Shown here: in pieces, positions 1 to 64,000 of the stretch
Position numbering within the stretch: position 1 is the stretch's first letter
Layout: the number at the start of each line of letters is the position of its first letter
Assembly (NCBI RefSeq): GCF_030503595.1
Contig: NZ_CP129966.1
Span: 806,001-870,000 of the forward strand
Length of the DNA: 64,000 nucleotides
From: Corynebacterium sp. P4-C1
GTDB lineage: Bacteria; Actinomycetota; Actinomycetes; Mycobacteriales; Mycobacteriaceae
Direction: 5' to 3'
Notes under the pieces: generated by a model
What the model saw: only the letters and a program-made list of their open reading frames with translations
What the model was told of the DNA's origin: nothing
Databases searched by the model: none
Position numbers and translations under genes: made by a program

Positions 1-426
1 ATTCTCGCGGGCCTGCCGGAGAAGTCGTCGCTGACGTGCATCGACCCGGAGGCTGAGCACCAGGCGCGGGCGAAGGCCGCGTTCCGTGACGCCGGGTACG
101 GCGCGTCGCGTGCGCGCTTCCTGCCGTCGCGCCCACTCGATGTGCTCGGCCGCCTGGCGGCGGGTGCCTACCACCTCGTCTACGCCGACGTCGACCCGAT
201 CGATTTGCCCGGTGTTGTCGAGGCCGCATGGCCCCTGCTGTCCCCCGGCGGCACACTCGTGCTCGCCGGCGCGCTTCTCGACGCCACCATCACCGACCCC
301 ACCCGCAAAGACCGCGGCACCCTCGCCGCGCGCGAAGCCGATGAGCTTGTAGACGGGCTCGAGGGCACCCTGGTCACCCGCCTCCCCCTGGACTCCGGGG
401 TGACCCTGGTGACCCGCCTGGCCTAG
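1..426 (+). CDS. O-methyltransferase, 3' part only
   Basis: An open frame runs from the window edge to TAG at 424-426, giving about 141 residues without a start. It reads like the C-terminal half of a class I SAM-dependent O-methyltransferase: SLTCID (end of a Rossmann strand with the SAM-ribose-binding acid), then YHLVYADVD and LLSPGGTLVLAG, the usual post-motif strands. In mycobacteria and corynebacteria a family-3 O-methyltransferase sits beside glgC and sigE, and here glgC is the next gene, convergent. The substrate is unknown. Confidence 0.75.
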   Translation: MLAGLPEKSSLTCIDPEAEHQARAKAAFRDAGYGASRARFLPSRPLDVLGRLAAGAYHLVYADVDPIDLPGVVEAAWPLLSPGGTLVLAGALLDATITDPTRKDRGTLAAREADELVDGLEGTLVTRLPLDSGVTLVTRLA

Positions 427-508
427 CGCGGCGGGATCTGGCTAGCGGGATCTGGCTAGCGCGCCGGGCTGGCTGGCGCTGCGGCTGGCTCAGCGCGCCT
501 GGGCCCGC

Positions 509-1732
509 CTACTCCACGACACCCGACTTGCCCACCACCACGACTCCAGCCTTGGAGATCGTGAACTCCCGGGCACGGTCGTTGTCCTCGTCGACACCGA
601 CAGTGGCGCCGTCGGAGACGTAGACGTTCTTGTCAAGGATGGCGTGGCGCACCACAGCTCCGCGGCCCACGCGGACACCCGGCATCAGCACCGACGACTC
701 GACCGTCGCGCCTTCCTCGACGCGCACGTCCGTCGACAGGACCGAATTGCGCACCGTCGAACCCGAAATGATGGAGCCCGGCGCGATGATCGACTCCTGC
801 GCGATACCGCCCGACACGAACTTCGCCGGCGGCAGGTTCTCATCCTCGGTGGAGTGGATCGGCCACGACTTGTTGTACAGGTTGAACACCGGGTGGATCG
901 AAATCAGATCCATGTGCGCCTCATAGAAGGAGTCGATGGTGCCGACGTCGCGCCAGTAGCCCATATCGCGCTCAGTCGCGCCGGGCACCTGGTTGGCGGA
1001 GAAGTCGTAGACGTGGGCGTCTCCCTTCCCGACGAAGAACGGAATGATGTCCCCGCCCATGTCGTGGTCGGAGTCGTCGTTCTCGTTGTCTTCGCGGAGG
1101 GCGTCGATGAGGGCCTCCGTCGAGAAGCAGTAATTGCCCATCGACGCGTACGTCGCCTCCGGGTCGTCCGGGGTGCCCGGCGGGTCGGCCGGCTTCTCCA
1201 GGAACTCCGTGATCGTGCCGCTGTCGTCGGACTGGATGCAGCCGAACGCCGTCGCCTCGCTGCGCGGCACGCGGATACCGGCGACCGTGCACGATTTGCC
1301 CGACGCGATGTGGTCCTCCACCATCTGCGACGGATCCATCCGGTAGACGTGATCGGCGCCGAAGACGAGCACGTAGTCCGGCTGCTCGTCGTAAATCAGG
1401 TTCAACGACTGCAAAAGCGCGTCCGCCGACCCCTGGTACCAGCGCTTGCCCAAACGCTGCTGCGCCGGAACCGACGCAATGTACTGGTGCATCGGGCCCG
1501 AGAAATTCCACGCGGTAGCCACGTGGCGGTCCAGCGAGTGGGACTTGTACTGCGTCAGCACCGCGATGCGGTTGTAGCCGGCGTTGACGAGGTTCGACAG
1601 GACAAAATCAACGAGACGGTAATTCCCGCCAAACGGCACGGCGGGCTTAGCGCGGTCGAGGGTCAACGGAAAAAGGCGCTTGCCTTCTCCGCCCGCGAGG
1701 ACAATGGCGAGGACATTCGGCTGGCTGTTCAC
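509..1732 (-). CDS. glgC: Glucose-1-phosphate adenylyltransferase
   Basis: A 407-residue protein of normal family length. It makes ADP-glucose from ATP and glucose-1-phosphate, the activated donor for glycogen and maltose-1-phosphate synthesis. The N-terminus carries the nucleotidyltransferase signature [13 protein letters not shown] followed by [10 protein letters not shown] (residues about 12-37). GADHVYRMD (about 125) is the metal-binding region, and the last 110 residues look like left-handed beta-helix hexapeptides. It is divergent from glgA with about 120 bp between the starts, so the two probably share a regulatory region. Confidence 0.95.
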
Positions 1733-1851
1733 ACCCCCAACACTAGGGAAGAACAGTTAAACCTGCACTACCTCCGCACAAAATCACACGTGCGCCACCT
1801 CCACCCGCGGGTGCCTGCACGCCCGCCGAAACGCTACTAGTCTCGGAGGGC

Positions 1852-3042
1852 ATGAGAGTCGGAATGATGACCCGCGAATATCCGCCGGAAATCTACGGTG
1901 GCGCGGGGGTCCACGTCACAGAGCTCACGCGTTTCATGCGAGAGCTCGACGGCGTCGAAGTTGACGTCCACTGCATGGGCCAGCCCCGCGACGCCGAGAA
2001 CGTCTACGTCCACGGTGTCGACCCCGCGCTGGAAGAGGCGAACGGCGCCATCAAGACGATGTCGACCGGCCTGCGTATGGCCGACGCCGCCGATAACGTC
2101 GACATCGTCCACTCCCACACCTGGTATGCGGGGCTCGGCGGTCACCTCGCGGGTCTGCTGCACGGCATCCCGCACGTTGTCACCGCGCACTCCCTCGAGC
2201 CCGACCGCCCGTGGAAGCGCGAGCAGCTCGGCGGCGGCTACGACGTCTCCTCTTGGTCCGAGAAGAACGCGATGGAGAACGCGGACGCGGTCATCGGTGT
2301 TTCCGCCGGTATGAAGGACGCCATCTTGCGCGCCTACCCGCGTATCGACGAATCCCGCGTCCACACCGTCCTCAACGGCATCGACACGGCGTTCTGGCAC
2401 CCCACGACCGACCTGCGCGGCGACGGCTACGGCGGGACCAACAGCGTGATCGACCGCCTCGGCATCGACCCGACCCGCCCTGTCGTCGCGTTCGTCGGCC
2501 GCATCACCCGCCAGAAGGGTGTGCCCCACCTGGTGAAGGCGGCCCAGGACTTCGACCCCGGCATCCAGCTGATCCTGTGCGCCGGTGCACCGGACACGAA
2601 GGAAATCGCGGAGGAGATGGAGGGGCTCGTCGATAAGCTCCGCGAAACGCGCGACGGCGTGCACTGGGTGACGGAAATGCTCCAGAAGGAAGACATCCGC
2701 GACATTTACTCCGCGGCCGACATCTTCGTCTGCCCGTCGGTGTACGAGCCGCTCGGCATCGTGAACCTGGAGGCGATGGCGTGCAACACCGCCGTCGTCG
2801 CGTCCGACGTGGGCGGTATTCCCGAGGTTGTCGTCGACGGCGAGACCGGTACCCTGGTCCACTACGACGCGGACGACACCCGGGCCTTCGAGAAAGACCT
2901 CGCCGCCGCCGTCAACGCGCTCGCCCAGGACGCGGAGACCACCTCACGCTTCGCGGCAGCTGGCCTGACCCGCGTGAAACAGGAATTCACCTGGGACAAG
3001 ATCGCCCAAGAAACCGTCGACGTGTACAAGTCGCTTCTGTAA
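1852..3042 (+). CDS. glgA: GT4 glycogen synthase / maltose-1-phosphate synthase (GlgA/GlgM type)
   Basis: A 396-residue GT-B glycosyltransferase. The N-terminus MTREYPPEIYGGAGVHV is typical of actinobacterial GlgA. The C-terminal nucleotide-sugar domain has FVGRITRQKGV (about residue 214) and the E-x7-E motif in EPLGIVNLEAMA (about 302). The mycobacterial homologue (GlgM) makes alpha-maltose-1-phosphate from ADP-glucose and glucose-1-phosphate, which fits the neighbouring glgC. The start ATG follows a GGAGG-like site. One copy of the word CGTCGATAAGC lies in the gene at 2628-2638, reading Val-Asp-Lys. Confidence 0.92.
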   Translation: MRVGMMTREYPPEIYGGAGVHVTELTRFMRELDGVEVDVHCMGQPRDAENVYVHGVDPALEEANGAIKTMSTGLRMADAADNVDIVHSHTWYAGLGGHLAGLLHGIPHVVTAHSLEPDRPWKREQLGGGYDVSSWSEKNAMENADAVIGVSAGMKDAILRAYPRIDESRVHTVLNGIDTAFWHPTTDLRGDGYGGTNSVIDRLGIDPTRPVVAFVGRITRQKGVPHLVKAAQDFDPGIQLILCAGAPDTKEIAEEMEGLVDKLRETRDGVHWVTEMLQKEDIRDIYSAADIFVCPSVYEPLGIVNLEAMACNTAVVASDVGGIPEVVVDGETGTLVHYDADDTRAFEKDLAAAVNALAQDAETTSRFAAAGLTRVKQEFTWDKIAQETVDVYKSLL

Positions 3043-3058
3043 CCCGGAGGACGAAACT

Positions 3059-4456
3059 GTGAGCAATTTGAGACCGGAACTCCATGTCACCGCGGACAAG
3101 GGAATCCTCGACGCCGCCGCCGGCATGCTTCGCGACGGCGATGACTGGCACCTGTTCTACCAGTACCAGCCCGATGCCGAGGCCCCGTCGCGGTGGGCCC
3201 ACGAATACTCCGAGGGCAACCCGTTCGACTTCTACGAGTGCAACGATGTCGTCGCGCCCGTCGGCGGTGAGACCCGCGTTCTGGCGGGCTCCGTCGTCTC
3301 CTCCGCAGAAGGCACAGACCTGTACTTCACGTCCGTCACCAACGCCGGAACGACGATCCAGGCGGCGCGTATCGACGAAATCGAGACGCTGTGCGACGAA
3401 GTCAACGAAGCCGGCGACATCGACCCCGGCGTGCGCCGACTCGGCCCCGTGGTGAAGGACGTCGGGCGCTTCAGCCGCTTCCGTTCCCCCTGTGTCGTGC
3501 CGGCCTGGAACGAGAACGGCGACCGGGACCTCGGGCAGTCCGGATGGATCATGGTCGCGAGCAGTGGCCCGTCAGAGAAGCCGGTGCCGGTGGTGCTGGA
3601 CTCGCCTGACGGAATTTCCTGGGCTCTGCTCGGCCCGTTGCGCTTCAACGGCGCCACCGGGCTCGACGACGACGCTGTGACCGTCGCCCCGCGCATCATC
3701 CGCCTGCGCGACGAAGAGGACGGCGAGATCTACGACATCCTCTTCCTCACCGTCGAACTCGAGGACGGCGAAGTGTCCGGCTACCTCGTGGGCACGCTCG
3801 ATGAGACCGAGTTCACCGTCAAGACGCCGTTCGCGCGTCTCGACCACGGCCACGACTTCACCCGCCCGCGCAGCACCAACGTCGTGCGCGGCACGCAGAC
3901 CGACGACGAGCGCTACGCCGAAGCCCGCATCTTCGGACTTCTCGCTGCGACCGGCCGCGGCGGCGACCCGACAACCCAGCCATCCTGGGAGGCCGAAGGC
4001 TGGGCGAACGCCCTGTCCCTCCCGCGTGTGGTCACCCTCGCCGGTGGCAAGCTGTACCAGACCCCTGCGCAGGGGCTTCCCGACGCTGTCAGCGCCACCC
4101 AGCGTGCCAAGCTCTGGACGGGCATGTGCGAAATCCCCGTGGGCTCCTCGGTCACAGTCGAGGTGCTGGACACCCACGGCGAAGTCACCGCTGTGATCAC
4201 CCACTCGGGCGACCGGATCACCCTCGACCGCCTGGACGGCTCCCCCGCCACCGCCGAACTCGACGACGAGGACGAGGACCACATCTCCATGCTTGTCGAC
4301 GGCTCCGCCATCGAACTCTTCGCCGGCGGCGGCGCCGTCACCATGGCGAGCCGCTTCTGGCCCGAAAACGGGGTCGGCGAGCTCCGCGTGCGCACTGAGG
4401 GCGACGCCGAGATCCTCAACCAGTGGCGCCGCCCGCGCACCGAGCGGGACGCCTGA
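3059..4456 (+). CDS. GH32-like (beta-fructosidase fold) protein lacking catalytic residues
   Basis: A 465-residue protein starting with GTG 16 bp after glgA behind GGAGG, so probably co-transcribed with it. WHLFYQYQP (about residue 30) is the hallmark that follows the GH32 nucleophile loop, and a five-bladed propeller plus C-terminal beta-sandwich fits the length. All three catalytic signatures are altered. NDPNG is replaced by DAAAG (about 20-24), RDP by RSP in RFRSPCVV (about 141), and ECP by VAP in VTVAPRII (about 206). The fold calls are by eye. It is probably a sugar-binding or scaffolding relative rather than an invertase or levanase. No signal peptide is seen. Confidence 0.7.
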   Translation: MSNLRPELHVTADKGILDAAAGMLRDGDDWHLFYQYQPDAEAPSRWAHEYSEGNPFDFYECNDVVAPVGGETRVLAGSVVSSAEGTDLYFTSVTNAGTTIQAARIDEIETLCDEVNEAGDIDPGVRRLGPVVKDVGRFSRFRSPCVVPAWNENGDRDLGQSGWIMVASSGPSEKPVPVVLDSPDGISWALLGPLRFNGATGLDDDAVTVAPRIIRLRDEEDGEIYDILFLTVELEDGEVSGYLVGTLDETEFTVKTPFARLDHGHDFTRPRSTNVVRGTQTDDERYAEARIFGLLAATGRGGDPTTQPSWEAEGWANALSLPRVVTLAGGKLYQTPAQGLPDAVSATQRAKLWTGMCEIPVGSSVTVEVLDTHGEVTAVITHSGDRITLDRLDGSPATAELDDEDEDHISMLVDGSAIELFAGGGAVTMASRFWPENGVGELRVRTEGDAEILNQWRRPRTERDA

Positions 4457-4553
4457 TCTGGGCAGCGCAGCCGGAGCGGCCCCTGCTGGTGGCTGCCGTC
4501 TGATGCGTTGCGGGGCCCGGCTCCAGCTCTGGGATGGGATCCCCGGGTAGGAC

Positions 4554-5432
4554 CTAGCGGCCGGCCTTCTTCAGGCGGGTCAGCTGCGCACGCGCCGTCA
4601 CCGTCATAGTCTCCGGCAACGCGGCGACACGCTCAGCGAGAACCTCGGGATCGAGGTGGCGCGCGGAAGGGCTCATGCCGACCTGCGCGGCGATGGACTC
4701 ACGGTCCAACGACATCGGGAACTCGATGAGTTCGGGCTCCCCGACGGGAGCCAAATGCCCGGCGGCCTGCTCGAGCATGCGCTCGATCTTGCCCTCCTCG
4801 ACACCTAGGATGCCGAGGGGCTCGCGCAGTTCGTCGAGGTGGCCGGCTTGGGGGGTGAGGATGAGGACCTCGCCGTCGTCGACAAGCACGCGGGCAAATT
4901 CCTGCGGGTTGCGCGGCGCGAAAATCACCGTGATCACGTCGACGGATGCGTCGCGCAGCGGCAGACCTTCCCACACGTCGGCGACGACGGCACCGATGTT
5001 GCGGTGCGCCTTCGCCAAATGCTTCGCCGCGGGGACGGCAATGTCCACACCCACGCCGCGGGAATTCTCCACCGCATCGAGAGTGTGGCTCAGGTAGTAG
5101 CCAGTTCCGGCGCCCACCTCGAGGATGGTCGGGGTGGTCGCGGCGTCGTCGTCGAGAGGGAGCCCCTGGAGCGCATCGAGGACGCGCTCAGTGACCGTCT
5201 CCACGAACGGCGCGAAGTGGCCCCGCGACAGGAACGCCTCGCGGGATGCCACCATCTCCGGGCTGTCGCCCTCATGCGCGATCCCGGCACCGGAGGCCAG
5301 CGTGACATACCCCTGCTTGGCCACGTCGTACGAGTGCCCTGTCTCAGACACCAGGCGGGTGAAATCGTCCGCACCCGTCAAGGGGCTACCGTCGACGGGG
5401 TCCGCCAGCACATCAACAATGTCTTTGAGCAT
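4554..5432 (-). CDS. RlmA-type 23S rRNA (guanine-N1) methyltransferase homologue
   Basis: A 292-residue class I methyltransferase. GHSYDVAKQGYVTL (about residues 32-45) is the conserved RlmA segment that normally follows a CxxC zinc finger, and ILEVGAGTGYYL (about 104-115) is the SAM motif. The zinc-finger cysteines are absent: the equivalent stretch reads LADPVDGSPL. The target is expected to be G745/G748 of 23S rRNA by family analogy, but loss of the finger makes specificity uncertain. It is convergent with the GH32-like gene. Confidence 0.75.
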   Translation of the reverse strand: MLKDIVDVLADPVDGSPLTGADDFTRLVSETGHSYDVAKQGYVTLASGAGIAHEGDSPEMVASREAFLSRGHFAPFVETVTERVLDALQGLPLDDDAATTPTILEVGAGTGYYLSHTLDAVENSRGVGVDIAVPAAKHLAKAHRNIGAVVADVWEGLPLRDASVDVITVIFAPRNPQEFARVLVDDGEVLILTPQAGHLDELREPLGILGVEEGKIERMLEQAAGHLAPVGEPELIEFPMSLDRESIAAQVGMSPSARHLDPEVLAERVAALPETMTVTARAQLTRLKKAGR

Positions 5433-5455
5433 GGCGTGTAATTTTACCTGCTGCG

Positions 5456-5626
5456 CTACTCAGCGGCGACATCAGTGAGGAGCTGGCCCAGCTCGGCTGC
5501 TTCCTCGTTGTTGAGCTCCACCACGAGACGCCCGCCGCCGTCGGACGGGATGCGCATCACGATCTTGCGGCTCTCCTCGACGACTTCCATCGGACCGTTG
5601 CCGGTACGCGGCTTCATTGCTGCCAT
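5456..5626 (-). CDS. DUF3117 small protein
   Basis: A 56-residue protein, short enough to be missed by length cut-offs. It begins MAAMKPRTGNGPMEVV and ends LLTDVAAE with TAG at 5456-5458. It belongs to the actinobacterial DUF3117 family, whose M. tuberculosis member also lies between glgA and gpgS. A GGAGT Shine-Dalgarno lies just upstream of the ATG at 5626. Function is unknown. Confidence 0.85.
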   Translation of the reverse strand: MAAMKPRTGNGPMEVVEESRKIVMRIPSDGGGRLVVELNNEEAAELGQLLTDVAAE

Positions 5627-5632
5627 GTGGTG

Positions 5633-5980
5633 TTACTCCTTGGCTTCTTCGGTTGTCTGCTTCTCGCCTCCGGCCACGCTGGATTGTTCCAGTTCGGGCT
5701 CCGCGGGCGAAAACTCCCCATCAATCCTACGCTCTTGTGCGCTCAGCAGGTGCTCGATGAGATCGTCGACCTGGTCTTGGCGGTATCCCCGGGGGACGAC
5801 TTCGAGAGCAATGTCGCCGAAACGCCCCGCATCGACGGCGGCGCGGTTCGCGGCCATCACGTCTCGCGGCTCGTCCATCGGCGGCAGTGCTTCTCCGCGG
5901 CCGAAAATCGACGAGGACATCCACGCGCCGAGCAGCGCCACCGCGGCGATGACGAGGATCAGAATCACCCAAGACAGCAT
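5633..5980 (-). CDS. DivIVA-domain membrane protein
   Basis: A 115-residue protein. The N-terminus is a single transmembrane helix (LSWVILILVIAAVALLGAW), followed by a short cytoplasmic region with PRGYRQDQVDDLIEHLL (about residues 64-80). That is the DivIVA-type GYxxxqVDdfl motif used by polar growth and septum proteins. Full-length DivIVA coiled coil is lacking. It lies between gpgS and the DUF3117 gene, all on the minus strand with short spacers, so probably one transcription unit. Confidence 0.75.
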   Translation of the reverse strand: MLSWVILILVIAAVALLGAWMSSSIFGRGEALPPMDEPRDVMAANRAAVDAGRFGDIALEVVPRGYRQDQVDDLIEHLLSAQERRIDGEFSPAEPELEQSSVAGGEKQTTEEAKE

Positions 5981-5989
5981 GAGGCGATG

Positions 5990-6721
5990 TTACCGCAGTT
6001 CGGTCCAGGGCTGGCGTTGGGGAATGTCGTGCATTCCGGCACGCGCGAGGATGGTGCGCGCAACGGTCTCGGCCATGCCGGAAAGCTCGTCGAGGGGACG
6101 GTTGCGGTGGATCCTCTGCCCAAGGTCGACTTGGGTGAGGGAGGAGGGACCGTGGAGGGTGGCGACGTCGATAAGCAGGCCAGCCTCGACGCCGTATCCC
6201 GCGACGAACGGCACCTCGAGTGCGGTGCTGCGGCGGATGGCGTATTCGCCGGCGAGGGGTTGGTCGAGCTCCGGAAGTTGCGGGAAGAGGAGCCGCAGCA
6301 GCGGTTTCGCCGTCAGTTCCGTGACGCGCCCGCCACCGCGCGGCGCACCGTTGAGCGCGCGAGTGTAGGTCGCTTTCGCGAGATGCACACGCTTATCGAC
6401 GAACGCCCCCACCAGCCCGTCAACCCACCCCTCCGAAACGGTCGTCACGTCCGCGTCGAGGAAGACCACGATGTCTCCTTGCGCCGCGCGGACCCCGCGC
6501 CAGAGCGCCTCCCCTTTTCCCGGCTGGACGGGGATGTCCGGGGCGATGTCGCGCCAGTTGATCACCTTCGCTCCGGCGTTTCGCGCGCGTTCAGCGGTGG
6601 AGTCCGTGGAGTCGGAGTCGACGACGATGACCTCGTCTGCGCACGACGCGCGGGCCGCGCGCACGACCCCGGCGACCGTGGCTTCTTCGTTGAGCGCCGG
6701 GATAACGACGGAGACGTCCAC
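5990..6721 (-). CDS. gpgS: Glucosyl-3-phosphoglycerate synthase
   Basis: A 243-residue GT-A glycosyltransferase starting at GTG 6721, which overlaps the folP2 stop by one base (TAGTG). A longer frame exists upstream but lies inside folP2. Motifs are VSVVIPALNEEATV at the N-terminus, VDSDSTDST, and the metal-binding VVFLDADV (about residue 86). The mycobacterial homologue transfers glucose to 3-phosphoglycerate, the first step to glucosylglycerate and methylglucose lipopolysaccharide. Two copies of CGTCGATAAGC lie inside, one per strand (6166-6176 and 6391-6401). Confidence 0.85.
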   Translation of the reverse strand: MDVSVVIPALNEEATVAGVVRAARASCADEVIVVDSDSTDSTAERARNAGAKVINWRDIAPDIPVQPGKGEALWRGVRAAQGDIVVFLDADVTTVSEGWVDGLVGAFVDKRVHLAKATYTRALNGAPRGGGRVTELTAKPLLRLLFPQLPELDQPLAGEYAIRRSTALEVPFVAGYGVEAGLLIDVATLHGPSSLTQVDLGQRIHRNRPLDELSGMAETVARTILARAGMHDIPQRQPWTELR

Positions 6722-7620
6722 TACGCCAGACCCCGAATCGTGTCGAGCGGCGCCGCCACGCCCTGGATCGCCGCAGTGGTGCGGATGACGTCGAGTGTCT
6801 CGGCGACCTCGTGGACACGGAAGGCGGCGACCCCGCGGGCGGCGCACCAAGCAGTGGCGGCGAGTGTCCCCGCGACCCGGTCCCCCACTCCGCGGCCGGT
6901 GGTCTCCCCGATGAAATCCTTGTTCGACAGCGCCATAAGCACCGGCCAGCCGGTGGCGGTGACCTCGTCGATGCGGCGGAGAATCTCCAGCCCGTGGAAG
7001 GTGTTCTTGCCGAAGTCGTGCGTCGGGTCGATGAACACCTTCCCTTCGGGCACGCCGCATTCGACGGCGCGCTCCGCGAGGGCCGTCGTCTCCCGGATGA
7101 CATCGGCGACCACGTCGTCGTAGTGGACTCGGTGCGGGCGTGTCCGCGGAACCGCTCCACCTGTGTGCGAACAGACGTAGCCGACCTTGTGGGCGCCGGC
7201 GACCTCGACGAGTTCAGGTTCGTAGCCCGCCCACGTGTCGTTGATCAGGGTCGCGCCGGCGCGCACGGCTGCCTCGGCGACCTCGGGGCGCCAGGTGTCC
7301 ACCGAAATATCCACCGAGATGTCCGCTGGGCCGCCACTGCTGCTGCCGCCGCTGCCGCCGCTGTAGCGCTTATCCAAGAGTTCACGCACAGCGGCAATAA
7401 ACGGCACCACGCGGTTGATTTCCTCGGCGGCATCCACGTCGTCGCCGGGACCGGCTTTCACGCCCCCGACATCGACAATGGTGGCTCCCGCGTCGACGAC
7501 CTCGTGGCACCGGGAGAGCGCAGCGTCGAGGGCGAAGGTGGCTCCCTTGTCGTAGAACGAGTCGGGGGTGCGGTTGATGATGGCCATGACGCGGGGGAGG
7601 CCGTCGGTAAGCGGGCTCAT
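6721..7620 (-). CDS. folP2: Dihydropteroate synthase-like protein FolP2
   Basis: A 299-residue TIM-barrel DHPS homologue with INRTPDSFYDKGATF at the N-terminus and IDPTHDFGKNT near residue 185. The pterin/pABA loop that reads DVGGESTRPG in true DHPS is DVGGVKAGPG here, as in M. tuberculosis FolP2, which lacks DHPS activity. It overlaps gpgS by one base and the LOG gene by four (ATGA), indicating translational coupling. A Ser/Gly-rich insertion (SGGSGGSSSGG, about residue 92) is unusual. A role beside GpgS rather than in folate synthesis is the better guess. Confidence 0.85.
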   Translation of the reverse strand: MSPLTDGLPRVMAIINRTPDSFYDKGATFALDAALSRCHEVVDAGATIVDVGGVKAGPGDDVDAAEEINRVVPFIAAVRELLDKRYSGGSGGSSSGGPADISVDISVDTWRPEVAEAAVRAGATLINDTWAGYEPELVEVAGAHKVGYVCSHTGGAVPRTRPHRVHYDDVVADVIRETTALAERAVECGVPEGKVFIDPTHDFGKNTFHGLEILRRIDEVTATGWPVLMALSNKDFIGETTGRGVGDRVAGTLAATAWCAARGVAAFRVHEVAETLDVIRTTAAIQGVAAPLDTIRGLA

Positions 7621-8420
7621 GCGCGCTTGTATTTGTGCAGGTTGCGCGGGTCCGACATCTCGCGATGCGTGTTGACGATGTACTCGACCGCCTCGTCGAC
7701 GGAATCAGTGACGAGGAAGAGCTGGTCGTCGCCCTCCGAGATGAGGCCGCGGGCGAGCTGCTGGCTGCGGATCCATTCCACGAGACCCGACCAGAACTCG
7801 GTGCCGAGCAGAACCATCGGGAAGTTCGTGACCTTGCCTGTCTGGATCATGCACAGGACCTCGAAGACCTCGTCCATCGTGCCGAACCCGCCCGGCAGCG
7901 AGACGAACGCCTGCGAATACTTCAGGAACATCGTCTTGCGGGCGAAGAAATAGCGGAAATTCAGGCCGAGGTCGACCCACGGGTTGAGCCCCTGCTCGAA
8001 AGGCAGCTCGATACCAAGGCCCACGGACATGCCGCCGGCCTCGTGCGCCCCACGGTTCGGACCTTCCATCAGGCCCGGTCCACCGCCGGTAACGACGGCG
8101 TAGCCGGCCTCGACGAGCGCCTTACCGAGCGCGCGGGCCTGCTCGTACTCCGGGGTCCCCTCCCCCAGACGGGCCGAGCCGAAAACGGTGACGGCCCAGT
8201 CGAGGTCCTGGAGCGCGTCGAAACCCGAAACGAACTCGCTGGTGATGCGCATGACGCGCCACGGGTCCGCGTGCTTCCAGTCGTGATCCGCGCGGCCCAT
8301 CTGGAGGAGCCGCTGGTCGTACGTTGAGGGGGAATCGGTGTCGCCGTCCCTTTGGCGCCGGAGAATCGGGCCGCTCAGCGTGCGGTCCCGGTCCGGGCGC
8401 GGGGTGATCTTTGGAGCCAC
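7617..8420 (-). CDS. LOG family protein (TIGR00730)
   Basis: Carries the two LOG/lysine-decarboxylase-like motifs: GGGPGLMEGPNRGA and PGGFGTMDEVFE, with the catalytic Glu in the second. Such proteins are nucleoside-5'-monophosphate phosphoribohydrolases that release cytokinins and related bases. I prefer the GTG at 8420 (267 residues, VAPKITPR) because AGAAAG sits 9 bases upstream. An ATG at 8474 in the same frame would add 18 residues of poor quality. The 3' end overlaps the folP2 start. Confidence 0.85.
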   Translation of the reverse strand: MAPKITPRPDRDRTLSGPILRRQRDGDTDSPSTYDQRLLQMGRADHDWKHADPWRVMRITSEFVSGFDALQDLDWAVTVFGSARLGEGTPEYEQARALGKALVEAGYAVVTGGGPGLMEGPNRGAHEAGGMSVGLGIELPFEQGLNPWVDLGLNFRYFFARKTMFLKYSQAFVSLPGGFGTMDEVFEVLCMIQTGKVTNFPMVLLGTEFWSGLVEWIRSQQLARGLISEGDDQLFLVTDSVDEAVEYIVNTHREMSDPRNLHKYKRA

Positions 8421-8496
8421 GAATTTAAGCTTTCTAGTTTGTGGGGGGAGATGTGCGGCTGCGCGTGCGCCCACCTACGCGCAGCCGCTGGGCGAG

Positions 8497-9588
8497 CTAC
8501 GCGGAGGTGCGGGAAGCCCCGGTCAGGTATGCCATCAACGTGTCGGCGACGGAGCTGATCTGACCGATCGGGCACTGCTCGTCGATCTTGTGGGCGAACC
8601 CAGGGTCGCCGGGACCGAAGTTCACAGCCGGAACACCAAGCGTAGAGAACCGCGACACATCCGTCCATCCGAATTTCGCGCGGAAACTTCCGCCGACAGC
8701 GGCGAGCAAGCCCTGGGCGGCGGGGGCGTCGAGGCCGGGGAGGGCGCCGGGGACGGCATCGTCGTAAAGCAATTCGAGGCCCTCTTCGAGCGCGAGGGTC
8801 TCCTCGATGTGTTGTTTGGCTTCGTCGAGGCTCCGGTCGGGGGCGAAGCGGAAGTTGATGGTGAGGGAGGCTTCGTCGGGAAGCGTGTTCGTCGCCACTC
8901 CCCCGGCCAGCCCCACGACGTTGAGGCCCTCCCGGTATTCACAGCCCGCGATAGTGACGGCGCGTGGCTCGTACTCCGCGATGCGCCCGAGCACGCCGGC
9001 AAGGTCGTGGGCCGCGTTGTGCCCGAGCCACGCGCGGGCCGAATGCGCGCGGGTGCCGCGCGCGGTGACGGTGACGCGGATGCTGCCCTGGCAGCCGGCC
9101 TCGATGATGCCGCCGGACGGTTCGCCGAGCAGCGCCAGCGACCCGGCGAGGAGTTCGGGCTCGTCGCGCTCGAGGTGCGCCAAGCCGTTGTACTCGGCGG
9201 CGACCTCCTCCGCCTCGTAGCAGATGAGCGTCATGTCGAACGCGAGGTCGTCGGAGTTGCACAGGGCCGCGAATGCGTGGAGGTAGCACGCCATGCCGGA
9301 CTTCATGTCCACGGACCCGCAGCCCCACAGCACGTCACCCTCGACGTGGTGCGGGACGTTGTCGGCGATGGGCACGGTGTCGATGTGCCCGGCGAGCACA
9401 ATGCGCTCGCCCAGACCGCGGTTGGTGCGCGCGACGACGGTGTTGCCGCGGCGGGTCACCTCAACGTCAAGGTCCTCGACAGCAGCCTGGATCGCGTCGG
9501 CGATCGCCCCCTCCTCGTGGGACGGCGAAGGAATGTCGATCAAGGCTTTCGTCAACTCGACAGGGTCAGCAAATAGGTCCAGCTTCAC
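8497..9588 (-). CDS. dapE: Succinyl-diaminopimelate desuccinylase
   Basis: A 363-residue M20-family zinc hydrolase that removes succinate from N-succinyl-LL-diaminopimelate. Motifs are LAGHIDTVPI (zinc His and Asp), WGCGSVDMKSG (bridging Asp), CYEAEEVA (catalytic Glu-Glu) and a C-terminal His in GFAHKIDEQCP. The GTG start at 9588 is chosen for its upstream AGGA and because it clears the divergent dapD-like gene, which begins 29 bp away. It works with dapD and dapC in this window. Confidence 0.92.
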   Translation of the reverse strand: MKLDLFADPVELTKALIDIPSPSHEEGAIADAIQAAVEDLDVEVTRRGNTVVARTNRGLGERIVLAGHIDTVPIADNVPHHVEGDVLWGCGSVDMKSGMACYLHAFAALCNSDDLAFDMTLICYEAEEVAAEYNGLAHLERDEPELLAGSLALLGEPSGGIIEAGCQGSIRVTVTARGTRAHSARAWLGHNAAHDLAGVLGRIAEYEPRAVTIAGCEYREGLNVVGLAGGVATNTLPDEASLTINFRFAPDRSLDEAKQHIEETLALEEGLELLYDDAVPGALPGLDAPAAQGLLAAVGGSFRAKFGWTDVSRFSTLGVPAVNFGPGDPGFAHKIDEQCPIGQISSVADTLMAYLTGASRTSA

Positions 9589-9617
9589 GGGGGCGATCCT
9601 ACCGGTACGATACAGCC

Positions 9618-10553
9618 ATGCCTCAAGGAGCCCGCGCGACAGGAATCGCACAAATCGCCGCTGACGGCACCGTCCTCGACAGTTGGTACCCCACCGTCGA
9701 GCTTATCGACGACATCCCCCACCCCCTCACCCGCCGCGTCAGCGCCAACGAGCTCTCGCCCCGGCTGCTCAACCTGATCGGCATGGACCGGGACCGGCAC
9801 GTGGAAGTAGTGCCGGTGCGCACCGAGATCGCGGACTTGTCGGCCCCCGCCGTCGACGCCCACGACGTGTACCTGCGCCTCCACCTGCTCTCCCACCGCA
9901 AGGTCAAGCCCCTGGAGATCAACATGACCGACGTGCTCGAGCACCTCGTGCCGGTGGCGTGGACGAATAAAGGCCCGTGCCTGCCCGACGACTTCGAGTT
10001 CGTGCGCACAAACCTGCGTGCGCGCGGAAACATCCACGTCTATGGCATCGAGCGCCTCCCGCGCATGGTGGACTACGTCGTCCCCACCGGCGTGACAATC
10101 GCGGAGGCAGAGCGCGTGCGCCTCGGGGCGTACTTGGCGCCCGGCACGAGCGTGTTCCGAGAAGGCTCCGTGTCGTACAACGCCGGAACACTCGGGCCGG
10201 CGCAGGTCGAAGGGCGCGTGCTGTCCTCCTGCGTCATCGGGGCGGGCTCCGACATCGGCCTGTCGTCCTTCGTCATGGCCGAGCGCACCGACGGCCACAA
10301 CCGCACTCCCCTGCGCATCGGCGAGAACTGCGTCATCCGGCCGTCGGCGGGCCTCATCGACCTGAACATGGGCGACCGCTGCGAACTCGGCTCCGGTGTC
10401 ATTCTCGAGCCCGGCACCATCGTCTACGACACCCGCAACCCGGCCGAGAAGACCTACGTCCCCGCCCGGACGGTCACCGAGCAGTCGGACTGGACCATCA
10501 CGCACGAGCCGCATTCCGCGACGCCGGTCGTGCGGAACCGGAACGGGGTGTGA
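9618..10553 (+). CDS. DapD paralogue (tetrahydrodipicolinate N-succinyltransferase family)
   Basis: A 311-residue protein. The N-terminal half matches the other dapD in this window ([25 protein letters not shown]), and the C-terminal half is a left-handed beta-helix with NAGTLGPAQVEGRVLSS. It differs in the acceptor/CoA loop (VMAERTDGHNRTPLRIGENC) and in the helix C-terminus, so it may have a different acyl acceptor. It is divergent from dapE. One copy of CGTCGATAAGC lies at 9701-9711. Either copy could be the housekeeping DapD. I give dapD to the 12.2 kb copy because it keeps the SGGGKETI loop. Confidence 0.8.
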   Translation: MPQGARATGIAQIAADGTVLDSWYPTVELIDDIPHPLTRRVSANELSPRLLNLIGMDRDRHVEVVPVRTEIADLSAPAVDAHDVYLRLHLLSHRKVKPLEINMTDVLEHLVPVAWTNKGPCLPDDFEFVRTNLRARGNIHVYGIERLPRMVDYVVPTGVTIAEAERVRLGAYLAPGTSVFREGSVSYNAGTLGPAQVEGRVLSSCVIGAGSDIGLSSFVMAERTDGHNRTPLRIGENCVIRPSAGLIDLNMGDRCELGSGVILEPGTIVYDTRNPAEKTYVPARTVTEQSDWTITHEPHSATPVVRNRNGV

Positions 10554-10570
10554 CGCTGGGCGGGTGCGGG

Positions 10571-10581
10571 CGTCGATAAGC
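10571..10581 (+). repeat. CGTCGATAAGC copy, intergenic
   Basis: Exact copy of the over-represented 11-mer, 18 bp after the stop of the dapD paralogue and followed by a T-rich tract. It is one of three copies in this window outside genes, all just 3' of a gene. Confidence 0.7.
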
Positions 10582-10645
10582 GTGCTCTTTTTGCCTCCTA
10601 CTGCATTTAATTCACCCTGAATTCTTGGCGCGCGCCCAGTGTTCC

Positions 10646-10651
10646 TACACT
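10646..10651 (+). promoter_or_regulatory. Probable -10 box, leaderless permease transcript
   Basis: TACACT lies six bases before the permease ATG at 10658 with no Shine-Dalgarno between. That spacing predicts transcription starting at or next to the start codon, a common leaderless arrangement in actinobacteria. Confidence 0.45.
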
Positions 10652-10657
10652 TGACTC

Positions 10658-12028
10658 ATGTCGAACACCCTCAACAGCGGTTTGCAAACCCGCCACCTCA
10701 CCATGATGGGTCTGGGCTCCGCCATCGGTGCCGGGCTCTTCCTCGGAACCGGCGTGGGCATCCAGGCCGCCGGCCCAGCCGTCGTCATCGCCTACATCAT
10801 CGCTGGCGCCGTCACCGTCTGCATCATGACGATGCTCGCGGAAATGGTGGCGTCCCGGCCCTCCTCCGGAAGCTTCGCCACCTACGCCGACCAAGCGTTC
10901 GGCGCCTGGGCGGGCTTCTCCGTCGGCTGGTCCTACTGGATCATGCAGGTGCTCATCATCGGCGTGGAGATCACCGGCGCTTCCGCCATCATTTCCGGCT
11001 GGTTCGGCATCGCCCCTTGGATCCCCGCGCTTGTCGCCGTCGTGTTCTTCGCGGCAATCAACCTCGCCGCCGTCCGCGGCTTCGGTGAATTCGAGTTCTG
11101 GTTCGCCCTGATCAAAGTCGCGGCGATCATCATCTTCCTCGTGATCGGCGTGCTCATGGTCGTCGGCCTCTTCCCGGGCATGGACGCCGTGGGAACCAGC
11201 AACATCGACGGTGTCGGCTTCATGCCCAACGGCATCGGCGGCCTCGCCACCGCGATGCTGGCCGTCGCCTTCGCGTTCGGCGGAATCGAACTGGTCACCA
11301 TCGCCGCCGCGGAATCCGAGAACCCCAAGGAAGCCGTCAGCGCGGCGATCAGCTCCGCCATCTGGCGCATCGCGGTGTTCTACATCGGCTCGGTGCTGCT
11401 GATCGTCCTGCTGCTGCCGTACGACCAGATCGCGGGCGCCGACTCGGCCGCCGAATCCCCCTTCACCCTCGTCCTCGACCGCGCGAACGTGCCCGGCGCC
11501 GCCACCATCATGGAGGTCGTGATCGCGCTCGCCCTCCTGTCCGCGTGCAACGCGCAGCTCTATGGCAACTCCCGCCTCCTCTACTCGATGGCTCGCGGCG
11601 GCGACGCCCCCTCCTACTTCGCGCAGACGAATGCGTCGGGTGTCCCGGTCCGTGCGGTGCTCGTCTCGATCGTGTTCGGTTTCGTTTCCGTCGCCCTGCA
11701 GTGGTGGAACCCGCCGGGGCTGCTCACCTTCCTGCTCAACGCTGTTGGCGGCATCCTCATCTCGATCTGGGCGATGGTGATCCTGTCGTACATCCGCCTG
11801 CACCCCCAGCTCGTCGCATCGGGTGAGATCACCAGCGTGCGGATGAAGGGCTACCCGTGGTTGCCGTGGCTCACGCTCGCCACGCTGGGCGGCTTCATTC
11901 TGCTCATGCTTTTCGACGCCAACGGCCGCACCGAGCTCGTCTCCGCCCTCGTTGTCGTCAGCGTGATAGTCGTGACCAGCCTCATCGTGCACCGCGGCAA
12001 GGCTTCCGAACCGGCGCACATGGTCTAG
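10658..12028 (+). CDS. APC-family amino acid permease
   Basis: A 456-residue integral membrane protein with about 12 hydrophobic helices. The N-terminus GLGSAIGAGLFLGTGVGIQ is the first helix of amino-acid permeases of the AroP/LysP/GABA type, and PSSGSFATYAD is the conserved loop after helix 2. It probably imports an amino acid by proton symport. Its position between two dapD-type genes suggests, but does not prove, a lysine or diaminopimelate link. Confidence 0.88.
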   Translation: MSNTLNSGLQTRHLTMMGLGSAIGAGLFLGTGVGIQAAGPAVVIAYIIAGAVTVCIMTMLAEMVASRPSSGSFATYADQAFGAWAGFSVGWSYWIMQVLIIGVEITGASAIISGWFGIAPWIPALVAVVFFAAINLAAVRGFGEFEFWFALIKVAAIIIFLVIGVLMVVGLFPGMDAVGTSNIDGVGFMPNGIGGLATAMLAVAFAFGGIELVTIAAAESENPKEAVSAAISSAIWRIAVFYIGSVLLIVLLLPYDQIAGADSAAESPFTLVLDRANVPGAATIMEVVIALALLSACNAQLYGNSRLLYSMARGGDAPSYFAQTNASGVPVRAVLVSIVFGFVSVALQWWNPPGLLTFLLNAVGGILISIWAMVILSYIRLHPQLVASGEITSVRMKGYPWLPWLTLATLGGFILLMLFDANGRTELVSALVVVSVIVVTSLIVHRGKASEPAHMV

Positions 12029-12176
12029 CCCGGTCTAGGGCGGTCTAGCGCGCCGGGTGCCGCCCGCTGTGCGTTATCCCCCACGCCGGCGAAAGATCTT
12101 CTAAGCTGAGCACGGTCAGCGCATTGCGCGGGCCGTGCATTCGCATACACCGTAAGAGAAAGAACTGATTGATACT

Positions 12177-13142
12177 ATGACCACCGCATTCGCACGGGGC
12201 TTGGCCACTGTCACCCACGATGGAACTGTCCTGGATGTCTGGTATCCGGCACCGAAGCTCGGTGAGTCGGTCGCCACGACGGGGACGACCCGCCTGGAGG
12301 AGACCCCGCAGCAGTTCGCCAAGCTCGCCGGGCCGGACGAGGACCGCGGTGTGGCGCGAGTGCCGGTGGCGACGTCGATTGCCGACATTTCGGCCGCCCC
12401 CGTCGACGCCTACGACGCGTACCTCCGCCTCCACCTTCTCTCCCACCGCCTGGTCAAGCCGCACGAGGCAAATCTGGACGGTCTTTTCGGCCTGCTGGCC
12501 AACGTCGTGTGGACGAACTACGGTCCGTGCGCTGTCTCCGATTTCCAGGTCGTGCGCGGCCGTCTGTCGGCGCGGGGCCCCGTGGTGGTGTTCTCCGTCG
12601 ATAAGTTCCCGCGCATGGTGGACTACGTCGTTCCGTCCGGTGTGCGCATCGGGGACGCGGACCGCGTTCGTCTCGGCGCCCACCTCGCTGAGGGCACCAC
12701 GGTCATGCACGAGGGATTCGTGAACTTCAACGCCGGCACCCTCGGCGCATCCATGGTCGAAGGCCGCATTTCCGCAGGCGTCGTGGTGGGCGACGGCACG
12801 GACATCGGCGGTGGCGCGTCCATCATGGGCACCCTGTCGGGCGGCGGCAAGGAGACCATCAAGATCGGCGAGCGCTGCCTGCTCGGCGCCAACGCGGGCA
12901 TCGGCATTTCGCTTGGCGACGACTGCACCGTCGAAGCCGGCCTCTACGTCACCGCCGGCACCAAGGTGGTGCTGTCCGCCGACATCGCCCAGGCCGTGGG
13001 CCGCTCCGAGGGCGACACTGTGAAGGCCCTTGAGCTCTCCGGCGCCAACGGCATCCTGTTCCGCCGCAACTCCGTGACGGGCTCTGTTGAGGCGGTGAAG
13101 GCGAAGGGCGTGGAGCTCAACGCGGAGCTGCACAACAACTAA
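12177..13142 (+). CDS. dapD: 2,3,4,5-tetrahydropyridine-2,6-dicarboxylate N-succinyltransferase
   Basis: A 321-residue protein of the actinobacterial DapD type. It transfers succinyl from succinyl-CoA to tetrahydrodipicolinate. Features are an N-terminal alpha/beta domain, then beta-helix repeats with [15 protein letters not shown] and [17 protein letters not shown] (about residues 216-235), which form the CoA/substrate cleft. An AGAGAAAG stretch precedes the ATG. It completes a dapE/dapD/dapC set with the neighbours. A near match to the 11-mer (last base T) lies at 12596-12606. Confidence 0.9.
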
Positions 13143-13265
13143 CGCACTCGCGAACTGACGCCCTCGATGCTGTGGATTTCGATGGCCCCCAACGATCTTC
13201 GCACCAAAAGGCCAGATCGCGAACGGTAGGTAGCGCCACTTGATCGGACCTCACCCATGCCAGGG

Positions 13266-15155
13266 TCATGGTTGTCTGGTGTTGAGGTGTTCAAGCTGAA
13301 TATATGCAGGCAGGAAACCAGTAACGGGATGGTACCCGGCCGCCGTGACCCACGCTGAAACGTCGGTTATTTGGTTAGCATCGATAACCTCGCACGTGAC
13401 ATGTGGACCGATAGAGTTTTCGGCACAAACCGCATTCACTGCGAGGGACAATTCCTGATTGACGGCCGCTCTGTCTGCGTATTCAGACTCGAACGCGACC
13501 GCCACCATAATCAGATGCCTCCCACTGGCAGAGGTTTTTCTAGCATGAGCAACCCCGATCCATGACAGGCCTTTAGTGCAAAAGTGGCGCAGAGCTCGGC
13601 GAACGGCGGCGAGCGCGAGTGCCTGATTTGTGGCAGCTATTGATCGTGCCCCTAACGCACGAGGCCATAAGACGGGGAGTTCCAGCGACGTGGCCTGTGG
13701 GGGTGCAGCGTTGGGAGAGAAGGTGCTGACGCTGGCCTCTTTCGGCTGATCGAACCACAGTAACTCAATCGGGAAGTCCGTAAAGGAATCGATGCCCAGG
13801 TCACCGAGAACATCACACACGTCATGTGCCACAGTGCCGAGTGGCGCCTGCGCATCGACCTCAACTGTCAACAGTGGTTGATGAATGGAACCTTCCACAG
13901 CGGAGATGCTATTGGCACGCACGCTAAGCACGGAACACGAACTTGCGGTGCTGCCGGACGCGAGACCCCAAGTGCTGAGAGATTCCCAGATCAGCGCCGG
14001 TGTTACAGCTGCGGCGAGACAATCAGGATCAGCCATCGCCTTTTCCTGTTGTAGCTTAGAAACAATTTCCGAGGATGCGAGATAGCCACCGCGGTGAATT
14101 GCACGATCGATGATACTTGTTCCTGGCATGAAGCTGCGTACCCGGATGATGCCGCTATCTGGGAGCCGGCGAATACTTAGCGAAGTCCGTTGGGGAGGTT
14201 CTCTCAGTGCGTCATCGGCTGTGCGGGCGGCGCTGTCCCCCAACACCTGCGTTAAGGATTGGACAGGGAGAAGATCAGTGCTGAGCGGGATCCGGTACAG
14301 AATGATTGGTGTTTCTTCAGCATCCGGTTCATGGACGGTGCTAGGGAACGCCTGGTGGAAAATGATGTTGTGGAATACCGACCCACAATGAACGCCACTT
14401 CCACATGCGCTAGCGAAGGCCTGTGCCCGGTCAAGGATGTGCCTCAACACTGATTCTGTGAAAAGAGGATCATCGTCCTGAACGTGCAGGGTGATCGCCG
14501 GAGCGGTGGTTGCAGAGTCATCATCAACTTTGAATGCCACGCTATAAGCAAGGCGGCCACAACCGAGAACTTCCTGGGTGTTTCGAGAATCCGAACGAAG
14601 ATCCTTTACATACTTCCGAGTAAGTTCCCGTACTACCGCGCCTGTGAAGTATTCACGAACAGCAAGAGCTAGCAGTCCTAATGGCTCGGCCATATTCCAG
14701 GCAGGAATATGTTCTGAAAGAGCTGATCCTCTTGCGGAGTTGCTGAGGCGCTGAGCTGCGGCTAATGCTGCCTTGGGACTGTAGTCGGGGCGGCGATCAG
14801 CGGCAGACGACTGTCTGAAGGAGTAGTTTTTGCTCTCGCACGCGCTATCGCTGACATCCAGGATGGCGAAGTCATGGTCGATGAGCTCATAATGCGTTAA
14901 ACAGAGCTTCTGGTGGTACACATAATCCAGCACAGATTCATCACTAGGAGCTCCGGCTAGCAACCACTGGATATGTGTGTACTCACGCTCAATGTCCTCG
15001 AATGTTGTGGCGCGTCCCCCGGCGCTCTGGACCAAGATTCTTCCGGGAAAATCCCCCGGAAGAACAGCCAATGCCTGGCAGTTTCGTGGGACGGCTAAAC
15101 CACTGGTCCACGCTGCAATTCCAATCCAACGCACATAATCAATGGACATGGCCAT
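13266..15155 (-). CDS. Unrecognised 629-residue protein
   Basis: One long uninterrupted frame, ATG at 15155, ending HLNTRQP. I do not recognise a family. There is no signal peptide or clear membrane helix. Two halves can be seen: residues about 1-290, ending in a Cys/His-rich stretch (ACGSGVHCGSVFHNIIFHQ), and about 300-629 with IELLWFDQP and a predicted alpha/beta tail. The region is visibly less GC-rich than the flanking dap genes and uses more AT-ending codons, suggesting acquisition. It splits dapD from gtrA/dapC, which are otherwise core genes. The frame is intact, so it is likely functional. Confidence 0.7.
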   Translation of the reverse strand: MAMSIDYVRWIGIAAWTSGLAVPRNCQALAVLPGDFPGRILVQSAGGRATTFEDIEREYTHIQWLLAGAPSDESVLDYVYHQKLCLTHYELIDHDFAILDVSDSACESKNYSFRQSSAADRRPDYSPKAALAAAQRLSNSARGSALSEHIPAWNMAEPLGLLALAVREYFTGAVVRELTRKYVKDLRSDSRNTQEVLGCGRLAYSVAFKVDDDSATTAPAITLHVQDDDPLFTESVLRHILDRAQAFASACGSGVHCGSVFHNIIFHQAFPSTVHEPDAEETPIILYRIPLSTDLLPVQSLTQVLGDSAARTADDALREPPQRTSLSIRRLPDSGIIRVRSFMPGTSIIDRAIHRGGYLASSEIVSKLQQEKAMADPDCLAAAVTPALIWESLSTWGLASGSTASSCSVLSVRANSISAVEGSIHQPLLTVEVDAQAPLGTVAHDVCDVLGDLGIDSFTDFPIELLWFDQPKEASVSTFSPNAAPPQATSLELPVLWPRALGARSIAATNQALALAAVRRALRHFCTKGLSWIGVAHARKTSASGRHLIMVAVAFESEYADRAAVNQELSLAVNAVCAENSIGPHVTCEVIDANQITDVSAWVTAAGYHPVTGFLPAYIQLEHLNTRQP

Positions 15156-15333
15156 TTCGCCAGTTTAACCTTTTGGTTTGCAGTGGAGTGTTTTAGTATT
15201 CTCTTGCCTTCCAGGCCAGTCTCGTTCGCCAATAACATCTACATCGACTAGATTCCGCGAGCTCACGGGATGAGCAGATTCAGGAACCGTGTGCAGATAC
15301 ATCACTACGCGTCCAGGAGTCCGGGACACTGAA

Positions 15334-15364
15334 ACTGCCGGCGGGCGTAATCCCTGCCGGCAGT
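15334..15364 (-). terminator. Hairpin 3' of the GtrA gene
   Basis: A nine-base perfect inverted repeat, ACTGCCGGC (15334-15342) and GCCGGCAGT (15356-15364), with a 13-base loop, 16 bp beyond the stop of the GtrA gene. The T tract is weak on the minus strand and better on the plus strand (TCTTTGTTG). Confidence 0.5.
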
Positions 15365-15379
15365 TCTTTGTTGTCTCCC

Positions 15380-15973
15380 CTATGCCGCTGTGCTGCTTCT
15401 CGCAGCCTTGGGTTTCCGGAATGTCCAGAGCTTGTTGATGATGAAGTTCACCGGCATCGCGATAAGCGTCGAGATCGCCTGCGCCCAGTAGGACTTGGTG
15501 CGCAGACCGCTGGAGCCGTCGAAAATGTGGTCTGGCAGGCCGACGGGGGTGGTCGGGTTCATCAGCAGCGTCATGCATGTCAGCGACACGACGAAGGCGA
15601 CCAACCCCGTTGCCAAGAACGGGAAGAATCCGCGCAGCCACGAACGCTTGATCATGCCTCGGAAGGTCCAGCTGCGGTTGAGCTGGTAGTTCCACGTGTT
15701 GGCGAGCAGGAACGCCAGGGACGACAGCAGATGGTACCAGCGCACGTTCCAGCGGGTGGAGCCGATCTGGGCCACGATGTCGTCGGCACCCAGGCCGAAG
15801 CCGTGCAGCAGTCCTTTCGACGCCACGTAGAACACGACGAAGTTCACCAGCACGCCGGAGCCTCCGACGATGCCGAACTTGATGAATTCCCGCAGCCCGT
15901 CGATCACCCGGACAGCTGTGCTCCCCCGGTTCCCCTGCGCGTCGGCAGTGGGTTCGGTGTCGTTGTGGGTCAC
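15380..15973 (-). CDS. GtrA family membrane protein
   Basis: A 197-residue protein with about four hydrophobic helices. REFIKFGIVGGSGVLVNFVV at residues 28-47 is the GtrA start helix, and FLLANTWNYQLNRSWTFR is the family's most conserved motif (NY..nr.wtF), repeated as FIINKLWTFRK near the end. GtrA proteins move or position polyprenyl-linked sugars for cell-surface polysaccharide synthesis. The next upstream genes (dapC, ferredoxin) are unrelated. Confidence 0.85.
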   Translation of the reverse strand: MTHNDTEPTADAQGNRGSTAVRVIDGLREFIKFGIVGGSGVLVNFVVFYVASKGLLHGFGLGADDIVAQIGSTRWNVRWYHLLSSLAFLLANTWNYQLNRSWTFRGMIKRSWLRGFFPFLATGLVAFVVSLTCMTLLMNPTTPVGLPDHIFDGSSGLRTKSYWAQAISTLIAMPVNFIINKLWTFRKPKAARSSTAA

Positions 15974-16109
15974 CCCGGCCGCCTTCCTTTCCGCGTTGCT
16001 GTCGCGCTGTAGTTAAACTCTTGACAGTTTAGTCCCGCGGAGCCGGGTACATGAAAACGTTATGCGCTGCGGCCCCGGCAGCGCATCACCGCCCTACCGC
16101 ATCACCGAG

Positions 16110-17213
16110 TCACTCAGTTAAGCGTTGCGCCGCCTCCGCAATCTTCTCGTCGGTCGCAGTCAGGGCGATCCGGACGTGGTGCGCACCGGCCGGGCCGTAG
16201 AAATGGCCAGGGGCGGCAAGGATGCCACGGTCGGCGAGCCAGTCGAGGACCTCGCGGGAATCCATACCTTCGCGGCGCGCCCAGAGGTAGAGACCAGCAT
16301 CGGATTGGTCGACGGCGAAGCCGGCCTCGGGCAGAGCCTTGAGCAGCTCGAGGCGGCGCATGGCGTAGGTGGAACGCTGCATTTCCTCGTGCAGGTCGCT
16401 CTCCAGCGCCGCGGCCATGGCGTGCTGGATCGGACCGGGCACTATCAGGCCGGCGTGCTTGCGTACCTCGAGCAGTTCCTGAACGAGGGTTTCGTCGCCG
16501 GAAATCATCCCAGCGCGGTAGGACGCCATATTCGAGGTCTTGGACAGGGAGTGCAGCGCCAAAAGGCCGGTGTTGTCGCCGTCGGTGACGGACGGGTGCA
16601 GCATGGATACCGGCTCAACGGTCCAGCCGAGGTAGAGGTAGCACTCGTCGGAGGCGATGATCGCACCGGTTTCGCGGCCGAAGGCGACCCAGGAGCGCAG
16701 CAGCTCGACGGTCGCAACAGCACCGGTCGGGTTCGACGGGGAGTTGATGAAGACTAAGGCGGCGTCGCGGGGGGCTTTCGCTGGGTCGTCGCAACGCACG
16801 ACATCGCAGCCTGCGATGAGTGCCCCGACCTCGTAGGTGGGGTACGCGACTTCCGGGATGACGACGGTCTGACCGCGCAGGCCCAGCAGGGTCGGCAGCC
16901 ACGCGATGGCTTCTTTGAGCCCGATGGTGGGCAGGACAGCGCGCTCGTTGAGCCCGGTGATGCCGAAGCGGCGCTCCAGCGCCGCGACAATGGTGGCGCG
17001 CAGCTCAGGGGTGCCCATGGTCTGCGGGTAGCCCGGCGCTGCGGCGTTCTCCGAGAGCGCGAGCTGGATCGGCGGCGGGACGTCGTCGACGGGTCCTCCG
17101 ACGGACAGGTCAATCAGCCCGCCGGGATGCGACGCGGCTTTCGCCTTCACGTCGGCGATGGTGTCCCACGGAAAGTCGGGCAGGACCTGGCTGAGCGAGC
17201 GGCGCGACCCCAT
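16110..17213 (-). CDS. dapC: N-succinyldiaminopimelate aminotransferase
   Basis: A 366-residue class I PLP aminotransferase. It contains INSPSNPTGAV (about residue 153), DECYLYLGW, and SLSKTSNMASYRAGM, which carries the PLP lysine (about 227). The gene lies five bases after the fdxC stop. That pair matches fdxC-dapC order in mycobacteria and corynebacteria, which supports DapC (succinylaminoketopimelate to succinyl-DAP) over other class I enzymes. Confidence 0.9.
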   Translation of the reverse strand: MGSRRSLSQVLPDFPWDTIADVKAKAASHPGGLIDLSVGGPVDDVPPPIQLALSENAAAPGYPQTMGTPELRATIVAALERRFGITGLNERAVLPTIGLKEAIAWLPTLLGLRGQTVVIPEVAYPTYEVGALIAGCDVVRCDDPAKAPRDAALVFINSPSNPTGAVATVELLRSWVAFGRETGAIIASDECYLYLGWTVEPVSMLHPSVTDGDNTGLLALHSLSKTSNMASYRAGMISGDETLVQELLEVRKHAGLIVPGPIQHAMAAALESDLHEEMQRSTYAMRRLELLKALPEAGFAVDQSDAGLYLWARREGMDSREVLDWLADRGILAAPGHFYGPAGAHHVRIALTATDEKIAEAAQRLTE

Positions 17214-17218
17214 GGCCC

Positions 17219-17542
17219 CTACTCCTGGTTCATGGGTGGCAGCGCGGCCACGAACGGGTGGTCGAAGTCGTAGGGGCCTTCAGCGGCGGCGCCGCCCGGC
17301 GAGCCGATTTCCTCGAAGAAGGCGACGTTGGCGTCGTAGTAGTCGTTCCACTCTTCCGGCAGGTCATCTTCGTAGAAGATCGCCTCGACCGGGCATGCGG
17401 GCTCGCAAGCGCCGCAGTCCACGCACTCGTCGGGGTGGATGTAGAGCATGCGCTTGCCCTCGTAGATGCAGTCGACCGGGCATTCTTCTACGCAGGCGCG
17501 GTCCAGAATGTCGACGCATGGCTCAGCGATGATGTAGGTCAT
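17219..17542 (-). CDS. fdxC: 7Fe ferredoxin
   Basis: A 107-residue ferredoxin. Cysteines at 9, 17, 21, 25 and 40, 43, 46, 50 fit the seven-iron pattern (one [3Fe-4S] and one [4Fe-4S]) with the usual C-terminal extension ([18 protein letters not shown]). It serves as a low-potential electron carrier. It is immediately upstream of dapC and probably co-transcribed. The initiator is preceded by a GGAGT site. Confidence 0.92.
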
Positions 17543-17586
17543 GGACTCCTGTCACTCCTTATGACGAAAATTCTCACATCAGTATG

Positions 17587-17976
17587 TCACTTCCGCGCCA
17601 CGATGGGCCACACGCCCCCACCACATGCGGCGGCGAGCAGGATTGCGCTGCGAATCTTATGTTCGTCGATAAGCGTGGCGGTCACTTCGGGTCCGAGAGC
17701 GAGCAGCACGAACACGCACAGCCACGCAATGAGCGGCACGAGCGCGCGGAGTGTGTGTTTGCCCACCCAGAGCAGTGCGGTGCGCGTGAATACCGCCCCG
17801 AGGCCCGCCGCGGCGAGGATCGAGGGAACACCGTAGGCACTGCTTATCGACGCCACCTCCACCAGCCCCGCCATCCCCGCCCCCGCGCTCAACCATGTGA
17901 GGCCGGTGCGGGCTTCCCCGGGTCGGAACTGCGTCCGGGTGACGGGGCGGCGGGAGTGGGGCTGCGGGGTTGTCAC
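17587..17976 (-). CDS. Small integral membrane protein
   Basis: A 129-residue protein with about four hydrophobic helices after a basic N-terminus. Its ATG overlaps the mshB stop (ATGA), so it is translated with mshB. No family is recognised beyond a conserved actinobacterial membrane protein. Two copies of CGTCGATAAGC fall within it, on opposite strands (17664-17674 and 17842-17852). Confidence 0.65.
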   Translation of the reverse strand: MTTPQPHSRRPVTRTQFRPGEARTGLTWLSAGAGMAGLVEVASISSAYGVPSILAAAGLGAVFTRTALLWVGKHTLRALVPLIAWLCVFVLLALGPEVTATLIDEHKIRSAILLAAACGGGVWPIVARK

Positions 17977-18860
17977 AGCGGCAGTCCGCTGGCGATGTCG
18001 GCGCCGTGCTCCAAAGGCAGTCCTGCGCCGAGGAGGTAGTGCTCACGGCGGAGGATGGGCTGCGCGATGAGGTTGGACAAGGCGTAGGTGGTCACTGAGC
18101 CGCGGGCGGTGGCGGAATGGGGGTTGGTGTGGGTGAGGGAACCGTCGGCGATCCAGATCTGCGTTGCGTGCGCTTTCATAGCCTCGGTCTTGGCGGCGTA
18201 TTCGACGTCGTTCATCTCGACCCATGTGTCGGTGACGTCGACGGCGTCGAGCTGACCCGGCGCGGGGCGCGTCCAGCCGGCGGGGATGTCGTCGGCGATG
18301 TTGGCCTCGAGTTCTTCGCGCAGGCGCGCGGCCCAGAGGATGCGGGGAATGTCGACCTGCTCGGCGGCAAGGTGCGTGATCTCGTGGGCGCGGATGTGGT
18401 CCGGGTGGCCGTAGCCCCCGTTCTCGTCGTAGGTGAGCACGAGCTGCGGAGCTTCGCGGCAGAAAATGGCGGCGAGGTCGTTCACAGCGCGGTCGCCGGA
18501 GTTCACGAAGGCGCGAGGGTTGCGGCTCGCGGGTGAGCCCGCCATGCCGGAGTCGCGGTATGTTCCGGCGCCGCCGAGGAATTCGCCGCGCACACCGAGG
18601 ATGTGCAGGGCCCGGGTGAGCTCGTGGATGCGGAACCCGCCGAGCTGGTCCGCCTCGTCGTTGACGAGCCCCTGGTAGGTCTCCCCGATCACTTCCCCCT
18701 CCTCGCCGAGGGTGCAGGTGACCACGAGGACATCTGCGCCCCGGCGGGCCAGGTGTGCGAGCGCGCCGCCGGTGGAGATGGACTCGTCGTCCGGGTGCGC
18801 GTGGACCGCGACGACGCGCAGACCGACGAGGTCGCGCTCGGGGCGTCGCGGGCGGGTCAT
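17973..18860 (-). CDS. mshB: N-acetyl-glucosaminyl-inositol deacetylase of mycothiol synthesis
   Basis: A 295-residue PIG-L-type deacetylase. The zinc motif AHPDDESISTGG is near residue 19, and HPDHIRAHE near 146 supplies the third ligand. It removes acetate from GlcNAc-Ins in mycothiol biosynthesis. Start ATG 18860 lies one base after the stop of the upstream lipoprotein gene. A longer in-frame extension exists but is a shadow of that gene. The paralogue Mca is similar, but position next to lpqW/typA favours MshB. Confidence 0.85.
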   Translation of the reverse strand: MTRPRRPERDLVGLRVVAVHAHPDDESISTGGALAHLARRGADVLVVTCTLGEEGEVIGETYQGLVNDEADQLGGFRIHELTRALHILGVRGEFLGGAGTYRDSGMAGSPASRNPRAFVNSGDRAVNDLAAIFCREAPQLVLTYDENGGYGHPDHIRAHEITHLAAEQVDIPRILWAARLREELEANIADDIPAGWTRPAPGQLDAVDVTDTWVEMNDVEYAAKTEAMKAHATQIWIADGSLTHTNPHSATARGSVTTYALSNLIAQPILRREHYLLGAGLPLEHGADIASGLPL

Positions 18861-18861
18861 G

Positions 18862-20661
18862 TCACTGTCCGTCGCCGGATTCGGTGCTGGATTCGGTACC
18901 GGAGTCTGGCTGGTCTTCGCTGCGGTCATTTGCGGGGCGGTCCTCCTCGGTCTCATTGCGCTTGCGTGCACGGTCACCGTCACGGTCTTCAGTGGTGTCG
19001 CTGTCTTTGTCTGTCTCTGTGGCGGGCTCTTCAGTCTCTTCAGGGGTGCGTTCGGCGGTCCACTGGGCGGCACCGGCTACACCGCTGTTCCATTTCTGGA
19101 GGTCGGGGTCCGGGCCGGTGATGCCGGTGCCGAGGACCATGATGCGCCGCTCGGAAAGCACGGGCACCCAGACAGCCTCGCGGCGGAGCGTGTCGGAGAC
19201 GGTGTCGCGCGCTTCGGTTGCTGGGATGCGCCCGGAGAGAATATTGGCGGCCATGCCGCGTGTCGACGGGAGACAAAGGCCGCTCAGGTTACCCGCCGCG
19301 AAATCAGTGTCCTCCTGCGGGCACTGGATCCTGCTCGCCCACATGGCGGCACCGCCGTCGATGGACCATCCAACCACAGCATCCACCGTGCCGGCGCGCA
19401 GGCGGGAAGCGGTCTCGGTGGCATCCAGAGCCACCGCCTCAGCGTCGATGCCCTTGCCCACGAGGAGGTCGGCCACAGCGCGTGCAGCTGGCATGGCTTG
19501 GCTGTCGCGTGGGTCGGCGGCGATGCGCAGCGGGCCCGACTCGGCCGCGGCTTTGCGCAGGGCCTCCGGCTCTCCGTCCAAGGGCTGGGTGGAGTCGGCT
19601 GCGGCGAGGTCCCTCGTGCGGCCGGCGGCGATGCGGGAGATGAGGGGGACGTCGATAAGCGATGCAAGCTCCCGACGCGCATCTTTGGAGCCCAGGATCG
19701 GCGAATCCACAGACATGGTCACACCGAGCTCGCGCGGACCTTCCTCGAGGCGCAGCTGCGCGCCGGGAATCAGCGAGTACGCATCCCACGACGTCTCCCC
19801 CGGCACGTGGTCGACGAAGGCGAGTTGGCCGGAGCGCAGGCGGTCCGCGGCAAGTTCCGTCGGCCGGACGAAATTGAGCGTGAGCAGGTCGATATTCGCC
19901 GGGTCCGGAGCCCAAAACCGGTCGTTGCGCTTCAGCGCGATCACGCCGGCGCCCCGGTCGACTTTGTCCACCATGTAATGCCCGGCGGACGCCGGAATCG
20001 TGTCGGCGAGCGCGGTGGCGAAATCCTCCGCACGGGAATCCAGCAAATGCGACGGGAGGAGGTAATTGAAGAGGTCGTGCCAGGAGGTAACAGGCTCGTC
20101 GAAAAGCACGTCGACTGTCTTGCCTCCCGCGCCGCTCACGCGCACATCGCGGATCGCCCGGTAGCCCGCCGGGTCGACGACCCCCGGCGTGGAGGTCATC
20201 CCGCGCCACAGGTACACGAAATCCGCCCCCGTGACCGGGCTGCCATCGGACCACTGCGCGGCCGGGTCGATGACGTAGCGCACGGTCATCGCGGGGGCGT
20301 CGGGCTCCGCGGCGTCCCCGGCGTTGTCGACGACATCAGCGGACACGAGCAAGTCCTCGTTCATGCCACCGGCGCCGAACGCGCTCGGCAACGTGAGCTC
20401 GGCGACGTCGCGCACCGTGGAGAGCTCATCCGCAACTAGGTGCGGGTTCAACCCGTTGCGCAGGGGCTGCACGCCCACATTAGCCTTCGTACGCGCCGCC
20501 GGCTGGGCCGTGGTGGTGGACGTCTCAGTCGCCTCTGTCTCCTCCACGATCGGTGGCGGACCCGGGTTCGCAGAGCACGACGACAACACCCCCAGCGCGA
20601 GAACCGGGGCGAGAATCCTCGCCGCTGTAGCTCTGCAACTGGGGGTGCGCATGAGGGTCAA
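18862..20661 (-). CDS. LpqW-like lipoprotein (family 5 extracellular solute-binding fold)
   Basis: A 599-residue protein with signal peptide and lipobox LSSC (Cys about 29), then an oligopeptide-binding-protein fold: NPHLVADELS, then AQWSDGSPVTGADFVYLW. No permease genes are adjacent. In M. tuberculosis the equivalent neighbour of typA is LpqW, which modulates mannosyltransferase MptB and the PIM/lipoarabinomannan balance; a similar role is likely. The last 60 residues form a Glu/Asp/Arg-rich tail after TERTPEETEEPA, unusual for the fold. One copy of the 11-mer lies at 19650-19660. Confidence 0.8.
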   Translation of the reverse strand: MTLMRTPSCRATAARILAPVLALGVLSSCSANPGPPPIVEETEATETSTTTAQPAARTKANVGVQPLRNGLNPHLVADELSTVRDVAELTLPSAFGAGGMNEDLLVSADVVDNAGDAAEPDAPAMTVRYVIDPAAQWSDGSPVTGADFVYLWRGMTSTPGVVDPAGYRAIRDVRVSGAGGKTVDVLFDEPVTSWHDLFNYLLPSHLLDSRAEDFATALADTIPASAGHYMVDKVDRGAGVIALKRNDRFWAPDPANIDLLTLNFVRPTELAADRLRSGQLAFVDHVPGETSWDAYSLIPGAQLRLEEGPRELGVTMSVDSPILGSKDARRELASLIDVPLISRIAAGRTRDLAAADSTQPLDGEPEALRKAAAESGPLRIAADPRDSQAMPAARAVADLLVGKGIDAEAVALDATETASRLRAGTVDAVVGWSIDGGAAMWASRIQCPQEDTDFAAGNLSGLCLPSTRGMAANILSGRIPATEARDTVSDTLRREAVWVPVLSERRIMVLGTGITGPDPDLQKWNSGVAGAAQWTAERTPEETEEPATETDKDSDTTEDRDGDRARKRNETEEDRPANDRSEDQPDSGTESSTESGDGQ

Positions 20662-20704
20662 TGCTACTGCATCGGCCCGGAAAGCCTGCCGCAGTAGCCC
20701 GGCA

Positions 20705-22621
20705 CTACTTGTTCATCTGCTTCGCGCGGGAACGTGCGCGGCCGCGCTCGGTCGCGTTGAGGATGACCTTACGAACACGCATGACCTCCGGGGTGACCTC
20801 GACGCACTCGTCGTCGTCGCAGAACTCGATTGCCTCGTCGAGGGACAGGGACTTCGCCTTGGCCAGCGTGACCGTCGTGTCCGCGGAAGCGGCACGCATG
20901 TTGGTCAGCTTCTTCTCCTTGGTGATGTTGATGTCCATGTCCTCGTCGCGACTGTTCGCACCGACGACCATGCCTTCGTAGGTCTCCGCGCCGGGCTCGA
21001 CGAAGAACTCGCCACGGTCCGCGAGCTGCATCAGTGCGTAGGAGGTGACCTGGCCGGAACGGTCGGCAACGAGGGAGCCGGTCGGGCGGCCCTTGATCTC
21101 GCCTGCCCAGGGGCGGTGCTCGATGGAGTACGAGTTGGCGATGCCGGCACCACGGGTCTCGGTCAGGAAGGTCGTGCGGAAGCCGATGAGGCCACGGGAA
21201 GGGACGTCGAATTCCATGCGGACCCAGTCGCCGGAACCTGCGTTGCCCATCGCGGTCATCTGGCCCTTGCGGTTGGCCATCAGCTGGGTGACGGCGCCCT
21301 GGTGCTCGGCCGGGGTGTCGATGACCATGTGGTCATAAGGCTCGTAGGTCTTGCCGTCGATCTCCTTGGTGACCACCTGCGGCTTGCCCACGGTGAGCTC
21401 GAAGCCTTCGCGGCGCATCGTCTCGATCAAAACGGTCAGGGCCATCTCGCCGCGGCCCTGGACTTCCCAGGCATCCGGGCGGTCGGTCGGCAGCACCTTG
21501 ATGGACACGTTACCGATGAGCTCCTGGTCGAGGCGGGCCTTGATCAGGCGGGCGGTGAGCTTGTCGCCGCCACCGCGGCCGGCCATCGGGGAGGTGTTCA
21601 CACCGATGGTCATGGAGATCGCCGGGTCGTCGACCTTGATGCGCGGGCGCGGCTCGACCTTCTCCGGGTTGCAGAGGGTGTCGCCGATCATGATCTCGTC
21701 GATGCCGGACACGGCTGCGATGTCGCCGGCGATGACGTCGCCCTGGGCGGGGACGCGTTCAAGGCCCTCGGTGACCAGCAGCTCGGCGATCTTGACGTTC
21801 TTGACGTGCTGTTCGCCCTCGGAGTCATAGTGGACCCAGGCGACAGTGTCGCCCTTCTTCACGGAGCCGCGGTAGACGCGGATCAGGGCGATGCGGCCGA
21901 GGAAGGAGGAGGAGTCGAGGTTGGTCACCTGCGCCTGGAACGGAGCGTCGATGTCAGCGGAGGGCTCGGGCAGGACGTCGTAGATGACGTCGAAAAGCGG
22001 CTGCAGATCCTCGTTGTCCGGAAGCTGGCCGTTGCCCGGGTTGTCGAAGGAGGCGCGGCCGGCGCGGCCGGAAGCGTAGAGGACGGGCAGCTCGAGCAGG
22101 TTCTCGGCGGCCTCGGCGGCCTCGGGGTCCTCGAGGGAGGCGCCGAGCTCCAGGAGGAGGTCCTGAGCCTCGTCGACGACTTCGTCGATTCGCGCGTCCG
22201 GGCGGTCGGTCTTGTTCACGCAAATGATGACGGGCTTCTTCGCTTCGAGTGCCTTGCCCAGAACAAAGCGGGTCTGCGGGAGGGGGCCCTCGGAGGCGTC
22301 GATAAGCAGGACGACGCCGTCGACCATGGACAGGCCACGCTCGACCTCGCCGCCGAAGTCTGCGTGGCCCGGGGTGTCGATGACGTTGATGACGAGGTCG
22401 CGGCCGTCCTTGCCCGCGCCCTTGCGGCGGATGGAGGTGTTCTTCGCCAAAATGGTGATTCCGCGCTCGGACTCGAGGTCTCCGGAATCCATGACGCGGT
22501 CTGCAACCTCGCCGTGGTCGCCGAACGCGCCGGACTGCTCCAGCATGCCGTTGACGAGAGTGGTCTTGCCGTGGTCGACGTGGGCGACGATGGCGACGTT
22601 ACGGAACTCAGGGTGCGACAC
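20705..22621 (-). CDS. typA: Ribosome-associated GTPase TypA/BipA
   Basis: A 638-residue translational GTPase. It shows P-loop AHVDHGKTTL (residues about 13-22), switch I RGITI, switch II DTPGHADFGGE, and NKTDRPDA (G4), followed by EF-G-like domains III/V and the BipA C-terminal domain (RSRAKQMNK). It assists 50S assembly and stress adaptation. The order with the LpqW-like gene and mshB matches mycobacteria. One copy of CGTCGATAAGC lies at 22298-22308, reading Leu-Ile-Asp. Confidence 0.95.
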   Translation of the reverse strand: MSHPEFRNVAIVAHVDHGKTTLVNGMLEQSGAFGDHGEVADRVMDSGDLESERGITILAKNTSIRRKGAGKDGRDLVINVIDTPGHADFGGEVERGLSMVDGVVLLIDASEGPLPQTRFVLGKALEAKKPVIICVNKTDRPDARIDEVVDEAQDLLLELGASLEDPEAAEAAENLLELPVLYASGRAGRASFDNPGNGQLPDNEDLQPLFDVIYDVLPEPSADIDAPFQAQVTNLDSSSFLGRIALIRVYRGSVKKGDTVAWVHYDSEGEQHVKNVKIAELLVTEGLERVPAQGDVIAGDIAAVSGIDEIMIGDTLCNPEKVEPRPRIKVDDPAISMTIGVNTSPMAGRGGGDKLTARLIKARLDQELIGNVSIKVLPTDRPDAWEVQGRGEMALTVLIETMRREGFELTVGKPQVVTKEIDGKTYEPYDHMVIDTPAEHQGAVTQLMANRKGQMTAMGNAGSGDWVRMEFDVPSRGLIGFRTTFLTETRGAGIANSYSIEHRPWAGEIKGRPTGSLVADRSGQVTSYALMQLADRGEFFVEPGAETYEGMVVGANSRDEDMDINITKEKKLTNMRAASADTTVTLAKAKSLSLDEAIEFCDDDECVEVTPEVMRVRKVILNATERGRARSRAKQMNK

Positions 22622-22676
22622 TTCTTCGTCTGCTCCTTTGCATAGGCGTACTGCACACGGCAGTTGAACGGTTAAA

Positions 22677-22692
22677 CCCTACTCCGGTAGGG
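22677..22692 (-). other. Small hairpin in the typA leader
   Basis: CCCTAC and GTAGGG separated by a four-base loop, about 55 bp upstream of the typA start. On the minus strand the stem is followed by TTTAA, so it could be a weak attenuator or belong to another transcript. Confidence 0.3.
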
Positions 22693-22877
22693 CTTTGCGT
22701 GCGATACCGAAGGTACACGCGCGCGAAAATTCTCATGTCCCGTCCAGAATCGCGCCTTGACCACACGCCGAAAACCAGTTATCCCCTGGACAGCTGTTGC
22801 AAAAGTGACCAGCGTAACTAAAGTTGCAGGAGTTGTAATTGTTATCGCTTTATTTTCCCCGACGAAGGATCGAATCC

Positions 22878-23615
22878 TTGAAGTTAGCGACACCCCTCCG
22901 CACCGCCTTCGCCTCCGCGACTCTGTCCGCCGCGCTCGTAGCGGGAGCCGTGGGCGCCGTGGGTGCCACCGCCGCCCCCGCGCCTGCCCAGGCTGCGCCG
23001 GCACCGGCCCCTACTTCCCTCGCGGCGCTCGCCGGCGGATCCTCGAATGTCGTCGACTCACTCGGGCGCCCAACGCCGCAAGTGCAGCGCGCTGTCACGG
23101 ACTTCGCCAACCGCCCCGGCACACCTCCGCAGGTGCGCGATGCGCTCTTGGCCGGACTTGCGTTCCTCACCGGCGGCGGCGGTGGCAACGCCGGCCCTGG
23201 ACTGCCGGAAAGCGGCCCGGCTTTCCGCCAGGGCCTGTGGCCGACCATCTCCCCCAACTGCATGGGGCCGGGCATGAACTCGACGGGCTCGCTGATCGCG
23301 GTCCCCGGCCCGGCACGCATCCCGGTGCCTGCACCCAAGGCCGGTCAGGCCACTTTCGTGTTCACAGCTTTGGGTACAAAACCGGCATCTCCCCAGCAAG
23401 GGGCCATGAATGTCCACTGGGTCAACCTGGCGACTCTCCGCACCGGTGTAACGCCTCTGCGCAACAACGGGATTAACCCAACAGGACCGGCAACGCTCTC
23501 CAACGTCGCCGACACGGGTTCCGGCCCGGTGCTGGCGGTGGTCTCCGGGGCAGTCAAGACCGACGGCCGCAGCTGCGGTTTCGCCCCGACGGCGCTGAGC
23601 GTGACGGTGAAGTAG
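22878..23615 (+). CDS. Secreted Ala/Pro-rich protein
   Basis: A 245-residue protein from TTG 22878, chosen because AAGGA lies nine bases upstream. An earlier in-frame TTG at 22839 lacks this. It has a Sec signal peptide (about residues 1-33, cut near AQAAPAP), a Pro/Ala linker, a Gly-rich turn (GGGGGNAGPG) and a compact C-terminal domain with two cysteines (NCMGPGM and SCGF) that could form a disulfide. Similar exported proteins sit near typA in mycolic-acid bacteria. Function is unknown. Confidence 0.7.
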   Translation: MKLATPLRTAFASATLSAALVAGAVGAVGATAAPAPAQAAPAPAPTSLAALAGGSSNVVDSLGRPTPQVQRAVTDFANRPGTPPQVRDALLAGLAFLTGGGGGNAGPGLPESGPAFRQGLWPTISPNCMGPGMNSTGSLIAVPGPARIPVPAPKAGQATFVFTALGTKPASPQQGAMNVHWVNLATLRTGVTPLRNNGINPTGPATLSNVADTGSGPVLAVVSGAVKTDGRSCGFAPTALSVTVK

Positions 23616-23652
23616 AGACCAGGCAACCACGAACCACGGACCACGGACCACT

Positions 23653-24246
23653 ATGGACGAGCAGATTCACGGACGGCAGCTGAACGGCATGAAGGCGGAC
23701 CGCGCGGATCAACCCGATCTGCACCCGGTGAAGCAGGAGACATTCGACACCACGTCGAAGACCAACACGGACCCGAAGGGCTTCCTGAGGGACGTGGACA
23801 CGTTCAAAGTCACCGATTTCGGCTTGTACATGGCCCGTGGCGCGAACCACCCGAAATTCGGCTACCTGGAGAGCTGGCTGCTTCCGGAGCTGAAGCTGCG
23901 CGCGAATATCTTCCACTTCCGCGAAGGCGTGGATGTGGAACAGGACTACTACTTCGACATCGCCGACATCGACATCGAGGGCGATGTGTGGCGCACCCGC
24001 GACCTCTACGTCGACCTCGTCGCTGTCCAGGGCGAGGCGATCGATGTGCTCGACATCGACGAGCTCGCTGCCGCGACGTCCGCGGGCCTGATCACGGCGG
24101 AGGAGGCGGAGAGAGCTATCGACGCCACACTCAACGCCGTCGAGGGCATCACCCGCCACGACGACGACGCGATGGAATGGCTGCGCGCCCAGGGCATCGA
24201 ATTGACCTGGGCGGACGAGGTGGAGCTCACACCGGCCGCATCCTAG
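23653..24246 (+). CDS. DUF402 domain protein
   Basis: A 197-residue protein with a DUF402-type beta-barrel: GYLESWLLPELKLRANIFHF and YYFDIADIDIEGDVWRTRDLYVDL (about residues 75-130) hold the paired acidic residues that bind metal in this family. DUF402 members include nucleoside phosphatases and FomD. The acidic C-terminal helix (EEAERAIDATL) is typical of the actinobacterial branch. It lies 37 bp after the secreted-protein gene. Confidence 0.75.
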   Translation: MDEQIHGRQLNGMKADRADQPDLHPVKQETFDTTSKTNTDPKGFLRDVDTFKVTDFGLYMARGANHPKFGYLESWLLPELKLRANIFHFREGVDVEQDYYFDIADIDIEGDVWRTRDLYVDLVAVQGEAIDVLDIDELAAATSAGLITAEEAERAIDATLNAVEGITRHDDDAMEWLRAQGIELTWADEVELTPAAS

Positions 24247-24277
24247 GCCCCCGATGCCCACAGCGTCCGGTGCCCCC

Positions 24278-24652
24278 CTAGGCGCTGGTCAGCTCCTCGC
24301 GGGTGAAACGTGCGCGGCAGCCGTCAGCGCGGGTGAATTCCACGACGACATCTCGGTCGTGCGCGAGGTGCAACAGCCGGGTCGCCAGTTCGCGCTCCGC
24401 ACGCTCGACGGCAGGTTCCGCCCCTTCGACGCTGAGCATGAGCACCCCCTCGGTGCCGATGACGTCACAAGTCGCAGAACCGCTTCCAGGGGCTTGAAGG
24501 GTGCGGTCCGCGGGGAAGGTGAACGTGCCTTTGGAGGTCTCGGGGTCCCAAGTGGCGTCGATAAGCTGCTCAAAATAGCTGGCCAGCAACTTCCCGTACC
24601 GCGCGGGACGGTCGAGTCGCACGCGCGCGGTCGAGGTCACGGTTTTCGGCAT
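24278..24652 (-). CDS. DUF2218 domain protein
   Basis: A 124-residue protein from ATG 24652. VRLDRPARYGKLLASYFEQL and the ending HDRDVVVEFTRADG fit the DUF2218 pattern of small actinobacterial proteins, often found near siderophore or heme genes, though not here. It is convergent with the DUF402 gene and divergent from the DUF808 gene. One CGTCGATAAGC copy (24556-24566) encodes Leu-Ile-Asp. Confidence 0.7.
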   Translation of the reverse strand: MPKTVTSTARVRLDRPARYGKLLASYFEQLIDATWDPETSKGTFTFPADRTLQAPGSGSATCDVIGTEGVLMLSVEGAEPAVERAERELATRLLHLAHDRDVVVEFTRADGCRARFTREELTSA

Positions 24653-24728
24653 GGACCACACCCTACCCAAACGCCGCGGACAGATTAGTATTCGTTGTTT
24701 GAACACCCCCCAACAGAAAGGTCCGCGT

Positions 24729-25640
24729 ATGGCTGGCGGTCTCCTCGCCTTGCTTGACGACGTCGCCCTCATCGCCAAAACCGCCGCCTCCAGCATGGAT
24801 GATGTCGCAGGCATGACGGCGAAGACATCGACGAAGGCGGCCGGTGTCGTGATCGACGATGCCGCGGTCACGCCGCAGTACGTCACCGGCGTGACCCCCG
24901 CACGCGAGCTGCCCATCATCTGGAAGATCACGAAGGGCTCGCTGCGCAACAAGCTGCTCATCATCCTCCCGATCGCCCTCCTGCTCAACGCGTTCGCCCC
25001 GTGGGCGCTGGTGCCCATCTTGATGGTCGGCGGCACTTACCTGTGCTTCGAGGGCGCGGAAAAAATCGCCGATAAGCTCCTCCACAACGAGAAGGACCAG
25101 CAGGAAGAGGCGGTCAACCGTGACGAGCAGGGCGAAGACGCCCTGGTGAAAAGCGCGGTGCGCACCGACCTCATCCTGTCCGCGGAGATCATGATCATCT
25201 CCCTCGACGAGGTCGCCGACCAGCCGTTGATGGTGGAGTTCATGGTGCTCGTCGCAGTCGCGATCTTCATCACCCTCGCCGTGTACGGCGCAGTGGCGCT
25301 GCTGGTCAAGATCGACGACATCGGGCTCGGCATGATCGAACGCGACAAAGCCCCGGGTCTGGGGCGCGCCCTGGTCAACGGCATGCCGGTCGTGCTGAAG
25401 ATCATCGGCATCGTCGGCACCGTGGCCATGCTCTGGGTCGGCGGCCACCTGATCATCCGCGGCCTTCACGAGGTCTTCGGTTGGCACTGGCCGCACGACG
25501 TTCTCGAGCACCTGGCGGAGGCGGTCGGCGGCGGCGCCCTCGGCTGGCTGGTGGACACCGCCGGCTCCGCCTTGGCGGGCCTCCTCGTCGGCTTCGCCGT
25601 CCTCGGCATCGTCTCGCTGGTGCGCAAAGCCGTCCGCTAA
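24729..25640 (+). CDS. DUF808 (YedI-type) inner membrane protein
   Basis: A 303-residue protein. The N-terminus GGLLALLDDVALIAK and VDDxAVTPQYV (VIDDAAVTPQYVTG) are the DUF808 hallmarks, followed by about five membrane helices and the cytosolic loop RTDLILSAEIMIISL. The function of the family is not established. AGAAAGG precedes the ATG. Confidence 0.85.
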   Translation: MAGGLLALLDDVALIAKTAASSMDDVAGMTAKTSTKAAGVVIDDAAVTPQYVTGVTPARELPIIWKITKGSLRNKLLIILPIALLLNAFAPWALVPILMVGGTYLCFEGAEKIADKLLHNEKDQQEEAVNRDEQGEDALVKSAVRTDLILSAEIMIISLDEVADQPLMVEFMVLVAVAIFITLAVYGAVALLVKIDDIGLGMIERDKAPGLGRALVNGMPVVLKIIGIVGTVAMLWVGGHLIIRGLHEVFGWHWPHDVLEHLAEAVGGGALGWLVDTAGSALAGLLVGFAVLGIVSLVRKAVR

Positions 25641-25734
25641 GCCGCCGTCTGGTAGGCCGCCGTCCGCATTCCCTTGCGCGCGCCCCAGAGTGGCGACTCG
25701 GGCTGGGGACGCACCCGCGCTAAGGTCGAGGCCC

Positions 25735-26829
25735 ATGGAACCGCTGCCCCGCTACCCACTCGCCCCGTCCGCCCTCGGCGGCGGAACCGAGCTCAGCGTC
25801 GGCAGCCTCATCGCCGCGACACTTTTCGAGAACGCCGGCACCCCGGCTGCCGATGAGCCCCTGCACACGACAGTCGAGCTCGATCCCGACCCGCTCACCG
25901 GCGCATGGCGCGTGCGCTGGCCCGTTGCCCACGGCGGAATCATCGGCGAGATCAGCGCTTCCGACCGCGCCCCGTACCGCAGTGTGGACACCCTCCACGA
26001 AGCCGGACTGGTTCCCACTGCCCAGGCTTTCATCTCCTTCGACCGCACCACCGCCAGCCACCGCGTCGTCGTGCAGCTCGCCCCCGCCGCCATGTGCGTT
26101 CCGCGCAACAACCTGCTGCCGGGTGCTCTGCTTCTGCCCGGCACCCTGCCCGGCGAAGATTCTGTCTACGTCCACGTCGCCGATGGTGAGTTCACCGCCG
26201 CCGAGACCATGCTGATGTCCCCCGGCCAGTGGCTTGTGGGCCTGCACCTGCACGGCCGCACTGTTGTGGTCACCTGCGGCGGCCGCGTTCTGGGCACCCT
26301 GAACCCCGCCCAGGCTGGGCCCGTCCGCGAAAAACTCGCCACCCTGTTCGCCCAGGGGTCCGATGTCAAAGCGCGCGCCTGGGCTGTCGAGGGGTCCATC
26401 AGCGTCGACGTCACCCGCACACCCGGGTCCTTCCCCGTGCGTACCCTGCCTCCGCTACCCCTGCCGGCCGGACCCGAAATAGACATTCCTTCCGCGGAGG
26501 TCTACCAATTCGCTGACGGCTCCCTCGTCGTCACCGTCGACTTGCCCTCCGCCATCGATCCCGAGGACTTCGTCCACCCCCGCGAAGGCGCCCGCACCGT
26601 CGCACCCGTCCACCCTGCCGAGGACGCGCCCACCCAGTACTTCCCCGCCTTCGTAGACTTCAACCCGCCATCCGCGGACGACGGCGATGCCGCAGCCAGC
26701 GAGACCTATCTCACCGAGGTGGAGAAAGTCCGTCTCCGTCGCGCACGCCGCAAGTCGAACGGACCGAAACACAGCAGAGACGACGACGCCCCGCAGGAAT
26801 ACACCGGGCGTCACCGCCGCGACGGTTAG
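25735..26829 (+). CDS. Conserved corynebacterial hypothetical protein
   Basis: A 364-residue cytosolic protein from ATG 25735. I recognise no domain. The first 230 residues are a beta-rich globular region with a HIRAN/GGDEF-unrelated fold (DRTTASHRVVVQLAP, TVVVTCGGRVLGTL). The last 80 are charged and disordered, ending RHRRDG. The repeated short strands and VTCGGRVLG segment could suit a regulatory or envelope-stress role, but that is a guess. Confidence 0.6.
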   Translation: MEPLPRYPLAPSALGGGTELSVGSLIAATLFENAGTPAADEPLHTTVELDPDPLTGAWRVRWPVAHGGIIGEISASDRAPYRSVDTLHEAGLVPTAQAFISFDRTTASHRVVVQLAPAAMCVPRNNLLPGALLLPGTLPGEDSVYVHVADGEFTAAETMLMSPGQWLVGLHLHGRTVVVTCGGRVLGTLNPAQAGPVREKLATLFAQGSDVKARAWAVEGSISVDVTRTPGSFPVRTLPPLPLPAGPEIDIPSAEVYQFADGSLVVTVDLPSAIDPEDFVHPREGARTVAPVHPAEDAPTQYFPAFVDFNPPSADDGDAAASETYLTEVEKVRLRRARRKSNGPKHSRDDDAPQEYTGRHRRDG

Positions 26830-26887
26830 CCCCGGGTTTGCAAGAGTTCCGTTGCGGTTCAGTCATTTTCCCTCCCCGTGTCTTGAA

Positions 26888-28014
26888 ATGAGCTCCGTTA
26901 TGCGTCCGTTCCGCCGTTGCGCCCTCTCAGCCATCGCCGCCGGCACCATTGCCGCGACCGCACTCGCTCCCGCCCCCGCGGGTGCGCAAAGCTCCCTAAG
27001 TTCGACGAGTTCCTCCAGCTCGAGCAGCTCCACCAGCTCCCGCAACCTGATCAACGAGTTGGGCGCCTTGTTCGCCCCGCAGCAGAAACCGAAACCGCAG
27101 ACGCCGAAGCCGGAGGACAACACGAACAAGGGCTTCGCTGTGGAAATGGTCGGCGACCTGCTCGGCAACCACCAGCCCAATTTGAGGCTCGGCGCAGCCG
27201 ACCTGGGCATCATGGTGCCGTTGATGAACGAGACGTTCGCGGTCGTCTTCGGCGTATCCTCACCGGCAGGTACTTCGGCGAAGGCAAGTGGCTCAGCCCC
27301 GTGGGCTTCGTGGCCGAGCGCGACGAGAACGGACGCATCACCTTCAACCGACCGCTCAACGACGGCAAAACTGCCGACCAGCTGATTTCGTACCAGCACT
27401 ACGACAACCGCACACTAATCCCGTCCGACGTGATCAACCTGGACGGGACGCTCTACATGCAGGGCATGTGGAACGAGGGCATCGGCAATGTGCGCGAAAC
27501 CCAGATCTGGAGGTCCACCGACTACGGCAAGACCTGGACCTCGGTCGGGCGGACTCCCTACCGCTACATGAACAGCATGGGCAACCTGATTAGCTGGGAG
27601 AAGGGCCCGGACGGATACATCTACGTAGTGTCCACCGAATTCAACCGCGACGACCCCGTCTACCTCTCCCGTTGCCGCGAGGAGCAGATGGCGGACCGCA
27701 AGCAGTGGGAGTTCTACAACCCGTCGAAAGGCACATGGGGCCACGACCTCCTCCCGATCCTGTCCGATAACGTCCAAGCTGGCGAGATGCCCCTACGCTA
27801 CATCGAGAACCACTGGGTGCTCGCCATGTTCAACGAAGAGACTGCCTCTATCGAAGTGCGCATCTCCGACACCGTCGCCCGCGACTGGAATTCGATCACG
27901 CCGGCGCGCGTCGCCGTCGACGAGACCGCGGTGTCGGAAGAGACCATGCACCGCCTCGGCGACGCGGAAGCGATGGAGAACGCCGCGGACAACGCGGCCA
28001 CCGCGCTGCACTAG
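26888..28014 (+). pseudogene. DUF4185 secreted protein, frameshifted
   Basis: The first frame gives a signal peptide (cut after APAGAQ), a Ser-rich linker, and DLGIMVPLMNETFAVVFG up to about 27253. The family continues in the +1 frame as ILTGRYFGEGKWLSPVGFV and on to DNAATALH at 28014, with DUF4185 features such as WRSTDYGKTW and YIENHWVLAMF. Adding one A between 27254 and 27255 makes GGC GAT ATC and restores the family's FGD motif in a continuous protein of about 375 residues. It is either a genuine inactivating deletion or a sequencing error. Confidence 0.75.
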
Positions 28015-28032
28015 GCGAAAGCGCTAGCGCGG

Positions 28033-28455
28033 CTATGGTTCGTCGATAAGCCTGTCGCCCTCGTTGATGGGTTCCTCATCGACGGTTTCCTCGTCCGTCG
28101 GCGCGGTGCCGGGGTCGACCTCCGGGTCGTTCTCGGCCTCGTACTCGCGCACGATGCGCGTCGCGGTCTCCGCGATTTCCTTCATGGACTGGTAAAAACG
28201 CCCCATCTCGTTCCACACGCCGTCCTCCGACAGCACACCGAACTGGGCTTCGGGGAAATCTCGGACGTCGTCGCGCCAGATGGATTCGTAATAAGCGATG
28301 AGCTTTTTCATCGAATCCCAGTCCTCGGCAAGCCGCTCCGGGATCTCCTCCCAACGGTCGTTGGCCTCGACGAAGTGGGACAGGCGCCCATCGTTGGCAA
28401 TTATTCGTTCCGGTATGTCCTCGGATCCGGGAAAGTCGTTTTCACCACTGCTCAT
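28033..28455 (-). CDS. DUF4298 domain protein
   Basis: A 140-residue protein. LIAYYESIWRDDVRDFPE followed by FGVLSEDGVWNEM (about residues 52-85) matches DUF4298, a small helical domain of unknown role. N- and C-terminal extensions are acidic. It is convergent with the DUF4185 pseudogene. Its last codons include CGTCGATAAGC (28041-28051), reading Leu-Ile-Asp. Confidence 0.7.
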   Translation of the reverse strand: MSSGENDFPGSEDIPERIIANDGRLSHFVEANDRWEEIPERLAEDWDSMKKLIAYYESIWRDDVRDFPEAQFGVLSEDGVWNEMGRFYQSMKEIAETATRIVREYEAENDPEVDPGTAPTDEETVDEEPINEGDRLIDEP

Positions 28456-28564
28456 GCCGTCACTGTACTCCGCGAATTCCCCTTAAGCGGGGTTATTGCA
28501 CGGCACGGGCAGCACAGGGGGCGGGTACACTGGGAAGTGTCAAACCCCTAGTCGAGGAGGAAAA

Positions 28565-28999
28565 ATGACAGCACAAACCGGAAACGACCACGGCCCGAAC
28601 CCGTACGTCGTCGACATTGAGAAGGCCACCCTGGACAACGGCGCGTTCCGCGACACGCTGTGGACAGGCAAGAACCTCCAGCTCACCGTCATGACCATCC
28701 CGGTAGGCGGCGAGATCGGCGCTGAGATCCACGACGGCCACGACCAGTTCCTGCGCCTCGAGGCAGGCGAGCTCCACGCTAAGATCGGCCCGAGCGAGGA
28801 CGACCTCGAGGTCGACCAGGTCATCGGCGCCGACTGGGCAGCGTTCGTCCCGGCCGGCAAGTGGCACAACTTCGTCAACGAGTCCGACACCGAAGCGAAG
28901 CTGTACTCCATCTACGCTCCGCCGGAGCACAACCCGGGTACCCGCCACGAGACCAAGGCGGATGCCGACGGCGACCCGCAGGAGACCGACGGCGTCTAG
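28565..28999 (+). CDS. Cupin-domain protein
   Basis: A 144-residue single-domain cupin. Motif 1 is EIHDGHDQFLRLEAGEL (His, His, Glu ligands) and motif 2 is FVPAGKWHNFVN (last His ligand). Start ATG 28565 follows a strong GAGGAGG. It may be an oxidoreductase or a sugar/metal-binding cupin; the substrate is not evident. It is monocistronic, closed by the terminator at 29014-29044. Confidence 0.85.
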   Translation: MTAQTGNDHGPNPYVVDIEKATLDNGAFRDTLWTGKNLQLTVMTIPVGGEIGAEIHDGHDQFLRLEAGELHAKIGPSEDDLEVDQVIGADWAAFVPAGKWHNFVNESDTEAKLYSIYAPPEHNPGTRHETKADADGDPQETDGV

Positions 29000-29013
29000 A
29001 ACGCACCGTCTTC

Positions 29014-29044
29014 AAAAAAGTCCAGCATTTGCGCTGGGCTTTTC
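29014..29044 (+). terminator. Rho-independent terminator after the cupin gene
   Basis: A-tract, stem AGTCCAGC / GCTGGGCT with one G-T pair, six-base loop, then TTTTCG. It ends just before the 11-mer copy at 29045-29055. Confidence 0.8.
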
Positions 29045-29055
29045 GCTTATCGACG
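29045..29055 (-). repeat. CGTCGATAAGC copy at a terminator tail
   Basis: Exact minus-strand copy of the over-represented word, abutting the T tract of the cupin terminator. It is one of three intergenic copies. Confidence 0.7.
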
Positions 29056-29235
29056 TCACCCCCTTTTCATCTGGCGGTCACGCTCTGGACATGTCGCCGT
29101 CACAACTGGTCCATGTGCCTGGCTTAGTTTTTGAAATGTCCTGGTTGGAATCTGGCAACCGCAGCACCGTGCGCTGAACGCGGCTCTCCAGCCGGTAATT
29201 CGTTTCACTACCGCCCCCCGGAAAGGTTTCCCACG

Positions 29236-31302
29236 ATGCGTAACCGCGTGCTGTGCGCCACGATCACAGCGCTGTCCGTCAGCGCCGCCAGCGTCTCCCC
29301 CGTCATCGCCCCGTCCGCATCTGCCGACGAGACGACCGCGAAGATCTCAATCTCGAACATCACCGACTTCCACGGCCGTTTCGCTTACAACGAGGATTCC
29401 CGCAAACCGGAGGCATCCGTCCCGGGCGCCGAGCGCTTGAAGTGCGCCATCGACAAGGAAGGCGAATCCTTCGGTGACGCGCACATTCTCACCTCCTCCG
29501 GCGACAACATCGGCGCATCCCCCTTCGAGGCAATGCTTCTCGACGACGCCCCGACCATCGACGTCCTCAACGAGATGGGCCTGAAGGTCTCCGCAGTGGG
29601 CAACCACGAATTCGACAAGGGCGCGGCCGATCTTTCCGACCGCGTCATTCCGGATGCTGAATTCCCTTACCTCGCAGCTAACGCGGAGTCTGTGAAGGGG
29701 ACGAAGCCGTACCACGTCGAGGAGCTCGACGGCGTGAAGGTCGCGTTCGTCGGCACCGTCACCGACGACATGCCGAACCTGGTCAGCCCGGACGGCATCA
29801 AGGGCATCACCTGGAACAACCCGGTTGAGACCACCAACAAGCTGGCGAAGCAGATCAAGGACAACAAGGAAGCCGACGTCGTTGTCGCTCTCGTCCACGC
29901 CGGCGACATCACCCCGGACAAGTTCGACAAGGCCGTCGACATCGCGTTCCTCGGCCACACGCACACCTACATCAACGCGGACGGGCGCACGACTCCGGTT
30001 GTCCTCCAGGCCGGCCAGTATTCCCAGGGCTTCGCCAACGTCGACCTGAGCGTCGACCGCGCCACCAAGAAGGTCACCGTCGACGAGGCCAAGATCGTCG
30101 ACAACGCCACCGTCCTGGGCTGCACCGACAAGACATACCCGGAGATTCAAACCATCGTGGATGCGGCCAAGGCAGAGGCAGCCGAGGCAGGCAAGACGGT
30201 CGTCGCAACGACCACCTCCGACTTCGCCCGCGGCGCCGACGAGGGCGCCGATTCCGGTTCCAACCGGGGCGTTGAGTCTTCCCTGAACAACCTCCTGGCT
30301 GACGCCGCACGCTGGAGCGTCAACGCGAACTCCAACACCACCGCCGACATCGGCGTGATGAACGCCGGTGGTGTCCGCGACGATCTCCCCGCCGGCGACA
30401 TCACCTACCAGCAGGCCTTCTCCGTCCAGCCGTTCGGCAACGAGAACACCTACATCACGCTCAAGGGCAAGGACTTCAAGGAAGCCCTCGAGCAGCAGTG
30501 GAAGCCGGGCGGTGACCGTCCAGTGCTGTCCCTCGGCCTGTCGAACAACGTGTCCTACACCTACGACCCGGACGCTGAGCAGGGCAACCACATCCTGTCC
30601 GTCACCGTTGACGGTAAGCCGTTGGAGGCAGAGAAGGACTACGTTGTCGCAGGTTCCACCTTCCTGCTCGGCGGCGGCGACAAGTTCGATGCCTTCACGA
30701 AGGGCTCCGCGCCGCAGAACCTCGGTCTCGTCGACGTCGACGCGTTCATCCAGTACCTGAAAAACAACAAGGACCTCAAGCCGCGCGGCCAGGCTGGTGT
30801 GGGCGTCAAGGTCGAGCAGCCGCTGAAGGCGGGTGCCGAGAACACCATCGACCTGACCTCCCTGATCTACACCGAAGGCGACCCTGCCAAGAAGGTCACC
30901 GTCGCGCTCGAGGATGCCGCAGGCAAGGAGTTCGCCACCGCCACCTCCGCCATCGACCCGTCGTTCGGCGAGAAGGGCTATGGCGAAGCCGGTAAGGCGA
31001 CCGTCAAGCTCAATGTCCCTGCTGACGCACCGAGCGATGCGGTCCTGCGCATCACCACGGAGAAGGGCACCGACGTCACCCAGCCGGTGACGACCACTGG
31101 CAACGCCAAGGACGGCGGCAACGCATCCAACGGCAACAGCTCCTCCAGCTCCGACGGCTCCAGCGCCAAGCCGATCCTGATCGGCCTGGGCATCGCTGGC
31201 CTGCTGGCCGCTCTCGCCGGCGCCGTCGCCTTCCTGCCGCAGTTCGCGCCAGTCCGCGACCAGATCAACGCAGTGCTGAAGGACTTCGGCATCCAGATCT
31301 AG
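29236..31302 (+). CDS. Secreted 5'-nucleotidase / UshA-type metallophosphatase
   Basis: A 688-residue exported enzyme from ATG 29236. It has a Sec signal peptide (cut after SASA), then a calcineurin-like domain: ISNITDFHGRF, GNHEFDKGA, VHAGD, GHTHTYI. The 5'-nucleotidase C-terminal domain follows (about 350-550, with NNLLADAARW and VMNAGGVRDDL). A Ser/Gly/Asn-rich linker leads to a C-terminal helix (PILIGLGIAGLLAALAGAV) that would anchor it in the membrane. It hydrolyses extracellular nucleotides for phosphate or nucleoside uptake. It ends at a strong terminator. Confidence 0.9.
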   Translation: MRNRVLCATITALSVSAASVSPVIAPSASADETTAKISISNITDFHGRFAYNEDSRKPEASVPGAERLKCAIDKEGESFGDAHILTSSGDNIGASPFEAMLLDDAPTIDVLNEMGLKVSAVGNHEFDKGAADLSDRVIPDAEFPYLAANAESVKGTKPYHVEELDGVKVAFVGTVTDDMPNLVSPDGIKGITWNNPVETTNKLAKQIKDNKEADVVVALVHAGDITPDKFDKAVDIAFLGHTHTYINADGRTTPVVLQAGQYSQGFANVDLSVDRATKKVTVDEAKIVDNATVLGCTDKTYPEIQTIVDAAKAEAAEAGKTVVATTTSDFARGADEGADSGSNRGVESSLNNLLADAARWSVNANSNTTADIGVMNAGGVRDDLPAGDITYQQAFSVQPFGNENTYITLKGKDFKEALEQQWKPGGDRPVLSLGLSNNVSYTYDPDAEQGNHILSVTVDGKPLEAEKDYVVAGSTFLLGGGDKFDAFTKGSAPQNLGLVDVDAFIQYLKNNKDLKPRGQAGVGVKVEQPLKAGAENTIDLTSLIYTEGDPAKKVTVALEDAAGKEFATATSAIDPSFGEKGYGEAGKATVKLNVPADAPSDAVLRITTEKGTDVTQPVTTTGNAKDGGNASNGNSSSSSDGSSAKPILIGLGIAGLLAALAGAVAFLPQFAPVRDQINAVLKDFGIQI

Positions 31303-31329
31303 TTTTCACCGGTTCCGGCCGGCTCCCCT

Positions 31330-31373
31330 GCCAGTCCCTCCCACAGGCCGTGGGCGGGACTGGCTTTCTTTCT
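31330..31373 (+). terminator. Terminator after the 5'-nucleotidase
   Basis: GCCAGTCCC (31330-31338) pairs with GGGACTGGC (31356-31364), followed by TTTCTTTCT. Confidence 0.85.
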
Positions 31374-31481
31374 GCCCGGGGAATGGAATATTGAACGTGG
31401 ACGCGGCAGGCAAATGCGAGTAGATTTCCGTTGTTGGCCACTATGAATGTCGTTGGCCGCTATGGATAGGGAGGGCATGCG

Positions 31482-32960
31482 ATGACGCAGGACGACAGTG
31501 CCGCTGCGAAAGCCGCCGAGCACGACAGTCACGGCTCACCGTGGCCCGCTCTCTGGTCGATGATGGTCGGCTTCTTCATGATTCTGGTGGATTCCACCAT
31601 CGTTTCCGTCGCGATCCCGGCGATCGCGGAAAGCCTCGAAGCCAGCTACAACGACGTGATCTGGGTCAACAGCGCCTACCTTCTGGCCTATGCCGTTCCG
31701 CTACTGATCACGGGCCGCCTGGGTGACAGGTTCGGCCCCCGGCGGATGTATCTTCTTGGCCTGGCGGTGTTCACCGCCTCCTCCTTGGCCTGCGGTGTCG
31801 CGGGTTCGGTGGGCATACTCATCGCCGCGCGCGCTTTCCAGGGCCTCGGCGGCGCAATGCTGACACCGCAGACCATGTCGGTGATGATCCGCACCTTCTC
31901 ACCTGCCCAGCGCGGCAGCGCCATGGGTGTGTGGGGCGCGGTGGCCGGTGTGGCGACAGTCGTTGGGCCACTGCTCGGCGGTGTTCTCCTCGACCTCGGC
32001 GGGTGGGAGTGGATCTTCATCGTCAACGTTCCCTTCGGCATCATCGGACTGTTTGTGGCGTGGAAGAATGTTCCGGTCCTTGAACTCACCGCACGCCGGC
32101 TCGACTGGCTCGGGGTGGCTCTGTCCGCTGTGGGCATGTTCTGCCTCATCTTCGGTATCCAGGAAGGATCCAACTTCGACTGGGATGCCCGCTCGATCGC
32201 CCTGATCATCGGCGGCCTCGTCTTCATCGCGGCTTTCGTCGGCTGGCAGTCGCGCACGTCCCGCGATGCGCTCGTCCCCCTATCCCTGTTCGCGGACCGG
32301 AACTTCGCGCTCGCCTCGGCGGCGATCACCACCGTCGGTTTCGCAGTGTCCACTTTCGCCATTCCGTGGATGATCTATGTCCAGCGCGTGCAGGAATTCA
32401 CACCCACGCAGGCCGCACTACTCATCCTGCCCTCGGGGCTGGTGTCGGGAGCACTGTCCGGGTTCGTCGGCAAGCTGACCAACACCCACGACCCGAAGCC
32501 TTTCGCTATTGCGGGTTTGGCGGTGACGTCGTTGAGCATCTTCGCCTCGGCTTTCATCACGGACCCGCAGATCAGCCCCTATTGGATGCTGTTCATCAGC
32601 CTCTTCTACGGCCTCGGCAACTCACTGATCTGGGGGCCACTGTCGATGATCGCCACGCGCAACCTCGATCCGTCGCTCGCTGGCGCGGGCTCGAGCGTGT
32701 ACAACACGGTGCGGCAGGTGGGAGCTGTGATCGGCTCTGCCGCTGTGGCTGCGGCGATGTCCTCCCAGCTGTCGCAGCGCCTCGGCGACGGAGGCGGTGG
32801 CGAGGGCGGACACTCCGAAACCGGTCCATTGCCCGAATTCCTCCACGCGCCGTTCGCCGAAGCCATGAGCGTGTCTCTTCTGCTTCCGGCTGGTGTGCTT
32901 GTGATCGGCGTCGCTGTGGCAGCTATGTTCGCGAAGACGCGCACATGGAGCGATAACTAG
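31482..32960 (+). CDS. DHA2-type MFS drug exporter (EmrB/QacA family)
   Basis: A 492-residue protein with about 14 hydrophobic helices. MILVDSTIVSVAIPAIAESL (helix 1) and the motif A loop TGRLGDRFGPRRMY are diagnostic of the DHA2 family. Motif C-like GPLLGGVLLDLGGWEWIFIVNVP follows. It is a proton-driven efflux pump, substrate not predictable. The His/Gly-rich loop before the last helix (GDGGGGEGGHSE) is unusual. Confidence 0.88.
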   Translation: MTQDDSAAAKAAEHDSHGSPWPALWSMMVGFFMILVDSTIVSVAIPAIAESLEASYNDVIWVNSAYLLAYAVPLLITGRLGDRFGPRRMYLLGLAVFTASSLACGVAGSVGILIAARAFQGLGGAMLTPQTMSVMIRTFSPAQRGSAMGVWGAVAGVATVVGPLLGGVLLDLGGWEWIFIVNVPFGIIGLFVAWKNVPVLELTARRLDWLGVALSAVGMFCLIFGIQEGSNFDWDARSIALIIGGLVFIAAFVGWQSRTSRDALVPLSLFADRNFALASAAITTVGFAVSTFAIPWMIYVQRVQEFTPTQAALLILPSGLVSGALSGFVGKLTNTHDPKPFAIAGLAVTSLSIFASAFITDPQISPYWMLFISLFYGLGNSLIWGPLSMIATRNLDPSLAGAGSSVYNTVRQVGAVIGSAAVAAAMSSQLSQRLGDGGGGEGGHSETGPLPEFLHAPFAEAMSVSLLLPAGVLVIGVAVAAMFAKTRTWSDN

Positions 32961-33031
32961 ACCCCCAGATCCGTTATGCCGCAAATCACATTTGATAAGC
33001 GGTTTGAGCCACGCAATACACTTTCGGGCCA

Positions 33032-33037
33032 TATAGT
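33032..33037 (+). promoter_or_regulatory. Probable -10 box, leaderless SDR transcript
   Basis: TATAGT seven bases upstream of the SDR ATG at 33045 with no Shine-Dalgarno, predicting a leaderless mRNA. Confidence 0.45.
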
Positions 33038-33044
33038 TATTTTC

Positions 33045-33905
33045 ATGTGGAATCCATTTGCGAAACCGTTTCATGAAGACACCAACGAGACCCCCTATGT
33101 GAAGCCCGCAGACTTCGCCGCCGACGCCGCTTCCCGTCCCGCCGCATTCATCACCGGCGGGGCCAGCGGCATCGGCAAAGCCACCGCGCAGCGCCTGCTC
33201 AACCTCGGCTGGACCGTCGGCGTATACGACGTCCAGGAGGTCGCCTGGGGCACCAGCGAGATCCCCGAGGGGCAGCTGATCACCGGGCACCTCGACGTCA
33301 CCGACCGCGACGGCTGGGACGCAGCCTTGGCGGAATTCACCTCTCAGACCGGCGGCCGCCTCGACTTCTTGTTCAACAACGCCGGCATCATCATCGACGG
33401 GCTGCTCGTCGACCAGGATCCGGAGAAGATCCGCGCGCTCGTCGACATTAACTGCCTCGGCGTCACCTTCGGTGCGCAAGCGGCGCACCCCTACCTGAAA
33501 GCCACGAAGGGCGCGGTGCTGATCAACATGAGCTCCGCCTCTGCCATCTTCGGCCAGCCGGAAATCTCCACCTACTCCGCAACGAAGTTCTACGTCAACG
33601 GCATCACCGAAGCGCTCAGCGTCGAATGGCGTAACGACGACATCCGCGTCCACGACCTCATGCCCCTCTGGGCCGCCACCCAGGTGGCCAACGTGAAGGC
33701 GCAGTCGGTGAAGACGATGGGAGTGAACCTCACCCCTGGCGACGTCGCCGATGAAGCCGTCCGCGTCCTGACCAAGAACGCTCCGTGGGGCAAGTGGGTC
33801 CCCCACTACGCCGTCAGTCTCACCGACCGCCTGCTCAAGTGGCTGCGCAAACCCTTCCCCGACCCCATCGCGCAGCTGCTCATGCGTTTCGTCGCCACCT
33901 GGTAG
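33045..33905 (+). CDS. Short-chain dehydrogenase/reductase
   Basis: A 286-residue classical SDR. The cofactor motif is TGGASGIG (about residues 37-44), NNAG is about 111, catalytic Ser lies in MSSASAIFG and Tyr-Lys in YSATK (about 180-184). ATG 33045 is preferred because the TATAGT -10 box sits just upstream. An in-frame ATG at 32976 would add 23 residues. The substrate is unknown. It is closed by a perfect 12-bp terminator hairpin. Confidence 0.85.
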   Translation: MWNPFAKPFHEDTNETPYVKPADFAADAASRPAAFITGGASGIGKATAQRLLNLGWTVGVYDVQEVAWGTSEIPEGQLITGHLDVTDRDGWDAALAEFTSQTGGRLDFLFNNAGIIIDGLLVDQDPEKIRALVDINCLGVTFGAQAAHPYLKATKGAVLINMSSASAIFGQPEISTYSATKFYVNGITEALSVEWRNDDIRVHDLMPLWAATQVANVKAQSVKTMGVNLTPGDVADEAVRVLTKNAPWGKWVPHYAVSLTDRLLKWLRKPFPDPIAQLLMRFVATW

Positions 33906-33936
33906 CCCGCGCACCCATTTCTCCACCCCAAAAACC

Positions 33937-33967
33937 AAGAAGGGCCCCAGCCGGGGCCCTTCTTTCC
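33937..33967 (+). terminator. Terminator after the SDR gene
   Basis: Perfect 12-bp stem AAGAAGGGCCCC / GGGGCCCTTCTT with a four-base loop (AGCC). The arm itself supplies A and T tracts, so it can act on both strands. Confidence 0.8.
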
Positions 33968-33983
33968 GTCCGAAATACGGTAT

Positions 33984-34075
33984 GCACTATGCGATGTACA
34001 GTATGCGATGGCTAAAAACGCAGGTCGCGGCCGCCCAGCTTTCGACATCGCATAGTGCACACCGCATATCGCATA
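33984..34075. repeat. Nested intergenic inverted repeat
   Basis: GCACTATGCGATGT (33984-33997) and its perfect complement ACATCGCATAGTGC (34045-34058), with 47 bases between. A second pair, TATGCGAT near 34002-34009 and ATCGCATA at 34068-34075, interleaves with it. The arms share the word ATGCGAT, so alternative foldings are possible. No coding frame lies inside. Confidence 0.6.
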
Positions 34076-34094
34076 GGGCATAACCCGGCCACTA

Positions 34095-34128
34095 CCTGAG
34101 CCCCTGGGCATTAGCTCGGGGGCTCAGG
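34095..34128 (-). terminator. Hairpin 3' of the YhgE/Pip gene
   Basis: CCTGAGCCCC (34095-34104) pairs with GGGGCTCAGG (34119-34128). There is no good T tract on either side, so termination is uncertain. Confidence 0.4.
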
Positions 34129-34173
34129 GGGCTCAGGAGACCAGGGCTGGAAGGGCTGGCGGTACTGGAATGC

Positions 34174-36398
34174 CTAGCGGGAGAACACCGACTGCAGTGG
34201 CTCCTCGCCCTCATGGACTTCACGTTCGTATTTCTCGCGCTCGTGGTCGTTCTCGTTCGGATCATCGATGAACAGCGACCTGCGGCGCGCGTCGTAGATG
34301 AGGATGGACATGCCCACAGCGGCGACGCTGAACACCAGCAGGACCGTGAGGCCGATCCAGAACGTGCTGTCGTAGATACCGTCGACGGAGCGGACAAACA
34401 AGTTTCGCGCATGGCTCATCGGGTGCAGCGGGTTCATGAATGCCAGCGGTGCGGGCAGCGTGGACAGCGGCCAGACTGCACCGGAGACGAACAGGCCCAG
34501 CGCGAAGAATCCGATGTTGAACATCGCGCCGATCACGCGGCCAAACAGGATCCGGAAGAACTGAAAGATCGATGTTCCGGCGATGTCGATGAGCAGTATT
34601 GCGGCGCCGATCACGAACCAGTTTTCCGGACGCCAGCCAAGGGTGATGGACACGAACCCGAGCAGGGCGCTCAGCGCCACGTTGATACCGAACATGCGCA
34701 GCCAGGCGCTCATCACCGGGCCGGCGGCACCGGATGCCTTCTGGCGGCGACCGATCGCGTGCGGCAGAAGGATGGACACAACTGCCATGAGCAGGAAGTT
34801 GATCACGATCAGGGCGAGGATGGAGAAGCCGCTCGACGGCTCCTTCTTCGTCGGGTTCTCCGGATCGACCTCAACCTGCGTCGGGTGGAGGTTGGCCTCG
34901 TCGAAGATGATCGGCACCGCAATCTGCTCGGTGGACTTATCCATGTTCTTCACCGTCGGCGCGCGGTCAGCACCTTCACCGAGCTTGGTGGACAACTCCT
35001 CGGAACCGTCCTTGAGCTTGTTGATGCCGTCGGAGAGCTGCCCGCCGCCGTCGACAAGCTGGCTTGTGCCGTCGGTCAAGCGGCTGGTGCCGTCGTGCAG
35101 CTCGTTCGCGCCGTCGTTGAGGCGGTTGGCGCCATCCTGGAGGCGAGACGTGCCGTCGGCGAGCTGGTCGGTGCCGTCGACGAGCTGGTCAGAACCGTCG
35201 ATCAGGCGGTTCAGGCCGTTGCGGTAGGGCAGCTCCGGGTCGGAGAGGTTCGCGTAGACCTCGCCCGTACCGTCGCGCAGCCGGTTGAGATCGTTGACAA
35301 CGTTGTCCTTGTTCTCCGGGTCGAGCTGGCTGACGATGCCGTCGAGCTTGTCCGCCTCCGCGTGCAGGCCGAATTGGCGCAACGTGTCCACGATCGGTTT
35401 GAGCTGGCCCACACCACCCTGCACATTCTCCAGCAGCGGGATCAGCATGTCTGTTAGCTTGTTGACGCCCTCGTCAATCTGTCGGGCACCATCCGCGAGC
35501 TGGTCAGTGCCGTCCTCGAGCTGGTAGAGGCCGTCGTTGAGCTGCTGGGCACCGTCTTGCAGGCGCACGGACCCGTCGCGGAGCTCGCCGACACCGTCGT
35601 TGAGCTCGCCGGTGCCGTCGACGAGCTGGCCTGTGCCGTCGTGCAGCTCGTGCGCACCGTCATCGAGCTGGTTGATGCCGTCGACCGCGCGATCGCCGCC
35701 GTCTTTGAGCTGCCCCACGCCGTCATCGAGTTGCTCGGAGCCGTCGGCCGCGGCGCGGATTCCGTCGCCGAGCTCGTTGAGGCCGCCGAGAACCTCTTCG
35801 GCGTAGGTTTTAGCAACCTCTGCACGGACCTCGGCTGGATCTGCGGGACGAGGCCGGCGGTGAGCACAGCACCGTTCGTGCCGTTGTAGTCGTTGAAATC
35901 GACCAGGATATTCGCCTGTTTCGGCTCCGGGTCGATGACGGTGACCACGTTCTTGGAGAAGTCTTCCGGAATGGTCACGGTGAACAGGTACTTGCCCGTT
36001 TTCAGGCCCTTGTCCGCCTCCTCAGAGCTGACCTCGCTGAAGTCGAGATAGTCCCGGCTGGTCAGGCCTTCTACGACACTTTCGCCGAATTTCTCCAGTC
36101 CGGCGCCCTCTCCACGGTCAACGCCCTTGTCGTTGTTCACCACCGCGAGCTTGGTGTCCGGCACCGAACCTGTCGGATCCCACATCGCCCACATGAACAG
36201 TCCCGCGAACAGCAACGGGAAGACCAACGCGAGGATGATCAACGTGCGCGCGACCGTGGAGAACGGCCGCCACATCAGGAGACGCTCAAGCGCCCCCAGT
36301 TTCCTATCGCCGCGTTCTGCCCGCGGAGAATCTGCACCGGTGACTTTCGTACTCAACGAAGTACCCCATTTCTCATCGACTTTCGTAGCCCAAACCAC
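34174..36398 (-). pseudogene. YhgE/Pip family membrane protein, frameshifted
   Basis: The N-terminal part (ATG 36398) has a first membrane helix (TLIILALVFPLLFAGLFMWA) and extracellular domain to LTAGLVPQIQ. One missing base between 35835 and 35836 shifts the frame. Restoring it gives QIQAEVRAEVAKTYAEEV and joins the second part, a long run of LxDGxxQ heptads (about residues 200-370) followed by five or six ABC-2-like helices. Pip/YhgE proteins are phage-infection or ESX/T7SS-associated envelope proteins. Without the base, the protein would be a truncated product of about 190 meaningful residues. Confidence 0.75.
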
Positions 36399-36442
36399 AA
36401 CACTTTGCGCCGAAACACATTCGCCACAAGGGGTGATTCAGA

Positions 36443-36473
36443 TTACTTTGTAGAGGAATATAGTACGGAGTAA
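36443..36473. promoter_or_regulatory. Imperfect palindrome in the divergent Pip / alkD-like promoter region
   Basis: TTACTTTGTA (36443-36452) and TACGGAGTAA (36464-36473) match in 8 of 10 positions as an inverted repeat. TATAGT and TACTAT-type -10 candidates lie in between. It is a candidate operator for the divergent genes. Confidence 0.35.
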
Positions 36474-36613
36474 CCAAAAAATCAGCGATTTCACCGGGTC
36501 CGTCGAAATTTTTTCGACTTTCTTATCGGTGGTGCTCTACCGCCAAGTTCGCACCCCTGCATTACTCCAGGGATCCCCGATACACGGGGAAACGCACCCG
36601 TAGAATGACCGCC

Positions 36614-37705
36614 ATGAAGATGAAGTACTTCTTCAACGCCGACACCGCCCGCATGCTCGGTGAGCAGCTGGGCATCGACGGCGACGAGTACGCCGCCTGG
36701 GTCGCCCAGAGAGTCGACGACCTAGAGATCAAGGACCGCGTCGGCGTCTTCGCCCGGGGCTTGCGCGACCGTCTTCCCGCGGATTACGGGGAAGCGGTGG
36801 CGGCGATCGTCGATAAGCTCGGCCCCGAACTCGCGGAAGGCGAAGGCTACTTCAACCACGCCTTCCACCTCTGGCCCGTGAGCCGCTACATCGAGGATTA
36901 TGGGCTCGACGATCCGTCCCTCTCGCTCGACGCGATCGAGGCACTCACCCGCGCATTCACCGGCGAGTGGGCCGTGCGCCCGTACCTTACGCACTACCCC
37001 GCGCTCACCATGGAACGCGTCGAGGAATGGTCGCGCTCGACTAGCCACAACGTGCGCCGCTTATCGACGGAAGGCATCCGCCCCCGCCTCCCCTGGGCCC
37101 CCGTTCACCGCCCGTTTCTGGATGATTCTGCACCTATAATTCCGGTGCTGGACCGCCTCTACGCAGATACCTCTTTATATGTGCGCACCTCCGTAGCCAA
37201 TAACCTCAACGACATCGCGCGCACCCACCCTTTACTCGCCGTCGCCACCGCCGAGCGCTGGCTCGCCGAGACCCCGTCCCCGGAGGTCACCTGGGTCGCT
37301 GAGCGCGGCCTGCGCGGATTGATCAGGCAGGGCGACCCCGCCGCCCTCGCTACCGTCGGCTTTGCCGCCACCGACAACATTCAGCTGGTATCCGCAGCTT
37401 TCCCGCCCCGTGTTGCGGTCGGTGAGAAATCCGAGCTCACCGCGCGTGTGGTCAATGCTTCAGATGAACCCCGCGACATTCTTGTCGACTACCGCGTCCA
37501 CTTCCTCAAGAAGAACGGAACCCACCGCCCCACCACCTTCCGCCTCGGCCGGCTCACCCTCGCCCCCGGCGAAGAACGCGACCTGGTCAAGCGTCACTCA
37601 TTCGCTGTCACCAGCACCCGAACTCTCTACCCCGGTACGCACGCCGTTTCCGTGGTGGTCAACGGTGTCGAAAGCGAGCCGATCTCCTTCGAGCTCGTGG
37701 GATGA
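36614..37705 (+). CDS. AlkD-like HEAT-repeat DNA alkylation repair protein
   Basis: A 363-residue protein (ATG 36614; ATG 36605 also possible). Helical repeats fill residues about 20-250, with EWAVRPYLTHYP, WSRSTSHNVRRLSTEGIRPRLPW and YVRTSVANNLNDIA. The last two match the family that recognises alkylated DNA through HEAT repeats. The last 100 residues form an immunoglobulin-like beta-sandwich (VDYRVHFLKKNGTHRPTTFRLG), seen in a subset of these proteins. Two copies of CGTCGATAAGC lie inside, on opposite strands (36808-36818, 37059-37069). Confidence 0.8.
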   Translation: MKMKYFFNADTARMLGEQLGIDGDEYAAWVAQRVDDLEIKDRVGVFARGLRDRLPADYGEAVAAIVDKLGPELAEGEGYFNHAFHLWPVSRYIEDYGLDDPSLSLDAIEALTRAFTGEWAVRPYLTHYPALTMERVEEWSRSTSHNVRRLSTEGIRPRLPWAPVHRPFLDDSAPIIPVLDRLYADTSLYVRTSVANNLNDIARTHPLLAVATAERWLAETPSPEVTWVAERGLRGLIRQGDPAALATVGFAATDNIQLVSAAFPPRVAVGEKSELTARVVNASDEPRDILVDYRVHFLKKNGTHRPTTFRLGRLTLAPGEERDLVKRHSFAVTSTRTLYPGTHAVSVVVNGVESEPISFELVG

Positions 37706-37963
37706 GCCTGTTGGCAGATGTCACCCGATGCGTGCCCCGGCAAGCCCCGTCCCGACGCCGGCATGTCCTGTCTCGCCGCGGCAAGCCCAAGGCACCGCTT
37801 GGATCTACTTTCATTTTGGCCAGGACCTGCTCGACAGAACCCCAGGTCAGTTTTGGTCAATGCGGAAACGATGCAATCTAAATCCACAGCGCTCAGCTAA
37901 CCGGCATGCAACCAGCCTGAGCCGACCCCTCCGGTGTGTCTGAATCGTGCTACTTTGAGCAGC

Positions 37964-38653
37964 ATGACTTCCCGACGCCGTGCCACGCGTTTTACCAGCG
38001 TCATCACCGGTGCCTCCCTGCTTCTCACAGCCTGCGGCGGCAATGAATCCGCCGAGGTTCCCCAGGCGGCGCCGGAGGAACCTGCCGGCGATGTCGAGAT
38101 CGTCACCGTCACGCAGTACAACGACGGCACGGTTCTCGGCCCTGACGACGAAGTCGAGGGCGCGGGCGACGAGAACGAACCCGAGGCCGTCGACGCTGCC
38201 GATGGCGAAGAGGATCACGGCGACACAGGCGAGAACGACGACTCAGACGAGGACACCCAGGACGAAGTGTCCAGCGACCTCGCGCCGGGAGAATCCGCAT
38301 ACATCGGCACCGTGGAAAAACAGACCACCGAAGAGGTCTTAAAGGGCGCGCCGGATCCGAACCCGGACTACAGCAAGCCGTCGGACAGGTACTACGTGCT
38401 CGTGCTCGATGAGCCCACCGAAATCACTGCGCCGAAGGGAGGCAACCCCCAGGGATACACCTACGTCAATGAGATCATCTCCCTCGGAACCAACAGAACC
38501 TACTTCGATTCGAGCGAGCGGTGGGAGCCGTACGTGGGTAAGCGCGTCCGATTGATCGTCGAGTGGGGAGAGCTGCACCACCCTTCCGACACCAGCCTGC
38601 CGCTCGGCGCGGCCAGCTTGGCGCAAGATCGGGGCAGGGTGGAGGAGCTCTAG
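37964..38653 (+). CDS. Acidic lipoprotein
   Basis: A 229-residue predicted lipoprotein, signal peptide with lipobox LLTAC (Cys about 24). A very acidic linker (residues about 45-105, rich in Glu, Asp and Asn) leads to a small C-terminal domain with YYVLVLDEPTEITAPKGG and RVRLIVEWGELHHPSDTSLPLG. No family is recognised. The 258-bp gap before it holds no convincing gene. Confidence 0.65.
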   Translation: MTSRRRATRFTSVITGASLLLTACGGNESAEVPQAAPEEPAGDVEIVTVTQYNDGTVLGPDDEVEGAGDENEPEAVDAADGEEDHGDTGENDDSDEDTQDEVSSDLAPGESAYIGTVEKQTTEEVLKGAPDPNPDYSKPSDRYYVLVLDEPTEITAPKGGNPQGYTYVNEIISLGTNRTYFDSSERWEPYVGKRVRLIVEWGELHHPSDTSLPLGAASLAQDRGRVEEL

Positions 38654-38660
38654 GGGCCAG

Positions 38661-38691
38661 CGCCGTCGTCGATAAGCGTGCAACGACGGCG
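38661..38691 (+). terminator. Hairpin carrying the over-represented 11-mer
   Basis: CGCCGTCGT (38661-38669) pairs perfectly with ACGACGGCG (38683-38691). The CGTCGATAAGC copy at 38667-38677 spans the arm and loop. It lies 8 bp after the lipoprotein stop. The T tract is poor, so it may be a structured 3' end rather than a classic terminator. Confidence 0.5.
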
Positions 38692-38723
38692 ACTTTCATG
38701 GCCGCGTGTTATAGCTTGACCTC

Positions 38724-39401
38724 ATGAAAGGTTACCGCACGGGCGAGCATCTCCTCGCTGTTTATCTGTCGTCCATCACGGGCTTCATCGACGCGCTCGG
38801 ATTCATGTACCTCGGCGGATATTTCCTGTCATTCATGTCCGGCAACACGACGCGCCTCACCGCGGCGCTTAACGACGGCCATCTCGACGTCGCCGCCAAA
38901 GCCGGCACCTTGATGATGCTCTTTCTCGTCGGCGTGGCCATCGGCGCGCTGATCAGCCAGCTCGGGCACCGCCACCTTCCGCGCACCCGAACCCGCGAGG
39001 CGATCTTGCTGTTCGTCTGTCTGACATCGACGATCGCGTCGGTGTGGGTGGCCACCGGGCACGAAGACCTGGCGGTCTACAGCCTCTCGTTCACCGTCGG
39101 CGCAATGAACTCGACGTTCGAGCGCAACGGTGAGGTGTCCATCTCACTGACGTACATGACGGGCACCCTGGTGAAGATGTCACAGCGCTTCGTCGCCGCA
39201 TTCTTCGGCGGCCCGCACAGCGCGTGGCTGATCAATTTCGCGCTGTGGCTGTCGCTGGCGTGCGGCGCGCTCATCGGCGGCCGCTGCTACGTCGAATTCG
39301 GTCTGTATTCGGTGTGGGTGGTCACCGCGCTCCTCGTCGCGGGGACCGTGGCTGCCCTGGTGAACCGGCACATCCGCCGGTCCCGCGGCCTCCACGTGTA
39401 G
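38724..39401 (+). CDS. DUF1275 (YoaK-type) membrane protein
   Basis: A 225-residue protein with about six helices. SSITGFIDALGFMYLGGYFLSFMSGNTTR at residues 16-44 contains the conserved start of DUF1275, and GAMNSTFERNGEVSISLTYMTG is the second conserved stretch. The role of the family is unknown; transport is suspected. Confidence 0.85.
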   Translation: MKGYRTGEHLLAVYLSSITGFIDALGFMYLGGYFLSFMSGNTTRLTAALNDGHLDVAAKAGTLMMLFLVGVAIGALISQLGHRHLPRTRTREAILLFVCLTSTIASVWVATGHEDLAVYSLSFTVGAMNSTFERNGEVSISLTYMTGTLVKMSQRFVAAFFGGPHSAWLINFALWLSLACGALIGGRCYVEFGLYSVWVVTALLVAGTVAALVNRHIRRSRGLHV

Positions 39402-39409
39402 CTGGGCAG

Positions 39410-39970
39410 CTACTTCCCCAGTTCCTTACGGCGCCGGTTCGCGATGCGGAGACGCTCCGCGCGCTCCTTGCTGCGCTCCTCCAGGATCTTGTCGAGCATG
39501 TCGTCTTCTTCGTCGCCGATGTCGTAGTACTCGTACAGGCCCCAGGTGAGCACACCCGCCACCGGGAACACCACCCAGAAGTAATCGCCCTCAAAAACGA
39601 AGAGCCAGAGGAAGAACGCTGCCATCGTGATCGACCATAAAATGCCGAGTGCACGGTTCAGCTTCTTCTTCCGCTCCAGCACTTCCTCAAGTTCGCGGTC
39701 GGCGTCCTGCTCGGCGGTCGTGTGCGCGAAAGTGGAACCCGTTTCTCTTGTGGCCGGCACCGGCGCCTGCTGCGACTGACCGCCCGGCAGGTCACCGAAC
39801 AGCGCTGATAGATCCGCCCGAGTGCGCGCCGTTGCTGCCCGTCCCGTACGTTCCTCGAACTCGTTGACGTCGAGATAACCATTAGCGAAGTGCTCCCCAA
39901 GCCGGTCCAGCGCCTCGGATCGCTCCGGGTCCCCGACGCGTATCTGGCTCGGGTCGAAATTCTCAGGCAC
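39410..39970 (-). CDS. DUF1707 membrane protein
   Basis: A 186-residue protein. The N-terminal 55 residues, RVGDPERSEALDRLGEHFANG followed by EFEERTGRA, are a DUF1707 (SHOCT-like) domain. Two helices around residues 120-155 form a 2TM hairpin, and the tail is basic. Such proteins are often found in actinobacterial envelopes. It is convergent with the DUF1275 gene. Confidence 0.85.
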   Translation of the reverse strand: MPENFDPSQIRVGDPERSEALDRLGEHFANGYLDVNEFEERTGRAATARTRADLSALFGDLPGGQSQQAPVPATRETGSTFAHTTAEQDADRELEEVLERKKKLNRALGILWSITMAAFFLWLFVFEGDYFWVVFPVAGVLTWGLYEYYDIGDEEDDMLDKILEERSKERAERLRIANRRRKELGK

Positions 39971-40075
39971 GAGCGTGGACCTTTCTAACTAGTCGCGGAC
40001 TCCGCCACTAAGCGCGAGCCCGTTCGCCATCTACTTATCGCATTTTACCAGTCTAAGCTGCATAGAATTCCGCCT

Positions 40076-40195
40076 ATGAACTGGCTCGTCGTGCTCATCG
40101 TACTGGCACCTTTCATCGCTTTCGCCGTGGCGTTCGTACTTATCTATATCGCCGAAGACGTAACGGAGAAGCCGCACCCTGATCCGAGTCAATAG
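40076..40195 (+). CDS. 39-residue membrane micropeptide
   Basis: A short frame, MNWLVVLIVLAPFIAFAVAF then VLIYIAEDVTEKPHPDPSQ: one transmembrane helix with a short charged tail. Its stop (40193-40195) lies 12 bp before the GTG of the next plus-strand gene. The helix composition and its place at the head of a small plus-strand cluster support it, but no homologue is known to me. Confidence 0.5.
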   Translation: MNWLVVLIVLAPFIAFAVAFVLIYIAEDVTEKPHPDPSQ

Positions 40196-40207
40196 GGTCC
40201 GCCGCCG

Positions 40208-40618
40208 GTGTTCCGGGGCAGTCCACGCGTCGTCGCGCTCACCCACGCTTTGTATCCACGTCTGCTCGGATCGATATTCACCATCACGACGACACCTTCG
40301 AGCGTGGTGATCCAAACCCACCAGGACAATATCGTCAGAGAATTCGGCACCGAGAGAGAAGCCTTCGACGAGGAGCGCGTCAAGATCCTGCACGACCGTC
40401 CCGACGGCTTCTTGCGCGAGGATCGCATCATTCGCCATGGCACCGAGCAAGGAGCGAATTCGACCAGCAAATTCACCTCCGGTTTCATGGGCACGGCTTT
40501 TAAGGCCGACCTGCGCTGGGAGGTGTGGCGCGACGAACGCGGCAAATGGGTCAAACGCAAAAAGAGCGGACCGAACCTGGATCTGGAGATCCGCAAAGCA
40601 AAGAAAAAACCGGGGTGA
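40208..40618 (+). CDS. Small basic hypothetical protein
   Basis: A 136-residue protein (GTG 40208; the true start may be further in). FTITTTPSSVVIQTHQDNIVREFG and a Lys-rich end (EIRKAKKKPG) are visible, but no family is recognised. Its stop overlaps the GTG of the next gene (GTGA). An antisense frame also fills this stretch; I prefer this strand because of that coupling and its neighbours. Confidence 0.5.
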   Translation: MFRGSPRVVALTHALYPRLLGSIFTITTTPSSVVIQTHQDNIVREFGTEREAFDEERVKILHDRPDGFLREDRIIRHGTEQGANSTSKFTSGFMGTAFKADLRWEVWRDERGKWVKRKKSGPNLDLEIRKAKKKPG

Positions 40619-40821
40619 AATTCGCACCGTTCACATTCAAGGAGCAGGACCTCGGCACACAGATCGGATGCGTCTTCGGTGCTCTCGGATTGTCAATGCC
40701 GTTGGTGTTATTCGTGATTTTCGCTTACTTTAGCGAGTCCGCGATCAGGGCAGTCCCGTCCGCCCAAGCGACCGCTGCTGGTGCTCGTTACAGTGATGCA
40801 CGTTCCAAAATTCACGGCTAG
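40615..40821 (+). CDS. Small membrane protein
   Basis: A 68-residue protein beginning with GTG overlapping the previous stop (GTGA). One or two hydrophobic stretches: GCVFGALGLSMPLVLFVIFAY. It probably forms a small membrane cluster with the 39-residue peptide. No family recognised. Confidence 0.5.
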   Translation: MKFAPFTFKEQDLGTQIGCVFGALGLSMPLVLFVIFAYFSESAIRAVPSAQATAAGARYSDARSKIHG

Positions 40822-40843
40822 GTCAGTGTCGAGGAGGTCGCCG

Positions 40844-41923
40844 TTGCCCACGTCCAATCCGCTGTTCCAGATGGGGCCTGCTCAACGCGACCATATCCCG
40901 GCGTTCCGCACGGCCCTCGGTGTGGCCATCCCGATGTTCACGCTGCTGGCGCTCGGACGGATCGATCTGGCTATCTACGCGAACTTCGGGGCATTCACCG
41001 GCGTGTATGGCCGGCACGCAACCCGCCAAAAACGGCTGAAGCACCACATCCTCGCCGGGATCGCCCTGACCCTCGCTGTCACAATCGGCGCGACAATCGC
41101 CTGGTTCGACCTGAGTCCGTGGTTACTCATGGTGGTCACGGCGTTAGCGTCCTCGCTGTGGGCGACGGTCGCGTTGACGGCGGACATGAAGCCTTCTGGT
41201 TCCGTCTTCGTGGTCTTCTCCGTCGCGGCAGTCGGGTCTGTCCGCAACCCCGTGCACCCCTCGTTGGCCTTCGCCATCGCTGGCGGTGCAGCGTTGCTGT
41301 GTCTCGTGCTGGGGCAGCTTTCCCAGTTCATTGGCGAGGGACCCGGAGGCAACGCGAAGCCGAACGAAGTCCCGACACGTGCCCCCGATGCTGCGCGACT
41401 CCCGTGGCAGCGGTTGGCAGTGGAAGCCAGCCGGTTTTTCTTCTCGCCTCTGATCGCGGGAACGCTCGGCCTGATTTCCGTGAGTCTATTCGACCCCCTC
41501 TCCCACTCCTACTGGGCGATGGTCGCGTCGGTGGCTCCCTTGGTCAACTCGCGATTCAAAATGCAGTATTACCGTGCAATTGAGCGCGTGGTGGGTACCC
41601 TCACCGGCATCGCCGTAGCGGGCTTTCTCCTGTCGCACTCGTTGCACGGCTGGCAGATCGTCGTGTGGATCATCGTGCTGCAGTACCTCACGGAGATGTA
41701 CGTGACGCGGAATTACACGATCGCCGCGACCTTCATCACCCCGACCGCGTTGCTCATGGTTCAGACCGTCGATGCCGCACCTGTTGCCCCCATGCTGCTG
41801 GCCCGCACCGCTGAGACAGTTTTAGGCGCATTCGCCGCACTGATCATCATTGCCGTTGGCTACGTGCGGACCTACCCCAACGTGGTCTTGCCGCGCCGCG
41901 TTCAGCGTCAACCGGAGTCCTAA
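40844..41923 (+). CDS. FUSC family (aromatic-acid-exporter-like) membrane protein
   Basis: A 359-residue protein. I choose TTG 40844 because GAGGAGG lies six bases upstream; in-frame GTG/ATG codons at 40781 and 40796 lack a site. Two sets of hydrophobic helices with the loop HATRQKRLKHH are typical of FUSC/ArAE proteins. Its last 56 residues (from FITPTALLMV) are 48/56 identical to the gene fragments at 51530 and 54212, so a second FUSC gene once existed here. Confidence 0.8.
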   Translation: MPTSNPLFQMGPAQRDHIPAFRTALGVAIPMFTLLALGRIDLAIYANFGAFTGVYGRHATRQKRLKHHILAGIALTLAVTIGATIAWFDLSPWLLMVVTALASSLWATVALTADMKPSGSVFVVFSVAAVGSVRNPVHPSLAFAIAGGAALLCLVLGQLSQFIGEGPGGNAKPNEVPTRAPDAARLPWQRLAVEASRFFFSPLIAGTLGLISVSLFDPLSHSYWAMVASVAPLVNSRFKMQYYRAIERVVGTLTGIAVAGFLLSHSLHGWQIVVWIIVLQYLTEMYVTRNYTIAATFITPTALLMVQTVDAAPVAPMLLARTAETVLGAFAALIIIAVGYVRTYPNVVLPRRVQRQPES

Positions 41924-41996
41924 CTACGTGACCTGCTTCGATTGGCCGTCGGGTCTCACTAGAGGGATCCGAGCGACAGTACCCGGCTAGCAACGC

Positions 41997-42018
41997 ACGT
42001 TTAAAACACGTTTAAAAC
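41997..42018 (+). repeat. Tandem 11-bp repeat
   Basis: Two exact adjacent copies of ACGTTTAAAAC between the FUSC gene and the metal-sensor gene. AT-rich and isolated; purpose unknown. Confidence 0.6.
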
Positions 42019-42112
42019 GCAGGCTGGGCTGTCGGCCGAACAGCGAAGGCCCAGTTACCGGCTATCCCATCGACTAATCCCACAGGTCGCAAGCTCTTCG
42101 TTTCAATGTCAG

Positions 42113-42165
42113 TTCAGTGCATGTTGAATCGTTCAGTGAATACTGTATAGTTCAGCGCATGCTGA
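42113..42165 (+). promoter_or_regulatory. CmtR promoter/operator with three 19-base-spaced repeats
   Basis: TTCAGTGCAT, TTCAGTGAAT and TTCAGCGCAT begin at 42113, 42132 and 42151, exactly 19 bases apart. Two contain short palindromes (CAGT n4 ACTG; TCAGC n4 GCTGA). The -10 box TATAGT (42146-42151) lies seven bases before the cmtR ATG, so the mRNA is probably leaderless. The third repeat covers the start codon. This is consistent with autorepression. Confidence 0.65.
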
Positions 42166-42518
42166 CTATTGCTTCACGCCTCGACGTCATGAACCGGCTC
42201 GGCCGGGCTATGGCCGATCCGACGCGCTCCCGAATCCTGATGACCCTACTCGACGGTCCGAGCTACCCAGCCGTGCTTGCGCGCGACCTAGACCTGACCC
42301 GCTCGAACGTCTCGAACCACCTGACCTGCTTGCGCGATTGTGGCATCATCGTCGCCGAGCCAGAGGGCCGCAAGACTCGCTACGAAATCGCCGACCCGCA
42401 CCTCGCGGCAGCGCTCGACGCGCTGGTGAACGCGACGTTGGCTGTCGACGAAAACGCCCCGTGCATTGACCCTGAGTGCTCGGTGCCCGGCTGCGGCGTG
42501 AAAGGAGCGGACGCATGA
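42159..42518 (+). CDS. cmtR: ArsR/SmtB-family Cd/Pb sensor, CmtR type
   Basis: A 119-residue winged-helix repressor. GRAMADPTRSRILMTLLDG and DLDLTRSNVSNHLTCLRDCG match M. tuberculosis CmtR. The two ligand cysteines of the recognition helix (CLRDC) are kept, and a further Cys lies in APCIDPEC near residue 107. Metal binding releases the operator. It overlaps the downstream ATPase gene by ATGA, forming an operon. Confidence 0.9.
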   Translation: MLTIASRLDVMNRLGRAMADPTRSRILMTLLDGPSYPAVLARDLDLTRSNVSNHLTCLRDCGIIVAEPEGRKTRYEIADPHLAAALDALVNATLAVDENAPCIDPECSVPGCGVKGADA

Positions 42519-44407
42519 GCTCGGCGTGTGGATGCGAACACGAAACCGCCACGGATATCGAAGAGCTCGATCAGCCATGGTGGAAGGACCCCGAGTTGCT
42601 ACTGCCGATCTTCTCCGGCGTAGCCCTCTGCATAGGCCTGGCGCTGGACTGGTCCGGGCTAGAGACACCCGCGACGATACTGTTCTGGATCGGCCTGCTG
42701 CTAGGGGCGTATACGTTCGCGCCCGGAGCGATCCGGAATCTTGTCACGAAGCGCAAGCTCGGCATTGGCTTGCTGATGACGATCAGCGCGGTCGGCGCGG
42801 TGATCCTCGGCTTCGTCGGAGAGGCCGCAGCGCTAGCGTTCCTATACTCGATCGCCGAGGCACTTGAAGACAAGGCAATGGACCGGGCCCAGGGCGGACT
42901 GCGGGCACTGTTGAAGTTGGTACCGCAAACCGCGACGGTGCTGCGCAACGGCACGGCGGTCGAGGTCGCCGCGAAGGACCTCGTGGCTGGCGAGCTGATG
43001 CTCGTGCGCCCCGGCGAGCGGATCGCCACGGACGGCATCATTCGGTCCGGGCGCTCCAGCCTTGACACCTCAGCGATCACAGGAGAATCCATTCCGGAGG
43101 AGGTAGCGCCCGGCGACGAGGTGCCCGCGGGAGCGATCAACTCCGCCGGTTCGCTGGAGGTCGAGACGACCGCAGCTGGAACGGACAACTCGCTGACCAC
43201 ACTCGTGGACCTAGTCGAGCAGGCGCAGGCGGAAAAGGGCGACCGCGCCCGGATCGCCGACCGGATTGCCCGACCCCTCGTGCCCGGGGTGATGATCCTG
43301 GCGGTGCTAGTCGGCGTGATCGGCTCGCTGCTGGGCGACCCCGAGACGTGGATCACCCGAGCGTTGGTGGTCCTGGTCGCAGCATCGCCGTGCGCGCTGG
43401 CAATCTCCGTGCCGCTGACAGTCGTGGCCGCGATCGGGGCAGCCAGCCAGTTCGGCGTGGTCATCAAGTCCGGCGCAGCGTTCGAGCGGCTCGGCGGCAT
43501 CCGTCACCTAGCGGTGGACAAGACCGGAACCCTCACCCGCAACCAGCCCGAGGTTACCGGCGTGGTCCCGGCAGACGGATTCAATCGGGCGCAGGTGCTT
43601 ACTTTCGCGGCGGCAGTTGAGCAGCAATCGACGCACCCCCTCGCCGCGGCGATCGCGGCGGCGAGGCCCGAAGCGCCCGCTGCCCTGGACATCAGCGAGG
43701 AAGCCGGGCATGGCATCGGCGGCACCGTCGAAAGTCGACGGGTGCTGGTGGGCAGCCCGCGGTGGATCGACGCCGGGCCACTGAAGGCCGATGTTGAGCG
43801 CATGGAGTCCAAGGGGCAGACCTGCGTACTGGTCACCGTCGATGACGCCCTTGCCGGGGCGATCGGGGTTCGCGACGAGCTGCGGCCCGAGGTGCCCGAA
43901 GCCGTGCAGACCCTGCACGCCAATGACGTGGAAGTGAGCATGCTCACCGGTGACAACACTCGCACCGCCCGGGCACTGGCTGAAATCGCGGGAATCGACG
44001 ACGTGCGCGCCGAGCTTCGCCCAGAGGACAAGGCGAGCATCGTAGCCGAACTCTCCTCCAAGACGCCGACGGCGATGATCGGTGACGGCATCAACGACGC
44101 GCCGGCACTAGCGGGCGCGACGGTGGGCATAGCGATGGGAGCTAGTGGCTCCGACGCCGCGATCGAGTCCGCTGACGTCGCCTTCACCGGCCACGACCTC
44201 CGGCTGATCCCGCAGGCGCTGCAGCACGCCCGCCGAGGCAGCAGGATCATCAACCAAAACATCGTGCTGTCTCTGGCCATCATCATCGTGTTGATGCCGC
44301 TTGCGATCAGCGGCGTGCTGGGCCTGGCCGCCGTCGTGTTGGTTCACGAGGTCGCCGAAGTCATCGTGATCTTGAACGGCCTGCGGGCTGCGCAAGCGAA
44401 GCGCTGA
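42515..44407 (+). CDS. Heavy-metal P1B-type ATPase (Cd/Zn/Pb/Co exporter)
   Basis: A 630-residue P-type ATPase. Motifs are ITGESIP, the membrane metal motif ASPCALAIS (SPC rather than CPC, as in the P1B-4 group), DKTGTLTRN (phosphorylated Asp), SEx-type nucleotide region (STHPLAAAI) and GDGINDAPALAGA. There is no N-terminal MTC domain, only a Cys-rich start (ACGCEH). It is translationally coupled to cmtR, so it probably exports Cd or Pb. CtpG-like by its neighbour. Confidence 0.92.
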   Translation: MSSACGCEHETATDIEELDQPWWKDPELLLPIFSGVALCIGLALDWSGLETPATILFWIGLLLGAYTFAPGAIRNLVTKRKLGIGLLMTISAVGAVILGFVGEAAALAFLYSIAEALEDKAMDRAQGGLRALLKLVPQTATVLRNGTAVEVAAKDLVAGELMLVRPGERIATDGIIRSGRSSLDTSAITGESIPEEVAPGDEVPAGAINSAGSLEVETTAAGTDNSLTTLVDLVEQAQAEKGDRARIADRIARPLVPGVMILAVLVGVIGSLLGDPETWITRALVVLVAASPCALAISVPLTVVAAIGAASQFGVVIKSGAAFERLGGIRHLAVDKTGTLTRNQPEVTGVVPADGFNRAQVLTFAAAVEQQSTHPLAAAIAAARPEAPAALDISEEAGHGIGGTVESRRVLVGSPRWIDAGPLKADVERMESKGQTCVLVTVDDALAGAIGVRDELRPEVPEAVQTLHANDVEVSMLTGDNTRTARALAEIAGIDDVRAELRPEDKASIVAELSSKTPTAMIGDGINDAPALAGATVGIAMGASGSDAAIESADVAFTGHDLRLIPQALQHARRGSRIINQNIVLSLAIIIVLMPLAISGVLGLAAVVLVHEVAEVIVILNGLRAAQAKR

Positions 44408-44485
44408 GCCACACTTTCGCCCAGCGCGCTGGCTCTCCAACGCGGATCTTGGAAGGATCGAGCTGCTCAGGGACCAAGCGTCATC

Positions 44486-45466
44486 TCAAAACTTTTGATG
44501 CCGAGCTTCATCGACATGGCCCGCGACTACCTGGGCGGTGTGTTTGGCAAAAGGCCCCACACCCATCAGCGTTGCCGATCCGTCGCCGGTCCAGTTGCCG
44601 TAACCGACTAGATGCAGATTCTCCACTTCAGGTTCGCGGCCGCGCATGAGGTGGCGGAATGGGCCGAGGGCCGGACGGAAACCAGTGCACCAGATCAGGT
44701 GGTCGTGGTCGAGCTCGCTCAAGCTATCGAAGATGGGGGTAGCGGTGAGCTGACCGGAGTTGCGGAGCTCACGTAGACGAGGAAGCGCGACAATGTCCCC
44801 GAGGTCCGGGCCGGAATCGCCGCCGAGAATCCGGCGGCGGCTGTTGAGAAAGAGATCGCGGCCGTCGACGTCGTCAGGCATCCAGCGCGGTTGCTCACGT
44901 GTGAACCATGTGACCTCCGACGTCCCGATGAGGTCCGCGGCGATCTGGGCACCCGAGTTCGCCCCACCGACCACCGCGATTTTCGCGCCGCGGAATGGTT
45001 CGGGACCGGGGTAGGTCGACGAGTGCCAGTGGCGTCCGCGGAAGGTACCGGGATAGTGGGGCACGAAGGGCGCGGACCACGTGCCTGTGGCCGCGATAAC
45101 GTGTTCCGCTGTGAATTGACCCGCAGACGTGTCCAGATGAAACACCCCACCATCACAAGACACGCTGCGGACGTGTACGGGGCGCCTAACTGGGATGTCG
45201 TAGCGCTGTTCGTAGTGTTCCAGGTAGTCGATGACATGGTGTGCCGGCGGATACCCCGGGTAGTGCGGCATAGGCCAGCCGGGCAGATTAGAGAACCCCG
45301 CGGCAGAGAAAAGCGTCAGCGAAGGCCATGCGTGTAACCATGCTCCGCCAGCTTCTTCCTGGTTGTCCAGGACCAGGAAATCCACTTTGAAGCGCCGCAG
45401 ATAATAGGCCGTGGCTAAACCGGACTGGCCACCGCCGACGACGATGGCAGTGTGGTGCTCAGTCAT
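44486..45466 (-). CDS. ArsO-like FAD/NAD(P)-dependent monooxygenase
   Basis: A 326-residue flavoprotein. FAD motif GGGQSGLATAYYLRR lies at residues 11-25, with ATGTW near 128, NADPH motif VVGGANSGAQIA near 165 and a C-terminal LVGYGNWTGDGSATLMG. Such proteins (ArsO) are found in arsenic resistance operons of actinobacteria. The CmtR/ATPase pair is convergent. No arsR, arsB or arsC is seen beside it. Its ATG overlaps the stop of a possible short upstream gene. Confidence 0.8.
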   Translation of the reverse strand: MTEHHTAIVVGGGQSGLATAYYLRRFKVDFLVLDNQEEAGGAWLHAWPSLTLFSAAGFSNLPGWPMPHYPGYPPAHHVIDYLEHYEQRYDIPVRRPVHVRSVSCDGGVFHLDTSAGQFTAEHVIAATGTWSAPFVPHYPGTFRGRHWHSSTYPGPEPFRGAKIAVVGGANSGAQIAADLIGTSEVTWFTREQPRWMPDDVDGRDLFLNSRRRILGGDSGPDLGDIVALPRLRELRNSGQLTATPIFDSLSELDHDHLIWCTGFRPALGPFRHLMRGREPEVENLHLVGYGNWTGDGSATLMGVGPFAKHTAQVVAGHVDEARHQKF

Positions 45467-45606
45467 TGGCGAGCACCGCCATTGCTCCCGTAGGGGACCT
45501 CAAGCGCCGCCTGACGGTCATTCTGGCGCGGGCCACCGCACGCAAGCGGGACAACACCGGCGGAGGCCACAATCTCCGCCACTATTCTGATGGACAAGCG
45601 CTTCAT
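45463..45606 (-). CDS. Possible short upstream gene of the ArsO-like gene
   Basis: A 47-residue frame starting MKRLSIRIVAEIVASAGV and ending GGARQ, whose TGA overlaps the ArsO-like ATG (ATGA). It could be a remnant of a transporter gene (for example an arsenite permease) or a chance frame. There is no other evidence. Confidence 0.25.
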   Translation of the reverse strand: MKRLSIRIVAEIVASAGVVPLACGGPRQNDRQAALEVPYGSNGGARQ

Positions 45607-45723
45607 ACCCGCGACTTTAGCCAGCGTCCCCGCAAAACTACAGAACCCGCAACACTCTTCTCGGGCCCAGTTGCAGTCGACTACCCGCTTTCCCATGCGC
45701 GGTCTCTCGATAGACTAACCACC

Positions 45724-46165
45724 ATGGACCGTAGCTACAGGTGGGTGCACATCGACAACCCCGTCATCCAGAACGAGGCTACGGTTCGGTTTCACGGAGC
45801 CGGTTTATCGGCCACCGGAGTGCAACACGGAGAGGGTTACCAGGCAACCTGGGCACTAGAGGCCACGGAGAACTGGGCCACCCAGAATGTGACGGTGAAC
45901 GTTGAAGGCGATGGTTGGGAGCGGAGCCTCAAACTCGTCAGGTCCGAGCAGAGCGTATGGTCGTCGCAGACCAAAGAAGAGGGGACCCCGCCAACAAATC
46001 TGCCCTCCCCCGGAATTGTTCGTTCAGCAGACCTGGAAGACGCGCTGGATTGCGACCTCGGCCTTTGCCCCGCTCACGAACACGATGACCATTCGCCGCT
46101 TGGGGCTTTTGAAAGCTCAGGCCCCTAAGACGCAAGCGGAACACGTTGAGTCGACGTCGAATTAG
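45724..46165 (+). pseudogene. Putative glycolipid-binding family protein, frameshifted and truncated
   Basis: From ATG 45724 (with TAGACT upstream) the frame encodes RFHGAGLSATGVQHGEGYQA, then LEATENWAT and GDGWERSLKL, the Glycolipid_bind pattern, up to DLEDALDCDLGLCP. A C run at 46068-46071 holds one extra base: deleting it gives CPLTNTMTIRRLGL, the expected continuation. The restored frame then ends at 46165, well short of the usual 170-190 residues. So it is a broken, truncated gene. Confidence 0.7.
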
Positions 46166-46272
46166 AAGTGGACAGTGACGGAGTGGTCGTACATTACCCT
46201 GATCTCGCCCAGCGGGTCTGATTCAGGCGGCTCCGCTCAAGAGCACCTCGGGTTCGGGGTACGGTGGCACCC

Positions 46273-46815
46273 ATGCGCATCTTCACCGTCGGCCACTCCA
46301 ACCTCGAATTCGACGAGTTCGTGCGCATGCTTCAGGCAGCCGGGGTCGCGGCAGTCGTCGATGTGCGCAAGCTGACCGGTTCACGGAAGTACCCGTGGTT
46401 CAACGACGACTCCCTCACCCAGCACCTCCCCACACACGGCATCGCCTACATGAAGAACGAGGGGCTGGCGGGGCGGCGCAACGTATCCAAGACGATCCCG
46501 TTTGAGGTCAACGCCAACTGGCAGAACCGCAGCTTTCACAACTACGCCGACCACGCCCTGGGTGAGGAATTCGCGACAGCATTGGAGAAACTGCGCCAGC
46601 ACGCTGCTCACACGCCGACCGCCATCATGTGTTCGGAAGCGGTGTGGTGGCGCTGCCACCGCCGCATCATCGCCGATCACCTCCTCGCTCAAGGGGACGA
46701 GGTGGAGCACGTGATGGGGTTGGGGGCCGAAGGTGCGTCGATACACAAAGCAGCGCTTAACGACGGCGCCGTGGTCGGCGACGACCTCCTCGTGCGCTAC
46801 CCCGCGCGGGAATAG
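46273..46815 (+). CDS. DUF488 family protein
   Basis: A 180-residue protein. MRIFTVGHSNLEFDEFVRML and VVDVRKLTGSRKYPWFN (start of the domain), with SEAVWWRCHRRIIADHL near the C-terminus, are the three conserved DUF488 blocks. The Cys in MCSEAVWWRC is conserved. The family's role is unknown. It is convergent with the next gene, 3 bp apart. Confidence 0.9.
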   Translation: MRIFTVGHSNLEFDEFVRMLQAAGVAAVVDVRKLTGSRKYPWFNDDSLTQHLPTHGIAYMKNEGLAGRRNVSKTIPFEVNANWQNRSFHNYADHALGEEFATALEKLRQHAAHTPTAIMCSEAVWWRCHRRIIADHLLAQGDEVEHVMGLGAEGASIHKAALNDGAVVGDDLLVRYPARE

Positions 46816-46818
46816 CGC

Positions 46819-47544
46819 TTACACTAGGGGCCAGGGGTAAGGAAACTCGGACTGGGGCTCGGGCAACCACGGCAGGCGCACGATGCGCGAGGCGCGCGAT
46901 TTCAATGCCGCCACCTCTTCCGGTGTCAACAATGACGCCACCTCCTCCGGCACCTCCCCCGTGAGAGGCTCGACCGCATCCACCAGCTCGGATGGGATCG
47001 CTTCATGCGCGAAGTCCCAGATCACAGTACGCAACTTCGGGTCCTTGTGAAAGCACAGTCCGTGGTCGATGCCCCACACGTGGTCAGCGGCGTGTGAACC
47101 CGCGAGCAAAACGTGGCCCGATTTACGGTCCGTGTTGTTCACCAGCAAGTCGAAGACGGCCATGCGCAGTAACTGGGGATGCAGGTCGGGGCGGGTCTCG
47201 TACAGCGGGAAATAGTGGGAGCCGTCGTTGTCCACGTAGTGCTGCAACGACCCGACACCGAGCGGGCCCACCTCGCGCACCACCGTGGGCGGCACTATGT
47301 CCCAGCCCAACCACTCGCTGAGCAGGTACGCAGCCCGCTCGCGCTGCCACAGCCCCGCCGGGAAATCGTGGAGGTAACGCTCTCCTGCCTCAGGCTTGAA
47401 GATGCCCCAGCAGGAGTCCTCGTGGTCACCGTCGCGAGCAAGCGTGAGGTCCACAACCACCGTAAGGTTCGAAGACTCCGCGAGCTGGCCTACGAAACCG
47501 ACCTCGCCGTGTTGAAGTAGTTCAAGCAGCTCATTCGCGGTCAC
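46819..47544 (-). CDS. SCO1664-type protein (PI3/4-kinase-like fold)
   Basis: A 241-residue protein. Kinase-like elements are WGIFKPEAGERYLHDFPAG (nucleotide/Lys region), AVFDLLVNNTDRKSGHVL (catalytic-loop-like NNxDRK) and WGIDHGLCFH (DHG, metal motif). Actinobacteria carry this family beside an MSMEG_4193-type phosphomutase, exactly as here. The overlap with it is ATGA. Substrate unknown. Confidence 0.85.
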   Translation of the reverse strand: MTANELLELLQHGEVGFVGQLAESSNLTVVVDLTLARDGDHEDSCWGIFKPEAGERYLHDFPAGLWQRERAAYLLSEWLGWDIVPPTVVREVGPLGVGSLQHYVDNDGSHYFPLYETRPDLHPQLLRMAVFDLLVNNTDRKSGHVLLAGSHAADHVWGIDHGLCFHKDPKLRTVIWDFAHEAIPSELVDAVEPLTGEVPEEVASLLTPEEVAALKSRASRIVRLPWLPEPQSEFPYPWPLV

Positions 47545-48083
47545 AGCTCAAGCTCCGACACTGAGCACGGTTCCGCCGGGATTTGCTGGAACGCACCCCA
47601 CCCCCGTCCCGTGAAATGTGCCAACGCCGCCTTGATCGGGTCGGCGTGGGTGAAGCAGGCCACCGTCTCGCCCGGGTGCCGCGCCGCGATCGTGCGCACG
47701 CAACCTACGACGCGGTGTTGCATCTCCACGAACGACTCGCCGCCAGGGAAGCGGAACTCCCCGGGCCGCCTCTGCACGACCTGCCACTCGGGCATTGTGG
47801 CAAGGTCGGCCAAGGATTCGCCGGTCCATGCGCCGAAATCCGCTTCCAAGAGGCCGCCGTCAAACACGAGTTCTTTTTGGAACCGTTCGCACGTGGGTAA
47901 AGCGGTCTCGCGAGCGCGCTCGAGCGGTGAGGAATACACCGCGTCAACGCTGTCGAGTTGCTGGGCCACAGCCGCGGCTTGCATGCACCCCCTCTCCGAA
48001 AGGTGCAGCCCCGGCGCGCGCCCGGGAAGGATTTTTCCGGTCGTCGGGGTCTCGCCGTGGCGAATGAGGTAGATGGTGGCCAT
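47541..48083 (-). CDS. MSMEG_4193-type histidine phosphatase
   Basis: A 180-residue phosphoglycerate-mutase-like protein from ATG 48083. It carries RHGET (catalytic His about residue 9), ERARET and HADPIKAAL (second His). It forms a two-gene unit with the SCO1664-type gene. Family members are putative phosphomutases; the true activity is not established. Confidence 0.85.
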   Translation of the reverse strand: MATIYLIRHGETPTTGKILPGRAPGLHLSERGCMQAAAVAQQLDSVDAVYSSPLERARETALPTCERFQKELVFDGGLLEADFGAWTGESLADLATMPEWQVVQRRPGEFRFPGGESFVEMQHRVVGCVRTIAARHPGETVACFTHADPIKAALAHFTGRGWGAFQQIPAEPCSVSELEL

Positions 48084-48141
48084 GAAGGGATAATACGCCA
48101 TCGCGGATACCCACCCAGGAAACCCGCGTACCCTGGCCGGC

Positions 48142-49536
48142 ATGACTGAAGCGCCCAACTCCTGGCCATCCATGACCACCCTCGGCGAGCTCAAGGCCGC
48201 CGGCTACACCTACAAGACCGTGCGCGAAGAGATGCGCGACAACCTCAACGCCACACTGCGCGCCGGCGAAAACCCGTGGCCCGGCCTCCACGGCCTCGAG
48301 CACACCGTGTTGCCGCAGGTCGAGCGCGCCATCATCGCCGGCCACGACATCGTGCTGCTCGGCGAGCGCGGCCAGGGCAAGACCCGCCTGCTTCGCACGC
48401 TTCCTTTGCTTCTGGACGCCTTCGTGCCCGCCGTCGAAGGATCCGAGCTGCGCGAACACCCCCTGAACCCGGTGACGGACGCCACGAAGCGCCGCGTCGA
48501 GGATGAAGGAGACGCGCTGCCCATCGTCTGGATCCCGCGCGAGACCCGCTACTCCGAGAAGCTGGCCACCCCGGACACCTCCGTGGCGGATCTGATCGGC
48601 GACGTGGACCCGATGCGCGTGGCCGAAGGCCGCCGCCTGGGCGACCCGGAAACTATCCACTACGGCCTCATCCCGCGCTCCAACCGCGGCATCGTGGCCA
48701 TCAACGAGCTGCCGGACCTCGCGGAGCGTATTCAGGTGGCCATGCTCAACGTGATGGAGGAAGCCGACATCCAGATCCGCGGCTACATGCTGCGCCTGCC
48801 GCTGGACGTGCTGGTGGTGGCGTCGGCGAACCCGGAGGACTACACGAACCGCGGGCGCATCATCACCCCGCTCAAGGACCGCTTCGGCGCTGAGATCCGC
48901 ACCCACTACCCCGTCGAGCTGGACGACGAGATCCGCGTCATCGAGCAGGAGTCACAGCTCACGGCCAATGTTCCGCAAACCATTATGGAAGCCCTCGCCC
49001 GGTTCACCCGCGCGCTGCGCGAATCCGACGCGGTGAACCAACGTGCCGGCGTCTCGGCCCGCTTCGCCGTCGCCGGCGCCGAGACAGTCGCAGCCTCCGC
49101 TGCCCGCCGCGCCGCCATTACCGGGGAGGCCCCAGTCGCGCGCCTAGTGGACCTGGAGGCCGCCGTCGAAGTGCTCGGCGGCAAGGTGGAGTTCGAGCAC
49201 GGCGAGGAAGGCCGCGAGTGGGACATCCTCGAGTACCTGCTGCGCAACTCCGTGGCTCAAGCTCTTCGCCCCCGGATCAAGGGACTCGACTTCACCCCGC
49301 TGATCGAAGCACTCGACGGCTCCACCTTCATCACCACTGGAGAAAACATTACGGCGGCAGAATTCCTCAACGGCCTGCCCCAGCTCGAAGGCACGCTTTA
49401 CGAAGACATTGCTTCGACATTCAACGCCGAGAGCGAGGGCGAGCGCGCTAGTGCCATCGAGCTCGCGGTGGAGGCACTCTACCTCACCCAAAAGATTTCG
49501 AAGGACTCCGGCGAAGGTGAGAGCATCTATGGCTAA
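48142..49536 (+). CDS. MoxR/magnesium-chelatase-type AAA ATPase
   Basis: A 464-residue AAA+ protein. Walker A is GERGQGKTRLLRTL (about residues 74-87). GIVAINELPDLAERIQVAML holds Walker B (NELPDL). Sensor 1 is VVASANPEDY. It overlaps the downstream VWA gene by 8 bp. Such ATPase/VWA pairs (Rv0958/Rv0959 in M. tuberculosis) act together, probably remodelling metalloproteins or envelope complexes. Confidence 0.85.
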   Translation: MTEAPNSWPSMTTLGELKAAGYTYKTVREEMRDNLNATLRAGENPWPGLHGLEHTVLPQVERAIIAGHDIVLLGERGQGKTRLLRTLPLLLDAFVPAVEGSELREHPLNPVTDATKRRVEDEGDALPIVWIPRETRYSEKLATPDTSVADLIGDVDPMRVAEGRRLGDPETIHYGLIPRSNRGIVAINELPDLAERIQVAMLNVMEEADIQIRGYMLRLPLDVLVVASANPEDYTNRGRIITPLKDRFGAEIRTHYPVELDDEIRVIEQESQLTANVPQTIMEALARFTRALRESDAVNQRAGVSARFAVAGAETVAASAARRAAITGEAPVARLVDLEAAVEVLGGKVEFEHGEEGREWDILEYLLRNSVAQALRPRIKGLDFTPLIEALDGSTFITTGENITAAEFLNGLPQLEGTLYEDIASTFNAESEGERASAIELAVEALYLTQKISKDSGEGESIYG

Positions 49537-51448
49537 GCAACGCAGGTACCGCAGGTACACCCCGGGCCCGGATCCACTCGCCCCACCGCCCGACCTGACC
49601 AAGGCGGTGCGCGCCATTGCCGACGACGTCATGTATGGCTACTCCACCGAGCAGGCCATGCGCGAGTATCTGCGCCGCGAGGGCTACGACGACTTCCTGC
49701 GCCAGATCGCGGAGCGCCGCCAGGAGCTGCTGCACAAGACCAACCTCGGCGGCACGCTCCGGGAAGCAAAGAAGCTTCTCGACGAAGCGGTGCTCGCCGA
49801 ACGCGGCCAACTCGCCCGCGACGTGGACATGGACGATCTCGACCGCACAATGCGGGAGATGACGCTGGACAACCTGCCCGTCTCCCCCGCGGCGGCGGTG
49901 ACCGAACTGAACGGCTACGACTGGGCTTCCTCAGAAGCGCGCGAGAAGTACCAGCAGATCAAAGACCTCATCGGCCGCGAACTCTTAGACCAGCGCTTCG
50001 CCGGCATGAAAGAGGCGCTGGAAGGTGCTACCGATGAAGATCGCGCATCCGTCGCCGAGATGCTTCGCGATCTCAACGTGCTGTTGGGCAAGCATCGCGC
50101 CGGCATGGCCACGGAGCAGGACTTTCAGGATTTCATGGCCAAGCACGGGGATCAGTTTCCGGAGAACCCCCGCAACATCGAGGAGTTGGTGGAGCTACTT
50201 GCGCAGCGATCGGCGGCAGCCCAGCGCTTGCTCAACTCCATGACACCCGAGCAGCGCGCCGAGCTCATGCAGCTCGCGGCCGAGGCCTTCGGTTCGGAGG
50301 AGCTGATGAACCTCGTTGGCGAGCTGGATGCGAACCTGCGCGGCATCCGCCCCGACCTGGACTGGACCGGGTCCGAATCGTTCGACGGCGACGAGGCATC
50401 AGGCGGCATGGGCCTCGGCGAAGCCACCCGCGCGATGCGCGACCTCGGGCGCCTCGACGAGCTCGCCGCCACCCTCGGAGGCGAACGCCCCGGAGACATT
50501 GACTTGGACGACGTCGCCGACCTCTTGGGCGCTGACGCCGCCACCAGCGCTAAGCATCTGCGCGACTTGGAAAAGGCGTTGCACGACTCCGGATTGTTGA
50601 ACAAGGGCGAGTCCGGCTCGCTGCAGCTGTCCCCGAAAGCGCTGCGTATGCTGGGCAAGGAGCTGCTGAAGGGCGCGACCTCCCAGTTATCCCGCGGCCA
50701 ACGCGATTCCCGTCTCGCCGGTCAGCAAGGCGAACCCACCGGCGGCACCCGCCCTTGGGAGTTCGGCGACACTCAGGCGTGGGACACCACCCGGACCATC
50801 ACGAACGCGCTCCAGCGCAGTGCCGCCAGCGGCGAGCCGTTCGCGATCACCGTGAACGACATCGAAGTGGTCGAAACCGAAGTGCGTACGAAAAACGCCG
50901 TCGCACTCCTTGTGGACACCTCCTTTTCCATGGCGATGGAAGGCCGCTGGACGCCGATGAAGCAGACCGCGCTAGCGCTGAACCACCTCATCACCACTCA
51001 GTTCCGCAGCGACGAGCTCGCGCTGATCGGTTTCGGCCTCTACGCGCAGACGCTGACGATCGAAGAACTCACCGCCCTGCCGCCGATGCAGGAAAAGGGC
51101 ACCAACCTGCAGCACGCGCTGCTTCTCGCTAACGAGTTCTTCACCCGCCACGCCGACTACGACCCGACGCTTCTCATCGTCACCGACGGCGAGCCGACCT
51201 CTATCCTGACCGAATGGGGCCAGGCCTACTTCAACTGGCCGACCGACCGCATCACGCTCGCGCGCACGGTCGACGCGCTTGACTCGGTGACCAAACGCGG
51301 GACGAAGATCACCTTCTTCCGCCTCGGGGATGATCCAGGGCTTGTTTCGCTTATCGACGCCCTCGCCAACCGCTCCGGCGCCAACGTCGTCGCACCCGAC
51401 CTCAACGAACTCGGAGGCGCTGTGGTGGGAGAGTACCTCCACTGGTAA
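49529..51448 (+). CDS. VWA-domain partner of the AAA ATPase
   Basis: A 639-residue protein. The first 430 residues are mostly helical with long charged stretches. The C-terminal von Willebrand A domain carries the MIDAS motif LVDTSFSMAMEG (DxSxS, about residue 464) and VTDGEPT (about 551). It lies in a two-gene operon with the AAA ATPase (8-bp overlap). The gene is intact, but its 3' end lies only about 30 bp before the start of the repeat-bounded toxin-antitoxin mosaic. Confidence 0.85.
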   Translation: MAKQRRYRRYTPGPDPLAPPPDLTKAVRAIADDVMYGYSTEQAMREYLRREGYDDFLRQIAERRQELLHKTNLGGTLREAKKLLDEAVLAERGQLARDVDMDDLDRTMREMTLDNLPVSPAAAVTELNGYDWASSEAREKYQQIKDLIGRELLDQRFAGMKEALEGATDEDRASVAEMLRDLNVLLGKHRAGMATEQDFQDFMAKHGDQFPENPRNIEELVELLAQRSAAAQRLLNSMTPEQRAELMQLAAEAFGSEELMNLVGELDANLRGIRPDLDWTGSESFDGDEASGGMGLGEATRAMRDLGRLDELAATLGGERPGDIDLDDVADLLGADAATSAKHLRDLEKALHDSGLLNKGESGSLQLSPKALRMLGKELLKGATSQLSRGQRDSRLAGQQGEPTGGTRPWEFGDTQAWDTTRTITNALQRSAASGEPFAITVNDIEVVETEVRTKNAVALLVDTSFSMAMEGRWTPMKQTALALNHLITTQFRSDELALIGFGLYAQTLTIEELTALPPMQEKGTNLQHALLLANEFFTRHADYDPTLLIVTDGEPTSILTEWGQAYFNWPTDRITLARTVDALDSVTKRGTKITFFRLGDDPGLVSLIDALANRSGANVVAPDLNELGGAVVGEYLHW

Positions 51449-51463
51449 CGATGTTAAACGCTC

Positions 51464-51529
51464 AACGTTGGACTTGACCTCGACGACGTGTCGGCGCAAA
51501 GAAACCTTTCCGCTTAAGATGCCGTCAGC
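51464..51529 (-). repeat. Remnant R1 of a repeated gene 3' end
   Basis: Read on the minus strand it encodes SGKVSLRRHVVEVKSNV: a diverged copy of the C-terminus seen complete at R2 and R3 (stop lost here). It abuts the FUSC fragment. Confidence 0.6.
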
Positions 51530-51700
51530 TTCATCACCCCGACCGCCTTGCTGATGGTGCAGACGGTCGAGGCCTCCCCCGTCTGGCCGATGCTGCTCGC
51601 CCGCACCGCGGAGACCGTGATCGGCGCGTTCGCGGCGCTCGTCGTCATCGCGGTCGGCTACGTGCGCAAGTACCCAGAGGTCGTGCTGCCGCGGCGCTAG
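51530..51700 (+). pseudogene. FUSC C-terminal fragment, copy 1
   Basis: Encodes the last 56 residues of a FUSC-family protein (FITPTALLMVQTVEASPV to VVLPRR) with no start. It is 48/56 identical to the intact FUSC gene at 40844. The 5' part is lost and replaced by remnant R1. Confidence 0.8.
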
Positions 51701-51755
51701 GCGCAGGTGCTTTGCGACGGGCTCCGCCTCACCTATTGCACATCGAGCACCCGCC

Positions 51756-51770
51756 GAATACAGTGTATTC
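51756..51770 (+). promoter_or_regulatory. relBE operator, copy 1
   Basis: Perfect palindrome GAATAC-AGT-GTATTC, 22 bp upstream of the relB ATG; AAAGGGG follows as Shine-Dalgarno. A likely RelB autoregulation site. Confidence 0.65.
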
Positions 51771-51791
51771 ACACTGATTAAAGGGGTAAAC

Positions 51792-52007
51792 ATGGCTACG
51801 ATGACGATTCGGATGGATGACAACGACGCAGAGCTCGTGCGTAAGTACGCTCGCTTCGAAGGCGTAACTCTTTCCGATTTCGCCCGCAATGCGATCTTGG
51901 AAAAGATTGAAGATGCGCATGATCTGCAGGAGCTTCGAGACGCCATCGCGCACGACACCGGCGAGCGGTACAGCCTGGAAGACATTCTCGCCGATCTCGA
52001 TACGTAG
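51792..52007 (+). CDS. RelB-family antitoxin, copy 1
   Basis: A 71-residue ribbon-helix-helix antitoxin: MATMTIRMDDNDAELVRKYA, then GVTLSDFARNAILEKIED. The C-terminal half (GERYSLEDILADLDT) would wrap the toxin. The RelE gene starts 9 bp downstream. It is identical to the copy at 54474. Confidence 0.9.
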   Translation: MATMTIRMDDNDAELVRKYARFEGVTLSDFARNAILEKIEDAHDLQELRDAIAHDTGERYSLEDILADLDT

Positions 52008-52016
52008 CACCCCCGG

Positions 52017-52301
52017 ATGATGGCACCATCGCGTCACTACACTGTCGAATTTACGTCCCGCGCACGGAAGCAGCTGAAGAAGATCGACCGCTTCGACGCC
52101 CGGCTCATCGCCACCTGGATCAAAGAAAATTTAGACGGCTGCACCAACCCGCGGGCATTTGGGAAAGGGCTCTCCGCAAATCGTTCCGGCGAGTGGAGAT
52201 ATCGCGTCGGCTCGTGCCGGATCCTCGCCCTCATCGATGAAGGCACGATCACAATCGCGGCGCTTTCGATAGGCCATCGCGGCGAAATTTATTGCGATTA
52301 A
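52017..52301 (+). CDS. RelE-family toxin, copy 1
   Basis: A 94-residue ParE/RelE-fold toxin. YTVEFTSRARKQLKKIDR, RAFGKGLSANRSGEWRYRVGSCRILALID and IGHRGEIYCD match ribosome-dependent mRNA endonucleases, with the basic residues (RKQLKK, WRYR) and the terminal HR.EIY motif. Antitoxin lies directly upstream. Identical to the copy at 54699. Confidence 0.9.
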   Translation: MMAPSRHYTVEFTSRARKQLKKIDRFDARLIATWIKENLDGCTNPRAFGKGLSANRSGEWRYRVGSCRILALIDEGTITIAALSIGHRGEIYCD

Positions 52302-52364
52302 CAACCAACATCACCGACTCAGCCGCCTCGTCCTCGGCCCCAGGGTGATCGTAGGGTGTTAGGC

Positions 52365-52808
52365 ATGCAGGACCTGACCATCGCACCCGGCCCGGGCATC
52401 CCCGGCGGCCTCGTCGTCGCCGCCGCGGATCTCACGGAGCGGTTCGCGAAAGCGTCGGGCCCGGGCGGCCAGGGCGTCAACACCACCGACAGCAAGGTGC
52501 AGCTGTCCATCGACATCGCGGAATGCGCATCGCTTTCCGATGCCCAGCGCCGCCGCGCCCTGCGCAACCTCGAGCACCGCCTGGATGGCACGGTGCTCAC
52601 CGTGAGCGCGTCGACGCAGCGCTCGCAGGTTCGCAACCGCGCCGAGGCGCGAGAACGCATGGCTGCCGTGTTGCGCGAGGCGCTCGCCCCGCCACCTCCC
52701 CCGCGACGCAAGACGAAGCCGTCGCGCGGCTCGGTGCGGCGCCGTCTCGAAGCGAAGAAGCGGCGCTCGGAGCTGAAATCGACGAGGCGCCGACCCCAAA
52801 TACCCTAG
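52365..52808 (+). CDS. arfB: Alternative ribosome-rescue factor ArfB, copy 1
   Basis: A 147-residue peptidyl-tRNA hydrolase. ASGPGGQGVNTTDSKVQL holds the GGQ motif (about residues 33-38). The C-terminal tail is rich in Arg/Lys (KTKPSRGSVRRRLEAKKRRS), which enters the empty mRNA channel of stalled ribosomes. It lies 63 bp after relE, in the same direction. Differs from the second copy only at the last few residues (QIP versus QLP), where the repeat ends. Confidence 0.9.
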   Translation: MQDLTIAPGPGIPGGLVVAAADLTERFAKASGPGGQGVNTTDSKVQLSIDIAECASLSDAQRRRALRNLEHRLDGTVLTVSASTQRSQVRNRAEARERMAAVLREALAPPPPPRRKTKPSRGSVRRRLEAKKRRSELKSTRRRPQIP

Positions 52809-52815
52809 GTGCGGC

Positions 52816-53121
52816 CTACGCCGAGGCAGCTTGGACCGGCTGAATCCGCTCGATCTCAGCGAGGGCCTTGTCCTCCGCCACCTCAATCTCATACTGGTTC
52901 TGCAGATTCATCCAGAACATAGGCTCGACGCCAAAGTATTTTCCGAGCCGGAGCGCGGTGTCAGCTGTAATTCCGCATTTCCCGTGCACGATCTCGTTGA
53001 TACGACGTGGGGGCACCCCGATCGATACGGCAAGCTTGTGCTGAGTGATTTCAAATCCCTCAATGAAATCCTCGAGAAGAATCTCTCCAGGATGAATCGG
53101 CGGGTAAAGCTTCTCCGACAT
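52816..53121 (-). CDS. higA: HigA-family antitoxin
   Basis: A 101-residue XRE-type antitoxin from ATG 53121. PPIHPGEILLEDFIEG is the HigA signature, with the helix-turn-helix ITQHKLAVSIGVPPRRINEIV at about residues 27-47. It lies 8 bp after the toxin gene, the usual HigBA order (toxin first). Confidence 0.9.
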   Translation of the reverse strand: MSEKLYPPIHPGEILLEDFIEGFEITQHKLAVSIGVPPRRINEIVHGKCGITADTALRLGKYFGVEPMFWMNLQNQYEIEVAEDKALAEIERIQPVQAASA

Positions 53122-53129
53122 GGCGTTCC

Positions 53130-53411
53130 TTAGTGGTAGTCCTCGATGGTCACTTGCTCGGGCCCCGCGCTCGTCCAGCGAAAAGTGATTCTCCACTGGT
53201 CATTGACCCGGATGCTAAAAGTCCCTTTCCTGTCGCCCTTGAGCGCCTCTAGGCGGTTCCCAGGCGGCACACCGAGGGGGTCAAGAGAGACTGCCGCATC
53301 GAGCTGGTGGAGTTTCTTGTTCGCCGACTTGTGGATCCGAGGATCCAATTTCGGAACCGGCTCACGCTGAAACACCAGTTCTGTTTGTCGATTCCCGAAC
53401 GACTGAATCAT
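53130..53411 (-). CDS. higB: HigB/RelE-type toxin
   Basis: A 93-residue RelE-superfamily toxin. MIQSFGNRQTELVFQ, KLHQLDAAVSLDPLGVPPGNRLEALKG and WRITFRW with VTIEDYH match HigB. The promoter region holds the TAACGC repeats at 53430-53460. Confidence 0.9.
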   Translation of the reverse strand: MIQSFGNRQTELVFQREPVPKLDPRIHKSANKKLHQLDAAVSLDPLGVPPGNRLEALKGDRKGTFSIRVNDQWRITFRWTSAGPEQVTIEDYH

Positions 53412-53429
53412 GCTTCACCCTATCCCCCA

Positions 53430-53460
53430 TAACGCGAAGCGTCAATAACGCATCGCGTTA
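53430..53460 (-). promoter_or_regulatory. higBA operator
   Basis: Perfect palindrome TAACGC-ATC-GCGTTA (53446-53460) plus a further half-site TAACGC at 53430-53435, just upstream of higB. A likely HigA-binding site. Confidence 0.65.
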
Positions 53461-53484
53461 AATGTTGAACTTGAATTCAACCGG
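53458..53484 (-). repeat. Remnant R4 of a repeated gene 3' end
   Basis: Minus-strand reading KPVEFKFNI then TAA. It shares only the last seven or so codons with R2 and R3. The stop overlaps the higBA operator. Confidence 0.45.
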
Positions 53485-53548
53485 TTTTAAGTGTTCGGCC
53501 ACCTTTAGGCCACAGTATCGACTGCAATTCCGTATTACGATATCTTGC

Positions 53549-53794
53549 ATGAAGACGATAAACGGCAAGCCGATTAGTGAAGAGCAGATTGAGGCATGGG
53601 TAGCCGAAGCCGAAGAAGGCTACGACGTGGAGATGCTACGGAAACGCGGGCGGAAACCACGGGATGAGGAAGCCGCGCAAGTTGTTTCCATCCGCCTCTC
53701 CCCTAGCGAAGTCCTTCATCTCGACCAGTATGCCGCCTCACACGGGTTGTCGCGATCGCAGGCAATCCGCAAGGCTCTAAAAAATGCCATTTGA
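53549..53794 (+). CDS. Ribbon-helix-helix antitoxin (BrnA/CopG-like)
   Basis: An 81-residue protein from ATG 53549. The C-terminal 40 residues, VSIRLSPSEVLHLDQYAASHG and LSRSQAIRKALKNAI, form the RHH domain. The N-terminal half (ISEEQIEAWVAEAEEGYD) would contact the toxin. It overlaps the next gene by 11 bp. Confidence 0.8.
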   Translation: MKTINGKPISEEQIEAWVAEAEEGYDVEMLRKRGRKPRDEEAAQVVSIRLSPSEVLHLDQYAASHGLSRSQAIRKALKNAI

Positions 53795-54038
53795 GATCGA
53801 GGTACGCCGTAGCGCTGAAAAGCACGGTATCGAACCGGAATCCTCGCTCACTGCAGCCACTTCGGGATGTGTATATAAAGCGCCACTCGACGAGGATCAC
53901 CCGCAGCGTGAACTTCGGCTCGGATTTGATTCCTCTATGCGGTTGCTGGAGATTGTCGTTCTTCTCTGGGATGACGGTACTGAAGCCATCATCCACTCAA
54001 TGAAGGCGCGTAGGCAGTACCGTAGTTTGCTTGATTAG
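53784..54038 (+). CDS. BrnT-like toxin
   Basis: An 84-residue protein. FEIEVRRSAEKHGIEPE and AIIHSMKARRQYRSLL fit the BrnT/RelE-like toxin layout (catalytic basic residues near the end). It overlaps the RHH antitoxin gene, forming a two-gene module. BrnT-type assignment is by layout only. Confidence 0.7.
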   Translation: MPFEIEVRRSAEKHGIEPESSLTAATSGCVYKAPLDEDHPQRELRLGFDSSMRLLEIVVLLWDDGTEAIIHSMKARRQYRSLLD

Positions 54039-54153
54039 CCAAGAGGAAACGGCTCGAAAAGCTGGGGTTTCTCTCGCGACTTGGCGCCGCTGGGAGCGCT
54101 CAGCGAGTAGTCAATCAGATATACCATGTGGGGTTGAAGTCACTACACGTTAA
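54031..54153 (+). pseudogene. Truncated XRE helix-turn-helix fragment
   Basis: From TTG 54031, overlapping the toxin stop, a 40-residue frame reads ISQEETARKAGVSLATWRRW and ERSASSQSD. This is an N-terminal XRE HTH (QEETARKAGVSLATWRRWE). It runs out into the remnant R2 at about 54143, so the gene was cut by the rearrangement that set down the second cassette. Confidence 0.55.
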
Positions 54154-54211
54154 ATTTGAACTCGACGACGTGTCGGCGCAAAGAAACCTTTCCGCTAAAG
54201 ACGCCGCAAGC
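54143..54211 (-). repeat. Remnant R2 of a repeated gene 3' end
   Basis: Minus-strand reading GVFSGKVSLRRHVVEFKFNV followed by TAG at 54143-54145. It differs from R3 mainly at third codon positions, so it was once translated. It is fused to the FUSC fragment. Confidence 0.65.
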
Positions 54212-54382
54212 TTCATCACCCCGACCGCCTTGCTGATGGTGCAAACGGTCGAGGCCTCCCCCGTCTGGCCGATGCTGCTCGCCCGCACCGCGGAGACCGT
54301 GATCGGCGCGTTCGCGGCGCTCGTCGTCATCGCGGTCGGCTACGTGCGCAAGTACCCAGAGGTCGTGCTGCCGCGGCGCTAG
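54212..54382 (+). pseudogene. FUSC C-terminal fragment, copy 2
   Basis: The same 56-residue C-terminal fragment as at 51530, with no start codon. It is fused to remnant R2. Confidence 0.8.
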
Positions 54383-54437
54383 GCGCAGGTGCTTTGCGAC
54401 GGGCTCCGCCTCACCTATTGCACATCGAGCACCCGCC

Positions 54438-54452
54438 GAATACAGTGTATTC
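54438..54452 (+). promoter_or_regulatory. relBE operator, copy 2
   Basis: GAATAC-AGT-GTATTC, identical to copy 1. Confidence 0.65.
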
Positions 54453-54473
54453 ACACTGATTAAAGGGGTAAAC

Positions 54474-54689
54474 ATGGCTACGATGACGATTCGGATGGAT
54501 GACAACGACGCAGAGCTCGTGCGTAAGTACGCTCGCTTCGAAGGCGTAACTCTTTCCGATTTCGCCCGCAATGCGATCTTGGAAAAGATTGAAGATGCGC
54601 ATGATCTGCAGGAGCTTCGAGACGCCATCGCGCACGACACCGGCGAGCGGTACAGCCTGGAAGACATTCTCGCCGATCTCGATACGTAG
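54474..54689 (+). CDS. RelB-family antitoxin, copy 2
   Basis: Amino-acid identical to the antitoxin at 51792. Because both copies of the toxin and antitoxin are the same, each can neutralise the other, so loss of one module would not release toxin. Confidence 0.9.
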   Translation: MATMTIRMDDNDAELVRKYARFEGVTLSDFARNAILEKIEDAHDLQELRDAIAHDTGERYSLEDILADLDT

Positions 54690-54698
54690 CACCCCCGG

Positions 54699-54983
54699 AT
54701 GATGGCACCATCGCGTCACTACACTGTCGAATTTACGTCCCGCGCACGGAAGCAGCTGAAGAAGATCGACCGCTTCGACGCCCGGCTCATCGCCACCTGG
54801 ATCAAAGAAAATTTAGACGGCTGCACCAACCCGCGGGCATTTGGGAAAGGGCTCTCCGCAAATCGTTCCGGCGAGTGGAGATATCGCGTCGGCTCGTGCC
54901 GGATCCTCGCCCTCATCGATGAAGGCACGATCACAATCGCGGCGCTTTCGATAGGCCATCGCGGCGAAATTTATTGCGATTAA
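54699..54983 (+). CDS. RelE-family toxin, copy 2
   Basis: Amino-acid identical to the toxin at 52017, with the same 9-bp spacing from the antitoxin. The promoter and operator are duplicated too, so both copies should be expressed alike. Confidence 0.9.
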   Translation: MMAPSRHYTVEFTSRARKQLKKIDRFDARLIATWIKENLDGCTNPRAFGKGLSANRSGEWRYRVGSCRILALIDEGTITIAALSIGHRGEIYCD

Positions 54984-55046
54984 CAACCAACATCACCGAC
55001 TCAGCCGCCTCGTCCTCGGCCCCAGGGTGATCGTAGGGTGTTAGGC

Positions 55047-55490
55047 ATGCAGGACCTGACCATCGCACCCGGCCCGGGCATCCCCGGCGGCCTCGTCGTC
55101 GCCGCCGCGGATCTCACGGAGCGGTTCGCGAAAGCGTCGGGCCCGGGCGGCCAGGGCGTCAACACCACCGACAGCAAGGTGCAGCTGTCCATCGACATCG
55201 CGGAATGCGCATCGCTTTCCGATGCCCAGCGCCGCCGCGCCCTGCGCAACCTCGAGCACCGCCTGGATGGCACGGTGCTCACCGTGAGCGCGTCGACGCA
55301 GCGCTCGCAGGTTCGCAACCGCGCCGAGGCGCGAGAACGCATGGCTGCCGTGTTGCGCGAGGCGCTCGCCCCGCCACCTCCCCCGCGACGCAAGACGAAG
55401 CCGTCGCGCGGCTCGGTGCGGCGCCGTCTCGAAGCGAAGAAGCGGCGCTCGGAGCTGAAATCGACGAGGCGCCGACCCCAGCTGCCGTAA
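55047..55490 (+). CDS. arfB: Ribosome-rescue factor ArfB, copy 2
   Basis: A 147-residue GGQ protein, identical to copy 1 except for the end (QLP and TAA), where the repeat stops at 55480. It is probably the ancestral copy, since its sequence past the repeat edge ends in a clean family-like tail, but this cannot be settled from the sequence alone. Confidence 0.9.
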   Translation: MQDLTIAPGPGIPGGLVVAAADLTERFAKASGPGGQGVNTTDSKVQLSIDIAECASLSDAQRRRALRNLEHRLDGTVLTVSASTQRSQVRNRAEARERMAAVLREALAPPPPPRRKTKPSRGSVRRRLEAKKRRSELKSTRRRPQLP

Positions 55491-55662
55491 TACCGCTCCT
55501 AAAAGGCTCATTTCGAAGAACCTCAACAGCCGAAAAGCCGTGTCCGCATCTCAGGTGCCTGAGGGGAGAACGAAAGGCGGCGATCCACGGCTCAGGCATC
55601 ACGTGAATCCTTGGAGAACGCGAAGCGAGACGTGGAGTGCGGGCACGGGTACGGTGCGGACT

Positions 55663-56013
55663 ATGCGTGACTCAACTTTCGCTATCCCCCAGATAACCTT
55701 CGACTGTAACGACCCCTCCCAGCTCGCCGAATTCTGGTCCTCCGCGACAGGGTGCGAGATCGTCGCCGACTACGGAGACTTCGTCATGGTCGGCTCCACC
55801 CCGGCACTAGGTTTTCAACGCGTTGCCGACCCCACTCCCGGTAAAAACCGCGTGCATATCGACGGTGGCGGCCCTGAACGCGAAGCCCTAGTAGAGCGCC
55901 TCAAGACGTTGGGCGCCACTGAACTCGGCAGTCATGAGGCACCGGGACTCGCTTGGACCGTTATGCAGGATCCGGAAGGCAACGAGTTTTGCGTGGGCAG
56001 CCCCGAAGCATAA
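55663..56013 (+). CDS. VOC-superfamily (glyoxalase/bleomycin-resistance-like) protein
   Basis: A 116-residue protein from ATG 55663. It has a single VOC domain: IPQITFDCNDPSQLAEFWSS, LGFQRVADPTPGKNRVHIDG and PGLAWTVMQDPEGNEFCVGS match the actinobacterial single-domain type. The stop TAA (56011-56013) directly abuts remnant R3. Substrate unknown. Confidence 0.85.
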   Translation: MRDSTFAIPQITFDCNDPSQLAEFWSSATGCEIVADYGDFVMVGSTPALGFQRVADPTPGKNRVHIDGGGPEREALVERLKTLGATELGSHEAPGLAWTVMQDPEGNEFCVGSPEA

Positions 56014-56112
56014 CTACACGTTGAACTTGAACTCCACGGCGTGTCGGCGCAAGGAAACCTTTCCGCTATAGACAGTAAGTAAATCCAGAGAAGTACCGCA
56101 GGATGCGGTCAT
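56014..56112 (-). repeat. Remnant R3 of a repeated gene 3' end
   Basis: The longest remnant: minus-strand MTASCGTSLDLLTVYSGKVS then LRRHAVEFKFNV and TAG at 56014-56016. Upstream the frame is closed by a stop. The parent gene is not identified. Confidence 0.6.
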
Positions 56113-56640
56113 GGCGCTATCGCTCCCAGAATATCTAGCAACTCAGGATGCAACAGGACACGGAAAGATGCGCGTCAAATTACATATTTTTCATGTTGCA
56201 GGGCTACTGGAGAGATTCGCACAAGAAGGGTTCCGGTGACGGCACAGTGAGGGCACGGTGGGGTGTCTGCTGCGCGGTTTCGTAAAAATACGCAAGAATA
56301 CCAAACCACATCGTTGCAGGTCACGGCAGGTATTTACAGGGCGTTTCGTAATCACGAAAACGAAAAGACCCCAGTATCACTCCGGCCAAGGGGAATACCA
56401 CCCTCGCTCAGTGCCCGGCGGGGAAAACTTCATCAAATCTTCAAACATCACCCTTCGACCGCCGTCACCCCTGTGCCCCACCCCGGGCCGGCGACATCGC
56501 CTCCCCTCGTCGGTTCAGCAGGCGCCACCAGGGAATTCACCGCCTGCACCGCATACCCGGGGCGGGTAGAAGGACATCGCCCACGGCTGTGGGGTGGTGC
56601 CCCGGTTGTGACCCAGCCCACCGAATTCACCCCCTTTTTC
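56113..56640. other. Gene-free stretch between the toxin-antitoxin mosaic and the copper island
   Basis: About 530 bp with no convincing gene in either direction. It is AT-richer in its first half (AAAAATACGCAAGAATACC) and Pro-codon-like GC-rich after 56450. An inverted repeat TTTCGT-AATC-ACGAAA lies near 56344. It may be eroded mobile-element DNA. Confidence 0.5.
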
Positions 56641-56670
56641 CCCTGCTATAAGGCTATGAGCAGGGTTTTT
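56641..56670 (+). terminator. Terminator-like hairpin before cueP
   Basis: CCCTGCT (56641-56647) pairs with AGCAGGG (56659-56665) followed by TTTTT. Confidence 0.7.
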
Positions 56671-56768
56671 GATTTCTAGTCCGTCAGGCACCCGTGCTAG
56701 ATAAAGGTATGGCATCGACCTTGAGGCGGTGTCTTCTCACGGTCCTACCACGATCCAAGGAGATTGAC

Positions 56769-57338
56769 GTGAAACGAGCAGCGATCGCAGCCTCCGCCCT
56801 CGCCCTCACGGGGTGTTCGGCCGCCGACCCGGAACCCACCGCCGACGGGACGGAGTCCCAGGACACATTCCTGACTACCCATGGCCTGGCCGCCATGGAC
56901 GCGGTGGAGATCATTGATCACCTCGACCGGCAGAAGGTCACTGAGCGTCCCACGGATCTGATCGCCTCCGTGCGTGCCAATGAACTGCTGCTCTCCAGCG
57001 AAGACCAGGAAGTCGTGGTCGATCTTCCCGACAATCAGACGTATGTCTCGATCGCACCCTATCTCACCTCCACCCACGACTGCTTCTACCACAGCCTCAC
57101 GACCTGCCTGGGGGAACTCGACAATGAGGATATCCACGTCACGATCACCGATGAGGCGACCGGTGAGGTGCTGGTGGACGAGGCAACAACCACCTTCGAC
57201 AACGGATTTATTGGCTTCTGGCTTCCCGATGATGCCACCGGCCTGATTGAGGTCAGCTACCAGGGGCGTACCGGCACCACCGAGTTTTCCACCACCGACG
57301 ACGGTGCCACCTGTGTCACAAACCTGCACCTGACGTGA
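56769..57338 (+). CDS. cueP: CueP-family copper-binding lipoprotein
   Basis: A 189-residue lipoprotein from GTG 56769 (AAGGAG six bases upstream). Lipobox ALTGC, Cys about 18. YVSIAPYLTSTHDCFYHSLT followed by TCLGEL, and GFIGFWLPDD with a C-terminal TCVTNLHLT, are the CueP family blocks with the three conserved cysteines that bind copper. It likely buffers copper outside the membrane. Confidence 0.85.
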   Translation: MKRAAIAASALALTGCSAADPEPTADGTESQDTFLTTHGLAAMDAVEIIDHLDRQKVTERPTDLIASVRANELLLSSEDQEVVVDLPDNQTYVSIAPYLTSTHDCFYHSLTTCLGELDNEDIHVTITDEATGEVLVDEATTTFDNGFIGFWLPDDATGLIEVSYQGRTGTTEFSTTDDGATCVTNLHLT

Positions 57339-57408
57339 TGACTCAGCAGGATCCTCACCTGCGCCTGTCTCCCGCATCACTGAAATCTTGCACCAAGGAA
57401 GGTAAATC

Positions 57409-57585
57409 ATGACAAACGCGTTTTCCCGACGACAGTTGCTGCTCGGCGGGCTCGTCCTCGCCGGCACCGGCGCCGTGGCCGCCTGCACCAGCGACCCTGG
57501 ACCCGCTGCCTCGGCACCAGGTCCCTCCCTTCGCCCCACTCCCACCCCCACTGCGCTCGGTGAGCCGACGGTGCGCCGGACATGA
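57409..57585 (+). pseudogene. Twin-arginine lipoprotein stub, probable multicopper oxidase remnant
   Basis: A 58-residue frame starting MTNAFSRRQLLLGGLVLAG: a Tat motif (SRRQLLL) and lipobox AVAAC, then a Pro-rich linker ending GEPTVRRT and TGA. This is how corynebacterial multicopper oxidases begin, but none of the copper-binding domains follow. The stop overlaps the lnt start. It could be a deletion remnant or a small lipoprotein in its own right. Confidence 0.5.
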
Positions 57586-59147
57586 AGGCTAGTACTGCAG
57601 CAGACGTGACAGTCTCACGTCTTTCCCGGGGGATAGCCGGCGATAACTGGCGCAGATTGGCCGGTCCCACCGCGCTCATGATGGGAGCTGCGGTGGTCTG
57701 GTGGCTGGCGCTGCCGCCACGCGGTTGGTGGGTGCTGTTCCCGGTGGGCGTGACTATGTTCATACTGGGTTTGGCAGGTCAACCACTACGTAACCGTTTG
57801 TGGCTCGGTGGGTTGGGCGGGGTGGCGCACTACGCTCTTGCTCTGCGCTGGCTCACCGACTTCAACACTGCCGGATACGCTGCTGTTGTTGCCGTTCAGG
57901 CGCTACTGTTAATGCTGGTTGCCGCGGTATCGCCTAACGAGGCGGCTTTTCGCAGCCGCTGGTCGGGCTGGTGGCTGCTCACCCCTGCTGCCCTGGTGTT
58001 ATTCGAGGCTGTGCAGCACCGGTTCCCGTTCGGCGGTTTCCCGCTGTCCGCTTTCGGATACAGCCAGACCGATGGTCCTTTCATGGCGGCAGCGCCCCTG
58101 GGTGGGACTCTCCTCGTGACCGCGTTGGCCGCAGTTGCGGGGGCCGTTGTTACCGCTGTCATCTTCGGGCCGAGACGAGCCCGTGCAGCATCCGTGGTCG
58201 CAGTGGTCGTGGTACTCGCGGTACCGGCGTTCGCGCCAACGATCGTAGATGATACGGCAGAAGGTAGCCTTGACGTCGTGCTCGTGCAGGGTGGAGGCCC
58301 CCGCGGGCTTCGCGCGATCAATACCGATCCGTTTGATACGACCCGCCGGCACCTACAGGCTGCCGAAGATATCACCGGGGACCCTGATCTGGTTCTGCTG
58401 CCCGAAAACGTCGTCAATATCGACGGCTCAATCGACGGGACGCGCGTTGATGCAGCTTTCGCTGAACTGGCCAGGCAACTCGACACGAACATCGTCGTCG
58501 GAATTACCGAATCCGAGGATCAACATTTCCGGAACGCATCCATAGTGTGGGGACCGGACGGGACCCGGTTAGGACGCTATGAGAAGCATCATCGTGTGCC
58601 GTTCGGCGAGTACATCCCTATGCGCAATTTGATTGAACGACTCAGCGAGGACGCACGGTTCATCCCCCGCGACGCCATTGCCGGAGAGGGACCAGCGGTG
58701 CTCGATCCCAGCGGGACACCACGATTGGGGATCGTTATTTCTTATGAGGTCTTCTTCGCCGACCGGGTCGCCGATGCCGTTCGCGATGGTGGGCAGCTAC
58801 TCCTCGCACCGACCAACGCCGCGTCTTTTGTGACCGAGGAAGTACCTGCAATTGAAGTGGCCGCATCCCGGATGCGTGCCCGCGAGTTTGGCCGCACAGT
58901 TCTCCAGGCTGCCCCCACCGGATACTCCGCAGTTATCCAGCCCGACGGCACAGTCTCACAACTCAGTGGCCTGGGCACGAACGAACTGCTGACGGCAACC
59001 GTTCCCCTTCATACTGGTTTGACGCCGTATGCGCGCATGGGGGATACGCCCCTGTTGGTTCTCGCGATGCTGGCTCTTGCATGGCCTGCCGTTACCGGCC
59101 TCGTCAGCTGGCGCAGGAGAAGGCAGGTTACGGAAGTATCCCACTAA
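57582..59147 (+). CDS. lnt: Apolipoprotein N-acyltransferase homologue (Cys to Ser)
   Basis: A 521-residue protein with about six N-terminal membrane helices and a nitrilase-like domain. The catalytic Glu is in LLPENVV (about residue 273), the Lys in YEKHHRVPFGEY, but the nucleophile motif ICYE reads ISYE (IVISYEVFF), so the active-site Cys is Ser. It adds the third acyl chain to lipoproteins in canonical members. Its location between copper lipoprotein genes suggests a link to copper-island lipoproteins. Confidence 0.8.
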   Translation: MKASTAADVTVSRLSRGIAGDNWRRLAGPTALMMGAAVVWWLALPPRGWWVLFPVGVTMFILGLAGQPLRNRLWLGGLGGVAHYALALRWLTDFNTAGYAAVVAVQALLLMLVAAVSPNEAAFRSRWSGWWLLTPAALVLFEAVQHRFPFGGFPLSAFGYSQTDGPFMAAAPLGGTLLVTALAAVAGAVVTAVIFGPRRARAASVVAVVVVLAVPAFAPTIVDDTAEGSLDVVLVQGGGPRGLRAINTDPFDTTRRHLQAAEDITGDPDLVLLPENVVNIDGSIDGTRVDAAFAELARQLDTNIVVGITESEDQHFRNASIVWGPDGTRLGRYEKHHRVPFGEYIPMRNLIERLSEDARFIPRDAIAGEGPAVLDPSGTPRLGIVISYEVFFADRVADAVRDGGQLLLAPTNAASFVTEEVPAIEVAASRMRAREFGRTVLQAAPTGYSAVIQPDGTVSQLSGLGTNELLTATVPLHTGLTPYARMGDTPLLVLAMLALAWPAVTGLVSWRRRRQVTEVSH

Positions 59148-59377
59148 ACGTGGATTACTGCACCTGCTCCTCGTTGGCGGGACGCTCGCCGCCCCCATAT
59201 ATGACGAGCACGGACTGCCTCCCCTGTGCCCCGGTCTGCCCTGCCTGGAGAAGCTATCAAGTCGGGGCTGTGTCGGCGATGAGTGAGAAGCGTCTCTGTG
59301 GTCTGAGGCGGGTGCCTCACGCCCAGTCACTGCCGCCGGTTCCTGTGTCGGGGCCGGTCCTGGTGAGTGCGGGAAGG

Positions 59378-60172
59378 TTAGAAGGTGACGCCGTGCTCGG
59401 CGAACCAGGGCAACGGGTCGACCACCCCGCTGCCAGTCGGGTAAAGCTCGAAGTGCAGGTGAGAGCCGGTGGAAAATCCCCGGTTGCCCATGCCAACGAT
59501 CCTCTGACCAGCGGTGACGCGTTCCCCAACGGTCACGTCGAGAGTCTCCATATGACCGTAGACGGCAATCGAGCCATCATCGTGCTGGATGCGGATCCAC
59601 TGCCCGAAACCGGAGGCCGGGCCGGAGTCGATGACAGTGCCGCCCATCGCCGCGAGGATCGGGGTACCCACGACGTTGGCGATGTCGATACCCGCGTGGA
59701 GGGTTCCTTAGCGCACGCCAGAACCGGAGGTGAAGGTGCCTTCAGCGGGCTTGACCACCGAGGGCGCGCGGGCAACGCGCTCGTTCTCGGCCCGCTCGGC
59801 GTTGTACTGGATGGCCTTGTCCAGCTGCTCGTCGATGTTGGCGACCGGCTTGAATTCGGAGATCGCGAGAATCTGCGGTGCGGCCTGCGTCCCACTCGAG
59901 GACAGGGCCGTGTCGTTGGTGGCCAAATCCACCTCGACGGTGGCAGCCTCCGGGGAGACCGGAGCCTCGACCTCGGCCGGGGCTTGCAAGGTGGCGGCCG
60001 TGGCGCCACCGACACCGGCGGATGAGACCGTGCCGGCGGCTACAGCCACGAGGGCGAGATGCCCCTTGGTCTGCGAGGTGGTGATCGTGCGGTGTTTTCC
60101 TCCGGATGACCGCGAAGCTTTCAGGCGCATGACTCGGTCGTGCTGGTACTGGTGTTTGGAGACGGCAACCAT
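59378..60172 (-). pseudogene. M23 peptidase (LytM-type) with in-frame stop
   Basis: One frame from ATG 60172 encodes a membrane/signal helix (HLALVAVAAGTVSSAGVGG), a charged linker, and EGTFTSGSGVR up to a TAA at 59708-59710. The frame resumes directly with GTLHAGIDIANVVGTPI and runs to HLHFELYPTGSGVVDPLPWF. The HxxxD (HAGID) and HxH (HLHF) zinc motifs of M23 are intact. A change such as CAA to TAA would explain the lesion. Readthrough or sequencing error are alternatives. Confidence 0.7.
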
Positions 60173-60237
60173 GGGCCCAGTCGCCATGGGTTGGGGATGC
60201 CGGCCGAGGGGGCCTTCCTGGTCCAGGAGCGCCTCTA

Positions 60238-61074
60238 ATGGCGCGAGTGATGACCCCACGAATACGCAAGGCCGCGCTGGTGGCACATGTGGTCTGCTCG
60301 GTCGGCTGGCTCGGGATGGTGCTCGCCTTTATCGCGATGGCGGTCATGGGGATAGTGAGCGCGGATGAGATGGCGGTCCGGGGGACGTATCGGGTGATGG
60401 AGCAGGTGGCGTGGTGGGCGCTCGTTTCCCTGGCGGTGGCCTCGCTGGTGACCGGAGTCCTTCAATCCCTGGGGACGACGTGGGGATTGTTCCGACACTA
60501 CTGGGTGGTGTTCAAGCTGGGGCTCACCGTGGTGGCGACAGGTGTGTTGGTGCTGTACATGCAGACCTTCGAGTATCTTGCCAGGGTGGCGGCAGACCCG
60601 GGCGTGGGGCTGGAGGCCGTGCGGAATTTCTCCCCGGCCCTCCACTCCGTGGCAGCATTAGTATTGCTGGTGGCTACGGTGCTGGCGGTGTACAAGCCGC
60701 GGGGTCTGACCCGATACGGGCAACGAAAAAAGGCCCCGCTAGCAGCCTTATGCAGCGTGCCTCAGCTGTCCATTCCTTATTTGTTCAGGTTCGGCAGTCA
60801 TGCGTCATGCGCAGGAACGCCAGGGACCGGCCTCATCCCACTCAACGATGCGAGTATGAGTGCCTGTCTTCCTTGGAGCCGAGACGCTGATCAGCTCACC
60901 GTCATTGACGGCCGTGGACTACCCAGCTACAGCACTCCCCGTCGCCGCCCCGCAACTTTTCCACTCCGCCGAGACGGCGGAACGTGGGCCAGGGCGTCGA
61001 TGGCGGTGGCAATCACTGCTGCCATTGCCGGGCCAGCGTGCGAAGGGCTGTCGCAGCTGAAAGCTTATCGATGA
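60238..61074 (+). CDS. CopD/DUF2269-like membrane protein with an aberrant C-terminus
   Basis: A 278-residue frame. The first 165 residues hold about four helices (AHVVCSVGWLGMVLAFIAMA, then RHYWVVFKLGLTVVATGVLV), like the small copper-associated membrane proteins near copC/copD. After GLTRYGQRKK, at a run of A residues near 60725, the sequence becomes unstructured. A one-base slip in that run would end the protein at once, so the last 110 residues may be spurious. Divergent from the M23 gene. Confidence 0.6.
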   Translation: MARVMTPRIRKAALVAHVVCSVGWLGMVLAFIAMAVMGIVSADEMAVRGTYRVMEQVAWWALVSLAVASLVTGVLQSLGTTWGLFRHYWVVFKLGLTVVATGVLVLYMQTFEYLARVAADPGVGLEAVRNFSPALHSVAALVLLVATVLAVYKPRGLTRYGQRKKAPLAALCSVPQLSIPYLFRFGSHASCAGTPGTGLIPLNDASMSACLPWSRDADQLTVIDGRGLPSYSTPRRRPATFPLRRDGGTWARASMAVAITAAIAGPACEGLSQLKAYR

Positions 61075-61107
61075 TCAAATACCGCGGCACAGGTATGGAC
61101 AGGCAGG

Positions 61108-61359
61108 TCAGTCCAGTTCGAGGTCGGACGTGAACTCCTCGTGGGAGACACCGCCCGCCTCCTAGCGGGCAGCCGCTGCGGCACGGATATCCTCGCCATC
61201 CTCCAGCGCCTGAACCGCCCGGTCGTAGAAATCCGGGGAGACCACCACCGCCCGGCGGCGGGGCCCGCGACTGAGGATGGTGACCGGTTCACGTTGGGCG
61301 GCATCAAGATAGTGGCTTTGTTCGCTGCGGAACTGACTGAGGGTGACCGTGATGCCCAT
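61108..61359 (-). pseudogene. Phd/YefM antitoxin with in-frame stop
   Basis: From ATG 61359 the frame gives TLSQFRSEQSHYLDAAQREP and VVVSPDFYDRAVQALEDGED, a Phd/YefM antitoxin, stopping at TAG 61162-61164 after 65 residues. The same frame continues EAGGVSHEEFTSDLELD to TGA at 61108. That tail (SHEEF) is typical of the family's C-terminus. A CAG to TAG change is the simplest explanation. No toxin gene is seen next to it. Confidence 0.65.
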
Positions 61360-61457
61360 ACCCTTTAACGTACATTTTGTACAAGAAGTGCAGCAACGAT
61401 CGCGGCCGTTCCAGAAGTCCTGCCCGCCGAACGGGACGCTTAGGGGCAGACATTTCC

Positions 61458-61484
61458 TTGACTGATACCCCCCATGGGTATATG
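61458..61484 (+). promoter_or_regulatory. Copper promoter with CsoR-type operator
   Basis: TTGACT (-35, 61458-61463), then TACCCCCCATGGGTA (61466-61480) and TATATG (-10). The TACCC..GGGTA palindrome is the CsoR box, placed between the promoter hexamers. It would control copZ and probably copA. No csoR gene lies in the window. Confidence 0.8.
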
Positions 61485-61545
61485 TTGAAGGTTGTTGGGG
61501 CATCTCCACCCCTGCCTCTCAGGACATCAAGGAAAGGATCATCTG

Positions 61546-61755
61546 ATGAGCGCCGTAACAAAGAAGTACATCATCGAAGGCATGACCTGCGGACACTGCA
61601 AGTCCTCCGTGGAGGAGGAGATCGGCGAGGTCGCCGGTGTGACCATGGTGGAGGCCACCGTGGATACCGGGCAAGTAACCGTCACGGGTGAAAACTTCAC
61701 CGACGACGATGTTGTCGCCGCTGTCACGACAGCCGGCTACACCGTCAAGCCCTAA
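61546..61755 (+). CDS. copZ: Copper chaperone CopZ
   Basis: A 69-residue HMA-domain protein. The metal motif GMTCGHCK (about residues 11-18) lies at the usual place, and AGYTVKP is the typical end. It delivers Cu(I) to CopA. It sits directly downstream of the CsoR-type promoter and upstream of copA. Confidence 0.92.
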   Translation: MSAVTKKYIIEGMTCGHCKSSVEEEIGEVAGVTMVEATVDTGQVTVTGENFTDDDVVAAVTTAGYTVKP

Positions 61756-61925
61756 TCCCTGGGCCCGGTCCCCGCCTCGGGTAGACACGGCCGGGCCAAC
61801 CCTGCTGGATATGCCCATCAGGCCCAGCCATGCCGGTTCGATATCCCCGACGGTGCATCTGTGGGCGGGCCTTTTGGGACCTCGGAGATGCACCTCACCA
61901 CTGTTTGCTGAAGGACTGATTACTG

Positions 61926-64000
61926 ATGATTCAGACTCAGCCGTCGGTTGACCTACTCCAGGTCGATCTGGGCGTCACCGGCATGACCTGTACGTCGTGC
62001 TCAGGGCGGGTGGAGCGCAAGCTCAACAAGCTCGATGGCGTGGAGGCCACCGTCAACTTCGCCACCGAATCCGCCTCCGTCAGTTACGACCCCACCAAAG
62101 TCGACGCCGATCGGCTGATCGAAACCGTGCGGGGTGCCGGGTACGACGCGTTCACCATGGGGGATCAACACGCCTCCGCCGTGGACAGCGGCCCGGAGGA
62201 GTACACCGAGGTGGTCGGTGACCGCCACGAACAGGCCCGCGAGGCCGAGGCCACAGACCTGAAGTCGCGTCTGATCGGGTCGACGATCCTCTCCGTTCCG
62301 GTGGTCGCGATCTCGATGATCCCGTCCCTGCAGTTCATCAATTGGCAGTGGGCCCTGCTCGTCATGTCCACCCTGATCTACTTCTACGGTGGCGCCCCGT
62401 TCCACCGGGCGACCTTAACCAACCTGCGTCACCGCTCGACCACGATGGACACGCTCGTGTCTCTGGGCACTACCGCTGCGTATCTGTGGTCACTGTGGGC
62501 CTTGTTTTTCGGCAACGCCGGGCACCCCGGCATGGTCATGGAGATGAGCCTGCTGCCCCGCCATGACGGCATGGACCACATCTACCTCGAGACCATCGCC
62601 GTAGTCATCACCTTCCTGTTGCTTGGCCGGTGGTTTGAGGTCCGCGCCAAGGGCCAGTCCTCTGCGGCGCTGAAGTCCCTGCTGGACATGGGTGCGAAAG
62701 ACGCCGCGGTGATCCGCGACGGTGAGGAAGTCCGCGTCCCGGTCTCCCAGCTGACAGTCGGTGACGTCTTCGTCGTCCGCCCGGGTGAGAAGATCGCCAC
62801 CGACGGTCGTGTCATCGAGGGCACCTCGGCCATCGATGAGTCGATGCTGACCGGCGAGTCCGTTCCCGTCGAGGCCGCCCCCGGCACCCCGGTCACGGGC
62901 GCGACGATCAACACCTCCGGTCGACTGCTGGTCGAAGTCACCCGCACAGGTTCGGAGACCACGCTGTCCCAGATGGCCAAGCTGGTCACTGACGCCCAGG
63001 CGAAAAAAGCCCCGGTCCAGCGCCTGGTGGATAAGATTTCCTCGGTCTTCGTCCCGACGGTCATTGTCGTCTCCATCATCACCCTGATCGTCCACCTCGC
63101 CCTCGGCAGCGGGGCGAACTGGGCCTTTTCCGCCGCAGTCGCGGTGCTGATCATCGCTTGCCCATGCGCCCTGGGACTGGCCACCCCGACCGCCCTGCTG
63201 GTGGGCACCTCCCGGGGCGCGCAGCTGGGCTTGTTGATCAAGGGCCCGGAGGTCCTCGAATCCACCCGCCAGGTCGACACCATCGTCATGGACAAGACCG
63301 GCACCGTCACCTCCGGGGTCATGTCGGTCACCGGTGTCCACGCCGCCGACGGCTACACCAACAACGAGGTCCTCGCCTTGTCGGCGGCCGTCGAAGCAGG
63401 CTCCGAGCACCCCATCGCCAAGGCGATTGTCACCGAGGCCGAGCGCTCCGAGAACATCCAGGAGGCCACCGACTTCGACAGCACCGCCGGCCGGGGCGTC
63501 ACGGCCACCGTCAAGGGTCACGTCGTCACCGTCGGCCGTCCCGCCGGCCAGCTGCCCCGTGACCTCACCACCGCCTTCGACCACGCACAGTCGCAGGGTG
63601 CAACCCCGGTGGCCGTCTACGTCGATGACCAGCCCGCCGGTGTGGTCGTGGTGCGCGATGCCATCAAGGACTCCTCAGCGGAAGCGGTCGCTCAGTTCCG
63701 CAGGCTGGGGTTGAGTCCGTACCTGCTCACCGGCGATAACGCGAAGGCCGCGGCCGCCGTCGCCCAAGAGGTGGGCATCGATGCGGCCAACGTGAGTGCC
63801 GAGGTCATGCCGCAGGACAAGGTCGCGGTCATCGAGAAGCTGCAACATGAGGGCAAGAAGGTCGCCATGGTCGGCGACGGCGTCAATGACGCGGCCGCCC
63901 TGGCCCAGGCCGATCTGGGTCTGGCCATGGGGGCGGGCACGGATGTGGCCATCGAGGCCTCCGATATCACCTTAATGAACAACGACCTGCGCTCCGCGGG
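61926..64000 (+). CDS. copA: Copper-translocating P-type ATPase, 3' end beyond window
   Basis: A plus-strand frame with no stop from ATG 61926 to the window edge (about 691 residues seen). It has one HMA domain with GMTCTSC (about residues 20-26), membrane helices, a His/Met-rich loop ([19 protein letters not shown]), TGESVP, CPCALG (copper site), DKTGTVTSG (phosphorylated Asp), a HP motif (EHPIAKAI) and [11 protein letters not shown]. It exports Cu(I) and probably forms an operon with copZ under CsoR control. Confidence 0.92.

Follow-up and report, generated by a model that had tools for sequence, protein, structure and literature searches.

The window analysed here, by which we mean the whole 64,000-nt stretch of Corynebacterium sp. 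P4-C1 DNA at positions 806,001 to 870,000 of NZ_CP129966.1 (forward strand), carries 16 copies of an exact 11-base word, 10 on the plus strand and 6 on the minus strand, together with variant spellings of that word. A sequence-only reading of the window had picked out the repeated word, and all 16 of its copies are real and on the strands given, although one of the starts it listed, 22298, should read 22297; the G-rich tract that accompanies the word and the dialects described below were overlooked. A simple open reading frame (ORF) caller returns the same split of 13 copies in genes and three between them, and finds CTT-ATC-GAC, previously counted eight times, in 6 of the 13 in-ORF copies. 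Words and tracts in the window are as follows, where G minus C is the value over the 32-nt tract 5' of the word.

273..315, minus strand: variant CGTCGAGAAGC (273-283) with tract; G minus C = 14
2596..2638, plus strand: exact word (2628-2638) with tract; G minus C = 11
4845..4887, plus strand: variant CGTCGACAAGC (4877-4887) with tract; G minus C = 10
6134..6176, plus strand: exact word (6166-6176) with tract; G minus C = 17
6391..6433, minus strand: exact word (6391-6401) with tract; G minus C = 17
7570..7612, plus strand: variant CGTCGGTAAGC (7602-7612) with tract; G minus C = 10
8728..8770, plus strand: variant CGTCGTAAAGC (8760-8770) with tract; G minus C = 10
8842..8884, plus strand: variant CGTCGGGAAGC (8874-8884) with tract; G minus C = 13
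9701..9743, minus strand: exact word (9701-9711) with tract; G minus C = 16
10539..10581, plus strand: exact word (10571-10581) with tract, between called ORFs; G minus C = 13
11908..11950, minus strand: variant CGTCGAAAAGC (11908-11918) with tract; G minus C = 10
17632..17674, plus strand: exact word (17664-17674) with weaker tract; G minus C = 5
17842..17884, minus strand: exact word (17842-17852) with tract; G minus C = 20
19618..19660, plus strand: exact word (19650-19660) with tract; G minus C = 13
21956..21998, plus strand: variant CGTCGAAAAGC (21988-21998) with tract; G minus C = 9
22265..22307, plus strand: exact word (22297-22307) with tract, inside the typA ORF (20705-22621); G minus C = 10
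24524..24566, plus strand: exact word (24556-24566) with weaker tract; G minus C = 5
24752..24794, minus strand: variant CGTCGTCAAGC (24752-24762) with tract; G minus C = 12
28009..28051, plus strand: exact word (28041-28051) with weak tract; G minus C = 3
29045..29087, minus strand: exact word (29045-29055) with tract, between called ORFs; G minus C = 7
32433..32475, plus strand: variant CGTCGGCAAGC (32465-32475) with tract; G minus C = 8
36776..36818, plus strand: exact word (36808-36818) with tract; G minus C = 7
37059..37101, minus strand: exact word (37059-37069) with tract; G minus C = 10
38635..38677, plus strand: exact word (38667-38677) with tract, between called ORFs; G minus C = 7
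51349..51391, minus strand: exact word (51349-51359) with tract; G minus C = 10
51709..51751, minus strand: variant CGTCGCAAAGC (51709-51719) with tract, duplicate at 54391-54433; G minus C = 8
54391..54433, minus strand: variant CGTCGCAAAGC (54391-54401) with tract, second copy in the duplicated segment; G minus C = 8

Dinucleotide shuffles of the window contain a mean of 0.02 exact words, and none of 100 shuffles reaches 16. The sequence-only reading saw in the word a signal spread through the genome and not an accident of codons, and proposed the whole-genome count against expectation as a test that could refute it; the count supports the claim, at a larger scale than first proposed. A short, non-palindromic word is extremely over-represented throughout the genome (2,313,418 bp), with 493 exact copies (248 + 245) versus 2 (1 + 1) for a backward control, the exact word read backwards, and 1,399 copies of the family word CRTCGNNAAGC versus 98 for its backward control. 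Samples of 23 stretches from around the chromosome all contain family words, at a density of 4 to 16 per 20 kb, and the words are not confined to any chromosomal domain. Within the window, the family word occupies 43 places, 10 of them beyond 39 kb (five in the CATCG spelling, which is near background in this species), and the earlier remark that a single copy lies there hence holds for the exact word only. The 10:6 strand bias of the window does not extend to the genome, where exact words are divided about evenly; nor is there a replication-strand bias in the 21 stretches plus the window counted for this purpose in the strain's own genome (exact word, 41:49; family word, 137:139 to 142:134 depending on the origin chosen).

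The signal is polar, reads about CGTCGNNAMGC (the exact word being one of its spellings) and is accompanied on its 5' side by a 32-nt tract with G in place of C; the flanks of different copies are alike in composition and not in sequence. This tract precedes 136 of 276 consensus words versus 4.7% of random places, and its share among single-base variants with at least 10 occurrences is 0.00 to 0.23, with the exception of C at position 8 (24 of 62). It is found in 10 of 10 word-bearing samples, in three small ones clearly for the nearer half only. Tract strength is 8.4 in sense, 8.3 in intergenic and 7.0 in antisense copies; being equally strong in intergenic and coding copies, the tract cannot be explained by codon choice. 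Words are not under-represented in coding sequence, as the intergenic fraction (27 of 285) is close to the non-coding share of 10.7% in the own-genome sample, and inverted pairs are rare, the 285 words forming 3 of them at a spacing within 25 bp. Inside genes, antisense copies exceed sense copies by 170 to 86, which fits one preferred reading frame, Leu-x-Asp. Of 82 exact copies that fall in called ORFs, 44 encode Leu-Ile-Asp on the antisense strand of the word.

The word is abundant across the genus, with more than 1,000 copies in many of its genomes. CRTCGNNAAGC reaches at least five times its backward control in 92 of 121 Corynebacterium genomes and stays under twice control in 80 other genomes of the order, and none of 297 further genomes sampled across the phylum has above 411 copies. 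Species spell the word in different dialects: CATCG makes up 91-96% of words in G006, G052, G093, G104 and G110 versus a median of about 5% elsewhere. Spellings with C at position 8 reach three times control or more in 45 of 98 genomes, whereas in 29 they fall short of 1.5 times. Related species thus share a core that varies as CGTCG or CATCG, at position 8, or as CGTCG plus an A-rich part. Words also persist at the same sites between relatives while turning over through point changes, the family word being retained at 37/37, 16/22, 24/35, 7/23 and 6/26 orthologous sites in five relatives. Absence from orthologous positions had likewise been put forward as grounds for refutation; the word is kept more often than neighbouring in-frame 11-mers, clearly at 84-85% identity and in small numbers at 75-77%.

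Twenty-two genomes under twice control were first read as losses; a probe with the tract then revealed another dialect in three of them (G015, G033, G065), and G053 gives a hint of a dialect (tract before GCGTCA, 13 of 44). No excess of the tract before CGTCG was seen in G030/G028 (26 versus 32.2 expected) or in G040/G061/G119 (65 versus 76.5 expected). The latter three retain CRTCGNNAAGC at 2.2 to 2.7 times control and CGTCGNNACGC at 2.6 to 5.4 times, a residual excess suggesting that their words may be decaying rather than gone. Counts of the tract before CGTCG are 18 versus 10.4 expected in G014, 25 versus 17.2 in G038, 26 versus 17.6 in G106 and 15 versus 10.2 in G010, and G003, G039 and G094, classed as background, have CGTCGNNACGC at two to three times control.

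We hypothesize that in Corynebacterium the word serves as a putative signal for DNA uptake in transformation, much as the DUS does in Neisseriaceae and the USS in Pasteurellaceae, and could let a cell tell DNA of its own kind from other DNA; to this explanation we assign an even chance. The sequence-only reading listed uptake, recombination, segregation and nucleoid-protein sites with no choice among them; uptake is favored by the even use of the two strands, by the dialects and by the word being restricted to a single genus. A surface receptor, probably on or near a Tad/Flp-type pilus, would recognize double-stranded DNA by the word; the G-rich, one-sided 32-bp flank, whose role we likewise infer, would set DNA shape or aid the start of entry; and ComEA and ComEC would bring the DNA into the cell. 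Homologous recombination would then spread tagged alleles, so that words accumulate through preferential uptake, and a change of receptor would yield dialects, its loss genomes without words.

The machinery that such a pathway would use is widespread in the genus. ComEC is encoded in 121 of 121 Corynebacterium genomes, the TadA family in 118 (112 over the cut-off) and prepilin peptidase in 120 (112 over the cut-off), and ComEA adjoins ComEC in 20 of 20 neighborhoods, all of them found by tblastn and five missed by the gene caller. ComEA, ComEC and tad genes are equally present in word-poor genomes, and in word-poor G014 they are no more diverged than in its word-bearing relatives. Across the 121 genomes, the presence of TadA, prepilin peptidase and the RecB-type nuclease domain PF12705 does not correlate with words. 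The neighborhoods of comEC, tadA and tadV, examined in 20 of the 121 genomes each, have the same gene content whether the genome is word-bearing or word-poor; none of their genes is confined to word-bearing genomes, and no receptor gene was found there. A TadE-like segment apparently specific to word-bearing genomes was dropped because it is absent from word-bearing G098, and a rule of longer ComEC frames in word-poor genomes is broken by G014 and several word-bearing genomes. In some word-rich genomes the match is split between two frames (comEC in G001 and G113; tadA in G100 and G111). A TadA search of genome contigs kept 80 loci, only two of them from Corynebacterium.

The main rival, which we consider unlikely, is a Chi-like recombination site, at which the end-resecting helicase-nuclease AdnAB would meet the word from its 3' side and change mode, and RecA would load on the C-poor, little-folded G-rich strand just 5' of the word. 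Like Chi, the word is polar and frequent in its host genome, and its one-sided flank lies on the strand that would end up as the 3' tail; 121 of 121 genomes carry PF12705, frequently in frames some 1,000 to 1,100 aa long, the length expected of AdnB, which we take these long frames to be. However, RecC occurs in 0 of 121 genomes, hence Corynebacterium has no RecBCD; word-poor genomes, G014 and G010 among them, retain PF12705 frames longer than 1,100 aa; and the word lacks the leading-strand excess that Chi sites show in many, though not all, species. The word is also longer than known Chi sites and differs from them in its fast species dialects and its bipartite make-up of a 9-base core plus tract, and a literature search gave no title on Chi in Corynebacterium.

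A site for a chromosome-organizing or segregation protein (a nucleoid protein, an FtsK-type guide or an SMC loader) is improbable: occurrence in all 23 sampled stretches would suit such a role, but guide motifs are strand-biased, whereas this word is evenly distributed between strands, not palindromic and confined to no domain, and its dialects and near-absence in some species fit poorly with an essential function. We regard an RNA-level signal, for instance Rho loading on the C-rich complement, as very improbable, since the antisense excess, which would place a C-rich sequence in mRNA, fits one preferred frame and the tract is as strong in sense and intergenic copies as in antisense ones. A by-product of codon usage or of a protein motif, for which the preferred Leu-Ile-Asp frame might speak, or a dispersed mobile repeat can practically be dismissed given the intergenic copies, the several frames and both orientations, the backward control at background and flanks that share composition and not sequence.

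The putative uptake signal is best viewed beside systems already described, and we class it as working like DUS and USS, not as a member of that class. Strong sequence preference in DNA uptake is described, according to PMC7811141, for two Gram-negative families. The DUS of Neisseriaceae, with eight dialects and a CTG core according to PMC3630211, resembles the Corynebacterium signal as a non-palindromic word of ~10 bases in a thousand or more copies, with species dialects around a shared core and with competence genes present, which in Corynebacterium occur in word-poor genomes too; however, the two have no sequence likeness, the 32-bp G-rich flank is particular to Corynebacterium, and the receptor is ComP in the one and a protein we infer in the other. 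The USS of Pasteurellaceae, as PMC7811141 presents it, combines a core with composition-biased flanking tracts, some core bases are strictly needed and its words evolve by point mutation, as here; its tracts are AT-tracts whereas the Corynebacterium flank is G-rich, 32 bp long and 5' of the word, and both word and phylum are unrelated. Published USS and DUS are usually, though not by definition, under-represented in genes and arranged in inverted pairs as terminators; the Corynebacterium word is not depleted from genes and seldom forms such pairs. In the actinobacterium Micrococcus luteus, which like Corynebacterium has ComEA, ComEC and tad genes, Flp pili together with ComEA/ComEC serve transformation and these genes are needed for it (PMC4322843), and the main text of that paper contains neither the term "uptake sequence" nor "Corynebacterium". 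Spaced motif pairs have been scanned in genomes including three of Corynebacterium, and the Corynebacterium patterns shown in that report are CRISPR repeats (PMC5217627). The letters of the 11-mer occur in at least five published papers. A literature search in which subscription journals are thinly covered found no description of the word or of an uptake sequence in Corynebacterium, and no report of natural competence in the genus.

We tentatively propose, at slightly short of even confidence, that Corynebacterium evolved an uptake code of its own, separately from both known families, which would make it the first such code in Actinobacteria; its two-part tag would combine G-tract and word, and its dialects, at least four in number, would decide which species trade genes by natural transformation. 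If true, this would be a third, independent case, in mycolic-acid bacteria, against which ideas on the origin of uptake codes, and on whether they are favored by a second membrane, could be tested. Natural competence would then be predicted in a genus that includes both industrial strains and commensals of skin and mucosa, and the code would offer a route for introducing DNA into strains that resist it and account for barriers to gene flow between species. Even with another function, a signal of more than 1,000 copies with species-specific spelling in a well-studied genus needs explaining.

All 16 copies of the 11-base word CGTCGATAAGC that the sequence-only reading had placed in the window are present, one starting at 22297 rather than 22298; the shuffled window yields a mean of 0.02. 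The proposed genome-wide excess holds: the genome, a single contig of 2,313,418 bp in which the window occupies 806001–870000, carries 248 copies on the plus strand and 245 on the minus, against one per strand of the word read backwards. Under an order-3 Markov model, 400 kb of sampled stretches contain 68 copies with 0.27 expected, and CGTCGATAAGC is their top over-represented 11-mer. The broader family word, CRTCGNNAAGC, occurs 1,399 times genome-wide (backward control, 98), a density of about one copy per 1.7 kb. Whole-genome counts are word searches; stretches read in detail cover at most about 26% of the genome. A 1,334-bp segment of the window is duplicated in direct orientation (51465–52798 and 54147–55480; 99.3% identity) and, as each copy holds two family words, those words are not independent.

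The word is part of a longer, two-part structure. Across 115 distinct aligned copies, G rises at the cost of C from −32 to −1, A and T being little changed, and this skew starts and stops abruptly; G is also preferred at +11 (0.60) and +13 (0.52), beyond which, and beyond the tract, the flanks have background composition. Codon choice does not explain the tract, which is as strong in sense and intergenic copies as in antisense ones (mean G minus C over 32 nt of 8.4, 8.3 and 7.0; n = 81, 27 and 167) and which can serve to probe for the word independently. Called where G exceeds C by at least 8, the tract precedes 136 of 276 family words versus 4.7% of random places in 484 kb; with about half of the words lacking a strong tract, it is a preference, not a rule. 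Single-base variants with at least 10 occurrences have tract shares of 0.00–0.23, except C at position 8 (24/62); a few rarer variants have higher shares but occur too seldom to be informative (e.g., T at position 7, 4/5; T at position 0, 3/5). These shares indicate a species signal of about CGTCGNNAMGC, AT being the commonest NN, that spans 43 bp with the tract. All 10 word-bearing samples examined have the tract, including deep-branching G098; in G042, G047 and L110 (8 to 19 words each) the bias is clear in the nearer 16 nt only.

Among 121 genomes of the genus, P4-C1 included, the family word reaches at least five times its backward control in 92 (320 to 1,969 copies, median 1,128), two to five times in 7 and less than twice in 22 (51 to 130 copies). 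All 80 other genomes of the order fall below twice control, and in a phylum sample of 298 genomes, P4-C1 included, the other 297 have at most 411 copies each; the highest ratio there is about 6 (G206, 44 vs 7), and a few others lie at about five times control, each with fewer than 200 copies. The small genomes of family f34 (e.g., G269, G412 and G456) show about a fivefold excess, with fewer than 200 copies each, that is perhaps codon-driven. We take the genus to be Corynebacterium because the named Corynebacterium record L110 (21 kb with 18 family words and none backward) is nested in its tree, and because the longer pieces of G106 align at about 91–93% with a record that bears the name C. 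urealyticum. In a tree built from the helicase encoded next to tad (three named records and 19 genomes of the genus), word-poor lineages, labelled before the A-rich dialect described below was found, occur in several places, and G014 adjoins G006 and G110.

Spelling differs between species. The second base is A in 91–96% of words in G006, G052, G093, G104 and G110, 77% in G072 and 72% in G083, the median of the remaining genomes being about 5%; of 98 non-background genomes tested, 45 have C at position 8 at threefold control or above, 24 at 1.5- to 3-fold and 29 below 1.5-fold. Searching word-poor genomes from the tract, we found a further dialect in G015, G065 and G033, in which an A-rich stretch comes after tract and CGTCG. 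There, CGTCG has a tract before it 93, 89 and 52 times, respectively (44, 39 and 29 expected), with no tract excess for the control GCTGC, and the A-rich stretch follows 25/93, 16/89 and 23/52 of these versus 36/701, 31/596 and 46/547 without a tract (Fisher p = 7e-10, 9e-5 and 2e-10). In G053, the tract before GCGTCA (13/44, best among all six-base words tried) hints at another form; at the sampling depth used, none of the other word-poor genomes revealed a distinct form. Other words are enriched in sampled loci: one near GCAGCTGCGCA in G029 (L051–L053; 10 copies in 60 kb vs 0.1 expected), near-palindromic CCCCGTGGGGA in G042 (L076, L096; 6 in 40 kb vs 0.06) and, probably an ordinary enrichment, DnaA-box-like TTATCCACA in pooled loci of G010, G015, G033, G053, G065 and G106 (13 vs 1.9) and in G014 (L079 and L098; 5 vs 0.2).

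The suspicion that codon chance does not account for the word is supported by its retention at orthologous places, which exceeds that of in-frame neighbour 11-mers. A genome of the same species (97.6% identity) retains family words at 37/37 aligned window places, and relatives at 85, 84, 75.5 and 77% identity retain them at 16/22, 24/35, 7/23 and 6/26. Words unchanged as 11-mers number, in the same order, 34/37, 13/22, 20/35, 6/23 and 4/26, against neighbour fractions of 0.83, 0.20, 0.21, 0.07 and 0.07, the numbers at the two largest distances being small. Relatives also carry words at places without one in the window; the word is thus maintained and moves by point change. Family words are intergenic in 27/285 cases (simple ORF caller), the proportion that the amount of non-coding DNA would predict, and their number per 20 kb varies almost as a Poisson count (variance/mean 0.92). 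The weak strand bias noted earlier disappears: with origin and terminus set by GC skew, the two strands carry about equal numbers (family words 137:139, exact word 41:49; 142:134 under other choices).

ComEC and a RecB-type nuclease domain occur in 121/121 genus genomes, prepilin peptidase in 120 and TadA-family proteins in 118 (each of these two passes the cut-off in 112), and RecC in none; ComEA adjoins ComEC in 20/20 loci examined. None of these separates word-bearing from word-poor genomes, so a specific receptor, if any, would lie elsewhere. In P4-C1, Pfam confirms ComEA-type helix-hairpin-helix and ComEC domains, T2SSE (TadA), T2SSF in two membrane proteins and DUF4244 in an 81-aa pilin-like protein; of two proteins that we read as TadF-like and TadE-like, the former matches the Tad family weakly (E 0.0024, below cut-off) and the latter does not match it. 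Genes for a small ankyrin-repeat protein and a LysE-type exporter (Pfam) follow comEA-comEC-holA (L069:11822-12864); relatives of one or both lie at the comEC locus of several word-bearing genomes, and a LysE-type relative also in word-poor G014. ComEC matches are split over two frames in word-rich G001 and G113, as are TadA matches in G100 and G111, perhaps through frameshifts or sequencing errors.

The best rival explanation, that the word is a Chi-like site for the end-resecting helicase-nuclease AdnAB, seems to us improbable: the C-poor strand beside the word would suit RecA loading, but the words show no strand bias, their dialects change quickly between species and word-poor genomes retain AdnB-sized frames. 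We put at about even the chance that the word is instead a DNA-uptake sequence, a reading that falls short of proof because a candidate receptor was not found and two usual but non-defining traits, scarcity in genes and inverted pairs, are missing here. Such specificity is described as limited to two families (PMC7811141), and in M. luteus a Flp pilus with ComEA/ComEC belongs to the transformation apparatus (PMC4322843). The DUS of Neisseriaceae form eight dialects with a common core (PMC3630211), and the Corynebacterium word likewise has dialects between species; the USS of Pasteurellaceae, which accumulate through preferential uptake, combine a core with AT-tracts (PMC7811141), and here a core is joined to a similarly composition-biased, G-rich tract. 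A polar, non-palindromic word of this density, with even strands, dialects, conservation with turnover, and a core with a biased flank, has the profile of an uptake sequence, and may serve as one in Corynebacterium.
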